Origin: Herminiimonas contaminans
Lineage (GTDB): Bacteria > Pseudomonadota > Gammaproteobacteria > Burkholderiales > Burkholderiaceae_D
Length of the DNA: 64,000 nt
Assembly: GCF_015645465.1 (NCBI RefSeq)
Contig: NZ_JADOEL010000001.1
Location: 124,001 to 188,000 of the forward strand
Reading direction: 5' to 3'
Part shown: positions 1 to 64,000 of the stretch, piece by piece
How positions within the stretch are numbered: the first letter of the stretch is position 1
Layout of the letters: every line of letters starts with the position of its first letter
Made by a program: the position numbers and the translations under genes
The notes under the pieces: generated by a model
The model's database searches: none
What the model was told of the DNA's origin: nothing
Seen by the model: the letters and a program-made list of their open reading frames with translations, nothing else

Positions 1-205
1 AAAAGGCCAGTGACCAGGCGGCCGTCAGTTTACCGAAATGGTGATGCCAGAAAGCAGGCGTCAGCAAAGGGCAAAGTGCGATGGAGAGCAGTAGTCCAGC
101 AAAGGGTATCCCCCACAAAACTGACAGGCCGTTACCATTTAACTCTGCCGCGCCGCACAGGGCTGGGCTCAGGGCAAGCATGCCGACGAGGAAATTTGCG
201 CGCAT
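1..205 (-). CDS. CitMHS_2-type sodium:proton antiporter / citrate transporter, N-terminal part
   Basis: An open frame runs leftward off the window edge. It begins at ATG 205, which has a good Shine-Dalgarno (GGAG) about 8 bases before it; an in-frame ATG at 232 is a weaker alternative. The 68 visible residues start with a signal-like hydrophobic stretch, then LWGIPFAGLLLSIALCPLL, a membrane segment, and FWHHHFGK. This pattern resembles the N-terminus of the putative citrate transport family often named sodium:proton antiporter (PF16980). Only about the first eighth of such a protein is present, so transport substrate cannot be judged. The family call rests on recognised motif pattern, not on a search. 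Confidence 0.7.
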   Translation of the reverse strand, partial: MRANFLVGMLALSPALCGAAELNGNGLSVLWGIPFAGLLLSIALCPLLTPAFWHHHFGKLTAAWSLAF

Positions 206-368
206 GGGGACTCCGTATTGAGGGGATGCCATTTTAGCCCAGAAAAATCATGTCCACCCGGCAATCCCGGGCCAGGCTGCAGGCGTAGCGATCCGGAAAA
301 AACGCGCGCCGTGCCGCGACATAAGACGCTCAACGCATTTGCTTATTCGGAATCGGTATAAGAGTGGT

Positions 369-397
369 TTGTGGGAAATAGCGATTTGCCTTAAAAT
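369..397 (+). promoter_or_regulatory. Candidate sigma-70 promoter for fdxA
   Basis: TTGTGG (369-374) and TAAAAT (392-397) are separated by 17 bases and lie about 97 bases before the fdxA start. The rest of the 206-493 interval shows no gene. The assignment is by eye only. Confidence 0.35.
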
Positions 398-493
398 ACA
401 ACGCTTTGCGGCTGCAATAAGGCGGGTCTTAAATACCTGCTGTCATGACCAGGCAGCCGATGCTTAATTCAAATATTTACAGTTAGGACTGGT

Positions 494-817
494 ATGACCC
501 ACGTAGTAACCGATTCCTGCATTCTTTGCCGTTACACAGACTGCGTAGATGTGTGTCCGGTTGATTGCTTCCGCGAAGGCCCGAATTTCCTGTCTATCGA
601 TCCGGATGAATGTATCGATTGCGCAGTATGCGTAGCTGAATGCCCTGTCAACGCGATCTATGCAGAAGAAGATGTGCCGGCTGACCAGCAGCACTTCATC
701 CAGCTCAACGTCGAGTTGTCGCGCGCATGGCCATCGATCACCAAAACCAAACCACCTATGGCTGAAGCCGAAGAGTGGAAAGACAAAACAGACAAGCTGC
801 AGTATCTGGAACGCTAA
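494..817 (+). CDS. fdxA: 7Fe ferredoxin FdxA
   Basis: A 107-residue soluble electron carrier with one [3Fe-4S] and one [4Fe-4S] cluster. The N-terminal pattern [18 protein letters not shown] supplies Cys9, Cys17 and Cys21, and the second motif [12 protein letters not shown] follows at about residue 40. The C-terminal half ([13 protein letters not shown], and the ending KLQYLER) closely follows the long-tail seven-iron ferredoxins such as Azotobacter FdI. Length is as expected for the family. The gene is monocistronic: it has its own candidate promoter and a strong terminator just downstream. The redox partner cannot be told from context. Confidence 0.95.
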
Positions 818-837
818 GCTGCCGCTACCCGATAAAA

Positions 838-868
838 ACGCCCTCTGGTTCGCCACAGGGCGTTTTTT
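838..868 (+). terminator. Rho-independent terminator after fdxA
   Basis: Stem ACGCCCTCTGG / CCACAGGGCGT (one mismatch) with a TTCG loop, followed by six T residues. It lies 21 bases after the fdxA stop. Confidence 0.9.
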
Positions 869-1029
869 CTTGTGTGGCTTGGCAACAAAAATTATTGTCT
901 TGGCAACAACATAATGCTGCTTTACATCCGATAAACGTTGTTTAACGTAGAATAGTTATCAATGGTGCATTGCAATATAATGGCTTTGTCCCGACAATCA
1001 ATTGACCACTGTCAACGAAAGAAGTTTCT

Positions 1030-2265
1030 ATGCTTTATCAATTGCATGAGCTCAACCGCAGCCTGCTCAATCCGCTGATCCAATGGGCGGAAGCATCGTC
1101 CAAACTGTTTAGCGATCCCGTTTCCCCTTTGGCCTATACACCTTTTGCCCAGCCTATCGCGGCTGGTTACGAATTGATGTATCGCCTTGGCAAGGATTAC
1201 GAGAAGCCGCATTTCGGTATCAGCTCGGTCAGCGTCAAGGGCAAGGACGTCAAGATTATTGAAGAAGTGGCAGAAGAAAAATCCTTCTGCACGCTGCTGC
1301 ATTTCAAGAAGGATTTGAGCGCGAAGGCATTTGCCGCACTCAAGCAACCGACCATATTGCTGGTCGCACCATTGTCCGGCCACCACGCTACCTTGCTGCG
1401 CGATACCGTACGCAGCCTGCTGGTCGAGCATGATGTCTACATCACCGACTGGCGCGATGCGCGCATGGTGCCGCTGACTGAAGGCCCGTTCCATCTGCAC
1501 GATTACATCTATTACATCCAGGATTTCATCCGTCAACTCGGACCCAACCTGCATGTGATTTCGGTGTGCCAGCCTACCGTACCGGTACTGGCAGCGATTT
1601 CACTGATGGCGAGCGAGCGTGATCCGCACCTGCCCAAGTCGATGACCATGATGGGCGGCCCTATCGACCCGCGCAAATCGCCGACGCAAGTCAACAACCT
1701 CGCTACCGAGAAACCATATTCGTGGTTTGAGAACCAGGTCATACACAGCGTGCCTGCCAGCTATCCAGGCTTTGGCCGCAAGGTCTATCCGGGCTTCCTG
1801 CAGCACGCCGGCTTCATCGCGATGAATCCGGGTCGTCATGCACAAAGTCACTGGGACTTCTATATGCACTTGCGCGAAGGCGACAACGAATCAGCGGAAG
1901 AACATCGCAAGTTTTACGATGAGTACAACGCGGTGCTGGATATGCCTGCCGAGTACTACCTCGAAACCATCAAGACCGTGTTCCAGGAACACCGCTTGCC
2001 GCTAGGTACTTGGGAAGTGGAAGGCAAGCTGGTCAAGCCGCAAGATATCAAGACTGTTGCGCTGTTCACCATCGAAGGTGAGCGCGATGACATTTCCGGC
2101 CTGGGCCAGACCCATGCGGCGCAGGAATTGTGTTCGTCTATCCCCAAAGCCAACAAGCAGCAATTCACCGCACCGCAGTGTGGGCATTACGGTATTTTCT
2201 CGGGTCGCAAATGGCGCGAGATCATTTGCCCGCAAATTAGCGACTTTATTGCGAAGCATTCTTAA
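1030..2265 (+). CDS. phaZ: Intracellular polyhydroxyalkanoate depolymerase
   Basis: A 411-residue alpha/beta-hydrolase-like protein matching intracellular PHB depolymerases (Ralstonia PhaZ type) that mobilise storage polyester. The predicted nucleophile is Cys180 in VCQPTVPV, which replaces the usual lipase-box Ser. The acid is likely in GERDDISGLGQT, and the base His in QCGHYGIF. The N-terminus MLYQLHELNRSLLNPL is typical of the family, and there is no signal peptide, consistent with action on cytosolic granules. A TATAAT at 976-981 is a possible -10 element, but its -35 is poor. The gene stands alone, and no phaC or phasin gene is in the window. Confidence 0.92.
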   Translation: MLYQLHELNRSLLNPLIQWAEASSKLFSDPVSPLAYTPFAQPIAAGYELMYRLGKDYEKPHFGISSVSVKGKDVKIIEEVAEEKSFCTLLHFKKDLSAKAFAALKQPTILLVAPLSGHHATLLRDTVRSLLVEHDVYITDWRDARMVPLTEGPFHLHDYIYYIQDFIRQLGPNLHVISVCQPTVPVLAAISLMASERDPHLPKSMTMMGGPIDPRKSPTQVNNLATEKPYSWFENQVIHSVPASYPGFGRKVYPGFLQHAGFIAMNPGRHAQSHWDFYMHLREGDNESAEEHRKFYDEYNAVLDMPAEYYLETIKTVFQEHRLPLGTWEVEGKLVKPQDIKTVALFTIEGERDDISGLGQTHAAQELCSSIPKANKQQFTAPQCGHYGIFSGRKWREIICPQISDFIAKHS

Positions 2266-2270
2266 TTAGC

Positions 2271-2298
2271 GCAGCCCGAGGCAAAAAAATCGGGCTGC
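2271..2298 (+). terminator. Hairpin after phaZ
   Basis: Perfect 9-bp stem GCAGCCCGA / TCGGGCTGC around an A-rich 10-base loop, six bases past the phaZ stop. No T-run follows, so intrinsic termination is only probable. Confidence 0.45.
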
Positions 2299-2379
2299 AA
2301 ACCCCTTCCCGCCCTTTTCTATTTGGCGCAGTCGCCCGGATAAGACGATAATCTTGTTTTATCCCTTACACGACTTGCT

Positions 2380-3072
2380 GTGTCTCCACCTAGCCAAAAA
2401 TCGCTCGCCGATCAGCTTGAAGATCTGCTGCCCCAAACGCAATGTACGAAATGCGGCTATCCCGCATGCCGTCCGTATGCGGAAGCGATAGCCGACGGTA
2501 GCGCCAACTACAACCAATGCCCCCCTGGTGGTATCGAGGGTGTGGCGCGTATGGCGAAATTGCTCGGCAAGCCTGTCATCCCCATCAATCCGGTCAATGG
2601 CCATGAGCGCCCGCGCCCGGTCGCCGTCATCGACGAAAGCCTGTGCATAGGCTGCACGCTGTGCATACAGGCGTGTCCGGTGGATGCGATAGTCGGTGCT
2701 GCCAAACAAATGCACACCATCGTCAATGACCTGTGTACCGGCTGCGACCTGTGCGTCGCACCGTGCCCGGTCGATTGCATCGCAATGGTCGACGTCACCG
2801 CTGGCAGGACTGGCTGGGATGCATGGTCACAGGCGCAGGCTGACGACGCACGTGCACGCCACGATTTCCGCACGCAGCGCCTGAAGCGCGAAAAAGAAGA
2901 AAACGACGCACGGCTGGCCGCCAAGGCCGCCTCCAAACTGCAGGCCGTGCAAGCTGAAACCGCTATCTCGGAAGAAGAGCAAGCCGAACAGGCACGCAAG
3001 AAAGCCATCATCCAGGCCGCGATAGAACGCGCCCGCCTGAAAAAAGAACAAGCGGAAAAGGACGCCAAGTAA
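2380..3072 (+). CDS. rsxB: RsxB/RnfB-like iron-sulfur protein, soluble form
   Basis: A 230-residue ferredoxin-like protein with GTG start. The N-terminal motif [16 protein letters not shown] followed by a fourth Cys in NQCPPGG is the RnfB-specific [4Fe-4S] site. Two further [4Fe-4S] motifs follow: [15 protein letters not shown] and [15 protein letters not shown] (residues about 89-130). The last 90 residues form a Lys/Glu/Ala-rich charged tail, probably helical. Unlike classical RnfB there is no N-terminal membrane helix, and no other rnf/rsx subunit gene is nearby. It abuts nth with no gap. In E. coli the rsx operon also ends with nth, so the pairing is a known theme. Its redox partner here is unknown. 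Confidence 0.85.
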
Positions 3073-3723
3073 ATGAATGCAGAAAAACGACGCGAGATAT
3101 TTACCCGACTCCGCGCTGCCAATCCGCACCCGACTACCGAACTTGAATACCAAACCCCGTTCCAGTTACTGATCGCTGTACTGCTGTCGGCACAAGCCAC
3201 CGACGTCTCGGTCAACAAGGCGACGCGCAAACTGTATCCGCATGCAGGTACACCCAAGAAAATCTACGCGCTCGGCGTCGAAGGCCTGATCCCTTACATC
3301 CAGACCATAGGCTTGTATCGCACCAAGGCAAAGAACGTCATCGAAACCTGCCGCATCCTGATCGCTGAACATGGCGGTGAAGTGCCACGCACACGCGAAG
3401 CACTGGAGGCATTACCGGGGGTGGGTCGCAAGACTGCGAACGTGGTGATGAATACGGCTTTTGGTGAGCCGACCATCGCGGTCGATACACACATCTTCCG
3501 CGTCTCAAATCGTACCGGCCTGGCACCGGGCAAGAATGTCGACATCGTCGAGCAAAAGCTGATGAAATTTGTCGCGCCGGAATTCCAGCAGGATGCGCAC
3601 CACTGGCTCATCCTGCACGGACGCTACACCTGTATCGCCCGTACTCCGAAATGCTGGAATTGCGTGATTGCGGACTTGTGTGAATACAAGTCCAAGACAC
3701 CGCTGCCTGCCAAGGGCGTGTAA
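3073..3723 (+). CDS. nth: Endonuclease III
   Basis: A 216-residue base-excision-repair DNA glycosylase/AP lyase for oxidised pyrimidines. The helix-hairpin-helix LEALPGVGRKTANVVMN carries the catalytic Lys. The catalytic Asp is in VDTHIFRVSNR. The C-terminal [4Fe-4S] site has the family spacing C-x6-C-x2-C-x5-C (CIARTPKCWNCVIADLC). The ATG follows the rsxB stop codon directly, so translation is probably coupled. Length and all key residues are normal. Confidence 0.97.
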   Translation: MNAEKRREIFTRLRAANPHPTTELEYQTPFQLLIAVLLSAQATDVSVNKATRKLYPHAGTPKKIYALGVEGLIPYIQTIGLYRTKAKNVIETCRILIAEHGGEVPRTREALEALPGVGRKTANVVMNTAFGEPTIAVDTHIFRVSNRTGLAPGKNVDIVEQKLMKFVAPEFQQDAHHWLILHGRYTCIARTPKCWNCVIADLCEYKSKTPLPAKGV

Positions 3724-3744
3724 GCCCCTGGCTTTAATCCCTGC

Positions 3745-4329
3745 TTACAGCACGATCGCGCAAGCCGCTTCAAAGGTCAGGCGTGGCAAACGCGGTTTGA
3801 TTTTTTCGTGGTCGCCATAGCCGATGCTGCAAATAAAGTTGGCCTGTACTTTAGTACCGACGAAGAAAGCCTCGTTCACTTTCGCTGCATCAAAGCCCGA
3901 CATCGGACCGCAATCCAGGCCGATAGCGCGTGCTGCCATGATGAAGTAAGCACCCTGCAATGAAGAGTTACGGAAGGCGGTGTCCGCCGTCAGTTTTTCA
4001 TCTGCATTGAATAGCGATTGCGCATCCATGTGCGGGAACAATTGCGGCATCTTGCGCGGAAAGGCCATATCCATGCCGATGATGGCGGTGATAGGTGCGG
4101 TCAATACTTTCTGTACATTACCGCCAGAGACGCAGGCTGCCAGTTTTGCTTTGGCTTCCGGCGACTTGATGAAGGCGATACGGGCCGGTTGCGAATTCAT
4201 CGAGGTCGGCGCCCACTTCATCAATTCGTAGATCTCACGCAACTGACCATTGGTCACCGGTTTGTCGGTCCAGACGGTATTGGTATGGGCTTTGGTAAAG
4301 AGGGTATCGAGCGCTTCCTGGTTCAACAT
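3745..4329 (-). CDS. Malonic semialdehyde reductase RutE / HadB-like nitroreductase
   Basis: An FMN-dependent nitroreductase-superfamily protein of about 194 residues. Diagnostic stretches are LREIYELMKWAPTSMNSQPAR, TAFRNSSLQGAYFIMAARA, GLDCGPMSGFD and SIGYGD, close to E. coli RutE, which reduces malonic semialdehyde to 3-hydroxypropionate. I chose ATG 4329 because the RutE N-terminus aligns there; starts at 4341 or 4362 are possible. No other rut genes are present, so the physiological substrate is uncertain. It is convergent with nth. Confidence 0.85.
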   Translation of the reverse strand: MLNQEALDTLFTKAHTNTVWTDKPVTNGQLREIYELMKWAPTSMNSQPARIAFIKSPEAKAKLAACVSGGNVQKVLTAPITAIIGMDMAFPRKMPQLFPHMDAQSLFNADEKLTADTAFRNSSLQGAYFIMAARAIGLDCGPMSGFDAAKVNEAFFVGTKVQANFICSIGYGDHEKIKPRLPRLTFEAACAIVL

Positions 4330-4515
4330 GGCGACTTTCATTTTCAAAGTTTCAAAAGGCATGCCCTGACGGACTGCAATCAGGGCTAAATCGGTGACAA
4401 TAGCCGCTATGGTATCCGAAACCAGGCCAGCAGTTCAGCGCCAAGCCACGTACAATATCGGTCTGTGCCTAATGTCCGGCTCTTTTATGCAGCTTTTTAT
4501 GCAGCTTCTGAATCC

Positions 4516-4938
4516 ATGTTTACACCTTCACAACACGACGTACGTCGCTTTTTCTGCGAAACCTTCCGCAAGCAACGTGCGAATGAAATCCTCACTCCGC
4601 TGGAAGCTATCGCCCGTGACTGGATCATTCAGCACCCGGAATACGCGGATGCGTTGACAGACGTCGAAGCAGCACTGGCACAGGATTACACGGTGGAATC
4701 TGGCCAGGCCAATCCGTTCTTGCACCTGTCCATGCATTTATCGATCGCTGAACAGATTTCGATCGACCAGCCGCCCGGCATACGCGCCGCCTATACCGGA
4801 CTGGCGCGCCGCCTGGATTCCGAGCACGAAGCACACCATCACATCATGGAATGCCTGGGAGAAATGATTTGGACTTCGCAGCGCAGTGGTTTGCCGCCTG
4901 ACGGTGCAGCTTACATAGAATGCATCAAGCGCCGCTGA
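4516..4938 (+). CDS. DUF1841 family protein
   Basis: A 140-residue soluble protein matching the DUF1841 family, which is common in beta- and gammaproteobacteria and has no known function. Recognisable blocks are the N-terminal MFTPSQHDVRRFF, NPFLHLSMHLSIAEQ and HHHIMECLGEMIW. ATG 4516 is preferred over the in-frame ATG 4465 because the family begins with MF.PS. The gene is followed at once by a strong bidirectional terminator. Confidence 0.85.
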   Translation: MFTPSQHDVRRFFCETFRKQRANEILTPLEAIARDWIIQHPEYADALTDVEAALAQDYTVESGQANPFLHLSMHLSIAEQISIDQPPGIRAAYTGLARRLDSEHEAHHHIMECLGEMIWTSQRSGLPPDGAAYIECIKRR

Positions 4939-4954
4939 TCTATTGCGCCAGACA

Positions 4955-4985
4955 TAAAAAAGCCACGCTCAGCGTGGCTTTTTTA
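4955..4985. terminator. Bidirectional intrinsic terminator
   Basis: AAAAAAGCCACGCT and its complement AGCGTGGCTTTTTT form a long stem with A and T tracts on either side. It serves both DUF1841 (rightward) and the cytochrome pair (leftward). Confidence 0.93.
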
Positions 4986-5011
4986 TTGGATGATGAAACT
5001 TACCGTGGTGC

Positions 5012-5365
5012 TTACTTGCGCAGTACCAGATTGGTCGGCAGGCTGTGCAGATAAGCAGCGATGTTTTCGATATCCTGGCTCGACAACTGCTTGGCCAGTG
5101 GCTCCATGATTGGATTGCCGCGACCGTTCGATGCCTTGTTGCCGCGCTTGTACGACACCAGTGCGTGCTTCAGGTAATCCTTATGCTGGCCAGCCAAAAT
5201 CGGATAGGCAGGATCGATAGGGGTTTTGAAATCCGCACCGTGACAGGATGCGCAATTGAATTTGGTGACGGCTGCCTTGCCCGCATCGATTTTGCTCTCA
5301 GCCGATGCATGCACCGAAACAACTGCCGACAGGGAAAGAACCGCCAATGAGATGATTTTTTTCAT
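5012..5365 (-). CDS. Periplasmic monoheme cytochrome c
   Basis: A 117-residue protein with a signal peptide (MKKIISLAVLSLSAVVSVHASA) and a single haem motif CASCH near residue 38. The Met in NPIMEPLA is the likely distal ligand. The fold looks like one half of a cytochrome c4/c553. It lies 12 bases after the paralogous cytochrome gene and is surely co-transcribed. The terminal oxidase or dehydrogenase it serves is not in the window. Confidence 0.9.
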   Translation of the reverse strand: MKKIISLAVLSLSAVVSVHASAESKIDAGKAAVTKFNCASCHGADFKTPIDPAYPILAGQHKDYLKHALVSYKRGNKASNGRGNPIMEPLAKQLSSQDIENIAAYLHSLPTNLVLRK

Positions 5366-5377
5366 TTGTGGCTCCCC

Positions 5378-5698
5378 TTATTTCTGCTGCGAGTAGTACG
5401 CAGCAACGTCAGCGATGTCCTGATCCGACAAGCTCTCAGCGATGCCACGCATCGAAGGATGATTGCGATCACCCTTTTTATATGCATGCAGGGCTGCTGC
5501 TATGTATTTATCCGACTGTCCACCTATCATCGGAACTTGGTATACCTCAGGAAACGTCGCCTTGTATCCCGGGATGCCATGGCATCCGATACACATCGAC
5601 ACCTTGTTGGCACCCGCCTTAGCGTCACCAACGATTTCCGCTGCGGTAGTGATGTTAGCCACACCCGCGAGCGCGAGAAGCGCAAATAGTTTTTTCAT
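5378..5698 (-). CDS. Periplasmic monoheme cytochrome c
   Basis: A 106-residue protein with signal peptide (MKKLFALLALAGVANITTAA), haem motif CIGCHGIPGY and a probable Met ligand in HPSMRGIAESL. It resembles its downstream neighbour: both contain Y-K-x-G (SYKRGN / AYKKGD) and a closing helix S-x-Q-D-I-x-x-x-A-A-Y. The pair probably arose by duplication. Together they resemble a dihaem cytochrome c4 split into two genes, which is an inference from size and motifs. Confidence 0.9.
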   Translation of the reverse strand: MKKLFALLALAGVANITTAAEIVGDAKAGANKVSMCIGCHGIPGYKATFPEVYQVPMIGGQSDKYIAAALHAYKKGDRNHPSMRGIAESLSDQDIADVAAYYSQQK

Positions 5699-5869
5699 GA
5701 TAGCTATGGGTAAGTGAGACGAAACCTGCGGGTGGCGTGGCTGCGGACAGCTTTTTATATAGTGAAATTATTACTTCGCCACACCAAAACCGCTCGATTC
5801 TACCCCAAGACTATCGGAGCGTCCACGCTCAATTCCCGGAGCGTGGACAGTATCCGACAAAGCACTCCC

Positions 5870-8008
5870 TTACTCTTCGCGAGGCCGCGCCGGTGCTTGC
5901 TCTTCGTCTTCTTCGACGTCGTTTTCAAGCGCTGCGGCAGGGGCTGCCGCCTCCGGCTGGGTCGGCCAGAAGAAGATATATGGTGTCAGGGTGAAGCGTC
6001 GCAACATGGCACGGAAAACCAGGCGACGCACCCGTTTCGGCACGTCACGCGCACGCAATGCCAGTGTCAGAGCACAGCCAAATGCCACACCGACGTTGAG
6101 CAAACCGATGGCAACGATACCGACGCAAGCCAGCCAGAATTCCGGCGTCGCCATCACGTGCCAGCCCAGCGTAGTCACCGCCGCCGCCAGCGTCGCAGTC
6201 GACAGCGTTACGTGGCGTACATCCAGCGGCAATCCAAAGAAATGCGCGATCACTGGCACCATGCCGAGCAAGATAGCGAGCGACACGTTGGCGACGATAC
6301 CGGAGATATTGTGCTCCAGCCATTCCGCCCAGCGTTGCGCCCGGTTCGCACCCAGTGCATGCACCAGGCGACGATGATGTGCGATGGACTCCTTCAGGCG
6401 ACGCAAGGCAAACCAGTTATCGGCAAAGCCGGAAATCAGGCTGGCGATCCACAGCAGGATGCCGGTGAAGGCCGCAAACAAAGGTGTGACGCCGACGAAA
6501 GACAGCGAAGCTATGCTGGCATGTGCCTTCTCTGCGCTCATCACCGGTTTGCCGGTCAGGTACAGGAAGGCAAACGAGAGCGCGACGATAACAGGTGCAA
6601 CCGCCATCAAGTTACCAAATACAGCAGCAGCTTGTGAACGCAGCAAGGCCGCAATCTTGGCCAGCAACTCGCGCAAGCCCTCTACCGTTTCCAGCTCGCC
6701 CATCTGCGCTGCCAGCGCCGGTGCCGTCACAGCCGGTTGCTTGGTCGCCAGCACGCCGCCAATCGCGGTGATGAGCAAAAAGCTCACTGCATAATTAATG
6801 GAAAGAAAGGCGCCTTCAAAGAATTGCGCCAGGCCGAGGCCGGTAATGCCGACTTTGGCCAGCGCGGTGAAGGCAGTGACAAAACCACCGAGCAAGGCGG
6901 CTTTCAACATCGCACGATATTCCTGGCGATCACTGGCGATGTAATGCTCGCCGTGGCTGGCATTGCGTTCAACCATCTTGCGCGCCAGCAGCGAGAAGCT
7001 GCGATTGACCAGTTCACGGATCGAGGAACGACGGTGGTGCGCCACGATCAGGTCGACCAGCACAGCCTGCACCTGACCCGAGCCCTCTTCCACGTGCGAG
7101 GTATTACGCAAATCCAGCAAGCGCGCGACACGCGTCAACTGTGCGCGCATGCGCTCAACGTTGTACACGAGGCCGACCGACACACCGTATTCATCCAGAT
7201 GCGCGTAGATCTTATCGGTCTGCGCCTGGCACACTGCAATCAGCATGCGCACGCTGCGCAGTGCACCTTCATCGCGTTCACTGGTCACCAGATAGTTTTC
7301 CAGTTCACGGCGCAAAGCCATGAATGGCGTAGCCAGCAAAGGCATGCGCGGTTCCAGGCGCTGCCGGAAGGCCGGACTGATACCGATGGAGATCACCATC
7401 GTCACCAGATACAACATCGCTTCATCGATCTGCTTGCGATAACCGTGCGCAATGCCGTCATCTGCACCCAGCTTCCACAGGCGCGACAGGGTCTGGGAAT
7501 CCAGTTCCAGCAACCAGTCGGCATCCGATTCATCCGGGAACATCGCGGTGAACAGGGTCGACAAATCATGCTGGTTCAGCGGCGGCGGCAGTATGTGCTT
7601 GACCACCCGCTCCGACAGTTCCGAGAAGAATGCCGATTCACGCGGCAAGCCGGTGGCAGAAAACAATTCGGGGCCGGTTGCTTCACGCAAAGTCTTGCGC
7701 AGGGTCGCTTGCACAATCTGGCGTACATCGCGATTTTCATCCAGCCAGTCCAGCATATAGCGTATGCGCAGGCTCTTGATACGGCTCCACTCGGCTTCGT
7801 CCAGCAAGGACACCTTGGGTTCGCGGCGTATCCAGTCGGCCAGGTCTATCATCCAGTTGGCACGCATTTGCCACGACGCATTCGGATCAGCGCGCCGCGC
7901 CAGTGCTTCGAACTGCTGCAGGTAGCGCGCATTGTCGGCGTGATGTTGCAAAGCGCCAGTACGGAATCTGCGCCACACTGCGAAGATTCTAAGGAAAGAG
8001 ATTTTCAT
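5870..8008 (-). CDS. 'Site-specific recombinase' (Gcr/SpecificRecomb) family membrane protein
   Basis: A 712-residue protein of the family labelled site-specific recombinase in databases (PF10136), named after the gonococcal crossover recombinase. I see a soluble N-terminal half of about 380 residues with no integrase-type Arg/His/Tyr or serine-recombinase signature. The C-terminal half has about six membrane segments, e.g. LLITAIGGVLA, VAPVIVALSFAFLYL, FAAFTGILLWIASL and FWLACVGIVAIGLLNVGVA. An acidic/Ala tail ends the protein. The membrane topology makes a recombinase role doubtful. The gene is divergent from the moxR gene. Confidence 0.85.
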   Translation of the reverse strand: MKISFLRIFAVWRRFRTGALQHHADNARYLQQFEALARRADPNASWQMRANWMIDLADWIRREPKVSLLDEAEWSRIKSLRIRYMLDWLDENRDVRQIVQATLRKTLREATGPELFSATGLPRESAFFSELSERVVKHILPPPLNQHDLSTLFTAMFPDESDADWLLELDSQTLSRLWKLGADDGIAHGYRKQIDEAMLYLVTMVISIGISPAFRQRLEPRMPLLATPFMALRRELENYLVTSERDEGALRSVRMLIAVCQAQTDKIYAHLDEYGVSVGLVYNVERMRAQLTRVARLLDLRNTSHVEEGSGQVQAVLVDLIVAHHRRSSIRELVNRSFSLLARKMVERNASHGEHYIASDRQEYRAMLKAALLGGFVTAFTALAKVGITGLGLAQFFEGAFLSINYAVSFLLITAIGGVLATKQPAVTAPALAAQMGELETVEGLRELLAKIAALLRSQAAAVFGNLMAVAPVIVALSFAFLYLTGKPVMSAEKAHASIASLSFVGVTPLFAAFTGILLWIASLISGFADNWFALRRLKESIAHHRRLVHALGANRAQRWAEWLEHNISGIVANVSLAILLGMVPVIAHFFGLPLDVRHVTLSTATLAAAVTTLGWHVMATPEFWLACVGIVAIGLLNVGVAFGCALTLALRARDVPKRVRRLVFRAMLRRFTLTPYIFFWPTQPEAAAPAAALENDVEEDEEQAPARPREE

Positions 8009-8122
8009 TATATTTATTGTAAGGAGAAGCTATGCTGAAGCGTAACAGCCATTATCGCCGCTGTGTATATAGCCAGCCTTCTCGCTTATACTCCGATTTC
8101 TTTTCATTTTAATGACACCGCC

Positions 8123-8977
8123 ATGCGACAAGAAACACGCTTCGAAGGTTCCCTGAGCTACGTCACCACCGGCGACCTCAAGCTGGCCGTCAATGCCGCG
8201 CTGACCTTGCAACGTCCGCTCTTGATCAAGGGTGAGCCAGGTACCGGCAAAACCATGCTGGCAGAAGAAGTCGCTGCCGCCCTCGGCATGCCGCTACTGC
8301 AATGGCATATCAAATCCACCACAAAAGCCCAGCAAGGCCTGTATGAGTACGATGCGGTATCGCGCCTGCGTGATTCGCAGCTCGGCGATGAGCGCGTCAA
8401 GGTCATCGGCAATTACATCGTCAAAGGCGTACTGTGGCAGGCATTCGCCGCGGACCAACAAGTGGTACTGCTGATTGATGAAATCGACAAAGCAGATATC
8501 GAGTTTCCCAACGACTTGCTGCGCGAACTCGATCGCATGGAATTCTATGTGTACGAAACACGTGAAATGGTCAAAGCCAAGCACCGACCACTCGTCATTA
8601 TTACATCGAATAACGAAAAGGAACTACCGGACGCCTTTTTGCGCCGCTGCTTCTTCCATTACATCAAGTTTCCGGACCGCGACACGATGGAGCAAATTGT
8701 CGCCGTGCATTTCCCCAACCTGAAGCGCGAACTGCTGGCCAAGGCACTCGAAGTGTTTTACCAGATACGCGAAGTCAGCGGCCTGAAGAAAAAACCGTCG
8801 ACCTCCGAATTGCTGGACTGGCTCAAACTCTTGCTGGCGGAAGACATCCCGCCGGAAGCATTGCGCAGCCAGGACGATAAAACCATCGTGCCGCCGCTGC
8901 ATGGTGCTTTGCTGAAGAATGAACAGGACATCAATCTGTTCGAGCGCCTGGTCTTCATGTCGCGCACCAATCGCTGA
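8123..8977 (+). CDS. MoxR-family AAA+ ATPase
   Basis: A 284-residue AAA+ ATPase. Walker A is GEPGTGKTM, Walker B is VVLLIDEIDKAD, and sensor 1 lies in IITSNNEKELPDAF followed by the Arg-rich LRRCFFHYI. Such ATPases act as chaperones that mature or load metal cofactors into target complexes together with a VWA-domain partner. ATG 8123 is chosen because the conserved part starts with RFEGSLSYV; the ORF extends 20 codons further upstream. The partner gene follows after 11 bases. Confidence 0.93.
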   Translation: MRQETRFEGSLSYVTTGDLKLAVNAALTLQRPLLIKGEPGTGKTMLAEEVAAALGMPLLQWHIKSTTKAQQGLYEYDAVSRLRDSQLGDERVKVIGNYIVKGVLWQAFAADQQVVLLIDEIDKADIEFPNDLLRELDRMEFYVYETREMVKAKHRPLVIITSNNEKELPDAFLRRCFFHYIKFPDRDTMEQIVAVHFPNLKRELLAKALEVFYQIREVSGLKKKPSTSELLDWLKLLLAEDIPPEALRSQDDKTIVPPLHGALLKNEQDINLFERLVFMSRTNR

Positions 8978-8988
8978 GGAATACGTTT

Positions 8989-10158
8989 GTGCTGATCGAT
9001 TTTTTCTTCACGCTGAAAGACGCCAAAATTCCTGTATCCATCAAGGAATTCCTGGTGCTGCTCGAAGCATTGGAAAAAGACGTGATCAGCCTCTCCTTCG
9101 ATGATTTTTATTATCTGGCGCGTCTGACGCTGGTGAAAGATGAATCGAATTTCGATAAATTCGATCGCGCCTTCGGTCTCTACTTCAAAGGCATCAGTAC
9201 TGCCTTTGAAGAAAATGCTGCGATCCCGCTCGACTGGCTGCTGAAGAATGCTGCGCGCAAACTATCGCCGGAAGATCTGGCAGCACTGCAAAAATTCGGC
9301 TACGACAAATTGCAGGAACGCCTGCAGCAATTGCTGAAGGAACAGAAAGAACGCCACGAAGGCGGCAACAAGTGGATAGGCACCGGCGGCACCTCGCCAT
9401 TCGGCAATAGCGGCACCAACCCGGAAGGCATACGCATAGGCGGCGAAAGTCGCAACCGCACTGCGGTCAAAGTCTGGGAGCAACGCACCTACCGCGATTA
9501 CGATGCATCGCGCGAAATCGGCACACGCAATGTGAAGGTCGCCTTGCGTCGCCTGCGCAAATTTGCACGGCAAGGTGCGCACGATGAATTTTCACTGGAC
9601 GATACCGTACGTGCCACCGCCAACAATGCCGGCTATCTCGATATCAAGATGCAGCCGGAGCGCAAAAACAATATCAAGGTATTGATGCTGCTGGATGTAG
9701 GCGGCTCCATGGATGATCACATCCAGCGCACCGAGGAATTATTCTCGGCGGCCCGGGCCGAGTTCAAGAATATGGAGTTTTACTACTTCCATAATTGCGT
9801 CTACGATCAGCTGTGGCGCAACAATCAACGCAAGCGCACCGAACGTTTCGCCACCTGGGATGTACTGCGCAAGTACACACCGGATACCAAAGTTATCTTC
9901 GTTGGTGACGCGACCATGAGCCCGTATGAAATATTGCAGGTTGGCGGCGCCGTCGATTATCACAATGAAGAAGCCGGAGCCGAATGGCTGCAGCGCTTTA
10001 CCAAAGCCTTCCCCAACTACATCTGGCTCAATCCTGAACCGGAACACATCTGGGAATATCGCCAGTCCATCGCCATCATCCGTCGCCAGATGGACAACCG
10101 CATGTATCCGCTGACCCTTGAGGGTCTGGAACGCGGGATGCGCATGCTCAGCAAATGA
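8989..10158 (+). CDS. CoxE-like VWA-domain protein
   Basis: A 389-residue protein with GTG start behind a strong GAGGAA ribosome site. The N-terminal half is helical and includes a Gly/Asn-rich linker (GGNKWIGTGGTSPFGNSG). The C-terminal half is a von Willebrand A fold with a variant MIDAS, LMLLDVGGSMDDH, and the block VIFVGDATMSPYEI. It is the standard partner of the MoxR ATPase upstream and is translationally close to it. In carboxydotrophs the CoxD/CoxE pair matures the Cu-Mo site of CO dehydrogenase. Here the pair is about 28 kb from the cox-like genes and probably serves another complex. Confidence 0.9.
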   Translation: MLIDFFFTLKDAKIPVSIKEFLVLLEALEKDVISLSFDDFYYLARLTLVKDESNFDKFDRAFGLYFKGISTAFEENAAIPLDWLLKNAARKLSPEDLAALQKFGYDKLQERLQQLLKEQKERHEGGNKWIGTGGTSPFGNSGTNPEGIRIGGESRNRTAVKVWEQRTYRDYDASREIGTRNVKVALRRLRKFARQGAHDEFSLDDTVRATANNAGYLDIKMQPERKNNIKVLMLLDVGGSMDDHIQRTEELFSAARAEFKNMEFYYFHNCVYDQLWRNNQRKRTERFATWDVLRKYTPDTKVIFVGDATMSPYEILQVGGAVDYHNEEAGAEWLQRFTKAFPNYIWLNPEPEHIWEYRQSIAIIRRQMDNRMYPLTLEGLERGMRMLSK

Positions 10159-10170
10159 CGGTTGTCGCGC

Positions 10171-11001
10171 TTAGCGCGGCAAATGCATGAATTTCTTGAG
10201 CGCGCTGATGAAGTGATGTGCCGCTACCGGCTTGGTCAGATAACCATCTGAACCGGCCTGACGCGCCTGCTCGGCATCGTAGCCGCTGCTTTTACTGACC
10301 AGGAACATGACCGAGGTACGGTCAGCCGGACGTATCGCCTTCACTGTCTGGCACAGGCGATAAGGATTGATTTCCTGCATAGAAGTATTGATCACCACCA
10401 CCGCCACGCGTTGACGTGCGCAAGCACCTTCCGCTTCAGCCTCACTGCTGGCCCACAAGACTTCGGTCTTGTTACGCAACAGCAGCTCGGCGATGTAATC
10501 ACGGAAGGCGGGTGTTTTATCGATGACCAATACTGCGCCGCCATGCGGCAACTCGGTACGCATGCGCTGGTACTCGGCTGGATCAGTCAGGTCAATATCG
10601 ACCCGGTCACGCCGCCTGCGTTCCGGCACCGCCACCACGTCGGATGCCTCGAGACGTGACAACGCATCGGCGCGCTTCTCTATTAACTTATCGAGCGCAT
10701 CGAACAGGCGATGCCAGCGTATCGGCCGCTCCACGCTGGGATAAGGCAAAGGAATGCTGGTAGTCCCTACCAGCAAGGCCGGGCGCACGTCGCTGGGGCG
10801 CAAATCGGACAAAGCCACCAATGCCTTCAACTCCTCGGCATTGGCGATATATAAATCGGGATCTTGCAGATTGTCTTCCGACAGGCGGATATAGCCGTAC
10901 CCCTTGCCTTGGTCCAGGGCAAAAGTGGCATCGAAAATCTCGACCTCCTGTGGTTTGAAACCGATCAGGCGGACCGCAAAAGGAATACTGTTAGCTGACA
11001 T
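10171..11001 (-). CDS. Tandem degenerate receiver-like protein
   Basis: A 276-residue soluble protein. Residues 155-275 follow the receiver-domain plan: VLVIDKT with only one acidic residue (Asp161), a Ser at MFLVSKSS, and a conserved Lys257-Pro. The phosphoacceptor position in VVVINTSM is Asn205, not Asp. Residues 9-108 also look receiver-like (PDLYIAN, PALLVGT, ERPIRWHRLFDALDKL). I therefore read it as two degraded receivers joined by a charged linker (PERRRRDRVD). ATG 11001 is used because the upstream extension lacks family character. It is convergent with the VWA gene. Role unknown; phosphorylation-independent signalling is an inference. Confidence 0.75.
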   Translation of the reverse strand: MSANSIPFAVRLIGFKPQEVEIFDATFALDQGKGYGYIRLSEDNLQDPDLYIANAEELKALVALSDLRPSDVRPALLVGTTSIPLPYPSVERPIRWHRLFDALDKLIEKRADALSRLEASDVVAVPERRRRDRVDIDLTDPAEYQRMRTELPHGGAVLVIDKTPAFRDYIAELLLRNKTEVLWASSEAEAEGACARQRVAVVVINTSMQEINPYRLCQTVKAIRPADRTSVMFLVSKSSGYDAEQARQAGSDGYLTKPVAAHHFISALKKFMHLPR

Positions 11002-11371
11002 CTGCTTGTTGTTGAGGATGCGCTGCTGAGGCGCAGAGCCGGGTAATCCACTACCATGCAACACGCATGCATTGATAAAATCTGATGGCGCACCCATCTG
11101 GTCCGGATGCGTAGTACCGACAAGCACACGATTTCGTCGGCAATTTGTCAAAACAGATATATTTGAACGCTTTTACAAAAAAAACGCCACAATTGCCGTA
11201 CGGAAATAACCATATTTAACAATTGGGCACAATCCAGTGTTGATGCCCGGCATCACGGAAATGGAAAGCGATGGGGATTGCCTTTTTTCATTAGAATGCA
11301 GACACTTCGCTATTTCATGCTGTTTTGCAATTAGCACCCTAATTCCAGCACCCTTACCAGTATTCGATTGA
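11002..11371. other. Intergenic region before parE
   Basis: About 370 bases between two divergent genes. It is AT-richer than its neighbours and must hold the promoters of parE and of the receiver-like gene. I find no convincing -35/-10 pair, hairpin or small gene. Confidence 0.5.
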
Positions 11372-13357
11372 ATGGCCACTAAAAAATCCTCTGCAGACTA
11401 TAGCGAATCATCCATCCGTGTTCTCAAAGGCCTTGAACCGGTCAAGCAGCGTCCCGGCATGTACACACGTACCGAGAACCCGCTGCACATCATTCAGGAA
11501 GTCATAGACAATGCCTCCGATGAAGCACTGGGTGGTTATTGCAAGAACATCCTCGTCACACTGAATACTGACGGCAGCGTCAGCGTCGAAGACGACGGTC
11601 GCGGTATTCCGGTCGGCCTGCACCCGGAAGAAAAAGTCCCGACCGTGGAGATTGTCTTCACCCGTCTGCATGCCGGCGGCAAATTCGACAAGGGTTCGGG
11701 TGGTGCTTACGCCTTCTCCGGCGGTTTGCATGGTGTCGGTGTTTCGGTCACGAACGCACTCTCGACCCGCCTCGAAATTACCGTATGGCGCGAAAACGGC
11801 GTGCACAACCTGGTGTTTGCCGGTGGCGACGTGGTCGAACCACTGAAATCCCGCCCTATCGCCCGCGATGAAAAACGCAGCGGTACGCGCGTCACCGCCT
11901 GGCCGGATGCGAAATACTTCGACTCTTCCGTCATCCCACAAGCCGAGCTGCAACGCCTGTTGCGCTCCAAGGCGGTACTGCTGCCGGGCGTCAAAGTCAC
12001 ACTGGTCAATGCCAAGAACGGCGAAACGCAAACCTGGCAATACGACCAGGGTCTGCGCGGCTATCTCACCGAATCACTGGCACAGGCGTCCAACGCAGAC
12101 ACCCTGATCCCATTGTTTGAAGGTGAGCAATACGCCAGTGCCGACGCCGAAGGTTTTGCTGAAGGTGAAGGCGCAGCCTGGGTCGTGGCCTGGACCGAGG
12201 ATGGGGCAGTAGTGCGCGAATCCTACGTCAACCTGATCCCGACCTCGAACGGCGGTACGCATGAATCCGGTTTGCGTGAAGGCTTGTTTGGCGCGGTGAA
12301 AAGCTTCGTTGAAATGCATTCGCTGCTGCCGAAAGGCGTGAAGCTGCTGCCGGAAGACGTGTTTGCACGTGTTTCCTTTGTGCTGTCGGCCAAAGTACTC
12401 GACCCACAGTTCCAGGGCCAGATCAAGGAACGCCTCAACTCGCGTGACGCAGTGCGACTGGTCGCATCATTCACCCGCCCCGCACTCGAACTGTGGCTCA
12501 ACCAGCACGTCGATTACGGCAAGAAACTGGCCGAGCTGGTTATCAAGCAAGCGCAATCGCGCCTGCGCTCGGCACAAAAAGTCGAAAAGAAAAAATCATC
12601 GGGCGTCGCCGTCCTGCCGGGCAAGCTGACCGATTGCGAATCCAGCGACATCTCGCGCAATGAACTGTTCCTAGTCGAAGGTGACTCAGCAGGTGGTTCG
12701 GCCAAGATGGGCCGCGACAAGGAATTCCAGGCCATCCTGCCGCTGCGCGGCAAGGTACTCAACTCGTGGGAAACCGAACGTGACCGCCTGTACGCAAACA
12801 ATGAAATCCACGATATCGCCGTCGCGATAGGCGTCGATCCGCACGGCCCTAACGATAACGTCGACCTCAGCAACCTGCGCTACGGTCGCATTTGCATCCT
12901 GTCCGATGCGGACGTCGATGGCTCGCACATCCAGGTCCTGCTGCTGACACTGTTCTTCAAACACTTCCCGCAACTCATCGATCGCGGTCATATCTGTATC
13001 GCTCGTCCACCGCTGTACCGTGTAGACGCACCTGCACGCGGCAAGAAGCCTGTGCAAAAAATCTATGCACTGGACAATGGCGAACTGGAAGCGATCGAAG
13101 ACAAACTGCGCAAGGATGGCGTCAAGGACGGCGCGTGGAGCATTTCGCGCTTCAAGGGCCTGGGTGAAATGAATGCCGAACAGTTGTGGGAAACCACCAT
13201 GAATCCGGACACCCGTCGCCTGTTGCCGGTTGCACTCGGCGAGTTCGACCTGAGTACCTCCGAATCGCGTTTCAATATGTTGATGGGCAAAGGCGAAGCT
13301 GCTGCACGCCGCACCTGGATAGAAGAGCACGGCAATGAAGCCGAAGCCGATATCTGA
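11372..13357 (+). CDS. parE: DNA topoisomerase IV subunit B
   Basis: A 661-residue type IIA topoisomerase ATPase subunit that works with ParC to decatenate daughter chromosomes. N-terminal GHKL ATPase features are EVIDNASDEAL, DDGRGIPV and GGLHGVGVSVTNAL. The TOPRIM domain has EGDSAGGSA and SDADVDGSHI. The C-terminal block FKGLGEMNAEQLWETTM is typical. It lacks the long insertions of GyrB, and the parC partner follows after 49 bases, which supports ParE over GyrB. Confidence 0.96.
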   Translation: MATKKSSADYSESSIRVLKGLEPVKQRPGMYTRTENPLHIIQEVIDNASDEALGGYCKNILVTLNTDGSVSVEDDGRGIPVGLHPEEKVPTVEIVFTRLHAGGKFDKGSGGAYAFSGGLHGVGVSVTNALSTRLEITVWRENGVHNLVFAGGDVVEPLKSRPIARDEKRSGTRVTAWPDAKYFDSSVIPQAELQRLLRSKAVLLPGVKVTLVNAKNGETQTWQYDQGLRGYLTESLAQASNADTLIPLFEGEQYASADAEGFAEGEGAAWVVAWTEDGAVVRESYVNLIPTSNGGTHESGLREGLFGAVKSFVEMHSLLPKGVKLLPEDVFARVSFVLSAKVLDPQFQGQIKERLNSRDAVRLVASFTRPALELWLNQHVDYGKKLAELVIKQAQSRLRSAQKVEKKKSSGVAVLPGKLTDCESSDISRNELFLVEGDSAGGSAKMGRDKEFQAILPLRGKVLNSWETERDRLYANNEIHDIAVAIGVDPHGPNDNVDLSNLRYGRICILSDADVDGSHIQVLLLTLFFKHFPQLIDRGHICIARPPLYRVDAPARGKKPVQKIYALDNGELEAIEDKLRKDGVKDGAWSISRFKGLGEMNAEQLWETTMNPDTRRLLPVALGEFDLSTSESRFNMLMGKGEAAARRTWIEEHGNEAEADI

Positions 13358-13406
13358 TAGACGCCTGTACGCCCTCACCTACATCGAATAATTTTTCAGA
13401 ACAACA

Positions 13407-15719
13407 ATGACTGATCAAGCCAATCTCTTTGACCCAGCACCTGCCGATGACGAGGAAGCGCTGACACTGGCCACCTTCGCCGAACGCGCCTACCTGGATT
13501 ACGCCATCTCCGTCGTCAAGGGTCGTGCCTTGCCGGACGTCTGCGACGGCCAGAAGCCGGTACAACGCCGCATCCTGTTTGCGATGAATGAACTGGGTCT
13601 GAACTCCGCTGCCAAACCGCGTAAATCGGCCGCAGTGGTCGGTGACGTACTCGGTAAATTGCATCCGCACGGCGACCAATCGGTCTACGACGCGCTGGTG
13701 CGTATGGCCCAGGACTTCTCGCTGCGCTATCCGCTGATCGACGGCCAGGGTAACTTCGGTTCGCGCGATGGCGACGGTGCCGCTGCGATGCGTTACACCG
13801 AAGCACGCCTGACACCGATCTCCAAGCTGCTGCTCGATGAAATCGACATGGGCACGGTGGACTTCCAGCCCAACTACGACGGCTCGACCGACGAACCCAA
13901 GCTGCTGCCTAGCCGCCTGCCCTTCGTCCTGCTGAATGGTGCTTCCGGTATTGCCGTCGGTATGGCGACCGAAATCCCGTCGCACAACCTGCATGAAGTT
14001 GCGAAAGCAGCGGTTGCACTGATACGCAATCCAAAACTGACGCACGAAGAATTGATGGCCATCGTACCGGGACCTGACTTCCCCGGCGGCGGTCAGATCA
14101 TCACCTCACCAACCGCGATCAGCGACATTTACTCCAGCGGTCGCGGCAGCGTCAAAGTACGTGCGACCTGGAAAATAGAAGACATGGCGCGCGGCCAGTG
14201 GCAAGCAGTCGTGACCGAACTGCCGCACGGCACATCGGCACAAAAAGTACTGGAAGAAATCGAAGAGCTGACCAATCCAAAGATCAAGCTCGGCAAAAAA
14301 TCGCTGTCGCCGGAACAACTGGCACTCAAGCAAACCGTGCTCTCGATGCTGGATGCGGTACGCGATGAATCCGGCCGTGATGCACCGGTGCGCCTGGTAT
14401 TCGAGCCAAAATCGAAAAACCTCGACCAGACCGAATTCACCAACCTGTTGCTCGCGCACACCTCGCTGGAAACCAGCGTCTCCATCAATCTGGTGATGAT
14501 AGGTGGCGATGGCCGTCCGCGTCAGAAATCGCTGGGCGATATCCTGCGTGAATGGATAGACTTCCGCTTCACCACGATCACCCGTCGTACCCAATTCCGC
14601 CTGCAAAAAGTTGACGACCGTATCCACATCCTCGAAGGCCGCGAAGCCATCCTGCTAAATATCGATAAAGTCATCAAGATCATCCGCGAATCGGACGAAC
14701 CGAAACCGGCACTGATGGACGCGTTCCGCCTGTCGGAACGCCAGGCTGACGACATCCTGGAAATCCGCTTGCGCCAATTGGCACGACTGGAAACCATCAA
14801 GATCCAGCAAGAACTGGCCGAACTGCGCAACGAAAAAACTACCTTACAAGACCTGCTCGACAATCCATCGTCGATGAAACGCCTGGTCATCAAGGAAATC
14901 GAAGCCGACGAGAAACAGTTTGGTGACGCACGCCGCACCCTGATCGAAGTGGCAGAAAAAGCCTCGGTCGAAACCAAAGTCATCGATGAGCCTGTGACAG
15001 TCGTCATCTCGCAAAAAGGCTGGGTCCGTGCACGTACCGGCCACGGCCACGATGCAGCGCAATTCACCTTCAAGGCAGGTGATACGCTGTACGACACCTT
15101 CGAATGCCGCACCGTAGATTCGCTGCTGGTATTCGGCTCGAACGGCCGTATCTACTCGGTTCCGGTCTCCGCCCTGCCTGGTGCACGTGGCGATGGTGTA
15201 CCTATCACCACGTTGGTTGAACTGGCGAGCGGCACCCGCATCCTGCACTACTTTGCAGGTCCGGCTGACGTCACACTGCTGATGGCATCAACCGCAGGTT
15301 ACGGCTTCACCGCCAAATCCGGCGACATGGTCAGCCGCACACGCGGCGGCAAAGCCTTCATCACGCTGGACGATGGCGACGAACCATTGCCACCACGCCC
15401 AGTGATCGACGGTGCCAGCGCGATTGCCTGCCTGTCGGAAAAAGGACGCCTGCTGGTATTCGGCATTGATGAAATCAAATCACTCACCGCAGGTGGCCGC
15501 GGTGTGATCCTGATGGATCTGGAGCCGAAAGAAAAACTGCTGGCAGCACAACCGATCAGCCAGCGCGGCGTCATCGTCACTGGCGCAGGACGTGGCGGCA
15601 AGACACAGGAAGTAGACTTGTCTGCATCCGGCCTCGGCATCCACATCGGCAAACGTGCACGCAAAGGCAAGGCGCTGGAATCCAAAATCAAAGCGACCAC
15701 GCTCAGCCCGAAAAAATAG
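13407..15719 (+). CDS. parC: DNA topoisomerase IV subunit A
   Basis: A 770-residue breakage-reunion subunit. The quinolone-resistance-determining stretch is [20 protein letters not shown], with Asp rather than the usual Ser/Thr-Ser after HPHGD. The catalytic Tyr130 is in [10 protein letters not shown]. The C-terminal part is a degenerate beta-pinwheel without a GyrA box. It is transcribed with parE. The residue seen after HPHGD (Asp-Gln-Ser) matches the ParC type (HPHGDxS), so nothing suggests loss of function. Confidence 0.96.
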
Positions 15720-15732
15720 GTAATGCATAGTC

Positions 15733-16833
15733 ATGAGCAGTACGGAACCATCCCCATCAGTTTCATCTGCCCAGACTCCACCATCGAAGACGCGCCGCCG
15801 TCTTCGATGGGCTTTACTGGCCGCCCTGCTCATGGCCAGCTACGGTTGCTACCGCGCCTACATCAGCCCACCACCACCGCTCTACAAAAACAACTACCTG
15901 CAAGGTGAAATCGGCGGTTCCTTCCTGAAATGGCAATGGGAGCGCCTGACACAAGGCTTGCCCAAGCCACCTGCCAACGGCTATCACTTCCCCATCGTGA
16001 AAGCAGATGCGGGCTGGTTGCAAGCGAACAAAGAAGTCTCAACCGCCACCTGGATAGGCCACGCGACGGTGTTGGTACAAATGCGCGGCCTCAACATACT
16101 CACCGATCCGATCTGGTCGGAGCGCGCATCACCGTTCACCTTCATGGGCCCGAAACGCAAAGTGCCACCTGCACTCGACTATGCGCAATTGCCGCACATA
16201 GACGTCGTCCTCATCTCGCACAATCACTACGACCACCTGGACAAAGACACCGTACTCAAGCTGAACCAGCAAACAGGTGGCGCGCCACTCTTCCTGGTGC
16301 CGTTGGGTATCAAGCAATGGATGGCAGACATAGGCATCACCAACGTGCAGGAACTGGGCTGGTGGGACAAGACCGACCTGGGCGGTCTCGCCTTCAACTT
16401 CGTTCCGGTCCAGCACTGGTCGGCGCGTACACTGAACGACCGCTTCCAGACGCTGTGGGGTGGCTGGGCGGTCACGACCGCTGCTGATACGAAGCCAGCA
16501 AAGTCATTCTTCTTTGCCGGGGACACCGGCTTCTCCAAAGATTTTGAAGACATAGGCAAACGCTTTGCACCGTTCGACCTGGCGCTATTGCCTATAGGTG
16601 CTTACGCACCGCGCTGGTTCATGCGAGCACAACACGTTGATCCGGGCGAGGCAGTGAAAATTCATCAGAACGTGCATGCCAAACGTTCTATCGGCATACA
16701 TTGGGGTACGTTTGAACTGACAGATGAAGCGCTGGATGAACCGCCTAAGGCTTTAGCTGAAGAGTTGAAGAAGGCGCATATACCGGCGGCGGATTTTGTG
16801 GCGCTGGAGCATGGGGAGATGGTGCGGTTTTGA
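15733..16833 (+). CDS. Metallo-beta-lactamase-fold hydrolase, NAPE-PLD-like
   Basis: A 366-residue protein with a short cytosolic N-terminus and one membrane segment (about residues 25-42), then a periplasmic metallo-beta-lactamase fold. Metal ligands are visible in SHNHYDHLD (His163, His165, Asp167, His168), in FAGDTGFS and in GIHWGTF. The blocks TWIGHATVLV, ILTDPIWSERASPF and VQHWSAR are characteristic of the N-acylphosphatidylethanolamine phospholipase D-like (UlaG/RomA) group. It starts 13 bases after parC and may be read through from it. The lipid substrate is inferred from the family only. Confidence 0.88.
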   Translation: MSSTEPSPSVSSAQTPPSKTRRRLRWALLAALLMASYGCYRAYISPPPPLYKNNYLQGEIGGSFLKWQWERLTQGLPKPPANGYHFPIVKADAGWLQANKEVSTATWIGHATVLVQMRGLNILTDPIWSERASPFTFMGPKRKVPPALDYAQLPHIDVVLISHNHYDHLDKDTVLKLNQQTGGAPLFLVPLGIKQWMADIGITNVQELGWWDKTDLGGLAFNFVPVQHWSARTLNDRFQTLWGGWAVTTAADTKPAKSFFFAGDTGFSKDFEDIGKRFAPFDLALLPIGAYAPRWFMRAQHVDPGEAVKIHQNVHAKRSIGIHWGTFELTDEALDEPPKALAEELKKAHIPAADFVALEHGEMVRF

Positions 16834-16974
16834 TGGGTGCGTCAGGTTGTATATTCAATGCGCCACCAGTACAAAAAGCGCGGCTTAAAATTAATGTCTA
16901 CATAGAATTAAAATCAGCTAGCCTATTAGCAGCTATGTTAACCGTTTTAAATTTCTACCGCCGGGACGCAACAC

Positions 16975-17304
16975 ATGGCTGATGATGTATTTCCTTATCT
17001 CTTTTTGATATGCATGGTGTTATCAGGAACATCAATCATTACAAGACAGATAATCCGAGAAAAACTATTTCGTCTGGTTTTAAAAAAGAGAAATTTTACA
17101 ATTGACTCCTCCTGGTATTCGATAACGAGCCACGGTATCGGGACGTCTTTTCGGATGCAGTATGTATGGGGGGAAATTTCGAAGAAGATGTTAAAAGACA
17201 CGGATTTGAGGAGTCTTATTCTTATCGGTCGATTGGCTTCTGTTGGTCTTTATCTCGGGATAACAGGTTTATTACTCACCTTGTTATGGTCTTTTTGGAG
17301 TTGA
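16975..17304 (+). CDS. Small two-helix membrane protein, unknown
   Basis: A 109-residue protein I do not recognise. It has a hydrophobic N-terminal segment (residues about 5-23) and a C-terminal one (about 86-107, with SVGLYLGITGLLLTLLW). A basic and polar middle lies between them (RQIIREKLFRLVLKKRNF). Codon usage is AT-rich compared with parC, suggesting recent acquisition together with the next gene. No clear ribosome site is seen (AACACATGGCT context). Confidence 0.55.
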   Translation: MADDVFPYLFLICMVLSGTSIITRQIIREKLFRLVLKKRNFTIDSSWYSITSHGIGTSFRMQYVWGEISKKMLKDTDLRSLILIGRLASVGLYLGITGLLLTLLWSFWS

Positions 17305-17433
17305 ATCTCGCTTGGCTATATCTGCTACCTGTGCGGGTCTAATGTCTACGACTTCAGGTTTTCCTTTCTATTACCAATTTCCTTCCGAGTAACAATAAAA
17401 CAATAATCTACGTGACACATCGAAATTAATAAT

Positions 17434-18132
17434 ATGAGCGAAAACAAAAATATTGAATCAGACTGTTTATCTCTCCGCATGAGGGCTGCTGTATCTCTCG
17501 CTTGGTCGCTGCTCGCGCGCAAAATTGGCGGAAAAATCATAGCCATCAATAAAGAAGCATCAATGCAGCTACAGTTCAGCTACCTATTGCAACAGCTTTT
17601 ACCTCTTATTGTTTTCCACAAATCAGAAAGCTTCACACTGGAACTTGAAAGTGGTGTGAAAATTGGAAAGGCTAATTGCGAAATTGATGTGTTATTCACA
17701 GGCACCTCCGAATTGCAAACTCATAAAATTGCCATAGAGATGAAGTGTTATAGAACATTAGCGTCGTCTGGGGGCAAGCGGGGAGCAACAGACATCTTTA
17801 TGAAAGATGTATACGAAGACTTGGCAATTTTGGAGCGCTATGTTGACGTGGGTCATGCGCACGAAGGCATCGCTTTAGTCATGAACGATATGGGTAGAAT
17901 GGTTCATCCCGTTCAAAAAAAGGCAAAATGCTGGGCCTATGACATTTCACACGGCACGACATTCGGCCCAATTAAACTCTCAACCCCAATTGGTGGCAAA
18001 GACGTCAACATTGAACTTAAAAACAAATACACCTTAGACTGGACGCGACATGGCGACTTCTGGTTCCTTGAAGTACAAGGACAGCTTTGCGGTAATGACG
18101 AAGTAAATAACGAAAGAGAAGCCGTGATTTAA
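17434..18132 (+). CDS. PD-(D/E)XK nuclease-like protein, orphan
   Basis: A 232-residue protein with no recognised close family. The sequence shows a nuclease-fold signature: helix Glu41 in NKEASMQLQFSYLLQQLLPL, Asp85 in CEIDVLF, then Glu102-x-Lys104 in IAIEMKCYR. This matches the E...D-x(n)-E-x-K pattern of restriction-endonuclease-like enzymes. A later helix with Glu (KDVYEDLAILERYV) also fits. No methyltransferase or specificity gene adjoins it, so it is not a plain restriction-modification gene. The region is AT-rich and the ribosome site is weak; a start at Met16 is possible. Nuclease activity is inference. Confidence 0.7.
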   Translation: MSENKNIESDCLSLRMRAAVSLAWSLLARKIGGKIIAINKEASMQLQFSYLLQQLLPLIVFHKSESFTLELESGVKIGKANCEIDVLFTGTSELQTHKIAIEMKCYRTLASSGGKRGATDIFMKDVYEDLAILERYVDVGHAHEGIALVMNDMGRMVHPVQKKAKCWAYDISHGTTFGPIKLSTPIGGKDVNIELKNKYTLDWTRHGDFWFLEVQGQLCGNDEVNNEREAVI

Positions 18133-18278
18133 ACAATGGCGTCCTGTGCTGAAAGCAGCTCTAAAGACTTTTCCTTCATAACGAGCACTACTGATCTTAC
18201 ATTCAATATCAACATAGAACTCTGTGCCTCAAGGGTATTTTCTAGAAAGTAGTGAGTCAAGCAAGAAAACCACTAACA

Positions 18279-19181
18279 TCAAACCAAAACGATCCTATCC
18301 TTACCCAAGCTTTTAGCGTCATACAACGCACGATCTGCCCGTTTGAGGGTGTCTTCATACGATCGGTCCGTCGTCAGCATGGTCGTCACACCGATACTCG
18401 CTGTGACGGAAGTACCTTCCACTGAAAACTGCCTTAGCTCTTCCCTGATACGCTCATGCAAACGCTGCGCAAACTGCATGGCCTGTTCATGTCCGGTATT
18501 CGGCAGCGCAACGACAAACTCATCACCACCGAAGCGGCATGCAGTATCTGCTTTGCGTATCGTCGTACGACAAATATTCGCCACTGCCTGAATGATTTCA
18601 TCCCCGGCGTGATGCCCTTTGGTGTCGTTGATTTTCTTGAGGTTGTCCAGATCAAACATAAAGATGGACGTCGGTATTGAATACCGCAGCCATGACTCGT
18701 AGTGCAGCGTCAGGTCATGCTCGAGTTTTCTGCGGTTGAAAAGACCCGTGAGCTGATCGGTGTCGCTAAGCTCCCTCAGCTTGCCTTCCAAATTATGACG
18801 CTCGGAGATGTTACTCGCGACCCAAAGCACTACCTCTTCGTCATCGACCAAAAAACTCAGGGCCTGGATGCGCCCTTCAAACCAGATCGGATCCTTGGGA
18901 CCGTCATCGTCCAGGCCTTTTACGTCTCTGTTGCTCAGTTCGTATTCTTCGACCACCAGCTTCCGTGATTCCAGTGCCCTGGCAATCTGTTCGAGAAACC
19001 AGTTTGCTTTCTCAGGCTTGATCACGTCTGAAATATACAGTCCGATAAGACCGGTACCATCGTGGTAGTAGCGCGTATCACGGCCACCGAAGACCGCGAC
19101 GTATTTTCCACTGCGGGAAAGTATGAAGGCTGGATCTGGCAAAGCTTCCAGAATTAGGTCCATCTGTTCAAGATTGATCAT
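18279..19181 (-). CDS. Diguanylate cyclase with PAS sensor domain
   Basis: About 300 residues. An N-terminal PAS domain (LILEALPDPAFILSRSGKYV through VLWVASNISERHNLEGKL) is joined by a short helix to a GGDEF domain that makes cyclic-di-GMP. The active site GGDEF is intact (CRFGGDEFVVAL), and the inhibitory I-site RxxD is present five residues before it (RKADTACRF). There is no membrane segment, so the sensor is cytosolic. ATG 19181 has GGAAG upstream; a longer ORF start at 19247 is unlikely. It is divergent from the MerR-like gene. Cyclic-di-GMP commonly activates PgaC/PgaD, which lie 5 kb away; a link is plausible but unproven. Confidence 0.92.
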   Translation of the reverse strand: MINLEQMDLILEALPDPAFILSRSGKYVAVFGGRDTRYYHDGTGLIGLYISDVIKPEKANWFLEQIARALESRKLVVEEYELSNRDVKGLDDDGPKDPIWFEGRIQALSFLVDDEEVVLWVASNISERHNLEGKLRELSDTDQLTGLFNRRKLEHDLTLHYESWLRYSIPTSIFMFDLDNLKKINDTKGHHAGDEIIQAVANICRTTIRKADTACRFGGDEFVVALPNTGHEQAMQFAQRLHERIREELRQFSVEGTSVTASIGVTTMLTTDRSYEDTLKRADRALYDAKSLGKDRIVLV

Positions 19182-19323
19182 GCAGCGCTTCTTCCGAGCA
19201 AAAGTGGATAGTTCAGCCCATCGTCGCAATGAGGACTGGAGATGCAATTATGCCATTCCCTTTGAGCAAGTATCCTGCCGACGGAGCGCAAATATTCAGA
19301 CATGAAAAAATCGGATATTGTTG

Positions 19324-19354
19324 TTGACCCTGCCCTTGGGGACAGCTACATGCT
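19324..19354 (+). promoter_or_regulatory. Candidate MerR-type operator/promoter
   Basis: TTGACC (19324-19329) is followed by an interrupted dyad CTGCCC-TTGG-GGACAG and a weak -10 candidate near 19347-19354, depending on whether a 17- or 19-base spacer is assumed. It lies 28-58 bases before the MerR-like start. The shape recalls the long-spacer promoters bound by MerR proteins, so autoregulation is possible. Confidence 0.35.
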
Positions 19355-19381
19355 GGTCTTTTGATGAAAACGGGATAAGCA

Positions 19382-20434
19382 ATGAAACCTGCGGTTAACA
19401 ACTTGAACGCTTCCGAAGCAGCGAATAGATTAGGCGTTTCCACCAAAGCCTTAAGACTTTACGAACAAAAAGGTCTGCTTAATCCAGCGCGCACGAGTGC
19501 CGGTTACCGTGTCTATAGTGCCGAAGACATGGCTCGTGCTGCAAAAGTTGTGGCTTTGCGCGACCTCGGCCTGAGCCTGGCGCAAGTCTCCCGGGTATTG
19601 GATGGTGAATCTCAAAGTCTGCATCGTGCACTGGTCACGCATGAAGCCTCCCTCAACAACGAGAAGCATCAGTTAATGCAACGGATAGAGAAAGTTCGCA
19701 ATCTGCATGCCCGCCTAACGGACGGTCACCTACCTGACAGCCACGACCTCAATACCGTGCTCAGTCCTTACCCGGAATTGCATCTATCGTTCGCGCTGCC
19801 CTGGCCCTGGGGTAGTGAGTGGTTTGAAATTCGTGATATCCGCCCCTTGAACTATCTCATCGGCCCACTGGGTAGTGGTAAAACCGTGCTTGCCCGTTGC
19901 ATCGCCGACGCAGTTCCCGGCGGAGTGTTCGCAGATCTGGAGCGGGGAAGAAATTTTGAAAAAGACAATGCCCATGCATCGCGATCAGCAGATGCCGAGT
20001 TACAGGAACGGGTAAAACAAGCCATCGCCTGGCTCACCGAAGAAGGGGCTACACCGTCGACAGCCCTGACCGCATTGCTGCACGCTCTCGAAAACGATGC
20101 AGCTAGCATTTTGGTTGTTGATTTGGTGGAGGACAATCTGGATGCATCTACTCAGACAGCATTGGCAAGCTATCTGCGCAAGCGCGCTGCCCTGCACCGA
20201 CGTCCGCTGTTTCTGACGACGCGCTCGTCAGCCATCCTCGACCTGGATCTGGTCAGACATGAGGCAACGATTTACTCGTGTCCGGCTAATCATAGTCCTC
20301 CGTTCCAGGTTCTTCCCTATCCGGGAGCCATGGGCTATGAGTCTATCGTTTCCTGCCTGGCCAGCCCTGATGTGCGCGCACGTACGCAAGGTATGATTGC
20401 AAGCATGCCCGACAACTTGCTTAATAATAAGTAA
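19382..20434 (+). CDS. MerR-family regulator fused to a P-loop ATPase-like domain
   Basis: A 350-residue protein. Residues 8-80 are a MerR winged-helix domain (SEAANRLGVSTKALRLYE, GYRVYS, LRDLGLSLAQV) followed by the usual coiled-coil helix (to about residue 113). In place of a short effector-binding tail, residues 125-340 form a P-loop module. Walker A is GPLGSGKT (161-168), and a Walker B-like strand is ILVVD (243-247). A sensor-like strand PLFLTTRSS follows about 40 residues later. The ATPase part resembles ABC/AAA-type modules. The effector is unknown. It has a candidate own operator upstream, and the diguanylate cyclase is divergent. Confidence 0.8.
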   Translation: MKPAVNNLNASEAANRLGVSTKALRLYEQKGLLNPARTSAGYRVYSAEDMARAAKVVALRDLGLSLAQVSRVLDGESQSLHRALVTHEASLNNEKHQLMQRIEKVRNLHARLTDGHLPDSHDLNTVLSPYPELHLSFALPWPWGSEWFEIRDIRPLNYLIGPLGSGKTVLARCIADAVPGGVFADLERGRNFEKDNAHASRSADAELQERVKQAIAWLTEEGATPSTALTALLHALENDAASILVVDLVEDNLDASTQTALASYLRKRAALHRRPLFLTTRSSAILDLDLVRHEATIYSCPANHSPPFQVLPYPGAMGYESIVSCLASPDVRARTQGMIASMPDNLLNNK

Positions 20435-20517
20435 GCGGATGAAACCGGCAGAAGGCAAATTCTGCTCACGCTTTTAATATCTGCTAGCGCTGACGCGTAG
20501 CAAACGAGGACATTTCT

Positions 20518-20904
20518 ATGAAAGGCAAACAATACTCAGGCGGCTGCCTCTGCGGCCATATCCGTTTTACAGCGCATGGTGTGGCTGCTAATCCGCACAG
20601 CTGCTCTTGCGACAACTGCCAGAGACATTCTGGCGCGCCCAGTTTATGCTGGGTCGAGTTTCCCAAAGACGTCGTAGAGTGGACAGGTACCGGCGGCATG
20701 CCCGCACTGTATCGTTCGTCGGATTACTCGAGTCGTTCCTTTTGTCCACGTTGTGGCAGCACGCTAGGTGCGGTCGATGATGCACCCATGGTCGCTTTGG
20801 TGACTGGAAGTTTTGACGACAGTGATTTATCTGAACTGCGACCGGTATCGCATTCATATGTGGATGCATGCCCGGCCTGGTGGGAGATAACTAAGGCTGT
20901 CTGA
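20518..20904 (+). CDS. GFA (CENP-V-like) zinc-binding family protein
   Basis: A 128-residue protein with the GFA fold. Zinc ligands are Cys10/Cys12 (GCLCGHIRF), Cys29/Cys31/Cys34 (CSCDNCQRHSG) and Cys76/Cys79 (FCPRCGSTL). Family members are named glutathione-dependent formaldehyde-activating enzymes, but most have no proven reaction. It stands alone between the MerR-like gene and a strong hairpin. Confidence 0.9.
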   Translation: MKGKQYSGGCLCGHIRFTAHGVAANPHSCSCDNCQRHSGAPSLCWVEFPKDVVEWTGTGGMPALYRSSDYSSRSFCPRCGSTLGAVDDAPMVALVTGSFDDSDLSELRPVSHSYVDACPAWWEITKAV

Positions 20905-20929
20905 AACGAGAAATTTTTCTCATTCAGAA

Positions 20930-20961
20930 ATGCTAACGGCCGCAAATGCGGCCGTTAGCAT
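20930..20961. terminator. Perfect 15-bp hairpin between convergent genes
   Basis: ATGCTAACGGCCGCA and its exact complement are separated by only two bases. It lies between the 3' ends of the GFA gene and the DUF3325 gene. No T-run follows in either direction, so it may act as an RNA 3'-end stabiliser or a Rho-assisted stop. Confidence 0.6.
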
Positions 20962-20983
20962 AGGTGGGATGCAAACAACAGCG

Positions 20984-21337
20984 CTAGTTAAACAACCACA
21001 CCGCACCCAGCAAGATCGCAAGCCCGATGGCCAGCTTGCCAGCGAAGACGGTGCGTTGCGGTGCATATGTCAACAACAGGACCAATAACAAAGCGCCTGC
21101 TGTCATGGTACCGAGGCAGAGTACCGAACCTACCGTCCAGCCTTGCAGCTTGACGCTGATCGCATACGTAGCCAGCAAGGCTAGTGTGCCCAGCATGCGA
21201 TACAGATTGCGCTCGCTCTGTTGCGGTTCTTTGCCACGACCATGGATGTCGGCGTAATGCCTGTCCATACCCAGGCTGAGTGCAGTCCAGCCACCATATG
21301 CCAACGCCAGTGCTGCTATGAATCCGAATCCGCTCAT
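20984..21337 (-). CDS. DUF3325 family membrane protein
   Basis: A 117-residue membrane protein with three or four hydrophobic helices. It matches DUF3325, small proteins encoded next to PepSY-type iron-uptake membrane proteins. It has a conserved early stretch ALAYGGWTALSLGMDRH. Its ATG overlaps the stop of the PepSY gene (ATGA), so it is translationally coupled as the last gene of the three-gene Fur-box operon. Function unknown, probably accessory to siderophore-iron reduction. Confidence 0.8.
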   Translation of the reverse strand: MSGFGFIAALALAYGGWTALSLGMDRHYADIHGRGKEPQQSERNLYRMLGTLALLATYAISVKLQGWTVGSVLCLGTMTAGALLLVLLLTYAPQRTVFAGKLAIGLAILLGAVWLFN

Positions 21338-22971
21338 ACTGCCTCCTGCAGCGAGCTATCAGTCTCGCTTCTGTTTTTCTCTACCGGCTTTTCGACCGCT
21401 TTGGCCTTGGCCACTGCTTTCTTCTGCCCCAGACGCCTGGCCGCGTAGATCAGGCATAAGCCAAAGCCGAGCGCAAACAAATCAAAACCAGCAACCGCCC
21501 ACGGACCTTTACCTTGTAGCAGGGTCACGCCCAGATGTGAGTTGGTGGTGAATACATTCAGCACCGGAATCAGTGCAAACAACAAGCCACCTGCCGTCAG
21601 CTGCCATTGCCACATGCGGCGATTCGGGCGTATGTGCGCCAGGACGGCGGCGGTACCCCATGCAATAAAGAACCAGGCGATTTCAGTTTCTATACGCTTT
21701 TCCATTCCAACCGCCAGCAAGCGATTGGCCCAGAAGTACGCTGCCATTGCAATCGGCAAACCGGCAATCGCGCCTATGTTCAGGCCATCGACCAAACGCA
21801 GGCCAAAACCGATGCGTCCACCCTTGGCCAGTTCCTTGGCATAACCTTGTCGCTTCTTGACGGCCCACAGCAAGGCACCGGTCGCGACCATCGCGCAGCC
21901 TGCCAGGCCGCACAGGAAAAATAAGGTACGCAGCAAAGGATTCGCGAAGTTCGCGATATGCAAACCATAGAGCACGCCGCGTGCTTCAACCGCAGTACTT
22001 GTTTCATCACCGATAGAGGAAATGTAAGCACCGCTCACACCATCAAACTGCATGGACTGACGTGTACTCGACAGCTTGTGCTCCTTCTCACGCGTGATCT
22101 GGATGGTGGCATTCGCATCGCCCGGATTGTTGATGGTCACACGTCCTACCGGACCACCGTTCCATTGTTTCTCTGCTTGCAGCAACATAGGCGCCAGTGG
22201 TGCCAGCGGTGCTGCAATCTTTGCAGGCTTCTTGTTCTCGGCCTGGCGGAAAGCTTCTGCGTTAAAGGCTTTTTCATCGCCTTTGTACGCGGACTGTATG
22301 CCGAACGGCATGTACAAGAACATCAGCGTGACCAGACCCGTATAAGTAATCATCAGGTGATACGGCAGCGCCAGTACTGCTACGGCATTGTGCGCATCCA
22401 GCCACGAACGCTGACCTTTCTTCGGGCGGAAGGTGAAGAAGTCTTTGAAAATACGCTTGTGCGTAATCACCCCGCTGACGATCGCAACCAGCATGAACAT
22501 TGCGCAGAAACCAACTATCCAGCGCGCCCAGATCGCTGGCATGTAATGCAAATCGTAGTGCAGACGATAGATGAATTCACCACCGCGTGTTTCGCGCACT
22601 TCAGCCAGGCGCTCACCCGTCGCAGGATTCAATTGCGCCCGCTCGAGTTTGCCCCTACCCTTTTTACCTGGTTCAGGTTGCGCGATCCACGTTACGCCCA
22701 AAGCCTGGTTGCGATCGTCCGGCAAAGTAATAAACCAGCGTGATGCACCGGCACCTTCTTTTTCCAGCATGCGTATGGCGTTGTCTACTGCTTGCACGGC
22801 AGGCACCGGCGTCGCTGCCGCTACGTGCAGCTCCGGTTTCATCCACAGGCTGATCTCATCGCGGAAATACGAAGCCGTTCCGGCGAAAAACACCAGGAAC
22901 AATACCCAGCAAACCAGCAAACCTGACCAGGTGTGCAGCCATGCCATCGACTGGCGGAATCCTTCTTTCAT
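21334..22971 (-). CDS. PepSY-domain membrane protein, iron-uptake associated
   Basis: A 545-residue inner-membrane protein of the PepSY_TM (PiuB-like) family. The N-terminal helix has FRQSMAWLHTWSGLLVCWVL, a second helix lies near residue 170-190 (WARWIVGFCAMFMLVAIVSG), and four or more follow in the C-terminal third. His residues in HTWSG and in the second helix are typical haem-ligand candidates. Such proteins are thought to reduce ferric siderophores in the periplasm, which is a family-level inference. The start overlaps the DUF3649 stop by four bases. A Fur box precedes the operon, but no TonB receptor gene is in the window. Confidence 0.88.
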   Translation of the reverse strand: MKEGFRQSMAWLHTWSGLLVCWVLFLVFFAGTASYFRDEISLWMKPELHVAAATPVPAVQAVDNAIRMLEKEGAGASRWFITLPDDRNQALGVTWIAQPEPGKKGRGKLERAQLNPATGERLAEVRETRGGEFIYRLHYDLHYMPAIWARWIVGFCAMFMLVAIVSGVITHKRIFKDFFTFRPKKGQRSWLDAHNAVAVLALPYHLMITYTGLVTLMFLYMPFGIQSAYKGDEKAFNAEAFRQAENKKPAKIAAPLAPLAPMLLQAEKQWNGGPVGRVTINNPGDANATIQITREKEHKLSSTRQSMQFDGVSGAYISSIGDETSTAVEARGVLYGLHIANFANPLLRTLFFLCGLAGCAMVATGALLWAVKKRQGYAKELAKGGRIGFGLRLVDGLNIGAIAGLPIAMAAYFWANRLLAVGMEKRIETEIAWFFIAWGTAAVLAHIRPNRRMWQWQLTAGGLLFALIPVLNVFTTNSHLGVTLLQGKGPWAVAGFDLFALGFGLCLIYAARRLGQKKAVAKAKAVEKPVEKNRSETDSSLQEAV

Positions 22972-23258
22972 GCGAAACTCCGTTGCGCCAGCAAACCCAA
23001 TCCCAGGATAGCGGCTGGTAACACGATGCCTATCCAGGCGCGGAATGCACTACGTGCAGCAAACACCCACAGCACTGCACAGGTATAGACGGTAAAAGAT
23101 AACAAGGTAGCCGTCAGCACGGCATCGATCCGCACCATAGGCAGGATGACCGCCAGCAAGGCGGTGGCGAGCGCCGTCACGCCATAGCCGCCAAGGATGG
23201 CGGCTATGGCACGTGATGCAACTCCTAAGCGGTAGTGCAATTCCTGGTTCAGTTTCAT
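22968..23258 (-). CDS. DUF3649 family membrane protein
   Basis: A 96-residue, three-helix membrane protein matching DUF3649, the regular first partner of PepSY/DUF3325 iron operons. The start at 23258 (MKLNQELHYRLG) matches the family N-terminus. A longer form from 23366 would add 36 Arg/Ser-rich residues that look non-genuine. The Fur box lies about 145 bases upstream of the chosen start. Function unknown. Confidence 0.8.
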   Translation of the reverse strand: MKLNQELHYRLGVASRAIAAILGGYGVTALATALLAVILPMVRIDAVLTATLLSFTVYTCAVLWVFAARSAFRAWIGIVLPAAILGLGLLAQRSFA

Positions 23259-23402
23259 CTGCTTGAAATCACTTGAGTTGAATGCGCGACCGAGCTGGCG
23301 CGACTTCCTTGATGCCTGTCTGCTTGTCGCGGGCGACCGTATTGGTGGAAGCAACAATCGCGGCATCTTATGGATGCCCGCCGAAACGCGCTTATTTTAA
23401 TC

Positions 23403-23421
23403 GATAATGATTATCATTAAC
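23403..23421 (-). promoter_or_regulatory. Fur box
   Basis: GATAATGATTATCATTAAC matches 17 of 19 positions of the classical Fur consensus and contains a 16-bp inner palindrome-like core. It lies upstream of the DUF3649-PepSY-DUF3325 operon; the other neighbour, pgaD, ends facing it. Iron repression of that operon is the natural reading. The interval 23422-23618 between it and the pgaD stop shows no gene. Confidence 0.87.
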
Positions 23422-23618
23422 AGAGATAAAGTACATGGATGTGAATTTTTATTGATTTTTGACAAGTGTCAAAAGTTCATCCAGACACGCTCTGCTCGCC
23501 CAGCCAGTGCAGGCAGGTGGGTAAATATGAGGGGAAAACCGTAAGAACCGGATAGAGAGACGCGTTGCAAACGCCCTCAAGTGAAAAGGAAGATATTAGC
23601 TCGCGAGAACAGACAGGA

Positions 23619-24155
23619 TCAGGTCGGATGACCCAGCAACCGTGCGTGAAGCGCAAAGTCCGCGGCTTTGCCGCCCGCAGCAGCCTTCTCCTGCTGCGCG
23701 CCGTCAAACTGCATCACGCCACCATGGTCATCATGATGCGCAACCATGCGACGTTCGCTTTGCAATTGCTGCAAGTCGGATTCCGGCAGGCTGGAATAGG
23801 TAGCCAGGTCTGCCACTGCCACCGCATTCGGCCAGCGCCGACGGTTCAGGTTACGGAAGCGGAAATACTCGACCGCGGCCCACAACAATAATGAACCAGA
23901 CAACGCCATCACGATCAGCGCATAAGAAATCGTCAGGTGGCGCACATTGAGCATGTCGGCCGCATAGGTCAGCTCATTGATCGTGTGGTAACCCAGCATC
24001 CCTGCCACCAGAGTAATCAGCGGCCACCACAGGTACACAAAGAAACCCCAGAACACAACAGTGATCAAGGCGCTGACAACTTTGGTCAACGGCGCCACCA
24101 GATGTGGTTTATTAAGGATGAGCGGATTGGTTTGCTCTTGCAGGTCGCTAGTCAT
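23619..24155 (-). CDS. pgaD: Poly-beta-1,6-GlcNAc synthase auxiliary subunit PgaD
   Basis: A 178-residue protein with two membrane helices (VVSALITVVFWGFFVYLWWP and ISYALIVMALSGSLLLW). It is in the pgaD position and has the family's W/Y-rich first helix and RFRNLNRRRW after the second. PgaD binds PgaC and helps form the cyclic-di-GMP-responsive synthase. The C-terminal tail is longer than in E. coli PgaD and includes a His-Asp stretch (VAHHDDHGG). ATG 24155 overlaps the pgaC stop by eight bases. Confidence 0.85.
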   Translation of the reverse strand: MTSDLQEQTNPLILNKPHLVAPLTKVVSALITVVFWGFFVYLWWPLITLVAGMLGYHTINELTYAADMLNVRHLTISYALIVMALSGSLLLWAAVEYFRFRNLNRRRWPNAVAVADLATYSSLPESDLQQLQSERRMVAHHDDHGGVMQFDGAQQEKAAAGGKAADFALHARLLGHPT

Positions 24156-25473
24156 GATTGCCTCGATGCGGCTGTGGTACAGGTTCATTGCTGGTCGGCG
24201 GCAATGCTTTCACGTGCACGCCGTCGGCCGAGCCGACACCACGATCCGGGCTGACCCAGACCGCGCGCCGTCCGCTCTTGCGAAACAGAACTTTAGGCAC
24301 CGACCAGACGGTGGTACACATATTCAGCATCCAATAAAAAACCGGATACCAAATCATCCAGAAGTAATGGCGATACACTTTTTTGTCGTAATGCCGGTCC
24401 AGGATCATGCCAACCAAGACCTGCAACAAACAGGTGGTGCCGATCAGCACGCCGTGCCAGCTCGGGAATATCTCTACGCGCCACAGCGGCGGTATGTAAA
24501 TGAACAGACTGAGGATATATAGCACCAGCACCGTCACCATGGTGTAAGCCCACAAGACTGACAGGTTGTACTCGATGTACACCAGCCACAGGCGACGCAA
24601 ATGCCAGTGGCGGAAGATGTAGGCGTATTTGAAAATCGCCTGCACGCCACCCATCGCCCAGCGCAAACGCTGCTTCCATAAACCCTTTACCGTTTCCGGC
24701 ATCAGGATCCAGCACAAGGCGCGCGGCTCGAAGCGTACATCCCAGTGGTTCGCCTGCAGTTTCCAGCTGATGTCGATATCCTCGGTCAGCATTTCCGGAC
24801 TCCAGAAACCGACATCCAGCAAGGCGCGACGACGAAACATCACGACCACGCCGGAGACAGTGAACAGGCGACCATAAATACGTTGCGTACGTTTGATCAG
24901 GCCAACGATGGACGAGAACTCACCGATCTGCAAACGTCCGAGCAAAGTCGAACGTGTGCGTATGCGCGGATTGCCGGTCACTGCGCCGAGACGCGGGCCG
25001 GTTTCAAAATGCTTGAGCAGCCAAGGGATCGAATCCGGGTCAAGGATCGCATCGCCATCTATGCACATCAGGAATTCACTCTTGGCGATCAGTGCAGCCG
25101 TATTCAAGGCCACGGCCTTGCCCTGGTTGCGCGCCTGGTGCACGACACGCAACTTCGGATGGGTCGCGATCAATTCATCGAGGATGGCACCGGTGTTGTC
25201 CTTGCTGCCATCGTTGACGCAAATGATTTCGTAGTCCGGATAGTTCAGGCGCGACAGGGCATCGACCACGCTACGTATATTGTCGCCTTCATTGAAGCAC
25301 GGCACGATCACAGAAACCGGCGGCGTCGACTTCAGCTCCGTCAGTGGATTCTGGTCATGCAGGCTAGTCCTCTCATAACGCAGGTAATACGTAATACCAC
25401 CAATGATCCAGACATACGCCATGAACAAAGGGTAGTAAAAAGTAAAACCGAAGAGGACGTTTTCAAAAGTCAT
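24148..25473 (-). CDS. pgaC: Poly-beta-1,6-N-acetylglucosamine synthase PgaC
   Basis: A 441-residue family-2 glycosyltransferase in the inner membrane that polymerises UDP-GlcNAc into PNAG. Visible motifs are VSVIVPCFNEGDNI, INDGS-like CVNDGSKDNTG, MCIDGDAILDPD, MLTEDIDISW and the processivity motif QRLRWAMGG. One N-terminal and three or more C-terminal membrane helices flank the catalytic domain. It starts two bases after the pgaB stop. Confidence 0.95.
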   Translation of the reverse strand: MTFENVLFGFTFYYPLFMAYVWIIGGITYYLRYERTSLHDQNPLTELKSTPPVSVIVPCFNEGDNIRSVVDALSRLNYPDYEIICVNDGSKDNTGAILDELIATHPKLRVVHQARNQGKAVALNTAALIAKSEFLMCIDGDAILDPDSIPWLLKHFETGPRLGAVTGNPRIRTRSTLLGRLQIGEFSSIVGLIKRTQRIYGRLFTVSGVVVMFRRRALLDVGFWSPEMLTEDIDISWKLQANHWDVRFEPRALCWILMPETVKGLWKQRLRWAMGGVQAIFKYAYIFRHWHLRRLWLVYIEYNLSVLWAYTMVTVLVLYILSLFIYIPPLWRVEIFPSWHGVLIGTTCLLQVLVGMILDRHYDKKVYRHYFWMIWYPVFYWMLNMCTTVWSVPKVLFRKSGRRAVWVSPDRGVGSADGVHVKALPPTSNEPVPQPHRGNHD

Positions 25474-25475
25474 GA

Positions 25476-27554
25476 CTATCTCCGCGCCGGATGCGTTTCT
25501 ACGGAGATTTCAGGTTTGATGATGTCTTCTTCCGGCTGATTCGCATGGAAGTCGTCCGGGTAGTAGCCGACGCCGCGTGCTCCGGCCAGGCGCAATTGAC
25601 GTATCTGTGCCGCCAGTGTCTTCGACGGAATAGGCTGGCCCGTGCGCCAATCCTTGCTTTGCAATTCAAAAACTGTCGTGCGCAGGGCGCCCGGCGTTTT
25701 CTTCACCGTATCCATCAGGTGTGCAAGCCATGCAGTAGCATCTTTCGCGCCTTCCATATATGGCATGGCCATGATAGCGGTGTAGTCGTAGGTCGCGAGG
25801 AAGCTAGGATACGTCTGCGCGAACCAGTCTTCCGAATCCGGATTTAGGATAGGTTCCGCATAGATATTGCGTGCTGTCATCAGTGCAGGCTGGTATTGGC
25901 GCAGCGTTGCGGCCAGCTGCAAAGTGAATTCATTCAGGTAGGCGGTTTTCTTTTGCGCCCACAAGCGACGCAGTTGCGGATCTTGGCGCAACTCTTCCAT
26001 CGAACCCGACAGCTTCCACTGATCGCGATACACTGCCAGCGCCGCCGGGCTGGCATCTTCGTAATCCGACAAGGTCGCATCGTCGTGGAACAGCACACCG
26101 TAGAAAGCGGAATGTTTGCCCAGGTCTTCGTATATCTCGGTAATGGTCTGACGCGCCAAAGGATCGAAAGGTGACAGACGCAAATAACGATTCTGCGACG
26201 CAGATTCCGGTGCGCCCGGCATGGTTTGTACCAGATGCGTCGCTGCCGGATGGGTATCCGGCAATTTGAAAGCCATTACCGGCATCCAGGCAAATACCCG
26301 CACTCCGCCACGCGTGCGTAACTGCCATGAAACACGCGTAAACAAATCAGCACGTACCGGCATATGACGATTCGGGAAATACAGGGCGTCGGCCACGCCG
26401 TCGCCATCCGGATCCGCATACGCCTGCAAATAAACAGTAGTCGGACGCAGGCGCACTATGCGATCCAGCAGCTTGGACAAATTCGCTTCCTGTACTTCCG
26501 GATCGGGATCGTAGATGTAATCAAGGTCAATATGGATTACGCGCTCCATAGGACGTTCAACGCCATCATAGGTCGCTGGCTGGCGCAGTATTTCAGCCAT
26601 GCCATTGAGTTCAGTATCAAACACCACCAAGGTACGACGGATGTAATTCGGATCGTCGTTCGGCGTATTCGGGCCAGGCTCCAGGTTGAGCGAAATCGGC
26701 ATGCCGACTTCCGCCGCAATCTTATTTGCGATCTGGCTATTCGCACCGTACGGCCACACCATCGCACGCGGACGTTTGCCGGTTTCCTTTTCGATCAGGC
26801 TGGCGCTGCGTTCGAGGTCTGCGCGTATGCGCTTGGTATATGCCTCATCACTTTCGTATTGCTTGTTCTGTGGCCAGTAAAAACGCGTAATCGCCGCTGG
26901 CATCATATTGCCCTGCGGATTACCGATGATGCCCTTATGCAGACTGTGCGAATGCGAAGCCACTTCGATCAGACCCGAAGCCTGCATCTCGCGGACCTGA
27001 TCCCAGTTCACGAATGCCTGGCGTGGTGCCTTGATATCGCCGAACTGCACAGCTTGATCTTGCGGCGTCTGTATCCAGTCACCGACGATGGCGATCAGAG
27101 CCGGGAAGCCGAATTGCTTCAGCATCGGAAACACCTTGGTGTATATGCTTTCAAAGCCGTCATCGAAGGTCAGCAGAATGGCTTTCTCCGGCAAAGGTTT
27201 CTTGCCTGCGCGTGCATCGATGATTTGTTGCAGGCTGACCGGATGATAGCCGTTCTGATCCAGCCAGCTCAGTTGTGCGATCAGGTCGCGCGTATCCACC
27301 GCAGTGGCTTCCGGCCAGACCTTGAAGCTTTCCCTGACGTTGTCACGCACATCGTGATAACACAGCACGCGGTAAGACTGCGGCACATCCATATCCTGTG
27401 TCGCGATTTGCAAGCGTGATACTTCCACCCCTGCGGCTGGCTGCGACCATGCAAAGCCTGGTAGCAATGCAATCAGCAGCACACTCAGCAGGTGCCGGAA
27501 GAGATGTTCAGGTTTGCGCAGACTAATCAGCGCTGTCGCCAACAGGTTCTTCAC
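25476..27554 (-). CDS. pgaB: Poly-beta-1,6-N-acetylglucosamine N-deacetylase PgaB
   Basis: About 692 residues. The N-terminal NodB-type polysaccharide deacetylase domain has ILLTFDDGFESIY (catalytic Asp and metal Asp), metal ligands in SHSHSLHKG, and MVWPYGANSQIA. The C-terminal half is the PgaB hydrolase-like domain (RVFAWMPVMAF, GVLFHDDATLSD). It partially deacetylates PNAG in the periplasm to allow export. GTG 27554 overlaps the pgaA stop (GTGA) and is preferred over TTG 27566. The signal peptide ends near GFAWSQPA and has no lipobox Cys, unlike the lipoprotein PgaB of E. coli. Confidence 0.94.
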   Translation of the reverse strand: MKNLLATALISLRKPEHLFRHLLSVLLIALLPGFAWSQPAAGVEVSRLQIATQDMDVPQSYRVLCYHDVRDNVRESFKVWPEATAVDTRDLIAQLSWLDQNGYHPVSLQQIIDARAGKKPLPEKAILLTFDDGFESIYTKVFPMLKQFGFPALIAIVGDWIQTPQDQAVQFGDIKAPRQAFVNWDQVREMQASGLIEVASHSHSLHKGIIGNPQGNMMPAAITRFYWPQNKQYESDEAYTKRIRADLERSASLIEKETGKRPRAMVWPYGANSQIANKIAAEVGMPISLNLEPGPNTPNDDPNYIRRTLVVFDTELNGMAEILRQPATYDGVERPMERVIHIDLDYIYDPDPEVQEANLSKLLDRIVRLRPTTVYLQAYADPDGDGVADALYFPNRHMPVRADLFTRVSWQLRTRGGVRVFAWMPVMAFKLPDTHPAATHLVQTMPGAPESASQNRYLRLSPFDPLARQTITEIYEDLGKHSAFYGVLFHDDATLSDYEDASPAALAVYRDQWKLSGSMEELRQDPQLRRLWAQKKTAYLNEFTLQLAATLRQYQPALMTARNIYAEPILNPDSEDWFAQTYPSFLATYDYTAIMAMPYMEGAKDATAWLAHLMDTVKKTPGALRTTVFELQSKDWRTGQPIPSKTLAAQIRQLRLAGARGVGYYPDDFHANQPEEDIIKPEISVETHPARR

Positions 27555-30031
27555 TTTATCGCCCAATTCAAATTCAAATATCCGTAATGCCGCTTTTCGC
27601 GCATGCCGTCATACGGGTGCATGCTGACGCCGAGGCCGTAGCCGATGCTGAATTCATCGTCAAACGACCACAGGTGCCCATATTGCAAACCGGAAGTGGT
27701 GCCGGTGTTGTAACCTTCCTGCGAGTAACGACCGGTGTAGACCTGTACTTGCTGCACCATCCAGCGGCGGTAACGGCGCCAGGTACGCCATTCGCCCAGC
27801 AGCGCAACGGTCGCTTCACGATCACTGATCGGATTGAAATACACAGTATTCCGCGCACTGTTGCGCGAAGTTGCCAGCGACACCATGGAATCCAGCTTGA
27901 AGATAGGACCACTGATCCAACGCTCCGTCCATGCGATACCGAACACATCGCGATTATTGCCATCGCTATATTTAGTATTGGATATCTCCGCATCGATGCT
28001 GCGCGATTCGTTTTGCTGCCAGGTCACACCGGCCAATACGCGACGCCCAGTCACATTCGCGTTGTAGGCAGCCGCTGACAAATCATTGACGTTGCTATCT
28101 GCCGCCATGCGCATGCGCCAGTGATCGGAGAAATACTTCACAAACTGCAAAGCGATACCGCTTTTATCCGCGTTTTGTGTAGCCTGATTCACTTCACCTT
28201 CGATCTCCAGATCACGTACACGGTAATCAAGACCGACGCCGATACGGGTACGCGGTACGCTGGTTTCAGTCGGCAGACGGCGATCGATGCTACCGGTCGA
28301 ACGAGAGAGATGCGTGAATACCCGGTACTCTTCACCCAGCGTATTGGTCAGCGGCGCCGAATATAACTGCGCATCAAAAATTGACTCCGCTCCGGCCAGC
28401 TGCCCGCCCTTACCTATGGTCGTGCTGACGCGCAGAAATGGACGGTCATGGATGTCCAGCTTGCGTGCGAGGTTTTGCACGCCTTTATCTTCCGGGTAAT
28501 CAGCAGTCAACGGCCGTGAAATAATCTTGGCCTGCGCAAATTCATTCAGCGCCAGCAGGCTTTCCCCACGTCCGACCTGCGCACCCAGCGACTTGTCATC
28601 ATCCATTTGCATCAGCGTGAACTCTTCCAGCGCAGCGCGCGGATGTTCACGCGAGCTTTGCAGGCTGGCCCACGCCAGTCTCACTTGTCCGTTGAATGGC
28701 GCGATCCCGCGCAACTCGGCCAGATGCTTTTCGGCTGCGTTCAGGCGATCCGCATACAAACGCATCAAAGCGGGCGTGACGGTAGCGGTCGGATAATCAC
28801 CGTTCGGCGCTTCGACTGACGGGATGCCACGGTTGGCCAGGGTCGGCGTCACCTTCATCACACCGTCAGCCATGTCCTGCGCCTCATCGTGTTGCTCGCC
28901 TTCGCTATACGCATAAGCCAGGCCATTGCGCCAGGTATCAATATTGGCCACATCGCCGCGACCCGCTTCACTGATGGCGGCTATATATAAATCACGCGCC
29001 TGCTCTGGTTGCTCCAGGTAGAGATAGGCATCGGCTGCCGCGGCCTTCGCATAGGACGGCATCACGACTCCGGCGGCCAGCAATTCCTGATACAGCTGCA
29101 CAACCTGTTTCATCAGCTGCCGGTCGCGCAATGCCACCATCCGGTCAAACTGGGTCGCAGGCTGCGGATCGTAGTGATGCAAGACATTTGCTGTTTCGGC
29201 TATGGCGGCATCGGTAGTCTGGAAACGTGGCTGTTTGGTATCGACGAGCAGTTGGGCTTCGCCGAAATTGACAGTATGGCCAGCGACCGAATGCGCGAGT
29301 TGTCTCTGCTCTTCCTTGCTGAACCAATCCTTGCGCTTATCTGCAGTGCGCGCTGCCAGATACGGCATACCTGCACCGTTCAACGCAAACACATAGCCGC
29401 GATAAGCTTCTCGCGATTGCGGATCAAGCCGCACAGCGTCTTGGTAAGCATTCGCTGCATACAAGGCTTCTTCACGACGGGTGTAAACAAAACCCAGCAA
29501 GGTAACCATAGCTGCATCGCTGCGCTTGTACGCAGAGCTGAATGCAGGAAGAAAACTTTGTACATACTGCAAGGCGGCGTCAGGTTGCTTTTGTCCCAGC
29601 AGCGCGTGAACCAAGCCAGTACGTGCTTCCATATCATCCGGACTGGTACGCAGCACGAGGCGGTAGATTTTTTCCGCCTGCGTCCAGCGCTCGGCAGAAC
29701 GGGCAGACTGCCCGAGTGATTTCAATACGTAAGCTGGTGTCCCAGTGACACTGAGTTCATCCGCATATGCCAGTGCACTATTAAAGTCACCAGCCCACGC
29801 GTAGACAACCACCAGGTCATACAGAATTTTTTGATTTTGCGGATACTCGCGATGCCAGGCTTGCAGCTTCTCCAGCGCATTAGCGGTCTGACCGTCGCGC
29901 GCAGCAAGGATCACGGCATCATATTCACCTGATGGGATAGCTGCTTGTGACAGATGTGTCACGCCGAAACCCAAAAAGCAAAATGTGATTCCCGATACTG
30001 CTACTTGCAAACGATTGCGCTTATTTTTCAT
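27551..30031 (-). CDS. pgaA: Poly-beta-1,6-N-acetylglucosamine export porin PgaA
   Basis: An outer-membrane exporter of 826 residues. After a signal peptide ending near LSQAA there is a long periplasmic TPR superhelix (residues about 30-500, repeated A-x-x-x-A-x-x-x-A-V-x-L-x-P units). A C-terminal beta-barrel of about 300 residues follows and ends in an aromatic-rich strand (LNLNWAIK). The barrel has alternating patterns such as MRMAADSNVNDLSA. ATG 30031 is used because it starts the signal peptide; the ORF opens 17 codons earlier. It is the first gene of pgaABCD. Confidence 0.92.
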   Translation of the reverse strand: MKNKRNRLQVAVSGITFCFLGFGVTHLSQAAIPSGEYDAVILAARDGQTANALEKLQAWHREYPQNQKILYDLVVVYAWAGDFNSALAYADELSVTGTPAYVLKSLGQSARSAERWTQAEKIYRLVLRTSPDDMEARTGLVHALLGQKQPDAALQYVQSFLPAFSSAYKRSDAAMVTLLGFVYTRREEALYAANAYQDAVRLDPQSREAYRGYVFALNGAGMPYLAARTADKRKDWFSKEEQRQLAHSVAGHTVNFGEAQLLVDTKQPRFQTTDAAIAETANVLHHYDPQPATQFDRMVALRDRQLMKQVVQLYQELLAAGVVMPSYAKAAAADAYLYLEQPEQARDLYIAAISEAGRGDVANIDTWRNGLAYAYSEGEQHDEAQDMADGVMKVTPTLANRGIPSVEAPNGDYPTATVTPALMRLYADRLNAAEKHLAELRGIAPFNGQVRLAWASLQSSREHPRAALEEFTLMQMDDDKSLGAQVGRGESLLALNEFAQAKIISRPLTADYPEDKGVQNLARKLDIHDRPFLRVSTTIGKGGQLAGAESIFDAQLYSAPLTNTLGEEYRVFTHLSRSTGSIDRRLPTETSVPRTRIGVGLDYRVRDLEIEGEVNQATQNADKSGIALQFVKYFSDHWRMRMAADSNVNDLSAAAYNANVTGRRVLAGVTWQQNESRSIDAEISNTKYSDGNNRDVFGIAWTERWISGPIFKLDSMVSLATSRNSARNTVYFNPISDREATVALLGEWRTWRRYRRWMVQQVQVYTGRYSQEGYNTGTTSGLQYGHLWSFDDEFSIGYGLGVSMHPYDGMREKRHYGYLNLNWAIK

Positions 30032-30366
30032 GAGCTCGCTATAAAAAATGAATGTGTATTTTTTTACTTGAAAGAAATACACACCTTTAAAAGCGAATCG
30101 CCGACCAGTTGCGCCTCTTTGCCAACAAATGTCAACTTAATAACAAACCGACATATTTGCGGGCGTAGAGTTCATACGGGCTAAATAGCAACACAGATTC
30201 ACTTGCACCTAAAACTGTTGCCTTGAAAGAAAAAAGCATGTTGCTGGTTTCTTCTCTGCTTCATTTATCTACCCATAAAACAGGGGATGAGCAGGCGACG
30301 AAAATTACTTTTAAAAAGTAGAACGGACTGTATCAGAGGGACGAAGCCAGATCGTCAAAAAATTGT

Positions 30367-30389
30367 CAACAATTGCTAATTAATTGTTG
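30367..30389. repeat. Inverted repeat CAACAATT-N7-AATTGTTG
   Basis: Perfect 8-bp arms with a 7-base spacer, about 335 bases before the pgaA start. The arms share the word AATTGTT with a second palindrome about 40 bases away, suggesting a regulator binding region. Confidence 0.6.
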
Positions 30390-30410
30390 AATTAATACAC
30401 TCATAAACGG

Positions 30411-30426
30411 CAATTGTTAACGATTG
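30411..30426. repeat. Imperfect palindrome centred on GTTAAC
   Basis: CAATTGTTAACGATTG differs from its own complement at one symmetric pair. Together with the inverted repeat at 30367-30389 it forms a likely operator cluster upstream of pgaA. Confidence 0.5.
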
Positions 30427-30493
30427 AAACATCGCCAGTTTTTACGCATGTAAACATTTATTTGCTGACACAAAACGGGTAGAAATTTGCAGA

Positions 30494-30522
30494 GAAAAAA
30501 TGTTTCCATGAGGCATTTTTTC
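30494..30522. repeat. AT-rich hairpin
   Basis: GAAAAAATG and CATTTTTTC, 9-bp perfect arms, 11-base loop. It could be a leftward terminator for the acylase gene, whose stop lies 131 bases upstream in that direction, but the position is distant. Confidence 0.4.
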
Positions 30523-30652
30523 TGTCTCGATGAGATAACAAAAAAAACCTACATTGCCGCTGCAAAATTAGTTTCCGAATGGAAATTTTTTTGGGAAAAA
30601 ATCAGCACTGACTTTATGCCCTAAGCCATGCATCGAGCTTGAGCCTGCCTGC

Positions 30653-31723
30653 TTATATTCCCTGAAAGACGAAAGGCTGGGCCGGAACAAAGCTGCCGCT
30701 GACTTCGCCTGAATATGTGTGCGATTGATGCGGCCCCAGATCCAGTTTCTGCACACGCCCGGTCTCTTTCGAGAAATCGACTTTCCTGATATCGACCCAG
30801 AATGTATTCGGCGTCATCGCTGATTCAAAGAAATAGAGTTTGCGCTTGTGATCAAACACGGTGCGCCAGCGGGTCGATGAAATCTCTGGCTGATCCGGTG
30901 TCGCAATGCCCAGCGGCACAGATACATTTCGTATGACACTGAAGACGCTGGCCAGGCTTTCATCAGACGTGGATTTTTGCGGAATCGCATTCACGTAAAA
31001 AGAAGCTCGCGCAAAACGGTCGGATGCCCGATTCGTACCCGGCAACATGACGGTGCCACCTATCTGCTGCCAGTAGCTATTCAACGCAAGTTGCTGATCA
31101 TAAGTCGGTGAATTGGTCATGACCTGATACTGGCGACCATGATGGATCACTTGCTTGCCGTTGATGTATTCAAACACCGCACTGTCGCCGCTGGCGTCGG
31201 AGATAGCCAAGTGCAAGGTAGTCAGGCGCTGCTGACCCGGCACATTGTCAGTGACCAGCGTAAACGGTTCCTTCTCGAGCACTGCCACCGCTTCCGCCAC
31301 ACTGGAAAAATTATCCAGCACGTATTGCGTCCATGCAGCAATCGTCAGGCCCGGTTTACTGCTCGCTTCATACTTTGGATACTGCGATTCCGTCAGCCAC
31401 AAGACGCCCGCATACAAACCTGCTTCATTCACACCATCGGTGGTGGATACATCATAAGCAGTCGTCACAACCGAACCATACTTCGCCGTCCAGCGCAGCG
31501 AATTAGGCCCGACCTCACCGTTACGCTCCATACCGCGCGGCAGGATGTAGAGGTTGCTGCCTATATCGTATTTCCAGTCCATGGAACGGGCGGTGACCAC
31601 GTTGCCATCCTGTCCCAGATAAACGAAGCGCGTACACGCATAACTATGCATAGGTGCTGCGAACAAGCTGAGCGCGCACAGCTGCACTGTCAATTTTCGC
31701 CACTGCCTGAACCGGAATCCCAT
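30653..31723 (-). CDS. Secreted choloylglycine hydrolase / penicillin V acylase family protein
   Basis: A 356-residue N-terminal-nucleophile hydrolase. The signal peptide ends at SYA and the next residue is Cys30 (CTRFVYLG), so signal cleavage itself would expose the catalytic Cys. Other family residues are present: Asp in ARSMDWKYD, Asn in MTNSPTYDQQL and Arg in SSTRWRTVFD. Gram-negative members of the penicillin V acylase group often hydrolyse N-acyl-homoserine lactones, but substrate cannot be read from sequence here. It is monocistronic, upstream of and in the same direction as the pga operon. Confidence 0.9.
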   Translation of the reverse strand: MGFRFRQWRKLTVQLCALSLFAAPMHSYACTRFVYLGQDGNVVTARSMDWKYDIGSNLYILPRGMERNGEVGPNSLRWTAKYGSVVTTAYDVSTTDGVNEAGLYAGVLWLTESQYPKYEASSKPGLTIAAWTQYVLDNFSSVAEAVAVLEKEPFTLVTDNVPGQQRLTTLHLAISDASGDSAVFEYINGKQVIHHGRQYQVMTNSPTYDQQLALNSYWQQIGGTVMLPGTNRASDRFARASFYVNAIPQKSTSDESLASVFSVIRNVSVPLGIATPDQPEISSTRWRTVFDHKRKLYFFESAMTPNTFWVDIRKVDFSKETGRVQKLDLGPHQSHTYSGEVSGSFVPAQPFVFQGI

Positions 31724-31872
31724 AAGACCTCCTGTAGAAATGGAAAGTGCAACGTCTGTCTGGTGACAAGCGTCAATATAACCGGTAATCAGGGGAACGC
31801 GAATTTCAGGAATGCGGACGGCACTCCATAGACTGATGGAGTGCCGTGTAAACGAATGATGGGATGCAGGTG

Positions 31873-32913
31873 TCAGGACATGTGCATGGCAGGCACAGCA
31901 TCCTCGAACTCATGCTTTTTTTTATTGATAGCGACATCCAGATCTGGGCGCTGTATGCCGTTCTTTGCCGCGACGACTTCAGCCATGATGCTGATGGCAA
32001 TTTCTGACGGCGTTTTGCTGCCTATATAAATACCGACCGGGCCATGCAGGCGCGCCAGGTTTTCACCGCTGACCTCGAAATGCTCGGCCAGACGTTCCCG
32101 ACGTGCCGTATTGTTGCGCCGGCTGCCTATGGCACCGACATAGAATGCCGGACTGACCAGCGCTTCCATCAGGGCCAGGTCATCCAGCTTGGGATCATGC
32201 GTCAGTGCGATGACGCAGGTGCGCTGATCCGGCTTCATCTCGTACACTGCGTCGTCCGGCATACCTTCCACGAAGCGCACATTCGGCACACTCCAGCCAC
32301 GCCTGTACTCATCACGTGGATCACATACCGTCACGGAGAAACCGCTAAAGGCTGCCATCGTCGCCAGGTACTCGGTTAATTGTCCGGCACCGATCAGCAA
32401 CATGCGGTAACCCGGCCCGAACACGGCTTTCATCGCAAACTTGGTAACCGCCAATGCCGATGGCCTGTCAGCCGGAGCCAGCGCCACCGCACCGCTGACC
32501 AGATCCACCGTCCGCTGTACCAGTGCACCAGCTTCCAGCTGGCTGACCAGTTGTTCCAGTGCATGCGCATCCGGATTGAACTCCAGCAGTAATTCCAGCG
32601 TACCGCCACAAGGCAGGCCGAAGCGATGAGCTTCATCCGCTGACAAGCCATAGCAATCCCACTGCGGCCGCCGCGCCTGCCCTTTTTCATTGAGAAAGGC
32701 ATCCTTGTTCGTGAAGCGCGTGATCAAGTCATCCTCGATACAGCCACCAGAGACCGACCCGACCACACTGCCCGTCTCGCACAATGCCATCAGCGAACCG
32801 ACCGGACGTGGTGAGGCACCCCAGGTTCGCGTCACGGTTGCCAGCACTGCGTGCTTGCCTTGCAAACGCCAGTCGCGCAAGGTGCGCAATACGATCAGGT
32901 CGAGGTTCTCCAT
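31873..32913 (-). CDS. XdhC/CoxI family molybdoenzyme maturation factor
   Basis: A 346-residue protein with an N-terminal XdhC_CoxI domain (AVLATVTRTWGASPRPVGS, GSVSGGCIEDDL) and a C-terminal Rossmann domain (MLLIGAGQLTEYLATMA, VIALTHDPKLDDLAL, YVGAIGSRRN). XdhC proteins bind molybdenum cofactor, help its sulfuration and insert it into xanthine-dehydrogenase-type enzymes. It closes the leftward operon whose first genes encode such an enzyme. ATG 32913 has better spacing from AAGGAG than the adjacent ATG 32916. Confidence 0.92.
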   Translation of the reverse strand: MENLDLIVLRTLRDWRLQGKHAVLATVTRTWGASPRPVGSLMALCETGSVVGSVSGGCIEDDLITRFTNKDAFLNEKGQARRPQWDCYGLSADEAHRFGLPCGGTLELLLEFNPDAHALEQLVSQLEAGALVQRTVDLVSGAVALAPADRPSALAVTKFAMKAVFGPGYRMLLIGAGQLTEYLATMAAFSGFSVTVCDPRDEYRRGWSVPNVRFVEGMPDDAVYEMKPDQRTCVIALTHDPKLDDLALMEALVSPAFYVGAIGSRRNNTARRERLAEHFEVSGENLARLHGPVGIYIGSKTPSEIAISIMAEVVAAKNGIQRPDLDVAINKKKHEFEDAVPAMHMS

Positions 32914-32922
32914 CATGACTCC

Positions 32923-33627
32923 TTAACCGCCCAGGTAGGCGCGACGAATTTCAGGATTGGACCGCATTTCAGCCGACGTACCTTGTGTCACGATATGACC
33001 GTTCTCCAACAGATAAGCCCGATCACACATGGCTAGCGCAGCGTAGGCATTCTGTTCGACGATGAGCACCGTCGTACCCTCCTTGTTGATTTCCTGGATC
33101 AGGCTGAAGATTTGCTCAACGATATTCGGTGCAAGTCCGAGTGATGGTTCGTCAAACATGACCAGCCGTGGCCGCGACATCAGCGCACGTGCGATTGCCA
33201 GCATTTGCTGCTCGCCGCCGGACAAGGTGCCCGCCACTTGCTGTATGCGCTCGCGCAAACGCGGGAACTTGTCGAACATGCGCTCCATATCGTCACGCAC
33301 CTGCGGCTTGTCCTTGCGTCGGTATGCGCCCATCTCCATGTTTTCGCGCACTGTCAGTTGCGGGAAGACGCGTCGCCCTTCCGGGCAATGCGAGATACCG
33401 TGATCGATGACTTCGGCCGGTGACGCACCAGAAACCAGATGACCATCCATGCGTATGCTGCCATGCGCCAGCGGCTCCAGTCCGTTAATGGCGCGTAGCG
33501 TGGTCGACTTGCCCGCGCCATTGGCACCAATCAGGGTAACGATCTCGCCTTCGTTGACTTCCAGCGAGATTTTGTTGATGCCGGTAGTGGCACCATAGCG
33601 CACGGTGATTTCTTCAATTTTCAGCAT
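32923..33627 (-). CDS. livF: Branched-chain-amino-acid-type ABC transporter ATP-binding protein LivF
   Basis: About 234 residues. ABC signature LSGGEQQMLAIARALM, Walker A GANGAGKSTTL, Walker B RLVMFDEPSLGLAP. It is the second ATPase of the HAAT-family importer encoded here. Its start overlaps the end of livG by 14 bases. Substrate is likely the compound degraded by the neighbouring catabolic genes, not an amino acid; this is inference from the operon. Confidence 0.93.
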   Translation of the reverse strand: MLKIEEITVRYGATTGINKISLEVNEGEIVTLIGANGAGKSTTLRAINGLEPLAHGSIRMDGHLVSGASPAEVIDHGISHCPEGRRVFPQLTVRENMEMGAYRRKDKPQVRDDMERMFDKFPRLRERIQQVAGTLSGGEQQMLAIARALMSRPRLVMFDEPSLGLAPNIVEQIFSLIQEINKEGTTVLIVEQNAYAALAMCDRAYLLENGHIVTQGTSAEMRSNPEIRRAYLGG

Positions 33628-34420
33628 GTTCAATCCCCGATCCAAGATAGGCGCGAATGACTTCAGGGTCATTCTGAATTTCAGATGGCGAACCGGTGGC
33701 GATCAGGCGGCCGTAATTCAGCACCACAATGTGATCCGAGATAGACATCACCATGTGCATGTCATGCTCGACCAGTAGCACGGTGACGCCGCCCTGCCCT
33801 ATGCGCCTGACCATTTCCTTGAAGGCTTCGGTTTCCGATGGGTTCAGCCCCGCTGCCGGTTCATCCAGCAGCAGCACTTTCGGCTTGGCTGCCAGTGCAA
33901 GTCCGACACCTAACAAGCGCTGCTCGCCGTATGACAGATTGGAAGCCAGTGTATTTGCCCGCGCACTAAGGCCGAGGAAGGCGATCAGGTCATGTGCCTG
34001 CGCCTGCAAGTCTGCTTCTTCCTTACGGAATTTATGCGTACGCAACAGCGATTGCAACACGCCACACTCACCCTTCAGATGCAGCGCAGTGAGTATGTTC
34101 TCCGCCACGGTACACGCTGAAAAAATGCTGGTACGCTGAAAACTGCGCACCAGCCCAAGCGCGGAGATTTGCTCAGGGGCCATGCCGGTAATGTCATGGC
34201 CAAATAATTTAACGCGTCCCGAAGTCGGTTTCATGTATCCGGAGATCACGTTGTAGGTAGTGGTTTTGCCCGCGCCGTTCGGACCGATCAGGCTGACGAT
34301 CTTGCCAGCCGGTACCGCGAAGCTGGCATTGTCGACTGCTGTCAATCCGGCGATGCGCATGGTCACGCCTTCCAGCTCGAGTGCTGGTATCTGCTTGTTC
34401 TGGGTCTGAGTAGAATTCAT
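33614..34420 (-). CDS. livG: Branched-chain-amino-acid-type ABC transporter ATP-binding protein LivG
   Basis: 268 residues. Walker A GPNGAGKTTTYNVI, ABC signature LSYGEQRLLGVGLALA, Walker B KVLLLDEPAAGLNPSE, and the LivG-type C-terminal extension ending in an AYLGSG motif. Start overlaps the livM stop (ATGA). Confidence 0.93.
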   Translation of the reverse strand: MNSTQTQNKQIPALELEGVTMRIAGLTAVDNASFAVPAGKIVSLIGPNGAGKTTTYNVISGYMKPTSGRVKLFGHDITGMAPEQISALGLVRSFQRTSIFSACTVAENILTALHLKGECGVLQSLLRTHKFRKEEADLQAQAHDLIAFLGLSARANTLASNLSYGEQRLLGVGLALAAKPKVLLLDEPAAGLNPSETEAFKEMVRRIGQGGVTVLLVEHDMHMVMSISDHIVVLNYGRLIATGSPSEIQNDPEVIRAYLGSGIEHAEN

Positions 34421-35463
34421 GCTGTTTTCCTCCGCACGACAGGTGTTTGCTCTTGCACAGGGCGGGATGAATAGCGACGCAGCAGGTTACCGGCTGACGG
34501 CACCACACCTTTAGGCATGAAGACCAGGACTGCAATCATCAGCACGCCATAAATCATCCACTGGATTTCCGGCGACACGACGCCACGCAGCACTTCCGGC
34601 AGCAAACCAAACAACAAGCCACCAACTACCGGCCCTGCCAGCGTGCCCTTGCCACCGACGATGACCATGATGACCATCATGATGGTGAACATAAACATGA
34701 AGACATCCGGATCAATAATCCGCACCGTGTGTGCATACAGTCCACCAGCTGCACCGGCGATACCCGCAGCGAAGATAGTGGCAATGCCCAGATAGTGGGT
34801 CACACGGATGCCGACCGAACGCGCCAGCACTTCATTCTCACGCAAGGCGATCATGGCGCGACCGATACGGCTATGCACCAGCGCCGCAACCAGCAAGTAA
34901 GCAACGACGGCCACTGCCAATACCAGCCAGTAGGTCGACAACTTGGTCGAGAGATCGATCACCCCCTCACCCGGCACCCACATGGTCAGAGCCGGGATAT
35001 TGTTCAGGGCCATCGGTCCTTCGGTCAGGTCTACCCAGTTGAGTGCCACCATACGCATCACTTGCGCAAAGCTGATGGTGACAATCACAAAGTAAGCACC
35101 GCGTACGCGGAATGCCAGCTTGCCGAGCAACCAGCCTGCGACCGCAGCGAATGCAATACCGCAAACAAAGGCCAGCCATACCGGCTTCGGCGTCACCACC
35201 AGCGGCTCCGTCATACCCCACAACGTGACATCAAAGCCCAGTGACAGTAGCGAGGTGGTGTAAGCCCCCAGGCCGAAGAACGCCACATGACCGAGGCTCA
35301 GTTGCCCGGTATAACCGAGCAGCAGATTCAGGCTGATCGCGGCGATGATAAAAATGCCGACCGAAGCCACCACCGACAGCAGGTATGGATCCGGCCAGAT
35401 CAAAGGCAACAGCGCCAGCGCCAGGACGGAAATGCAAAAAGTCATTTTCTTTTTCATGATCAA
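34417..35463 (-). CDS. livM: Branched-chain-amino-acid-type ABC transporter permease LivM
   Basis: 348 residues, about ten membrane helices. Typical LivM features: SLNLLLGYTGQLSLGHVAFFGLGAY near residue 45, LRENEVLARSVGI, and AGGLYAHTVRIIDP. Overlaps livH by four bases and livG by four. Confidence 0.92.
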   Translation of the reverse strand: MIMKKKMTFCISVLALALLPLIWPDPYLLSVVASVGIFIIAAISLNLLLGYTGQLSLGHVAFFGLGAYTTSLLSLGFDVTLWGMTEPLVVTPKPVWLAFVCGIAFAAVAGWLLGKLAFRVRGAYFVIVTISFAQVMRMVALNWVDLTEGPMALNNIPALTMWVPGEGVIDLSTKLSTYWLVLAVAVVAYLLVAALVHSRIGRAMIALRENEVLARSVGIRVTHYLGIATIFAAGIAGAAGGLYAHTVRIIDPDVFMFMFTIMMVIMVIVGGKGTLAGPVVGGLLFGLLPEVLRGVVSPEIQWMIYGVLMIAVLVFMPKGVVPSAGNLLRRYSSRPVQEQTPVVRRKTA

Positions 35464-36332
35464 CCCACCCTTTCCCTGATGGTGAACAAACCTTGTGGAC
35501 GGAAAATCATGACCGCAAGAATGACGAGGAAGCCCAATGCATCGCGATAAGCGGTAGAGATGTATCCGGCACCGAACTCTTCAACGATGGCGAGGATGAA
35601 GCCACCCAGTGCAGCACCCGGCAGATTGCCCAGTCCGCCCAGGATGACAATCGCAAACGCTTTCAGGCTGGCGAGATCACCCATGGTTGGCGTCACCACA
35701 AACACTGGTGCCAGCAAGGCACCCGCTACCGAAGCCAGACACGAACCCAGCGCAAAGGTCAGCGTGTAGATGTGCGATACATTCACACCGACGATTTTGG
35801 CTGCATCCTTATCCTGGAAGGTGGCGCGCATCGCCAGCCCCAGACGCGAACGTTCGATCAGCAGATAGAAGATCACCAGCAATGCAACAGCCGTCACCAG
35901 GACAAACAGACGGATAGGCGATACCGAGATCGCACCCCAGACTATCGGCTCCTGGCTGAATGGAGATGGCACCGATTTAGCGACACCGCCCCACATCAGC
36001 AACTCCGCGTTCTGCATAATGATCATCACGCCTATCATGATCAGCATGACTTCATCGATCGCCTTCAGGTCACGACGACGCAGCAGGAAGTATTCGATGG
36101 CAGTGCCGAACAGGAAGCCGACGATGGCAGCGACCAGCAAGGAAGCAAAGAAATTCATGCCGAACATGGCGACCACGCCATAAGCGACATACGCACCGAG
36201 TGCATAAAGCTCACCATGCGCAAAGTTCACCACCCGCATGATCCCGAAGATCAGGGTCAGGCCGATCCCGAGCAAGGCGTACGTCGAGCCAAGCACAAGC
36301 GCGTTTAACGTATGCTGTAATAATTGGTCCAT
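35460..36332 (-). CDS. livH: Branched-chain-amino-acid-type ABC transporter permease LivH
   Basis: 290 residues, eight or so helices. Starts MDQLLQHTLNALVLGSTYAL, followed by GIMRVVNFAHGELYALGAY; both are LivH hallmarks. The ORF opens ten codons earlier, but ATG 36332 fits the family. A 125-base gap separates it from the binding-protein gene. Confidence 0.92.
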   Translation of the reverse strand: MDQLLQHTLNALVLGSTYALLGIGLTLIFGIMRVVNFAHGELYALGAYVAYGVVAMFGMNFFASLLVAAIVGFLFGTAIEYFLLRRRDLKAIDEVMLIMIGVMIIMQNAELLMWGGVAKSVPSPFSQEPIVWGAISVSPIRLFVLVTAVALLVIFYLLIERSRLGLAMRATFQDKDAAKIVGVNVSHIYTLTFALGSCLASVAGALLAPVFVVTPTMGDLASLKAFAIVILGGLGNLPGAALGGFILAIVEEFGAGYISTAYRDALGFLVILAVMIFRPQGLFTIRERVG

Positions 36333-36457
36333 AGGTATCCTTCGGCAGGGGGTGTTCAGCAAGCTGTCACGCCCACCCCGCGTATAGGTGGAAAATAAGC
36401 GGGCCGCTACACTCAGCCCGTACGCTAGGTCTTATTCGACGGCGTTGTTCACGCTCG

Positions 36458-37615
36458 TCATTTAACCGATACCTGGCCGTCCTTCAGTTCGACCACATAG
36501 ACGTTCGGTGCCGCCTGCCCGCTTTCCTTACCGGCAGGACCTTCCTTGCCGAAGGCGATATCGCCATTCGCGCCCTGTACTTGTACCTTCCACAGCGCAT
36601 CACGGATGGCTGCAGGTTCTGCCTTGCCCGAAACACGGATCGCTTCGGCGATCGTCAGGATCGCGTCGAAACCACGGAAGCCCTCGGTCTGGCCAGCGAA
36701 TTCCAGGCCACGCGCTTTCCAGCCATCCATGAATGCCTTGGCAATCGCAGGATGTTTCGCACGCTCTGGTGCCCACGGGGCAAAGAACAGGAGATGCTGG
36801 CTGACATAACCTTTAGGGCCAGGTGTCTTCAGCAGTGGCTCAGGAAAGGAACCGCCGGTCGTGATGATGCGTTGTGGCAGACGCTGTTCACCAGCCTGGC
36901 GGATCGCCAGTGTCAGTTGTTCGATGCCCGACGTCACGATGACGGTATCGGAACCGCTACCTTTCAATGCAGCGAGCTGTGCCGACAGATCGGTCATATC
37001 AGGTGTCATGGTTTCGGTACGACCGATGGCGATACCTTTGGCTTCCAGCATTTTTTTGAATTCAACCGCGGCACCCAGGCCCCAGTCATTATTCACAGCG
37101 AGGAAATCAACTTTCTTGATAGCCGGGCTGTAGCTGTCGATCAGCTTGGCAAAGGCCTTGGCTTCCATCGCCGAAGTAGGACTGGTGCGGAATACCCAAG
37201 GATTGCCTGCAGTGGTGATCTTGCTCGATGACGCAGTCTCTACCACCATAGGGACGCCGTATTCCATCAGCTTAGGCATGACGGCGAGTGTGAAGGTGGA
37301 GCTCCATGCGCCCATCAGGACCGGCACTTTGTCTTTCAAAATCAGTTTCTCTACCGAGTTGACTGCTTCACGCGGATTGGATTTGTTGTCCTCGATCACC
37401 AGCTGCAGCTTTTTGCCCAGCACGCCACCGTTCTGGTTGACGTAGTCGGCCGCAATGCGTGCGCCGTTGGTGACGTAGGTGCCGGAAGCCGCGACCGGGC
37501 CGGTCAGTGGTTCGCTGACGCCGATCTTGATGGTTTCCTGCGCATAGGCAGATGTAGCGGTGAGCATGGCGAAGCCAAGAGAGGCGGCCCATGATTTTGA
37601 AGTTTGCCAGTTCAT
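36458..37615 (-). CDS. ABC transporter periplasmic substrate-binding protein (LivK-type)
   Basis: 385 residues. A signal peptide ends near TSAYAQ, then IKIGVSEPLTGPVAASG. The two-lobed LivJ/urea-binding-type fold is seen in VAADYVNQNGGVLGKKLQLVIEDNKSNP and FLAVNNDWGLGAAVEF. It is the solute receptor for livHMGF. Placing it between the molybdenum hydroxylase genes and the permease suggests the ligand is the hydroxylase substrate. Ligand identity is not visible. Confidence 0.92.
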   Translation of the reverse strand: MNWQTSKSWAASLGFAMLTATSAYAQETIKIGVSEPLTGPVAASGTYVTNGARIAADYVNQNGGVLGKKLQLVIEDNKSNPREAVNSVEKLILKDKVPVLMGAWSSTFTLAVMPKLMEYGVPMVVETASSSKITTAGNPWVFRTSPTSAMEAKAFAKLIDSYSPAIKKVDFLAVNNDWGLGAAVEFKKMLEAKGIAIGRTETMTPDMTDLSAQLAALKGSGSDTVIVTSGIEQLTLAIRQAGEQRLPQRIITTGGSFPEPLLKTPGPKGYVSQHLLFFAPWAPERAKHPAIAKAFMDGWKARGLEFAGQTEGFRGFDAILTIAEAIRVSGKAEPAAIRDALWKVQVQGANGDIAFGKEGPAGKESGQAAPNVYVVELKDGQVSVK

Positions 37616-37685
37616 AGTAAATATCCTTAGTGTCCGAAGTGAGTGAATATCTGATTGATCAGTTCAGAGTGTGGGTTCAGTGCGA

Positions 37686-38300
37686 TTAATTGCGGCGACT
37701 GGAAAACAAACCAGCCAGCCACGCTTTAAGTAGGGTCCAGAGGTCTATCGACGACGTATCTCTTTGCGCTGCGCGCGGTTTGGCCGGAGCGGCGGCCGCC
37801 ATATCGGCGACCCCGCTGCCGTGTACGTCGCTCGCGCTTACCGGTTGTGGCAGGCGCGCCTGCAGGTTCTCGGCGAATTGTTTGGTCAGCTGTTCAGCCA
37901 GTGCGCGGACTATGCCTTCGCGGCTGAATTGTGCGAGTGAGCCGGTGATGCTGTGATCTACCTTGACCTGCACATCGGTGCCACCGCCTGCGACTGAGCT
38001 GACGGTAAAACTGGCTTCGCCTTTGACGCGGCTATTGCTGCGCGCATCGACTGCCGTGCCGATGATGGCGCCGCTGTTCGATGCTTCATCCAGATTCAGG
38101 CGTCCCTGTCCGGCAAAGCTGGCCGCGATGGGACCGAGCTTGACCTTGAACAACAAAGGTATCGATCCTTCTTCGGTCGCTGTCGCCTCTTTATTAATAG
38201 ATGCACCGGGCAGGCAATCGACCAGCAATTCGATATCGTGGAAAGCTTTCCACACGGAGTCGGTCGGTGCTGCGATATGAAATGATTGTTCAAGCTGCAT
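37686..38300 (-). CDS. CoxG-like SRPBCC protein
   Basis: A 204-residue protein. Residues 1-145 are an SRPBCC (START-like) domain typical of CO dehydrogenase subunit G (FHDIELLVDCLPGA, FAGQGRLNLDEA, QVKVDHSITGSLAQFSREG). An Ala/Pro linker leads to a hydrophobic amphipathic C-terminus (LWTLLKAWLAGLFSSRRN) that could tether it to the membrane. CoxG-type proteins recruit a molybdenum hydroxylase to the membrane. Start 38300 overlaps the coxS-like stop. Confidence 0.87.
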   Translation of the reverse strand: MQLEQSFHIAAPTDSVWKAFHDIELLVDCLPGASINKEATATEEGSIPLLFKVKLGPIAASFAGQGRLNLDEASNSGAIIGTAVDARSNSRVKGEASFTVSSVAGGGTDVQVKVDHSITGSLAQFSREGIVRALAEQLTKQFAENLQARLPQPVSASDVHGSGVADMAAAAPAKPRAAQRDTSSIDLWTLLKAWLAGLFSSRRN

Positions 38301-38826
38301 GAGTGATCTCCTGAGATGAAACTGTTGAGTCGCGTTCGCGCAGCACACGCTGGATCGCGCGCACAATGCCGAAGTAACCGGTGCAGCGGCACAGATTGCC
38401 CGCCAATTCTTCACGTATCCTGTCCTCATCGGCTTCAGGCAAACGCAATACGATGTCGCGTGCTGTCATCAACATGCCGGGCGTGCAATAACCGCACTGC
38501 AATGCATGCTCGGCGGAGAACGCCGCGCGCAGCCTGGCCATTAAAGGGTCATCATCAAACGCTTCCAGCGTCCGTATCTGCTTGCCTTCAAAGCGTTTCG
38601 CCGATTGCAGGCAACTACGTTGTGGTGCGCCATCCACTTCGATGGTGCAGGCGCCACATACACCCTGCTCGCAACCGACGTGCGTCGCGGTCAGGCCGCA
38701 GTGGTCACGCAAGGCATCAGCCAGATGAGTCCGTGGTTGCAGGGTCAGCTGGTAGCAACGGTCGTTGATAGTCAGCTCCACGGCGGTGGTTTCCACCTCC
38801 GGAAATGCTATTGGTAATGCGCTCAT
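38290..38826 (-). CDS. Molybdenum hydroxylase small subunit, 2x[2Fe-2S] (CoxS-like)
   Basis: 178 residues. The plant-type [2Fe-2S] cluster is bound by Cys52, Cys57, Cys60 and Cys72 (GCEQGVCGACTIEVDG). The second cluster by Cys111, Cys114, Cys146 and Cys148 (QCGYCTPGM, NLCRCTGY). It moves electrons between molybdopterin and FAD subunits. Overlaps coxM-like and coxG-like neighbours. Confidence 0.95.
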   Translation of the reverse strand: MSALPIAFPEVETTAVELTINDRCYQLTLQPRTHLADALRDHCGLTATHVGCEQGVCGACTIEVDGAPQRSCLQSAKRFEGKQIRTLEAFDDDPLMARLRAAFSAEHALQCGYCTPGMLMTARDIVLRLPEADEDRIREELAGNLCRCTGYFGIVRAIQRVLRERDSTVSSQEITHAA

Positions 38827-39641
38827 CGTGTTTTCCCCATATCCAATGCCACTAGCCTCAACATCTCCATCAAGGTGTGGCGACGATCAAGTTCCAGCTC
38901 GGGCGCAGCCTGCCGCACGATCTGTTCACGTACTGCGCCTTGCAGCAATTCAGTCATCAGGCCCGCTCTTTCGACCACGAACGGCGCACCGTCCAATGCA
39001 CCGATCACTACACGTTCGGTACCGTCGCTGCTGTCACGGATGCCTGAAGTCATCGCATGCGACAGTTCACCGGTTTTGCGGCATAACTTGCGATACGACC
39101 ACTGCATGCTGGTAGTGCGTTTAGGTACGCTGACTGCGACCAGGATTTCACCGTCGACCAGTTGTGTTTCGTAAGCGGAGCTCATGAAATCGCGTGCCGC
39201 GATATCGCGCTGACCGGACGGGCCAAGCACGTGCAGCGTCGCGCCCAGCAAAGGCATGGTGCTAATCCAGTCAGCGGCCGGATCGGCGTGGCACAGGCTG
39301 CCACCGAGGGTGCCGCGATTGCGGACTGCACGGTAGGCGATGCCGCGTGCGACGTAAGGCATCAGGCCCTGGCTAGGGTCAGGTACGCGTTGGTCTTCGA
39401 TCGCGGCATGTGTGGTCATCGCACCGAAACGTATCGCGTCGCCGGTATCGGTGACGGCGCGCAGCGATTCAAACGCATCGAGATCCAGCAAGGATTCTGG
39501 TTGTGCCAGACGCAGATTCAGCATCGCACCGAGGGACTGGCAACCTGCGACTGGTTTGCTACCCCAGCCGTTTTCAGCCAGCTGCGCAGATGCCTGCGCG
39601 AGGTCGTCGGCCTTGATCAGGCTATAGGCGGAAGGTTTCAT
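38823..39641 (-). CDS. Molybdenum hydroxylase FAD-binding subunit (CoxM-like)
   Basis: 272 residues with the FAD-binding fold of xanthine dehydrogenase type. Typical FAD pyrophosphate loop AGCQSLGAMLNLR and the second motif RNRGTLGGSLCHADPAADW are intact. Start ATG 39641 overlaps the large-subunit stop (ATGA). The ORF opens 20 codons upstream, in what is coxL-like coding sequence. Confidence 0.94.
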   Translation of the reverse strand: MKPSAYSLIKADDLAQASAQLAENGWGSKPVAGCQSLGAMLNLRLAQPESLLDLDAFESLRAVTDTGDAIRFGAMTTHAAIEDQRVPDPSQGLMPYVARGIAYRAVRNRGTLGGSLCHADPAADWISTMPLLGATLHVLGPSGQRDIAARDFMSSAYETQLVDGEILVAVSVPKRTTSMQWSYRKLCRKTGELSHAMTSGIRDSSDGTERVVIGALDGAPFVVERAGLMTELLQGAVREQIVRQAAPELELDRRHTLMEMLRLVALDMGKTR

Positions 39642-42037
39642 GCTTGTGCTCCTTGCGCTGCGGCGATGGCTTCCAATACGCGGCGCGGATTGGCCGGGCA
39701 CTGCAATAGTTCAGCACCCAGCTCATACAGTGCATCGTTGATGCCGTTGATGATGGCGGCCGGTGGTGCAATCGCACCGCCCTCGCCTATGCCTTTTTGT
39801 CCGTACTTGCTGTTCGGACTTGGGGTTTCCATATGCAGCATCTTGAGCGGTGGCATTTCACCGGCACCCGGCAACAGGTAATCCTGCAGCGTCGATGCCA
39901 GCGGCTGGCCTTCGCTATCGAATGGCATTTCTTCGTACAAGGCAGTACCTATGCCCTGCGCCAGGCCACCATATATCTGGCCTTCGACGATCATCGGGTT
40001 CAGCAACACGCCGCCATCTTCACAAATCACGTAATCGAGGATGGCGACATGACCGGTCGCGGTGTCGACTTCCACCAGACAGGTATGGCAGGCATAGCTA
40101 AAGGTACCGGCGTCCGGCATCATCTTGTAACCGGCTACCACTTCGAGCCCACCCGGATCGACTGCACCGACCGGTAGTTTTTGCGGAGCGCGATACCAGG
40201 TGTGTGCGATCTCGGATAAAGGCAAACGCTTAACGCTGTCCTGCACACCGACCGTGCCGTCTTTCAGGGTGATGAGGCTGGCGTCGATATCGAGCAAGAC
40301 ACCGGCCATGACCTTGACGCGTTCAGCCAGTTGTTCACAAGCAGTACCGACTGCACCACCAGCCATGACCGCGCAACGCGAGCCCCAGGTACCGGTCGAG
40401 TAAGGTGTCATGCCGGTATCGCCGTGGATTACGCGAACCTTGGCGATATCGATGCCGAGTACTGTATGGGCAACCTGCGCCATCGAGGTTTCCAGTCCCT
40501 GACCATGCGAATGCACACCGATACGTAGTTCAAGTATGCCGTCAGGCGTAAAGCGTGCCGTGCATTGCTCGTAGCCCGGCACCATAGGGATGCCCCAACC
40601 GTGATAAACCGAAGTGCCGTGCGCACCTTGCTCACAGAACACCGCCATGCCGAGACCAAGACGCTTCTGCGCCGGATCTGTGCCATTCGCAGCATGTCTT
40701 TCCTTTTGGCGGGCGCGGCAACCATCCCAGTCGATCGCCTCGACCGCCTTATTCATGCAGGTCGTGTAATCGCCGGAGTCGAATAATTTGTTGGTGATAT
40801 TTGCGTAAGGCATAGCCGATGCAGGCACCAGACTCTTGGCACGCAATACATGCGGCTCTATACCGAGCTCACGCGCTGCAATATCCAGCATGACTTCGAG
40901 CGCAAAACAGACACCAGTGCGGGCGACGCCACGATACGGCAGGATAGGAGGTTTGTTGGTCGCAGCAGAACGGGTGCGGCAAACAAAGCTATCCATTACA
41001 TAAGGGCCAGGCAGGATGGAGCCGATCTGTGCCGCTTCTAGGCAGGCGCTGAATGGATACGATGAGTAAGCACCGGAATCGACGACTGCATCACAACGTA
41101 TGCCGGCCAGACGTCCGTCCCTGGTGACGTCGACGCTAAGGTCATAGCCGTGTTCACGGCAGTTGGCATTCGCAGTTAGTTGTTCACGTCTGTCTTCCAG
41201 CCAGCGGATAGGACGTTTCAATTGTATCGCCAGCCAGGCGCAGCAGATTTCTTCCGGCAGCAAGATACCCTTATAACCAAAGCCGCCACCGACATCCGGT
41301 GAGATGACGCGTATTTGTCCTTCGTCCAGACCCAGGCATTCAGCCAGGCCGGTGCGATTGATATGCGGCACTTGCGCGGCCGAGTACATGATCAGCTGGT
41401 CGACACGGGTATCCCAGAAGCACAGCACGGCGCGACCTTCCATTGGTGCCATGCATTGGCGCGCCATGCGCAACTTGCGGCTGACACTGTGCACTGCCTC
41501 ATCGGTAGCACTGACGCGTTTATCTATATTGGTTTCGGCAAAGACGTTTTCGCTCCAGTCGTCATGTACGCGTGTATCGCTTTCCAGCGTGCCGTACATA
41601 TCTGCCATCACCGGCAGCTCCTGGTAATCCACGAACACACTCGCTGCGATATCTTCCGCCTGTGCGCGATCCGGCGCGATGCAGGCTGCGACCAGTTCAC
41701 CGACGTGGCGTACTTTGTCTTGCGCAAGTGGATATTGTGCCGAGAGTTTGAAACCGGGCAATGAGGATGCCGCGACGATGGGACGCACACCAGTCATGTC
41801 TGCCATCGTGTAGACCAGATGCTCCACGCCTTGCGGCTTCTCGATTTGTCCGAGACGGGCATGCGCCACGGGTGAGCGTACGAATGCGACTTCGAGCATA
41901 TCCGGCATACGCATATCGCCGACATATTTGCCCTGACCCAATAAGAGTCGCTTGTCTTCCTTGCGCAGTACTTCGCGACCAATTCCTTGATCGGTACCGG
42001 CTTGCGTGAGCAGCTCGGGCATCACCAGATCATTCAT
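39638..42037 (-). CDS. Molybdenum hydroxylase large subunit (CoxL-like, not CO dehydrogenase form I)
   Basis: 799 residues of the xanthine dehydrogenase family. N-terminal GQGKYVGDM, cofactor-binding VSPDVGGGFGYKG, and the catalytic Glu in GQKGIGEGGAIAPP are visible. The active-site loop reads PYRGVARTG. Form I CO dehydrogenase has a Cys in this loop (AYxCSFR), so CO oxidation is unlikely. Substrate is probably an N-heterocycle or aldehyde, inferred from the catabolic neighbours. First gene of the leftward operon, with a MarR-type palindrome 65-80 bases upstream. ATG 42037 is the family start. Confidence 0.93.
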   Translation of the reverse strand: MNDLVMPELLTQAGTDQGIGREVLRKEDKRLLLGQGKYVGDMRMPDMLEVAFVRSPVAHARLGQIEKPQGVEHLVYTMADMTGVRPIVAASSLPGFKLSAQYPLAQDKVRHVGELVAACIAPDRAQAEDIAASVFVDYQELPVMADMYGTLESDTRVHDDWSENVFAETNIDKRVSATDEAVHSVSRKLRMARQCMAPMEGRAVLCFWDTRVDQLIMYSAAQVPHINRTGLAECLGLDEGQIRVISPDVGGGFGYKGILLPEEICCAWLAIQLKRPIRWLEDRREQLTANANCREHGYDLSVDVTRDGRLAGIRCDAVVDSGAYSSYPFSACLEAAQIGSILPGPYVMDSFVCRTRSAATNKPPILPYRGVARTGVCFALEVMLDIAARELGIEPHVLRAKSLVPASAMPYANITNKLFDSGDYTTCMNKAVEAIDWDGCRARQKERHAANGTDPAQKRLGLGMAVFCEQGAHGTSVYHGWGIPMVPGYEQCTARFTPDGILELRIGVHSHGQGLETSMAQVAHTVLGIDIAKVRVIHGDTGMTPYSTGTWGSRCAVMAGGAVGTACEQLAERVKVMAGVLLDIDASLITLKDGTVGVQDSVKRLPLSEIAHTWYRAPQKLPVGAVDPGGLEVVAGYKMMPDAGTFSYACHTCLVEVDTATGHVAILDYVICEDGGVLLNPMIVEGQIYGGLAQGIGTALYEEMPFDSEGQPLASTLQDYLLPGAGEMPPLKMLHMETPSPNSKYGQKGIGEGGAIAPPAAIINGINDALYELGAELLQCPANPRRVLEAIAAAQGAQA

Positions 42038-42101
42038 CGATATCTCCTGAACGTTGCCGGGAACTGAAATTAAATTCATATTCCCTGCATCTCCAATAAT
42101 T

Positions 42102-42117
42102 ATGTGGCATACCACAT
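42102..42117. promoter_or_regulatory. Palindromic operator 1 (MarR site candidate)
   Basis: ATGTGG-CATA-CCACAT, perfect 6-bp arms, 65 bases before the coxL-like start. Same arms as the sites at the divergent marR promoter. Confidence 0.75.
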
Positions 42118-42405
42118 TTATGTTGTTATGTGTGATTCATTTCTGCGTTACGAGCATGAATTATTTTTCACCTCCTATGCGCTGTACTACGATTTTATTT
42201 CAGAGTGCCGCTAATCGACCGGGCACTGTGCAACTGTCGTGATACTGAATACCAAACATCAACTTAAATGCGCTTTTTCAAGCCAGGTCCACATACTTCA
42301 AACTTACCGAATACCTTTAGCAACGACCATGCCAACTACACAGACATGTCAGGCAAAACATAAGTTAAGCAATTGATTTTAATAAACAATATCAAATTTC
42401 AATTT

Positions 42406-42421
42406 ATGTGGTACAGCACAT
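42406..42421. promoter_or_regulatory. Palindromic operator 2 (MarR site candidate)
   Basis: ATGTGG-TACA-GCACAT, one mismatch in the arms, about 370 bases before the coxL-like start. Flanked by TTT and TTT A/T-rich tails like the other copies. Confidence 0.6.
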
Positions 42422-42718
42422 TTATTGGACTTTAATCAAGCAAGATTCTTGAATAAATACCGATATTTGCTGTTGTACATGAAAATCACGCGCTTTGCAT
42501 CAAATTGGAAAAAATTTGTTTCAAAAAGGTGCAACAACAACGACACTTGCGCACTACTTTGTATCTCTTCAAACTTTCAGTGAGCGACTAACTCGGTACA
42601 ACAACATGCTCACACTGCGATTACTCATGACGACAACAAACGTGAGTCATCATCTCAAAGCAAATGAGAAATTGCACGCTGCAGTGCAATGCAGCGCATT
42701 TTGAAAAATAGAAAAATA

Positions 42719-43234
42719 TTAACGGGCTTTGAGTAAAGGCACACGATCAGTGGCCTCCGATTCAACCAGTCGCACCATCAGCAATATAAACAGTTGACGT
42801 TCTTCCGGCGACAGATTCTCTATAGTGCGGTCATGCGCGCGCTGTACGGCAGGACGCATCTTCTTTACCAGCGCACGTCCCTTGCGCGACAGCTTGACGT
42901 ACTTCACACGCTTGTCGTGTTCAGACTGGCTGCGCACAATCAACTCACGCTGCTCCAGGCGTGGCAAGACTTCGGCCACACTGGTGCGCTCCAGTCCAAT
43001 ATGGTGCGCCAATGAATTCTGATCCAGTTCGCCGTACTCTTCCAGTGCAGTCAACAGGCTGTATTGCACAGGCGTGATGTTGTGTTCCAGCGTCTCTTCC
43101 GTGAACAAGGCACTATGGATCTGGTGCAGGCGGCGTATCAAAAACCCGGGACGGGTAAATAACAGGGAACGCGCCTGGACTGACTCCATATCGCTCATCA
43201 GAGAGGGAAAAGCTGCTTCTTCAATCTTATTCAT
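42719..43234 (-). CDS. MarR-family transcriptional regulator
   Basis: 171 residues. Winged-helix core with helix-turn-helix LDQNSLAHHIGLERTSVAEVLPRLEQRELIVR and the wing SEHDKRVKYVKLSRKGRAL. Helices at both ends form the usual dimer interface. Start ATG 43234 is chosen over 43279. It is transcribed divergently from the amidohydrolase operon; two near-perfect palindromes lie in the gap and two more before the coxL-like operon. It is therefore the likely repressor of both operons and of itself. The ligand is probably a pathway metabolite. Confidence 0.92.
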   Translation of the reverse strand: MNKIEEAAFPSLMSDMESVQARSLLFTRPGFLIRRLHQIHSALFTEETLEHNITPVQYSLLTALEEYGELDQNSLAHHIGLERTSVAEVLPRLEQRELIVRSQSEHDKRVKYVKLSRKGRALVKKMRPAVQRAHDRTIENLSPEERQLFILLMVRLVESEATDRVPLLKAR

Positions 43235-43330
43235 GAATGGTCGGTATATAAGGGAACAGGATGGAATCCGGTATGCCACAAATCAGGAGTATATGTGAAT
43301 CCACAACAAAAACGGCAATAAAAATATATC

Positions 43331-43354
43331 ATAAATGTGGTGCACCACATTTAT
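43331..43354. promoter_or_regulatory. Perfect 24-bp palindromic operator 3
   Basis: A perfect 24-bp palindrome with core ATGTGGTGCACCACAT (43335-43350) and ATAA/TTAT ends. It lies in the divergent marR/amidohydrolase promoter region, 97 bases from the marR start. Expected site of a dimeric MarR repressor. Confidence 0.88.
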
Positions 43355-43370
43355 TTAAAGTTGGCATAGA

Positions 43371-43390
43371 ATATGCGGTGCACCACATAT
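43371..43390. promoter_or_regulatory. Palindromic operator 4
   Basis: ATATGCGGTGCACCACATAT: 20 bp with a single mismatched pair. Located 22 bases before the amidohydrolase ATG, so binding would block the rightward promoter or its early transcript. Confidence 0.85.
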
Positions 43391-43412
43391 TATTTAACTT
43401 AAAGGAGTTGCC

Positions 43413-44678
43413 ATGAATCATATTCTTCTCAAGGGCGGCCGCGTCATTGATCCCAAGGCCAACCGCGATGGTGTATTCGATATATTGATCAAGGATGACG
43501 TCATAGCCGCAATCGATCGTGACATCACGCCTCCGGATAGTAAGACAACAGTAGTGGATTGCCGCGACAAACTGGTCACCCCAGGCCTGATCGATACGCA
43601 TGGCCATGTATACCAGGGCGTAACCGGTCGCTTCGGCCTCAATGCTGATATGTGCGGCGTGTATTCAGGTGTTACCACCATCGTCGACCAGGGTGGTGCC
43701 AGCTGCATTACCCTGCCCGGCTTCCGCCAATATGTGATCGAGCCATCGAAAACCCGCGTGCTCTCGTATATGTCGGCCTATCTGGTCGGTGGTCTGGAAG
43801 GACACTTCTATCCTGAGCTGTATCGCCCTGATTGCCTGGATGTAGAAGCAACCGTTACCGCCGCCAAAAAGAATAGCGACATCGTGCGCGGCCTGAAGGC
43901 ACACGCAGAAGTTGGCGGCTTTGCACGTTGGGGCGTCGATGTGATGCGCATCGCATCGCAGATCGGACGCGAAGCTGCACTGCCTGTCTATATACACTTT
44001 GGTCAACTGTGGCCGAAACCGGAGGACGGCGGCTCACCGGTCAATCCGGACAGCATCTTCAATCAGGTCGTCGATATGCTCAAACCCGGCGACATCCTGG
44101 CCCATCCGTTCAGCCGCCATCCGGGTGGCTTCGTCGAAGTCAACGGCTCCATCCACCCTATGGTGAAAGAAGCGATCGCGCGCGGCCTCAAGATAGACGT
44201 CGGCCACGGCTCGCACTTCAGCTTCAAAACCGCGCGCATCGTGCTCGACGCCGGCGTCATTCCGGATACCCTGGGCGCAGACATGCACGGTTACAACACC
44301 ATCGTGCCACCACCGGCTGGCACACCCAACTGGCATCCGGATGAAAGCGTGCACATCTTCAAGGGCAATGAACGTTTCAGCCTGGTCTCGGCGATGAGTA
44401 GCATGCTGGCCGTCGGCCTGCCACTCAATCATGTGGTGGCAATGGTCACCAGTAATGCCGCCAAACTGGCAGGCCTGGAAGATGAAATTGGCACCCTCAA
44501 AGTAGGTGGCGTAGCAGACGTCAGCGTGATGGAAGACCAGCGCGGCCGTTGGGCACTGCACGATAACGAAGGCACACAAGTCATCACTGACCGCATGCTC
44601 TTCCCTGTCTGCTGCTACCGCGCCGGTGAACGTTTTGACTCCAACGCGACCATACTTCCAGTCGCAAAGGCGGCATGA
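43413..44678 (+). CDS. Amidohydrolase/deacetylase-family metallohydrolase (COG3964 type)
   Basis: 421 residues, amidohydrolase superfamily TIM barrel. Metal ligands in the first motif GLIDTHGHVYQG; a candidate carboxylated Lys in VRGLKAHAEVGG; later metal His in LAHPFSRHPGG and DVGHGSHFSF; catalytic Asp in LGADMHGYN. The N- and C-terminal beta segments (VIDPKANRDGVFDILIKDD, LKVGGVADVSVME) are typical. Such enzymes hydrolyse cyclic amides, N-acetyl groups or related bonds. It has a strong ribosome site AAAGGAG and operator 4 just upstream. In this operon a ring-opening role is my inference. Confidence 0.9.
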   Translation: MNHILLKGGRVIDPKANRDGVFDILIKDDVIAAIDRDITPPDSKTTVVDCRDKLVTPGLIDTHGHVYQGVTGRFGLNADMCGVYSGVTTIVDQGGASCITLPGFRQYVIEPSKTRVLSYMSAYLVGGLEGHFYPELYRPDCLDVEATVTAAKKNSDIVRGLKAHAEVGGFARWGVDVMRIASQIGREAALPVYIHFGQLWPKPEDGGSPVNPDSIFNQVVDMLKPGDILAHPFSRHPGGFVEVNGSIHPMVKEAIARGLKIDVGHGSHFSFKTARIVLDAGVIPDTLGADMHGYNTIVPPPAGTPNWHPDESVHIFKGNERFSLVSAMSSMLAVGLPLNHVVAMVTSNAAKLAGLEDEIGTLKVGGVADVSVMEDQRGRWALHDNEGTQVITDRMLFPVCCYRAGERFDSNATILPVAKAA

Positions 44679-45058
44679 TGGATATCAACCACGCCCCTAC
44701 CCTGCAAGAAGTCGAGCTGGCCTTCGATGCCTACGAACAGGCTTTAGTCGGTAACGATGTCGCCAAACTCGACGAACTGTTCTGGAACAACGACGCCACG
44801 CTGCGTTATGGCGCAACGGAAAACCTGGTCGGCTACGATGCCATCCGTGACTTCCGTTCGCAACGTCCGGCCGCCAACCTGGCACGCACGGTCACCAGCC
44901 GACATGTCACCACCTTCGGTACAGACTGCGCAGTCGCCAACATCACCTTCAGCAAAAATGGTGATACACGCATAGGTCGGCAAACCCAGACCTGGGTGAG
45001 ATTCCCGGATGGCTGGCATGTTGTCGCTGCCCACGTGAGCTGGATGGACGTCAAATGA
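44675..45058 (+). CDS. AtzH/HpxZ-like (DUF3225) protein
   Basis: 127 residues, NTF2-like fold. It closely follows HpxZ/AtzH proteins: ALVGNDVAKLDELFW, RYGATENLVGYDAIRDFRSQRP, ARTVTSRHVTTFG and GRQTQTWVRFPDGWHVVAAHVSWM. AtzH is reported to act on 1,3-dicarboxyurea in cyanurate degradation, and HpxZ lies in oxalurate/purine catabolic clusters. ATG overlaps the amidohydrolase stop (ATGA). Its reaction here is unknown. Confidence 0.87.
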   Translation: MMDINHAPTLQEVELAFDAYEQALVGNDVAKLDELFWNNDATLRYGATENLVGYDAIRDFRSQRPAANLARTVTSRHVTTFGTDCAVANITFSKNGDTRIGRQTQTWVRFPDGWHVVAAHVSWMDVK

Positions 45059-46263
45059 ACATCCCGCTCATGAGTCAGCTACAACCGGATACCGGCGGTG
45101 CCTTCCTGACGGAGGCCTATGGCTATGCATTACAGGCGCATCGTCCAGTCAGCAATAATCTGGAAGGCATACGCTTTGCCGTCAAGGATGTATTCGACAT
45201 CGCAGGTACGCGCACCGGTGCAGGTAATCCGGTCTGGTTCTCCGACCATGAGGTTGCACATAAACATGCAACCGCAGTCGAACGCCTATTGTCCGGCGGT
45301 GCCACCTTCGTCGGTAAAACACTAACCGACGAACTCACCTACAGCCTCGCCGGTATCAATGTGCACTACGGCGTGCCACGCAACCCGGCCAGCCCGGATC
45401 GCCTACCCGGAGGTTCGTCCTCCGGCTCAGTCGCCGCAGTTGCAGCTGGCCTGGCCGATGTCGCACTAGGTACCGATTGCGGTGGCTCGGTGCGGCTACC
45501 GGCAAGCTACTGCGGGGTGTGGGGCATGCGACCTACACATGGCCGACTATCCGGACATGGTTGCCTGGTGCTGGCGCATAGCTTTGATACAGTCGGCTGG
45601 TTCGCCCGTAATCTGCAACACCTGGAGCAAACTTTCTGCGCATTGGCGCATGCAGAAACCACCGACACGGAACCAGTCTTCCTCGCACTCAACGATACTG
45701 TCATCAACAATCTGCTAGACCCAGCCGTGCTGCAGGCTTTCAATGAGTTGAAAAGCGAGCAGGCAGATTTTGTGCCGGTAACGAGCGCGCTGGAACTGAG
45801 TAACTGGGCTGCCGCCTTCCGTACCTTGCAAGCGTCGGAAGCATGGATGGAACACGGCGTCTGGGTATCACGCCACTCAGATGAGCTGGGCGAAGATATC
45901 CGTCGCCGCTTCGACATTGCTTCCGGCGTCACTGCCGGGCAAGTCCGTAGCGCGCAACAAATCAGGGTAGCCGCCATCCGTGCGCTGAATCACATCCTCG
46001 ATGACCAGCATAAAGTCATCGTCATCCCGACCGTACCGACACCTGCGCCACTACTCGCCGCCGATGCTGCTGCAGTCGACGATATACGCATGCGCTCGCA
46101 GCAACTGCTATGCATCGCGGGGCTGGCCGGCTTGCCGCAACTCAGCATGCCGTGGATACAGGTCAACGGCGCACCGGTAGGACTATCCATCATCGGTGGC
46201 CGTGGTTGCGATGAAATCGTTCTGCATGCAGCGCAACAGTTACAGGCTCGTATTGCAAGTTGA
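45055..46263 (+). CDS. Amidase-signature hydrolase, AMI1-like
   Basis: 402 residues with the complete Ser-cisSer-Lys triad: Lys44 (RFAVKDVFDIAG), Ser121 (PGGSSSGSVAA) and Ser145 (GTDCGGSVRLPA). The blocks GVPRNPASPDRLPGGSSSGS and SFDTVGWFARN strongly recall the short (about 425-residue) amidases such as plant AMI1 (indole-3-acetamide hydrolase). Cleaves a linear amide, with ammonia release likely. ATG overlaps the stop of the AtzH-like gene. Distinct from AtzE/HpxY, which are about 460 residues and need a small AtzG/HpxX subunit; none is seen here. Confidence 0.9.
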   Translation: MNIPLMSQLQPDTGGAFLTEAYGYALQAHRPVSNNLEGIRFAVKDVFDIAGTRTGAGNPVWFSDHEVAHKHATAVERLLSGGATFVGKTLTDELTYSLAGINVHYGVPRNPASPDRLPGGSSSGSVAAVAAGLADVALGTDCGGSVRLPASYCGVWGMRPTHGRLSGHGCLVLAHSFDTVGWFARNLQHLEQTFCALAHAETTDTEPVFLALNDTVINNLLDPAVLQAFNELKSEQADFVPVTSALELSNWAAAFRTLQASEAWMEHGVWVSRHSDELGEDIRRRFDIASGVTAGQVRSAQQIRVAAIRALNHILDDQHKVIVIPTVPTPAPLLAADAAAVDDIRMRSQQLLCIAGLAGLPQLSMPWIQVNGAPVGLSIIGGRGCDEIVLHAAQQLQARIAS

Positions 46264-46298
46264 ACCTATTACGAATTGAACCCTCACGGAGAACAGCC

Positions 46299-47414
46299 AT
46301 GACTACCAGCAAGTTCGATGAAGAAATCGCACAAATAGCCAGCCGCTACGACGGCATCCGCTGGACCGATGTGCAGCTGCGTACACAGGCATTGCCTGAA
46401 CTTTCAGCCGATGTACTGCTGCATGCTGGCCCGCCGTTGACAGGTGTACTACCCGCACCGATCCGGCAGGCGGCGATTGAAGCCATACTGTTCGAAGGGC
46501 TAGCTGACGATCATGGTGCCGCAGCAGAACTGCTGTCACAAGGCAAGGTCAGGCTGTTACCGGCACAGGATCACGGCCTGGTCACGCCATTGGCACAAGT
46601 GGTCTCAGCCTCCATGCCGCTATTCGTCGTCAGCAGCAATGACAGCGCACGCTATGCACCACTGGTCGAAGGACCAGCGCCTGCACTGCGCTTCGGCAAG
46701 CCGGTAGCCAGTACGCGTGCGCAACTACAACTGCTGTCGCAATTCGGCATGCATGTATTAAAGCCAGTCGTGCAAGCGCATCCACCCGCGCTGTCGCAAG
46801 CTATCCACTACGCCTTGCAAGGCGGCGAAGAATGTCATGCACTTACTGCACGTGCCAATGCGGCACTGGCAGCACAACTAGATGCGCTGCATGCGCGTGA
46901 CCGACAAGTCATACTCGCCAACCCCGGCTTCGTACTGCCGCTGCTGATGGCGGCGTGCTCGCTACGTCTTGAACAAACCGGTCACATCGTCGCCGCCGGT
47001 GGCAACGGCCTCGCCTTCGGTTATCGCTTGCGTGATACATCAACCTGGCAAACCATACCCGCTACCCCACCACAAGGCACACGCTTTGCCGGACATGAGC
47101 TCACGGCAGCATTGGGAGCGATAGGCGACAGCGCCGTCATCGACTTCTCTGGACTGGGCGCGCAAGCGCTGGCTTACGTGCCCAGCCTGGCGCGGGATTG
47201 GGCGCAGTACCTGCCGGAAGATTTGCACATGCACAGATCACAAGTCGTGAACGCGCGCAGCGGCATCGTCGATTTGAAAAGCATACTGAGCAATGACTGC
47301 GCGCCCATGGTCAATCTGGCGATACTGGATCACGCAGCGGAAGCGGGCTTGATAGGACGAGGGGTGTTTGAGGTGTCTACGGAGTTATTTGCGGATCCGA
47401 GTGCATCGATTTAG
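46299..47414 (+). CDS. DUF1116 (YlbE/AllG-like) protein
   Basis: 371 residues. Matches DUF1116 in order: LLHAGPPLTGVLPAPIRQAAIEAILFEG, LLPAQDHGLVTPLAQVVSASMPLFVV, LQGGEECHALTARA, GDSAVIDFSGLGAQAL and the end GLIGRGVFEVSTELF. AllG, a member, is a subunit of oxamate carbamoyltransferase in allantoin fermentation; its AllF and AllH partners are not present here. ATG 46299 has GGAG upstream and is preferred over 46260, which lies in the amidase stop overlap. Last gene of the rightward operon; the reaction is unknown and may concern oxamate/carbamoyl chemistry. Confidence 0.8.
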   Translation: MTTSKFDEEIAQIASRYDGIRWTDVQLRTQALPELSADVLLHAGPPLTGVLPAPIRQAAIEAILFEGLADDHGAAAELLSQGKVRLLPAQDHGLVTPLAQVVSASMPLFVVSSNDSARYAPLVEGPAPALRFGKPVASTRAQLQLLSQFGMHVLKPVVQAHPPALSQAIHYALQGGEECHALTARANAALAAQLDALHARDRQVILANPGFVLPLLMAACSLRLEQTGHIVAAGGNGLAFGYRLRDTSTWQTIPATPPQGTRFAGHELTAALGAIGDSAVIDFSGLGAQALAYVPSLARDWAQYLPEDLHMHRSQVVNARSGIVDLKSILSNDCAPMVNLAILDHAAEAGLIGRGVFEVSTELFADPSASI

Positions 47415-47454
47415 ATGTCCTCTACACAAATTACGAGATTTGTAAGAACCTACA

Positions 47455-48039
47455 TTAAAAAGGATTCATGACACCTTTAGCGCCCTGCGCAAAGTGGCCC
47501 ATAGCATCTTCAAATGCCCATATCTCAGGTTTGTACTCGCCGCCAGGACCGCCACGTGGTACCTGAACGCTGGTTTTTTTCATCCAGCGTTTTAGCACCT
47601 TCCAATATTTTTCTGTGGCCGGGTTTGCCGGAAATCCTATTATGCGATAGCGATTTCCAATCCATCCAAAGCTACTCATGGGAATGTAATGAGTACCATC
47701 CTTGGCTAGTTGCTCCCGTCGCACTTCAAGACTGAATACGCCAGGATGGCCAGGACCAAAGTACGGCACCGAAGGATCCCTTGTGGCATATGTTGCGGTC
47801 CATCCTTCAAACGGATCCTCAATCTCTCCATACGGTTCACCCATACGCGCCAAAGGTAATGCACCGCTAGGTACGTGCCAAAGCCAATGTTTTCCTGGCT
47901 CAAGAGTCTCGACACTGTTTACTGCAATCCATTGATTTGTACCGTTCGAAACAATGAATGCAATCTCCTCAGAACCGTTCAGGTACTCTACGAGCTGGGC
48001 AATATCCTTCTTCGTTGCGTACATAGGTATCCAAGACAT
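47455..48039 (-). CDS. Hypothetical protein, 194 residues
   Basis: Not recognised. A soluble, Trp/Gly/Pro-rich protein beginning MSWIPMYATKKDIAQLVEYLN, with segments GKHWLWHVPSGALPL, GPGHPGVFSLEVRRE, SSFGWIGNRYRIIG and PATEKYWKVLKRWMKK. No signal peptide or membrane helix. Convergent with the DUF1116 gene, 40 bases away. Codon use is AT-richer than the catabolic operon, suggesting an orphan or acquired gene. Confidence 0.65.
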   Translation of the reverse strand: MSWIPMYATKKDIAQLVEYLNGSEEIAFIVSNGTNQWIAVNSVETLEPGKHWLWHVPSGALPLARMGEPYGEIEDPFEGWTATYATRDPSVPYFGPGHPGVFSLEVRREQLAKDGTHYIPMSSFGWIGNRYRIIGFPANPATEKYWKVLKRWMKKTSVQVPRGGPGGEYKPEIWAFEDAMGHFAQGAKGVMNPF

Positions 48040-48157
48040 ACGGCACTTCCTTCAAGGTCTATAATTTATCTGAACGAGAAATCCACAATCTGCCAATGTC
48101 TACCATGTTCAAAGTGCTTACGCATTCGAGCACATATATTTTAAGCGATTACCTAGA

Positions 48158-48394
48158 CTAAAAATCTCTCTTAGCAACGCACACAAGTACCTCGAAATCC
48201 TCCGCAATTTGTTCATAAGGATTTCCGATGTAACCACATCGATCATTTGCAATGACCGCGTCCTGACGTAATTTGTCCAAACGGATAATAAAACTCTCTG
48301 GAGTGCCTGACACAGGGCCAACTATCTCAGACAACCGCTCAGTTCTTTCCGGATGCAATACTTGCAGTGCCCTCCAAATACTAATTGCGTCCAT
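48158..48394 (-). CDS. Small hypothetical protein, 78 residues
   Basis: Not recognised. A soluble acidic protein starting MDAISIWRALQVLHPERTERLSEIVG, ending FEVLVCVAKRDF. ATG 48394 has AAGG about eight bases before it; a GTG at 48415 adds seven residues. Balanced composition argues for a real gene, but without homology the call is tentative. Confidence 0.45.
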   Translation of the reverse strand: MDAISIWRALQVLHPERTERLSEIVGPVSGTPESFIIRLDKLRQDAVIANDRCGYIGNPYEQIAEDFEVLVCVAKRDF

Positions 48395-48489
48395 ATCCAA
48401 CCTTAGTGGTAACACCTCGCGAAGTGAATAGAAAAAGCATCTAAGTTAAACCTGGAATCAAGCAATTGAAAAAACGATGTTAGCAATAT

Positions 48490-50151
48490 TTAAGGACAAG
48501 TCGTACCGTCCACCATATGAACAGCACCAATTGGCGTGGCGACCGGAATATCGCATGCTCCATTCAGAATGACGTTGCCCGTCGAGTTAGGCAACACAGT
48601 AAGAGCAGATCCTGTAGTGTCCGCCAGCAGAACGGCAAAACTATGTGCGGGGCTTGAACCCTGGGCAGACAGGCGATTATTAAATATTTGCACACTCGAA
48701 TCGAGTACAACGAGCGCCGCTGCGTTGGAATTCTGGTTATATGCGCTCACTGAGTTGTTACCGATGATAACGTTGGTCGAATTCTCAACTCCCAGCGCCG
48801 TAGAACTACTGCCCACTGAATTATTTAATGCTAGCGATACCGTGTTATCCAGAATACGTACATTGCTTACACCTATGGTATTGATGCCTCGATAGTTCAC
48901 CCCGCTTCCGGCGACATCGGTGGAAACTATGTTCATGCCGCTGATGGTGCTGTTGTTAGCCATAGCAACAGTCGCCCTGGTGCCGGCGCCAAAGGAAGCA
49001 AACGATGAGTTAATGGTTGCGCCAGGCAATGACGTAGTGACGGTCCTTCCACTTGCGGTAACGACATCCAGCGAGCCTTTACCTATCAGTGTCTGGCCAT
49101 TCTGGAGCACTGTAGAAGCAGTGGTATTGAATGTGCCCGCCAACACTACTGTGCTATTGCTACCCGCAGCCGCCACTTCACCGGGAAGAGATGCACCAGT
49201 GGTCGTTTCGCTGGAAAGAGCAACTATCGTCTGCCCGCCAGCCGTCGTAGACGCTTTTTCAGACGCAATTTGTCGCGTACTGACCTGGCTGACGATATCC
49301 ACATCGCGCACAACCGGCGCAGTCATACGGCGCTCCTGCGCCTTCATCCGTTGCGCAGAGGAAGCAGCGCTCCCCAATGGGATGCGCAAGCGCAGTGCAA
49401 CGAAACTCTGACTGCCGCGAGCATTATCGTCCTGGTACTCCGCACCTATGGTTAACTGCGCGCCCTTCCACGTATTGCTGAAGTCAGCCATCACATACTC
49501 GGCTCGCACACGGGTGCCTTGTACCTTGATCCCGTCATCGGAAAATCGATAGCCCGCGAGGTAAGCTCTCACCTGTCGCGTATCTTCTTCGTCGAAGATA
49601 GGCAGACGCCATCCGGCCTCCACATCAAAGCCAGGTAGTGCGCGCTCTTCCTGCACCGTACTGGTTACAAAGAGAGAACCACCAGACACCGATCCTGTGT
49701 TAACACTGGATAAGGTGGTGCTTTTCTTACCAAAGGGCTGATAGACATTAGCGCGCCAATCGAACTGAGACCCGAGTGCCTCAAAACCTAATGTCGCCTG
49801 ATCGTAGGAATTGTTATAAGTAGTTCTGCGCCTATCGACAAAGCCATACGCACCAAGATTCCATCCGGTCTCCAGCATATGACGCATACCACCGCCCAGG
49901 CTTCCTTCAAAATCGCCACCATTCGCCAGACGCGCACGAACGTTCGCAAAATAAAGTGAGCGCGCATCTTGTACTACAGGGATAAAGAGATTCGCTTCGC
50001 CGATGTCACGCTTGGATCCGACTTTGCCTTCCAGGTCGAGATAAGTACTCCATTTCTCTTGCCCGGCATTCTGCGCGTATGCTCCGGTACCGACGCAAGC
50101 GGAAAATACGGATACAGCAATCCTAAGCTTGTTGGATTTCAAGCGACTCAT
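48490..50151 (-). CDS. Inverse-autotransporter-like outer-membrane protein with beta-helix passenger
   Basis: 553 residues. A signal peptide ends at AYA (1-26). Residues about 35-265 follow the inverse-autotransporter beta-barrel (GSKRDIGEANLFIPVVQD, GGGMRHMLETGWNLGAYGFVDRR, LPGFDVEAGWRLPIF, FVALRLRIPLG). A polar linker leads to residues 335-515, which look like a right-handed beta-helix (ISGMNIVSTDVAG, VRILDNTVSLALNN, VIIGNNSVSAYN, VQIFNNRLSAQG). Intimin/invasin-type proteins usually carry Ig-like repeats instead. No LysM domain is seen. Probably surface exposed; the role, perhaps adhesion, is inference. Confidence 0.78.
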   Translation of the reverse strand: MSRLKSNKLRIAVSVFSACVGTGAYAQNAGQEKWSTYLDLEGKVGSKRDIGEANLFIPVVQDARSLYFANVRARLANGGDFEGSLGGGMRHMLETGWNLGAYGFVDRRRTTYNNSYDQATLGFEALGSQFDWRANVYQPFGKKSTTLSSVNTGSVSGGSLFVTSTVQEERALPGFDVEAGWRLPIFDEEDTRQVRAYLAGYRFSDDGIKVQGTRVRAEYVMADFSNTWKGAQLTIGAEYQDDNARGSQSFVALRLRIPLGSAASSAQRMKAQERRMTAPVVRDVDIVSQVSTRQIASEKASTTAGGQTIVALSSETTTGASLPGEVAAAGSNSTVVLAGTFNTTASTVLQNGQTLIGKGSLDVVTASGRTVTTSLPGATINSSFASFGAGTRATVAMANNSTISGMNIVSTDVAGSGVNYRGINTIGVSNVRILDNTVSLALNNSVGSSSTALGVENSTNVIIGNNSVSAYNQNSNAAALVVLDSSVQIFNNRLSAQGSSPAHSFAVLLADTTGSALTVLPNSTGNVILNGACDIPVATPIGAVHMVDGTTCP

Positions 50152-50411
50152 TACTACTCCCTGTAGCGTTTGTTATTTTTTCTAATGGCATTTTACAAAC
50201 AGGCGCAAGAAGTGCAACAAGCTTGTTGTAGCGTGTTGTTTTGAGAAACCAGGGATCATTAATCACGAAATATTTGCTACTGATTTCGACCGGAAAATTG
50301 TCTTTTATATATTGAATGAGCTTCTAGCTAAATTGACCATTTGCACCATGCCTATCTATATAGAGATAAATGGATTTCGGTACTGTCTCCTCAATATTCC
50401 TTTACTGATCA

Positions 50412-50439
50412 CTTGAATTATCCAACAAGCATCCATATA
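50412..50439 (+). promoter_or_regulatory. Candidate sigma-32 heat-shock promoter of groESL
   Basis: CTTGAA (50412-50417) and ATCCATATA (50431-50439) with a 13-base spacer fit the CTTGAA / CCCCATNTA pattern. It sits immediately before CIRCE, so repressor binding would overlap the start site. Confidence 0.55.
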
Positions 50440-50440
50440 C

Positions 50441-50467
50441 TTAGCACTCGCCGGGCGAGAGTGCTAA
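50441..50467 (+). promoter_or_regulatory. CIRCE element (HrcA operator)
   Basis: TTAGCACTC-N9-GAGTGCTAA, a perfect match to the CIRCE consensus, 112 bases before the groES start. HrcA repression of groESL follows from established knowledge. Confidence 0.97.
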
Positions 50468-50578
50468 CAACTTTTCCCGTACGACCAACTTTCTAGTGCG
50501 GCATGTATGCACTGTAAAGCTAGCTTTGCAGCTTGATGCCGCAAATCACCATAACCTATTGAAAACTAAGGAGTTTGT

Positions 50579-50869
50579 ATGAACCTTCGTCCTTTGCACG
50601 ATCGCGTCATCGTCAAGCGCCTCGACCAGGAAACAAAAACTGCGTCTGGCCTCATCATTCCTGAAGCAGCAGCTGAAAAGCCTGATCAAGGTGAAATTCT
50701 GGCAATCGGCAACGGCAAAATCCTCGAAGACGGCAAAGTACGCCCACTCGACGTTAAGGTCGGCGACCGCGTTTTGTTCGGCAAATATGCTGGCCAAACC
50801 GTCAAAGTTGATGGCAACGAAGTTCTCGTGATGCGCGAAGAAGACATCATGGCAATCGTACAAAAGTGA
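50579..50869 (+). CDS. groES: Co-chaperonin GroES
   Basis: A 96-residue co-chaperonin. Mobile loop [19 protein letters not shown] and the ending [13 protein letters not shown] are typical. It caps GroEL, whose gene follows after 107 bases. Preceded by AAGGAG and, further upstream, CIRCE and a heat-shock promoter. Confidence 0.98.
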
Positions 50870-50960
50870 TCCTGTTTCTCGAGCGTGGCGGCCGTGCCGC
50901 AGAGCTCGAAACGGTTTCATTCCTAGTCGGAATTCAGTGATTCAGTCACTCAACGAATAA

Positions 50961-52622
<1,662 letters not shown>

Positions 52623-52686
52623 TTGCCGACCTGCTTTCGGTATCGTGCTGCACGATGCCGAAGCACCATGCGTTTATCTGCACATC

Positions 52687-52722
52687 AAAAAGCCCGCAAG
52701 GTTTATGCCTTGCGGGCTTTTT
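52687..52722. terminator. Bidirectional terminator after groEL
   Basis: AAAAAGCCCGCAAGG and CCTTGCGGGCTTTTT around a six-base loop. Serves groEL rightward and ylqF leftward. Confidence 0.95.
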
Positions 52723-52744
52723 GTTTGTACTGCTATGTTTGCGC

Positions 52745-53656
52745 TTACTCTTCTTCATCCACTTCATCTTCCACATCGCTCAACGATGGCGGTGGTTTAT
52801 AGCTGGCGAGCAAGGCTATACGGCTCTCCGGAGTCTCCAGGCTGACGCGACCAATTGCGCCGACGCGGTAATCCTGCAGGAAAGTGTGCGCCGCTTTCTC
52901 CAGATCCAGCTCCCCACCCTTGATACGGAAACCACGACGCAAGGCCACACCTTCAATCACGCTGACGCCGTCCATACCTTCGGTCGGAAAACCGTAACGA
53001 GCTGTCAACAACTGTGGATAGTGCATCAGGATTACATCGGCGAGGAAAGTCGCCACTTCTTCTTCAATCAAGGCATTGCTACCGATCGCATGGCTGGCTG
53101 CCAGCATCAGGCCATCGCTAGGATGCTCGATCTTCGGCCACATCATGCCCGGGGTATCGGTCAGCACCATATTGTTGCCGAGATACAGGCGCTGCTGCGT
53201 CTTGGTCACCGCCGGTTCGTCGCCGACCTTGGCCACGCGCTTCTTCAGCAGTGCATTCATCAGCGTCGATTTACCGACGTTAGGGATGCCCATGATCATG
53301 ATACGCAAAGGCTTGAGCGGCGTGCCACGATGCGGCGCAATCTTCAGACACAGGCTGGGAATCTTGGCCACGTCGGACGGCTTCTTGCAGCTGAGAGCGA
53401 CCGCGTGCACATTCTTTTGGTTGTTATAAAAATCCAGCCATTTCTTGGTCGCGACCGGATCGGCCAGGTCGCTCTTGTTCAATATCTTTAAGCAAGGACG
53501 CTGGCGGAAGGTGCGCAGCTCTTCGATCATCGGATTACGGCTGGCCTGCGGTACGCGCGCGTCCAGCACCTCGATGATCATGTCGGTCTTTTCCATGGCT
53601 TCCGCCGCCTTCTTGCGGGCGGCGTTCATGTGACCTGGGTACCATTGTATGGACAT
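52745..53656 (-). CDS. ylqF: Ribosome biogenesis GTPase YlqF/RbgA
   Basis: 303 residues. Circularly permuted GTPase: the G4 motif LNKSDLAD precedes G1 GIPNVGKSTLMNALL and G3 DTPGMMWP. Start IQWYPGHMNAARK matches the family. Assists 50S subunit assembly. The last residues are Asp/Glu-rich (DVEDEVDEEE). Confidence 0.94.
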   Translation of the reverse strand: MSIQWYPGHMNAARKKAAEAMEKTDMIIEVLDARVPQASRNPMIEELRTFRQRPCLKILNKSDLADPVATKKWLDFYNNQKNVHAVALSCKKPSDVAKIPSLCLKIAPHRGTPLKPLRIMIMGIPNVGKSTLMNALLKKRVAKVGDEPAVTKTQQRLYLGNNMVLTDTPGMMWPKIEHPSDGLMLAASHAIGSNALIEEEVATFLADVILMHYPQLLTARYGFPTEGMDGVSVIEGVALRRGFRIKGGELDLEKAAHTFLQDYRVGAIGRVSLETPESRIALLASYKPPPSLSDVEDEVDEEE

Positions 53657-53988
53657 GCGTGACTTTATCTGAGGGAAGCAAGCCGCTATTTTACCTGCTC
53701 ACAGCCCCCTCAACGGCTGGGCAGACCGGGTTTCGTCATATTCCACGCATTAAATGGGTGAAATTGTCATACGCGCGTCATATCCGGCATGCACACTGGC
53801 ATCCGCTAGCGCTAACGGGGACCGGCGCAAATAAAGGCCCCGACCAATTCCCGAGTAATGTTGCCAGCCCTATCCGACCTTGCAAGAAACGCACCTCTCG
53901 TGCACCTTCTTGGCCCGTCAGCCGACTTATTGCGCGGCCTGACCTGCCACGTGAAGAAATCACCTCACATCCAGCCCCCCCCCTATAA
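53657..53988. other. Divergent promoter interval with a C9 tract
   Basis: 332 bases between ylqF and zntB without a convincing gene. A run of nine C (53975-53983) ends five bases before the zntB ATG, in the place normally held by the Shine-Dalgarno. Confidence 0.6.
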
Positions 53989-55014
53989 ATGATGACAGGC
54001 GTTACTGGTTTCAGCTATGGCTCGGATCCATCCGGTCTGATTTGGGGTTTCCGCTTCAAGCCAGGCGTGACAGCGAGCCGTATCAACTCGGTCCAAGCCG
54101 CTGAATGGCTGCTGGGTGTACAAGAGCACGATCCGGCCGAATTCATCTGGCTGCACTTCAACCTGAGCAATACCGCCAGCGAAAAGTGGATGCATGAGCA
54201 TGCGCAAGTCGCCGATGAGTTCAACGAAGCTTTGCATGATGGTTCACGCTCAACCCGGATTGAGCAGGCCGACAACACCCTGATTGCAGTCGTCAATGAT
54301 GTGCTGCACAGCTTCTCTTTTGAATCAGCCGATATCGCGACCTTGTGGCTGAACGTCACGCAGAATGTCGTCATCAGTGCCCGCCGCACGCCATTGAAAT
54401 CTATCGAACGCCTGCGCCAGGCAGTCGAACACGGCGACCAGATACAGTCCTCGGTCGAATTGCTGGTGCATCTGCTGCGCGATCAGGCTGATGTGCTGGT
54501 CAAGATCGTGCGCGATGCCGTCGCACGGGTCGACAAAGTAGAAGACACCCTGCTCTCCGGCAGAGTGAATAAACAACGCACCGACCTCGGCGCATTGCGC
54601 CGTATCCTGGTACGCCTGCAACGCTTGCTGGCACCGGAACCGGCCGCCCTGTTCCGCTTGCTGCAAAAGCCACCAACCTGGGTCGCCGAACTGGCAGCAC
54701 AAGAGTTACGCCAATCTACCGAGGAATTTACTGTGGTCCTGAGCGATATGAGTTCGCTACAGGAACGCATCAAATTGCTGCAGGAAGAAATCGCAGCCCA
54801 GGTCAACGAAGAAAACAACCGCAGCCTTTACGTATTGACCATCGTGACCGTGCTGGCGCTGCCTATCAATATCATTACCGGCTTGCTCGGCATGAACGTA
54901 GGCGGCATCCCCTTTGCCGAGCACAGCTATGGCTTCTGGATAGTGGCTGGCATAGTCCCCACCTGTACCGCCATCGTCGGCTGGCTGGTGATACGCAAAC
55001 AGAAGCAGGATTAA
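53989..55014 (+). CDS. zntB: Zinc transporter ZntB (CorA family)
   Basis: 341 residues. Cytosolic funnel domain, then two membrane helices at the C-terminus; the pore-mouth motif is GMNVGGIP, the ZntB/CorA signature. Long helices (SVELLVHLLRDQADVLVKIV) line the inner pore. Family members move Zn2+ or other divalent ions across the inner membrane. The ribosome site is missing: a C9 tract lies there. ATG 53992 is an equal alternative. Confidence 0.92.
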   Translation: MMTGVTGFSYGSDPSGLIWGFRFKPGVTASRINSVQAAEWLLGVQEHDPAEFIWLHFNLSNTASEKWMHEHAQVADEFNEALHDGSRSTRIEQADNTLIAVVNDVLHSFSFESADIATLWLNVTQNVVISARRTPLKSIERLRQAVEHGDQIQSSVELLVHLLRDQADVLVKIVRDAVARVDKVEDTLLSGRVNKQRTDLGALRRILVRLQRLLAPEPAALFRLLQKPPTWVAELAAQELRQSTEEFTVVLSDMSSLQERIKLLQEEIAAQVNEENNRSLYVLTIVTVLALPINIITGLLGMNVGGIPFAEHSYGFWIVAGIVPTCTAIVGWLVIRKQKQD

Positions 55015-55181
55015 CGACTGTCACATCTTGCGCGTCACATCTTGTGCATAAACGAACATTCGTTCAATTTCCAGGTGCTTTCAGTGCTAACTATGCTCGC
55101 GTCAAAGCAAGTGATTTCGCATAGAATCTGAAACTCGCCCTCACCGCGTCGCTATGGCGCTCATTAACGACGGAAAATCGA

Positions 55182-56102
55182 ATGTTCGCAAAAGTGCATG
55201 CAGTCGCCAGGCAAGTAGGCGAAATTGTGGTCGGCAAGGATGTGCAGATACGCCAGGCGCTGGTCTGTCTGCTGGCTGGCGGTCATCTACTCATAGAAGA
55301 CTTACCCGGCGTAGGTAAGACCACATTAGCGCATGCATTGGCGATCTCGCTTGGCCTGCAATTCAACCGACAGCAATTCACCAGCGACCTGTTGCCAGCC
55401 GATGTGGTTGGTATTTCTATCTTCGATAGAGAGAAAAACGGTTTTGTATTCCACCCCGGTCCTATCTTTACGCAAGTCTTGCTGGCCGATGAAATCAATC
55501 GTGCGACGCCGAAAGCGCAGTCTGCATTGCTGGAAGCGATGGAAGAACGGCAAGTCACTTCCGACGGCCTGACTCGCGCATTACCGGAACCGTTCTTTGT
55601 CATCGCCACCCAAAATCCTACACACCAGCTCGGCACCTTCCCCTTGCCGGAATCGCAGCTTGATCGCTTCCTGATGTGTTTGTCACTCGGCTATCCGGAT
55701 GCTGCATCGGAACGCGCCTTGCTGATGGGCGAAGACAGACGCACCTTATTGAAATCACTACCGATGGCGATGCAAGCCAGCGACTTGCTGGCGGCACAAG
55801 CCGAACTGAAGAACATCCACGTCTCTACCGCACTCATAGACTACATCCAGGCGCTGGCCGCAGCATCGCGCCAGAACGGCATGTTTGCCGAAGGCCTGAG
55901 TCCGCGCGCAACGATCGCATTGTTACAGGCAGCGCGTGCCTGGGCCGCACTCGAAGGACGCAATCATGTGATTCCGGAAGATGTGCAAGCAGTGCTGGTG
56001 CCCGTCACTGCACACCGCCTGCGTCCGCTCAAAACTGGCAGCGCCAGCGCGCTCGCCAGTCGCGACCTGGTATTGCAATTAATGAGGTCGGTCAGCGTCT
56101 GA
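55182..56102 (+). CDS. MoxR-family AAA+ ATPase
   Basis: 306 residues. Walker A LPGVGKTTLA, Walker B VLLADEINRATPKAQSALLEAMEE, sensor VIATQNPTHQLGTFPLPESQLDRF. First of the conserved moxR-DUF58-tgpA group. Distinct from the moxR gene at 8 kb, whose partner is a VWA protein. Confidence 0.94.
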   Translation: MFAKVHAVARQVGEIVVGKDVQIRQALVCLLAGGHLLIEDLPGVGKTTLAHALAISLGLQFNRQQFTSDLLPADVVGISIFDREKNGFVFHPGPIFTQVLLADEINRATPKAQSALLEAMEERQVTSDGLTRALPEPFFVIATQNPTHQLGTFPLPESQLDRFLMCLSLGYPDAASERALLMGEDRRTLLKSLPMAMQASDLLAAQAELKNIHVSTALIDYIQALAAASRQNGMFAEGLSPRATIALLQAARAWAALEGRNHVIPEDVQAVLVPVTAHRLRPLKTGSASALASRDLVLQLMRSVSV

Positions 56103-56146
56103 AGCGGGATCACTGCGTGCGCCTCATCCCTATACAGCTGCAAACG

Positions 56147-57112
56147 ATGTTCAAGCCATGGACAGGAAAATACCTGTTCAGACTAAGTACGGCCGAAACA
56201 GGGACAGTGTTCCTGAAACAGCGCCGCATCTTCATCATGCCGACCCGCGCCGGGCTAATCTTCGGCCTGATGCTGGTCGTACTCTTCGTATGCTCGATCA
56301 ACTACAACCTGAGCCTGGGCTTCGCGCTGACTTTTTTGCTCGCCAGTTGCGCCATCGTCGGCATGCACCTGACCTTTCGCAACCTCGCCTATTTGCATCT
56401 GTCACCCGGACGCACAACGCCGGTCTACGCCGGAGAAGTCGCGCAATTCAGTCTGCACCTGGATAATCGCCGCTCCTATGAGCGCTACGCGATACGATTG
56501 GCATTCATAGCCGATGGCAATGTCGGTATTCCACACGTCGCCGACATCCCGTCGCAAGCGGGCAATGATGTGACCCTCAGCACACCAGCAACAGAACGCG
56601 GCTGGCTGGCGGCACCACGCATACGCCTGCAAACAACCTTTCCGCTCGGCTTGCTGCAGGCATGGGCTTACTGGCAACCAGCCATGCAGGTGCTGGTTTA
56701 TCCGCGCCCGGAAACAGACAGCCCACCCTTGCCATTAAATGCAGGAACCCAGACAGATGGTCGCGGCAGTGCCGGGCATGATGATTTCGCTGGGATACGC
56801 GCATATCAGACTGGCGACTCCATACGCCAACTGGCATGGCGGCAGATTGCACGCAGCAACGGTGGCGCACTTGTCAGCAAACAGTTTGAAGGCGGCGCAG
56901 CCAGTGAACTCACGCTCGACTACAAGCAGCTGCCATTGACTATGGATGTGGAACACAGGCTGGCGCGCATGACGAGCTGGGTACTCATGGCGGAAGCGCA
57001 AGGCTTGCCGTATGCATTCCGCCTCGCTCACATCTACCTGCCACCGTCCATCGGCCCGGCGCATCAGGCCGCCTGCCTGCAGGCACTCGCCTTGTACGAG
57101 CGTGCGCCATGA
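56147..57112 (+). CDS. DUF58 domain membrane protein
   Basis: About 321 residues. Two adjacent membrane helices (GLIFGLMLVVLFVCSINYN, LGFALTFLLASCAIVG), then a periplasmic/cytosolic beta-rich part and the DUF58 motif DFAGIRAYQTGDSIRQLAWRQIARS. ATG 56147 lies 44 bases after the moxR stop; GTG 56117 is an alternative start, and the much longer frame from 55676 overlaps moxR and is not credible. Overlaps tgpA by four bases. Confidence 0.88.
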   Translation: MFKPWTGKYLFRLSTAETGTVFLKQRRIFIMPTRAGLIFGLMLVVLFVCSINYNLSLGFALTFLLASCAIVGMHLTFRNLAYLHLSPGRTTPVYAGEVAQFSLHLDNRRSYERYAIRLAFIADGNVGIPHVADIPSQAGNDVTLSTPATERGWLAAPRIRLQTTFPLGLLQAWAYWQPAMQVLVYPRPETDSPPLPLNAGTQTDGRGSAGHDDFAGIRAYQTGDSIRQLAWRQIARSNGGALVSKQFEGGAASELTLDYKQLPLTMDVEHRLARMTSWVLMAEAQGLPYAFRLAHIYLPPSIGPAHQAACLQALALYERAP

Positions 57113-59118
57113 AGCTGCTCGCCCAAATGCTGCGCCCCATGTCACGTGACAAGGCCAATACCCTGCTCCTGCTATGCGCATGCGCACTGGTACTGGCACC
57201 CAATGTCGCGAACCTCCCGCCATGGATAGTCGCCACCTGCAGTGTGATGCTGCTGTGGCGCGGCTGGATCACCTTCCGTGGCAATCGCATGCCATCGCGC
57301 TGGCTGCTGTTGCCGCTCGCCTTGCTGACCATGGGCGGTGTATATCTGACCTTCAGGACATTTGTCGGCAGTGAAGCTGGTGTGGCCGTCCTGACCTTGC
57401 TGCTGACATTCAAGCTACTGGAGATGCACGCCAGCCGCGATCTGTTTGCAGTTGTCTTCCTCAGCTTCTTTTTACTGTTGACGAATTTTTTCAACTCGCA
57501 ATCACTGGCCATCGCAGCACTGAGCATCATCACCATCATCGTGATGCTGGCGGCGCAGCTATCGTTTCAGTACACCGATGCGATACCGTCCTTGCGCAAA
57601 CGCCTGCAGCTCGCGAGCAAGATCCTGTTGCTGGCCGTGCCGCTGACAGTCGTACTCTTCATCCTGTTCCCGCGCATACAGGGACCGCTGTGGGGCATGC
57701 CTAACGATAGCAGGACTGCGCGCAGCGGCCTGTCCAGCAGCATGAGTCCGGGTAATATCGCCAAGCTGGCCTTGTCTGGCGAAGTCGCCTTCAGGGTTAA
57801 ATTTACCGACACTGTTCCACCCAGCCATCAGCTGTACTGGCGCGGCATCGTGCTGGATCAGTACGATGGCCGTACCTGGACCAAAGCAGCAGCCAGCCGC
57901 AGAAACAATCAGACTCCTCTGCAAACCCATGGCAATCCGGTGCACTATCAGGTCACGCAGGAAGCCAGCTCGGAACCATGGCTGTTCGCGCTTGAATTGC
58001 CGACTTCCATGCCGCAACTGGCTGGAAAATTCGTTGCCAATACGTCTTCGTACGAATTGCGCACGGCACGCCCCATCACTGAACGCATACGTTACGACGT
58101 CACTTCGCACCTGGCTTTTGATTTCCTGCCGCAAGCAGATGCGAATGTATTGAAGCAATGGCTGGCTTTGCCACCGGACTACAACCCACGCACGCTGGCG
58201 CTGGCAGCACAGATCCGGCGCGAATCTATCGACGATCAGGCTGCCATCGATCGCGTTCTGCAACTGTTCCGTAGCGATCCCTTCCGCTACACGCTGGAAC
58301 CGCCACTGCTGGGCGTCAATAGCGTCGATGACTTTTTATTTTCTACGCGCGCAGGTTTTTGTGAACATTATGCGAGTGCCCTGGTCGTACTGATGCGTGC
58401 GATGGGCATACCCGCTCGTGTAGTGACAGGTTATCAAGGCGGACAAATCAATCCGGTTGATGGCTATATGATCGTGCGGCAATCCGATGCGCATGCATGG
58501 ACTGAGGTCTGGCTGGCAGAGCGTGGCTGGGTACGCGTCGACCCGACTGCCGTGATCGCGCCGGAGCGTATCTCGCGCGATACAGCCACGACGGATGCAG
58601 GTGAACCGGTGCTGGACGGCTTGCTCAATACGAATAGTAATCCGGCATCATGGTTGCGCAGCATGCGCTTTCAATGGGAAGCCATTAACAACGGTTGGAA
58701 CCAATGGGTGTTGAACTACACGCCGGATGAGCAAAAGAATTTGCTACGTTCACTCGGCTTCGGTAACATCGACTGGCAAACACTGGTCTTGTTGCTACTG
58801 CTTGCGGGGGCCACGGTGATGGCCGCACTAGCCGCCCTGCTGCTGGGTGTGCGTCGCAAAGGCGATCCGCTGACAGCTACGTATGCGCAGTTTGGCAAAC
58901 TGATGGCACGCCATGGTTATCCGCGCCAGGCACATGAAGGACCGCGCTCATATGCACTACGATTGCTGGCTGCTGATACTGCGCTGACCGATAAGCGCAA
59001 ACATGCCGCCGGGAAATTTATGACTCTTTATGAACAAGTTCGTTATGGTCGCGCTGAAGATTTATCGCCATCCGACGCACTTGCCACACTCAAATCATTG
59101 CTGACTCAAATTCGATGA
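57109..59118 (+). CDS. TgpA-like transglutaminase membrane protein (DUF3488)
   Basis: 669 residues. Five or more N-terminal membrane helices, a periplasmic transglutaminase domain with Cys418 (GFCEHYASALVVLMRAMGIPAR), His462 (SDAHAWTEVW) and Asp478 (RVDPTA), then a C-terminal helix and a short DUF4129 cytosolic tail. The Pseudomonas TgpA is essential, and acts on an unknown envelope substrate. Starts inside the DUF58 stop (ATGA) and ends inside the mltB start. Confidence 0.92.
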   Translation: MKLLAQMLRPMSRDKANTLLLLCACALVLAPNVANLPPWIVATCSVMLLWRGWITFRGNRMPSRWLLLPLALLTMGGVYLTFRTFVGSEAGVAVLTLLLTFKLLEMHASRDLFAVVFLSFFLLLTNFFNSQSLAIAALSIITIIVMLAAQLSFQYTDAIPSLRKRLQLASKILLLAVPLTVVLFILFPRIQGPLWGMPNDSRTARSGLSSSMSPGNIAKLALSGEVAFRVKFTDTVPPSHQLYWRGIVLDQYDGRTWTKAAASRRNNQTPLQTHGNPVHYQVTQEASSEPWLFALELPTSMPQLAGKFVANTSSYELRTARPITERIRYDVTSHLAFDFLPQADANVLKQWLALPPDYNPRTLALAAQIRRESIDDQAAIDRVLQLFRSDPFRYTLEPPLLGVNSVDDFLFSTRAGFCEHYASALVVLMRAMGIPARVVTGYQGGQINPVDGYMIVRQSDAHAWTEVWLAERGWVRVDPTAVIAPERISRDTATTDAGEPVLDGLLNTNSNPASWLRSMRFQWEAINNGWNQWVLNYTPDEQKNLLRSLGFGNIDWQTLVLLLLLAGATVMAALAALLLGVRRKGDPLTATYAQFGKLMARHGYPRQAHEGPRSYALRLLAADTALTDKRKHAAGKFMTLYEQVRYGRAEDLSPSDALATLKSLLTQIR

Positions 59119-60233
59119 CATTTCCACTGCTCTCCAGACAAGCTATTCCACTAATCGCTCTCTCTTCCATCCTCGCCTTGAGTGGCTGTGCTTCCGCTGG
59201 TGAAACCGGTAAGAAGCCGGCGACCGCAAACAAGACCACAGCCAAGGCCAAAAAAGCCGTCAAGCCAGTACAAGGTGATGAATTCGCAAATTTCTCGCAA
59301 TGGAGTGATGTCTCCAGCTTCATCGACCAGATGGTGGAAAAAAATGGCTTCAATAAGAAGCAGTTGCAAGCCACACTGAACCAAACCCACTACGTCGATA
59401 GCGCGATCCAGTTAATGAAACCGGCTCCACCAGGCAAGCCGAAGAACTGGGCGGCTTACCGGGCACGCTTTGTTGAGCCTGTGCGCATCAACGGCGGCGT
59501 CGCCTTCTGGAATCAATATGCTGGTGAATTGGCACGCGCTGAAGCCAAGTATGGCGTACCTGCGGAAATCATCGTCGCCATCCTGGGCGTCGAAACTGTA
59601 TACGGCCGTAACACCGGCAACTTCCGCGTGATGGATGCCATCACGACGCTGGCCTTCGCTTATCCGGAGACACCGAATCGCACGGCACGCATGAACTATT
59701 TCCGCGGCGAACTGGAAAACACCCTGTTGTTTGCCCGCGATGAACAGATCGATCCATTCTCACTGCTTGGTTCCTACGCGGGTGCGATAGGCTGGCCGCA
59801 ATTCATGCCGGGCAGCATACGTAAATTCGCGGTCGACTTCGATGGCAATGGTCATATCGATCTGCGCAACTCACCAGTCGACGCCATAGGCAGCGTTGCC
59901 AATTTCCTGGTGCAACATGGCTGGCGTAGCGGACAACCCATCGTGTTTCCAGCTAAGGTGGACATGACGGAAAACTGGCAGCGCTTTATCAATCAGGGAC
60001 TAAGCGCGAAATTCACATTGCAGGAAATGAAGGAAGCAGGCGTGACGCCGCTGGTCGAACCACCTGCCGATATGCTGTTCGGCCTGGTCGATCTGCAGAA
60101 TGGCGCTGATGCCAGTGAGTACTGGCTGGGGGCGGATAACTTCTTTGCGATCACACAATACAATCGCAGCTTCTTCTATGCAATGTCGGTAGTAGACCTG
60201 AGCCGCGCTGTGCGCGCTGCGCGCAATTTCTAA
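59115..60233 (+). CDS. mltB: Membrane-bound lytic murein transglycosylase B
   Basis: 372 residues. Lipoprotein signal with lipobox LALSGC. Catalytic Glu160 in AILGVETVYGRNTG; other family blocks are GAIGWPQFMPGSIRKFAVDFDGNGHIDL and ANFLVQHGW. Cleaves peptidoglycan glycan strands with 1,6-anhydro product. Translationally coupled to tgpA (ATGA), hinting at a joint envelope role. Confidence 0.96.
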   Translation: MTFPLLSRQAIPLIALSSILALSGCASAGETGKKPATANKTTAKAKKAVKPVQGDEFANFSQWSDVSSFIDQMVEKNGFNKKQLQATLNQTHYVDSAIQLMKPAPPGKPKNWAAYRARFVEPVRINGGVAFWNQYAGELARAEAKYGVPAEIIVAILGVETVYGRNTGNFRVMDAITTLAFAYPETPNRTARMNYFRGELENTLLFARDEQIDPFSLLGSYAGAIGWPQFMPGSIRKFAVDFDGNGHIDLRNSPVDAIGSVANFLVQHGWRSGQPIVFPAKVDMTENWQRFINQGLSAKFTLQEMKEAGVTPLVEPPADMLFGLVDLQNGADASEYWLGADNFFAITQYNRSFFYAMSVVDLSRAVRAARNF

Positions 60234-60266
60234 TTGCATGTGGTGACCGCCAGACGGCGGTCACGC

Positions 60267-60821
60267 TCAGCGCGCTGCGTCCGCAGGCGCTTTCAACTGG
60301 ACGAGATCGATCTGTATCGACTCGCCTTCACCGTTAATCCAGACCTGACCGTCCTGTATCGTGCATTGCAATTGCATATTGCGTTGCGCGAGTTTGGCCA
60401 GCGCCTGACTGGTCGCTGCCGGCAGATTAAACACGCTCAGGTTCTTCGCCCTATCCACCTTGCTGGCAATCTGGTTCCACCAGATATTGCTCATGCTGCT
60501 ATAGCTGTAAATCATCACTTGGTTCGAGCGGCCGCATGCTTTCATGATGCGCTTCTCATCCGGCTGACCGACATCTATCCACAGTTCGATCGCACCGGTT
60601 AAATCCTTTTGCCACAGATCAGGCTCATCATCCGTGCTCAAACCCTTGCCAAAGGACAGCGCCTCATGCGCGTGCAACACAAAGGCCAGGATCCTGACCA
60701 TCATGCGCTCATCGGTCTCGGACGGATGGCGCGCTATCGTCAGTGCATGGCCGTCGTAATACTGCCGGTCCATATCGGCGATTTGCAGGTCAGCTTTGAA
60801 AATGGTGGATTTAAGAGCCAT
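60267..60821 (-). CDS. yaeQ: YaeQ family protein
   Basis: 184 residues. Starts MALKSTIFKADLQIADMDR; has HPSETDERMMVRILAFVLHA, SFGKGLSTDDEPDLWQKDLTG and WIDVGQPDEKRIMKA. YaeQ has a compact PD-(D/E)XK-like fold, but no proven function. Complete and of normal length. Convergent with mltB. Confidence 0.93.
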   Translation of the reverse strand: MALKSTIFKADLQIADMDRQYYDGHALTIARHPSETDERMMVRILAFVLHAHEALSFGKGLSTDDEPDLWQKDLTGAIELWIDVGQPDEKRIMKACGRSNQVMIYSYSSMSNIWWNQIASKVDRAKNLSVFNLPAATSQALAKLAQRNMQLQCTIQDGQVWINGEGESIQIDLVQLKAPADAAR

Positions 60822-61003
60822 GAAATTCTACTTTGATGAAAATGTCGCGCGTATGCGCACAACGGAACGGTGGCAAGAATAGCCGATCCGGCCCCACTCT
60901 GCGATCAATTTATATACGCCGCATGCGCGTACGCATTTCGAGATCGTTCAGAGCCGATTACGGCAAACGTTTAAAATAGCGATCGATCAACAGGATGGCT
61001 TGC

Positions 61004-61585
61004 ATGCACACACCTACTCCCCCGGCAGCACACGATGAAGTCATCGCCCTTACCCAAGCCTGGCTGGAGAAAGCCGTTATCGGCCTGAATCTCTGCCCCT
61101 TCGCCAAAGCGGTCTACGTCAAACAGCAAATCCGCTATGTCGTCAGCACTGCGCGCAACACCGATGCCTTATATGAAGAACTCAGTGCAGAGTTGCAGCA
61201 TTTGCATCAGAGCGATCCAGCCGATATTGATACCACCTTGCTAATCCTGCCGGAGCTCCTGGCCGACTTCCTGGATTACAACGACTTCCTCGATGTTGCA
61301 GATGAAGCAATTGAAGATTTGGAATTGGATGGAGAAATCCAGATTGCCAGTTTCCACCCTGACTATCAATTTGCAGACAGCAAAGCAGACGATATAGAAA
61401 ACTACACGAATCGTTCACCATATCCAATCTTGCATCTCTTACGCGAAGCGAGCATAGAGCGCGCAGTCGAAGCTTTCCCCGAAGCGGAGGAAATTTACGA
61501 AAAGAATATGGAAACGTTACGGAAATTGGGACTGGAAGGATGGATGAATTTACAATTGTTAGCACCCGGGCATAAGCGCAAATAA
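61004..61585 (+). CDS. DUF1415 family protein
   Basis: 193 residues. DUF1415 hallmarks: KAVIGLNLCPFAKAVY, ILPELLADFLDYNDFL, IASFHPDYQFAD, NYTNRSPYPILHLLREAS. Cys-Pro-Phe near the N-terminus is conserved in the family. Function unknown. ATG 61004 has CAGGAT at proper spacing and is preferred over ATG 60995. Confidence 0.9.
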   Translation: MHTPTPPAAHDEVIALTQAWLEKAVIGLNLCPFAKAVYVKQQIRYVVSTARNTDALYEELSAELQHLHQSDPADIDTTLLILPELLADFLDYNDFLDVADEAIEDLELDGEIQIASFHPDYQFADSKADDIENYTNRSPYPILHLLREASIERAVEAFPEAEEIYEKNMETLRKLGLEGWMNLQLLAPGHKRK

Positions 61586-61993
61586 TGACATACAAGTATT
61601 ATTTAAGCATCGTTTAAGCGCGCACATTGCCATGCGGCATCATTCCTTAAAACAACAACAAGCATTGATTTTTAAGGTTTTTTTGTGAAAAATCACAGAA
61701 AAGAATAAAATTTCAATAACGCTACTTTTCTCAAAAAGAAAAGATTGTTTGAAGGAACTCTTGACCAATTGTGAGGCCAAAAGAACACTGAGTTGTAATT
61801 GCTTTTTTGAAATTCCTTGCTATATTGATTGCATATAGTTAATTTTTTCATATATGTCGTAATACCCTGAAAAAATCATCACCATTTGCAACTTTACTAA
61901 TATGACAAGACTCCAATATCAGTAGCCGACGAAATTGCAAGGTGCCTTGCATTTCACCGATCCCTCGTTTGACACTTTGAAATCGAAGATATT
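61586..61993. other. AT-rich interval upstream of the small HTH gene
   Basis: 408 bases, strongly AT-rich, no gene. Includes a small hairpin CTTTTCT-N5-AGAAAAG (61725-61743) and GTGA-AAAA-TCAC (61685-61696). Probably a long promoter or leader for the downstream gene. Confidence 0.5.
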
Positions 61994-62332
61994 ATGACTA
62001 CTCCAGATAGCCAAATCACAAGTAACCGACTTGCAGATCAAGTTGCGTACGACCCCAATCATTTGTTGGATTCCCTGATTGAAAGACTGCATCTTAAAAA
62101 TGATGCAGCTCTGTCGCGCGCACTGGAAGTTGCCCCACCAGTTATCAGCAAAATCCGCCATCGCCGTCTGCCGGTAGGTGCATCCCTGCTGATTCGCATG
62201 CACGAAGTAAGTGATTTGAGTATTCGTGACCTGCGTATCCTGATGGGTGACCGTCGCGATAAATTCCGTATCAGCGACAAGCAATTCAAACCAAAAGAAG
62301 GCGGCGTCGTAGCAAGCGAGCCGCAAGAGTAA
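61994..62332 (+). CDS. Small HTH regulator-like protein
   Basis: 112 residues. Central Cro/CI-like helix-turn-helix: LKNDAALSRALEVAPPVISKIRHRRLPVG, then SLLIRMHEVSDLSIRDLRILMG. N-terminus is polar, C-terminus has a short Lys/Glu tail. It resembles a DNA-binding protein of the XRE type, but I recognise no named family. Long AT-rich leader suggests own regulation. Monocistronic, convergent with cysM. Confidence 0.75.
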   Translation: MTTPDSQITSNRLADQVAYDPNHLLDSLIERLHLKNDAALSRALEVAPPVISKIRHRRLPVGASLLIRMHEVSDLSIRDLRILMGDRRDKFRISDKQFKPKEGGVVASEPQE

Positions 62333-62349
62333 TGAAAGTTACCCGCAGA

Positions 62350-62375
62350 GTATTCTCGGCTTAGGCCGGGAATAC
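62350..62375. terminator. Hairpin at the cysM 3' end
   Basis: GTATTCTCGGC and GCCGGGAATAC (one G-T pair in RNA) with a TTAG loop, spanning the cysM stop codon. Lies between two convergent genes; no T-run. Confidence 0.4.
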
Positions 62376-63263
62376 GCCTGTCGACAAGTAACGATCCCCC
62401 CTGTCGCAGACGATAAAGACTACCGTCGCGTTTTCTACCGTCTGAGAAATCCTGAGCGCAACTTCACATGCGCCCGCTGCTGAAATCCCGCAGAAAATCC
62501 CCTCTTCTATAGCTAAACGACGAGCCATTTGCTCGGCCACAGCCTGGCTGACGTATTCAAGCTGGTCGACTTTGCTGGCGTCATAAATCTTGGGCAGATA
62601 GGCTTCCGGCCATTTGCGGATACCAGGAATTTGCGAACCTTCATCCGGCTGCACACCGATGATTTTGATGTCCGGATTCTGTTGTTTCAGGTATTCCGAC
62701 ACGCCAATAATGGTGCCGGTCGTACCCATCGCGCTGACAAAGTGCGTGATCTTGCCGCCGGTATCGCGCCAGATTTCCGGGCCAGTCGTTTCGTAGTGTG
62801 CACGCGGATTGTCCGGATTGGCGAACTGATCGAGGATCAAACCTTCGCCGTTCTTTTGCATTTGTTCTGCCAGGTCACGCGCATACTCCATGCCACCGGT
62901 TTTCGGCGTCAGGACAATACGCGCACCGTATGCTGCCATCGCCTGTCTGCGCTCTTCGCTCAGATTCTCCGGCATCAGCAAGACCATCTTGTAGCCACGC
63001 ATCGCTGCCACCATCGCCAGCGCAATCCCGGTGTTGCCACTGGTCGCCTCGATCAGGGTGTCGCCTGGCTTGATCACGCCGCGCTCTTCCGCGTGCAGGA
63101 TCATGGAAAGCGCTGGACGGTCTTTCACAGAACCGGCCGGATTATTGCCTTCCAGCTTGCCGAGGATGACGTTGTTGCGACGTACTGCTTCTTCACCGCC
63201 CAGTCGTTTAAGTTGTACCAGTGGGGTATTGCCGATGGTGTCTTCGATGGTCAAATATTGCAT
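62361..63263 (-). CDS. cysM: Cysteine synthase B
   Basis: 300 residues, fold type II PLP enzyme. PLP Lys in NNPAGSVKDRPALSMI; phosphate loop EATSGNTGIAL; C-terminal GISAAGACEVALRI. Start MQYLTIEDTIGNTPLVQLKRL fits CysM rather than CysK. Makes cysteine from O-acetylserine and sulfide or thiosulfate. Confidence 0.95.
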   Translation of the reverse strand: MQYLTIEDTIGNTPLVQLKRLGGEEAVRRNNVILGKLEGNNPAGSVKDRPALSMILHAEERGVIKPGDTLIEATSGNTGIALAMVAAMRGYKMVLLMPENLSEERRQAMAAYGARIVLTPKTGGMEYARDLAEQMQKNGEGLILDQFANPDNPRAHYETTGPEIWRDTGGKITHFVSAMGTTGTIIGVSEYLKQQNPDIKIIGVQPDEGSQIPGIRKWPEAYLPKIYDASKVDQLEYVSQAVAEQMARRLAIEEGIFCGISAAGACEVALRISQTVENATVVFIVCDRGDRYLSTGVFPA

Positions 63264-63354
63264 AGTGAGTGCTTATATGGTGTATCCGGGAAAACGCCAT
63301 TTTAATCGCAGATGCCTTTGCGCGTACGAACTCGATTAAAACCATGCGGACAGC

Positions 63355-63389
63355 AAAAAGCCCCATCCGCTGACGTGGACGGGGCTTTC
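63355..63389 (-). terminator. Intrinsic terminator for the comEA-like gene
   Basis: AAAGCCCC-AtCC and GGac-GGGGCTTT arms with an 8-base loop; read leftward it ends in five T. It is 26 bases after the ComEA-like stop. Confidence 0.85.
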
Positions 63390-63414
63390 TTGAAGATACG
63401 CAAATACCTGGCGC

Positions 63415-63744
63415 TTACTTCCCTGACTTGGCCTTCGCTGCCCCCTTCTTTTCTGCCGGTTTGTTTACAGCTGATTTCCCGGCACCATTTACCGTCAGCC
63501 CGGCTTGCGAGAGCTTTTCAGCACTCTTTTCACCTACGCCTTTGACGCGCTTCTGCAAATCATCCCAGTCCTTGAAACTCCCGCCTTTCTTACGCTCTTC
63601 GAGTATGGCCTTGGAGGTAGCCGGGCCTATGCCCTTAATGCCGTCCAGTGCCGCCTGATCCGCTTTATTGACATCAACTTGTGCCCACGCAAAGCTCATC
63701 GAGAAAAATGCAGCTACGAGTGTAAAAAACACTTTTTTCAACAT
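63415..63744 (-). CDS. ComEA-like helix-hairpin-helix DNA-binding protein
   Basis: 109 residues. Signal peptide (MLKKVFFTLVAAFFSMSFAWA), then a double helix-hairpin-helix: VNKADQAALDGIKGIGPATSKAILEERKKGGSF and DLQKRVKGVGEKSAEKL. The tail is Lys/Ala-rich. Periplasmic ComEA proteins bind incoming DNA during natural transformation. No other competence gene is in the window, so that role is inferred. Confidence 0.88.
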   Translation of the reverse strand: MLKKVFFTLVAAFFSMSFAWAQVDVNKADQAALDGIKGIGPATSKAILEERKKGGSFKDWDDLQKRVKGVGEKSAEKLSQAGLTVNGAGKSAVNKPAEKKGAAKAKSGK

Positions 63745-63899
63745 TTGAATCTCCTGGTCAGTTTATAAAAATGCACAGAGATAACGACGTCAGACAGCTA
63801 TATTTATCGCTAGCCCAGCGCCGAATGTAGAAAAAACAAGCAGGGATTTGAATCGGACATCTCCCAAAGGAAATACATCAAGGGAGAGAAAAGTGAGTA

Positions 63900-63946
63900 C
63901 CGGCTAACCTACGTGCATTTAAATACACATAAAGCAGCTTAGCCGG
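63900..63946. repeat. Inverted repeat CCGGCTAA / TTAGCCGG
   Basis: Perfect 8-bp arms 31 bases apart, just downstream of the leftward gene at the right edge. Possibly part of a terminator, weak evidence. Confidence 0.3.
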
Positions 63947-63961
63947 GGGGTTGCAGACTAC

Positions 63962-64000
63962 TTAATTCATGACATTCAATTCTTCGGTGCGGCGTGGCGG
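63962..64000 (-). CDS. C-terminal end of a leftward gene
   Basis: Reading leftward from the edge gives PPRRTEELNVMN followed by TAA. The frame is open to the edge. Too short to identify. Confidence 0.4.
   Translation of the reverse strand, partial: PPRRTEELNVMN

Follow-up and report, generated by a model that had tools for sequence, protein, structure and literature searches.

A putative MarR-controlled catabolic regulon with a molybdenum hydroxylase, an amidohydrolase and HpxZ- and AllG-family proteins in Herminiimonas contaminans

Comparison with described systems

The described systems closest to the gene set reported here are the HpxWXYZ oxalurate branch of purine breakdown in Klebsiella, the AtzDGEHF cyanuric acid operon, the AllFGH oxamate transcarbamylase of E. 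coli and the CoxMSL-type molybdenum hydroxylases (CO dehydrogenase and quinoline 2-oxidoreductase). The set occupies positions 31873–47414 of a 64,000-nucleotide stretch of Herminiimonas contaminans DNA; ‘the window’ below means this whole stretch.

With HpxWXYZ the locus shares an HpxZ equivalog and an amidase-signature enzyme. However, the window amidase belongs to another group, no gene for an HpxX/AtzG partner lies between it and hpxZ, and the window operons lack a GGT gene, while a molybdenum hydroxylase, a putative ring-opening amidohydrolase and a DUF1116 protein are additional. Sister clusters do contain a gene for a GGT-fold protein; the one tested (locus L116) has as its best solved relative 5hft, which we take to be HpxW, oxamate amidohydrolase. 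With AtzDGEHF the locus has in common an AtzH homologue with the two catalytic residues and an amidase of the AtzE superfamily; ring opening before deamination would be a further shared feature, predicted on the window side. In contrast to the cyanuric acid operon, the putative ring opener of the window is of the amidohydrolase superfamily rather than AtzD, AtzF is missing and an oxidation step is expected to come first. The DUF1116 protein is of the AllG family, as in AllFGH, but joint encoding with AllF and AllH was seen at none of 80 cluster loci (the best 80 of 447; tblastn queries were the AllF- and AllH-like proteins of this genome). Finally, the three-subunit layout, the XdhC and CoxG accessories and the catalytic Glu are those of CoxMSL-type enzymes, whereas the window coxL product forms its own PYRGVAR-loop group and reaches the cut-off of none of the equivalog models listed.

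Gene layout, recurrence and putative operator sites

ORFs and profile matches define ten minus-strand and four plus-strand genes in two operons, plus marR (Table 1). Every gene named in a sequence-only reading of the window was found in its place. That reading had described two divergent operons around marR; two operons there are, but marR is co-oriented with the cox/liv operon, with ∼600 bases separating it from the coxL ORF; its only divergent partner is the amidohydrolase operon, 133 bases away. On the plus strand, each ORF of the four shares 4 bases with the next. The starts of the coxG, coxM and livF ORFs are probably set too far upstream, as these ORFs extend >50 bases into adjacent ones. 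The DUF1116 gene may start at ATG 46299 rather than at TTG 46260, because its relative in genome G150 has one TGA within the match to residues 4–382 and an uninterrupted ORF that begins at the position equivalent to residue 14.

Table 1. Genes and operator-like sites of the locus (window coordinates)
Feature	Position	Strand	Evidence and remarks
xdhC/coxI-type maturation factor	31873..32916	-	Pfam XdhC_C 129.8 bits, XdhC_CoxI 64.2
livF, ABC ATPase	32923..33672	-	ABC_tran 111.8 bits; ORF start probably too far upstream
livG, ABC ATPase	33614..34420	-	ABC_tran 98.8, BCA_ABC_TP_C 45.6 bits
livM, permease	34417..35463	-	BPD_transp_2 149.3 bits
livH, permease	35460..36362	-	BPD_transp_2 162.9 bits
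livK, periplasmic binding protein	36458..37615	-	Peripla_BP_6 208.8 bits
coxG, SRPBCC partner of Mo hydroxylase	37686..38429	-	COXG 49.6 bits; true start probably inside ORF
coxS, 2x[2Fe-2S] subunit	38290..38826	-	Fer2_2 87.8 bits
coxM, FAD subunit	38823..39701	-	FAD_binding_5 133.2 bits; ORF start probably too far upstream
coxL, molybdopterin subunit, PYRGVAR loop and catalytic Glu	39638..42115	-	MoCoBD_2 252.3 bits
Operator-like site ATGTGGCATACCACAT	42102..42117		1 mismatch; start of coxL ORF, upstream of likely true start
Operator-like site ATGTGGTACAGCACAT	42406..42421		1 mismatch; coxL-marR gap
marR-family regulator	42719..43279	-	MarR 51.8 bits
Operator-like site ATGTGGTGCACCACAT	43335..43350		0 mismatches; core of perfect 24-base palindrome 43331-43354
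Operator-like site ATGCGGTGCACCACAT	43373..43388		1 mismatch
Amidohydrolase-superfamily metallohydrolase (PRK09237 group), putative ring opener	43413..44678	+	NF006689 423 bits, cut-off 371
AtzH-like / HpxZ (DUF3225)	44675..45058	+	NF033625 HpxZ 181.7 bits, cut-off 135; AtzH-like 187.6 bits
Amidase-signature hydrolase, AtzE/GatA superfamily, PRK08310 group	45055..46263	+	NF006169 522 bits, cut-off 391
Stand-alone DUF1116 (AllG-family)	46260..47414	+	Pfam AllG 94.5 bits, cut-off 27; start possibly 46299

Within the genus, the gene set occurs in 4 of the 12 other genomes listed. All four have xdhC; at the DUF1116 end, the groEL neighbourhood of the window is kept in two of them and not in the other two. 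A wider survey covered the best 80 of 447 amidohydrolase relatives with 10 kb flanks. CoxL was found within 10 kb at 64 of these 80 loci, MarR at 62, DUF1116 at 61, AtzH at 30 and the amidase at 27; for the 61 loci with full flanks the counts were 50, 51, 54, 26 and 24. The median gap between the amidohydrolase and CoxL ORFs at the 64 loci is 10 bases, and one of the 64 CoxL matches (L124) is only 34% identical. No xdhC was detected at the 80 loci, whose 10 kb flanks would miss an arrangement of the window type. With its genes rearranged, the set is found again in Beta-, Gamma- and Alphaproteobacteria, which argues for more than a chance assembly; carriers include Paraburkholderia xenovorans LB400 (L104) and Cupriavidus necator. 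The possibility that the two operons are rarely found together is answered by the co-location of amidohydrolase and molybdenum hydroxylase (64/80 of the best 80 of 447; 50/61 with full flanks).

Neighbourhoods differ in detail. The Azospirillum brasilense cluster has GGT, amidase and hpxZ genes, with DUF1116 absent from the stretch, which ends at hpxZ; the A. ramasamyi stretch ends inside the amidase gene. Next to the A. brasilense cluster are genes whose annotation resembles a lower pathway of nicotinate breakdown and which have their own importer and TetR-type regulator. A nucleoside hydrolase gene lies beside the cluster of Tatumella.

Two copies of an operator-like sequence, TGTGGTNNACCACA, precede each of the two operons. 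The window contains four sites with at most one mismatch, all in the two regulatory regions. Among the best 80 of 447 relatives, 41 of 79 amidohydrolase upstream regions carry a site with ≤2 mismatches, against 0.8 expected from shuffled sequences and 0.7 from random stretches; a site is present at 47 of 62 loci with MarR and at 3 of 18 without it. In the five cluster-bearing genus genomes there are 8, 5, 6, 5 and 5 sites genome-wide, of which 4, 3, 4, 4 and 3 lie at the cluster and 1, 1, 1, 1 and 2 precede a porin gene or an NMT1-type importer plus porin; the eight cluster-free genus genomes have one site in total. Single sites are not significant, since a reversed control pattern gives 1, 3, 0, 1 and 0 sites in the same five genomes. 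A distant porin operon in the genus also carries the operator, and an NMT1/THI5-type importer is under it in three relatives. A marR gene with a shared palindromic operator before each operon supports a MarR-controlled catabolic regulon with putative common operator sites, in agreement with the sequence-only reading of a single regulon; it is probably repressed by MarR.

Predicted enzymes of the locus

The molybdenum, FAD and 2[2Fe-2S] subunits, together with the catalytic Glu (kept in 65/65 alignment rows), place the hydroxylase in the XO family. The YRGVAR loop corresponds to residues 394–399 in the coxL ORF; at these six positions the window residue is found in 63–65 of 65 rows. CoxL's best solved relative by sequence is quinoline 2-oxidoreductase (455 bits). 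The coxG gene is fused to that for CoxS in Methylobacterium (L157) and Pacificitalea (L158). At 8 of the best 80 of 447 loci a Rieske oxygenase stands in place of the molybdenum hydroxylase: none has both, 64 have only CoxL, 8 only the Rieske type and 8 neither (Fisher 4e-7, a value that overstates the exclusion given the kinship among rows). Three CoxL clusters (L155, L157 and L158) have other proteins annotated as Rieske-type within their stretches. The best solved relatives of the replacing protein, a possible HpxD orthologue, are SxtT and SxtDIOX, followed by NdmA.

Active-site residues of the plus-strand enzymes are conserved. Residues H63, H65, K162, H195, H231 and D290 of the amidohydrolase are each conserved in 80 of 81 rows. 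In the AtzH-like protein, which passes the HpxZ equivalog cut-off, Y20 and R44 align with the catalytic Tyr22 and Arg46 of AtzH (residue numbers deduced by way of a single constant offset of 22 in the 6bjt chain); of 31 rows, 30 retain them and one has a gap. Residues K44, S122 and S145 of the amidase are kept in 28/28 rows. The amidase lies outside the HpxY/AtzE group (204–212 bits with AtzE models, cut-offs 426–461) and reaches only 155 bits with the allophanate hydrolase model (cut-off 511). No AtzD or AtzF equivalog or family match was found among the window proteins scanned.

The DUF1116 protein scores well within the AllG family and has invariant residues in common with AllG-type rows. 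Its structure model (pLDDT 93.4) has a sole PDB fold match at E ≤ 0.001, 3clq; as this is itself a DUF1116 relative, the fold gives no enzyme class. A candidate AllFGH-type operon is located elsewhere in the same genome (L018). Five loci with an AllG-type DUF1116, including the locus from which the query came, served as a control: AllF was detected at 5 and AllH at 4 of them. Given that neither occurs at the best 80 of 447 cluster loci, the role of E. coli AllG cannot be carried over and carbamoyl transfer is not established; we know of no activity for a DUF1116 protein without AllF and AllH. DUF1116 is fused to HpxZ at 7 of the best 80 of 447 loci; five of the seven were inspected individually and one was checked with Pfam.

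A GGT-fold protein is encoded at 14 of the best 80 of 447 loci, and the profile scan gave no match to this family in the window's operons. For Pseudomonas, the idea that GGT takes the place of DUF1116 was considered and rejected: DUF1116 is there fused to AtzH, and GGT is additional. The genome of H. contaminans has a 59% relative of the L116 protein elsewhere than the cluster, with no operator sites on its contig. Supply of this protein in trans was also rejected, as relatives of 57–61% identity occur in genus genomes both with and without the cluster, including all eight cluster-free ones (the G194 copy in two pieces).

Candidate route and alternative explanations

The gene set, its conservation as a module, the operator-like sites common to both operons and the retained active-site residues lead us to infer, with slightly better than even confidence, a MarR-controlled regulon by which an N-heterocycle or cyclic ureide is imported, oxidised, opened to an oxalurate-like ureide and deaminated. 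A small polar substrate of this kind would pass the outer membrane through the co-regulated porin, whose gene lies elsewhere, and would be carried over the inner membrane by the Liv-type ABC importer. Hydroxylation of a ring carbon with water-derived oxygen would fall to CoxLMS, with XdhC for its maturation and CoxG as a helper, a Rieske oxygenase presumably doing the oxidation in some relatives. The metal-dependent amidohydrolase would then open the oxidised ring to the oxalurate-like ureide. By analogy with AtzE and AtzH in cyanuric acid breakdown, the amidase may split off the ureide's terminal NH2, leaving an N-carboxy compound that the HpxZ/AtzH-type protein may decarboxylate. DUF1116, probably bound to HpxZ, would act on the same ureide or on an oxamate-like product. 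Ammonium, CO2 and an oxalate-like acid are the predicted end products. The compound that causes MarR to leave its sites would be the substrate or an intermediate.

The route probably passes through an oxalurate-like ureide, as suggested by the HpxZ equivalog, the AllG-family DUF1116, the HpxW-like GGT of sister clusters and the DUF1116-HpxZ fusion. The scheme of the sequence-only reading, from a hypothetical imidazole/hydantoin-like ring to oxamate, thus gains indirect support for its oxalurate-like ureide (HpxZ score, HpxW-like GGT, fusion), while its oxamate/carbamoyl steps are not supported as worded, AllF and AllH being absent from the best 80 of 447 loci and DUF1116 alone having no activity known to us. 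Oxalyl-CoA decarboxylase, tried as a marker of the oxalate end product, gave no clear support. It has matches in 8 of the 12 genomes that carry the cluster and in 10 of the 28 that do not. Each of the 13 genus genomes has it irrespective of the cluster, the G194 match being split into two partial pieces on different contigs; four cluster-bearing genomes of other families have no match. Several observations count against the favoured reading: 30 of the best 80 of 447 loci have no operator site at ≤2 mismatches, 33 of the 80 have DUF1116 without AtzH, an alpha/beta hydrolase follows the amidohydrolase in Methylobacterium and a Geminicoccaceae bacterium, and the overlapping amidase and AtzH-like ORFs leave no gene at the place for an HpxX/AtzG partner.

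Other substrates could be served by the same gene families. In pyrimidine breakdown uracil is converted to barbiturate and then to ureidomalonate, and a molybdenum hydroxylase, ring-opening hydrolase and amidase-signature enzyme fit this order; they would form a barbiturate-like ring, open it to a ureidomalonate-like acid and release urea. The NMT1/THI5-type importer under the operator in three relatives speaks for such a route. We nevertheless find it unlikely, as no AtzD/barbiturase-family match was found among the window proteins scanned, and two-carbon rather than malonyl ureides are suggested by HpxZ, the AllG family and the HpxW-like GGT. Equally unlikely is hydroxylation beside N of an aromatic heterocycle (pyridine, quinoline or pyrazine type) degraded by amide hydrolysis, with oxalurate no intermediate. 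The kinship of CoxL to quinoline 2-oxidoreductase and the nicotinate-like genes beside the Azospirillum cluster favour it; however, those genes come with their own importer and regulator, no ring-cleaving dioxygenase was found among the window proteins scanned, and HpxZ and DUF1116 would be left without a role.

A purine branch, taking up and degrading rings derived from hypoxanthine, xanthine or allantoin, would account for XdhC, the molybdenum hydroxylase, HpxZ and AllG, whose families all occur in purine breakdown, and for the nucleoside hydrolase of Tatumella. This we hold to be rather improbable: the amidohydrolase reaches only 47 bits with the AllB model (cut-off 358) and CoxL 351–367 bits with XdhA models (cut-offs 780–916), and the two operons contain no urate oxidase family match. 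Most improbable of all is a reading of the cox products as CO dehydrogenase or aldehyde oxidase, with the hydrolases next to them by coincidence. CoxL does match CO dehydrogenase models with 440–517 bits, but this is far below the cut-offs of 950–991 and outside the form I CoxL equivalog; CO dehydrogenase has a cysteine loop in place of PYRGVAR, and the tight linkage of CoxL to the amidohydrolase in the best 80 of 447 loci does not suggest incidental neighbours.

In the full-text literature searched (including passages of PMC6219798, PMC12625717, PMC11326118, PMC12746152, PMC5270733 and PMC4016543) no paper presents this gene set, and within that literature the earlier remark that no named pathway has the exact set stands. 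The vitamin B2 paper (PMC12746152), in the passages covered, has molybdenum hydroxylase, Rieske and amidase steps and nothing of HpxZ or DUF1116. The putatively co-regulated gene set is widespread and, apparently, undescribed. More tentatively, and with appreciable doubt, we propose that the stand-alone DUF1116 and HpxZ together make up a novel enzyme, independent of AllF and AllH, for the cleavage of a ureide or oxamate. It would belong to an undescribed aerobic pathway in which a single ring-opening amidohydrolase receives the products of different oxygenases and the routes meet at oxalurate.

The locus ties DUF1116/AllG, HpxZ/AtzH and PRK09237 amidohydrolases, whose roles are poorly understood or partner-dependent, into one module of many Proteobacteria. 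The putative operator could help to track down the inducer, and the DUF1116-HpxZ fusion could be assayed as one protein. Should the favoured route through an oxalurate-like ureide be right, the module would represent a widespread means of nitrogen recovery from a ring compound that current annotation misses.

Gene content and conservation within the genus

Every gene named in the sequence-only reading was found in the window, in two operons around marR. The marR gene is divergent to the plus-strand operon, 133 bases from it, and shares its orientation with the cox/liv operon, with ∼600 bases to the coxL ORF. Judged by alignment, the enzymes look intact: nearly all rows keep the PYRGVAR loop and catalytic Glu of the Mo subunit, the Lys-Ser-Ser triad of the amidase, six residues of metal-site type in the amidohydrolase and, in the AtzH-like protein, the AtzH Tyr/Arg pair. 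In AtzH these residues (Tyr22 and Arg46) are described as needed for catalysis (PMC6219798).

The window's genome (4.04 Mb, 56 contigs) shares the gene set with 4 of the 12 other same-genus genomes listed. Three of these relatives have all 15 genes; in the fourth, Oxalicibacterium, the remaining four genes are also present (locus L073). The amidohydrolase of Herminiimonas sp. KBW02 is 99% identical to that of the window. The groEL gene lies near the DUF1116 end in the window and in two carriers (G140 and G080), while the other two (G172 and G150) have other neighbours; thus, the block is held together across different surroundings. The proposal that the two operons belong together is borne out, as the set is kept as a block in same-genus carriers and recurs, reordered, in other families. 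One of the 12 genomes, G183, has no more than a short DUF1116 fragment, and its position next to groEL looks like the trace of a cluster once present at this site.

Coordinates of the cluster, of related features and of neighbouring genes (L, locus; C, contig of the window's genome)
Feature	Location	Strand	Remark
xdhC, livFGMHK, coxG, coxS, coxM, coxL, marR	Window	Minus	
Amidohydrolase-superfamily gene, AtzH-like gene, amidase, DUF1116 gene	Window	Plus	4-base overlap between successive ORFs
Choloylglycine-hydrolase-family protein	Window 30653-31723		Adjoins xdhC end of cluster
Inverse-autotransporter beta-domain protein	Window 48490-50151		
PgaA-barrel protein and neighbouring large ORF	Window 25476-30082 (large ORF, 25476-27566)		
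DUF1116 fragment of G183	L019:1901-2179		
Porin gene with upstream site pair	L162:11146-12321 and upstream; C2:451145-452600		Far from window
Three more 1-mismatch sites	C4:247765; C13:17786; C18:14945		Without clear link to pathway; C13 site ∼220 bases before ABC-exporter-type gene
AllG-, AllF-like and AllH-family genes	L018:9358-13224		Separate operon in window's genome; its DUF1116 ∼25-28% identical to window copy
Nicotinate-lower-pathway-like annotated genes with own importer	L159:21144-25797		Azospirillum brasilense; directly adjoin module
Two luciferase-like flavin monooxygenases and thiamine-pyrophosphate enzyme	L156:7363-11661		Geminicoccaceae plasmid; divergent to module; luciferase-like genes also in L074, L075, L085
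DIOX_N oxygenase (iron/2-oxoglutarate type)	e.g. L080:7398-8621		Beside module in 8 of 80 loci by clustering
PhyH oxygenase (iron/2-oxoglutarate type)	e.g. L105:18361-19413		Beside module in 17 of 80 loci by clustering

The module across species

A scan of 84,980 species (one genome per species) with the amidohydrolase alignment produced 447 relatives, and we analysed the neighbourhoods of the best 80 (60-99% identity). Gene counts, descriptive given that related genomes are non-independent and made with profiles largely derived from the same loci, were as follows (among the 61 loci with full flanks in brackets): CoxL 64 (50), CoxM 62 (50), CoxS 61 (50), CoxG 49 (43), MarR 62 (51), DUF1116 61 (54), AtzH 30 (26), amidase 27 (24), GGT 14 (14) and Rieske 8 (6). 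At the core of the module these counts place the amidohydrolase together with the Mo hydroxylase and DUF1116, accompanied by MarR; a second unit pairs AtzH with the amidase (both in 25 loci, AtzH alone in 5, amidase alone in 2, neither in 48). XdhC was found in none of the 80 loci with 10 kb flanks, which says little since the window's xdhC sits 10.5 kb from the amidohydrolase.

The spacing between amidohydrolase and coxL ORFs had a median of 10 bases in the best 80 loci; the CoxL of one locus (L124) is just 34% identical to that of the window. Among the 16 loci inspected from other families the same parts come in different orders, several loci being AllG-type or too short to tell. An amidohydrolase relative was present in 18 plasmid records; a Mo hydroxylase adjoins it in six of the seven inspected, and the most distant of the seven (Massilia, 39%) had none of the module genes. 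The importer varies among loci (Liv-type, polar amino-acid-type or NMT1-type).

A VanA-type Rieske oxygenase with its reductase was found in eight of the best 80 loci, all lacking CoxL (both 0, CoxL only 64, Rieske only 8, neither 8). Other Rieske-type proteins are annotated within stretches of three CoxL clusters, so the mutual exclusion is limited to the VanA-type family. The one Rieske protein tested (L127) had SxtT, SxtDIOX and NdmA as its closest solved structures. We infer that the step common to Mo hydroxylase and Rieske enzyme is C-H hydroxylation near a ring nitrogen; the DIOX_N and PhyH oxygenases perhaps provide extra entry reactions.

A single ORF encodes both DUF1116 and AtzH/HpxZ in seven loci of the best 80, all from Pseudomonas, Stutzerimonas or Amphritea records; five of the seven were aligned, and Pfam places AllG at 91-300 and the AtzH-like domain at 403-525 in L115. 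CoxS and CoxG are fused in one Methylobacterium and one Pacificitalea plasmid. An alpha/beta hydrolase lies 3′ of the amidohydrolase in Methylobacterium and a Geminicoccaceae bacterium. The AtzH-like gene is already annotated as hpxZ in Caballeronia and Azospirillum replicons; the stretch seen in A. brasilense, which stops at hpxZ, had no DUF1116.

Operator-like sites and the predicted regulon

The marR-amidohydrolase gap contains one perfect 24-base palindrome and one near copy. Searching for the pattern WTGTGGTNNACCACAW with up to one mismatch, we found four sites in the window, two in this gap and two upstream of coxL. Sites with up to two mismatches occurred in 41 of 79 amidohydrolase upstream regions (one of the 80 loci was too short), compared with 0.8 expected from shuffles and 0.7 from random stretches of the same loci. 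A simple Markov model would give 36 sites over the 80 whole loci, against 102 observed; of these 102, 82 lie upstream of a module gene at a distance of 400 bases or less. At least one site was present in 50 loci: 47 of the 62 with MarR and 3 of the 18 without. The five genus genomes with the cluster had 8, 5, 6, 5 and 5 sites (up to one mismatch), vs 1, 3, 0, 1 and 0 for the reversed control pattern; the eight genus genomes without it had 0, 0, 0, 1, 0, 0, 0 and 0. The claim of a single regulon is now backed by sequence evidence, namely operator-like sites before both operons.

On contig C2 of the window's genome, a glyoxalase-family ORF and a porin gene are divergent, and the gap between them contains two sites 140 bases apart, one with one mismatch and the other with two; a site pair likewise precedes the porin in G150. 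In G140, G172 and G080 the sites precede genes of an NMT1-type binding protein and of ATPase type, followed by the porin (after one extra ORF in G140 and G172). Within the genus, the NMT1-type protein is present in three of the five cluster genomes vs none of the eight others; four of these eight have porin relatives, none with a 1-mismatch site nearby. The regulon thus appears to extend to passage across the outer membrane and, in part of the relatives, to another importer.

Predicted chemistry

The AtzH-like gene scored above the curated HpxZ cut-off, and the window's DUF1116 protein belongs to the family of AllG, one of the three E. coli AllFGH proteins (oxamate transcarbamylase). For the GGT-fold protein of one sister cluster, locus L116, the best match among solved structures was 5hft, which we take to be Klebsiella HpxW; its two chains score 373 and 287 bits, and the next match 279. 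HpxW is described as an oxamate amidohydrolase (PMC5270733), and in the account of cyanuric acid breakdown AtzE, then AtzH, act on a ureide (PMC6219798). Taken with the AtzE/AtzH order, these matches are most economically read as pointing to an oxalurate-like intermediate; the conversion of the ring to oxalurate, the identity of the ring and the task of DUF1116 are putative parts of the route.

The absence of amidase and AtzH from many of the best 80 loci is a point against the oxalurate route, as are the alpha/beta hydrolase in Methylobacterium and the Geminicoccaceae bacterium and, with the limit that its stretch stops at hpxZ, the lack of DUF1116 in A. brasilense. AllF and AllH were found in none of the 80 cluster loci (controls: AllF in 5 of 5 loci, AllH in 4 of 5), so membership of the cluster DUF1116 in the known three-part enzyme is not supported; it may bind a similar ligand. 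Its structure model is good (pLDDT 93.4), and the sole significant PDB match was another DUF1116 protein. The oxalurate idea is supported by family matches but unproven. Among the genus genomes, neither oxalyl-CoA decarboxylase (8 of 12 cluster-bearing vs 10 of 28 other genomes; 13 of 13 in the genus) nor the HpxW-like gene follows the presence of the cluster, and both were rejected as markers.

No description of this gene set was found in the literature searched; the module, which is widespread, brings known families together in a new way.
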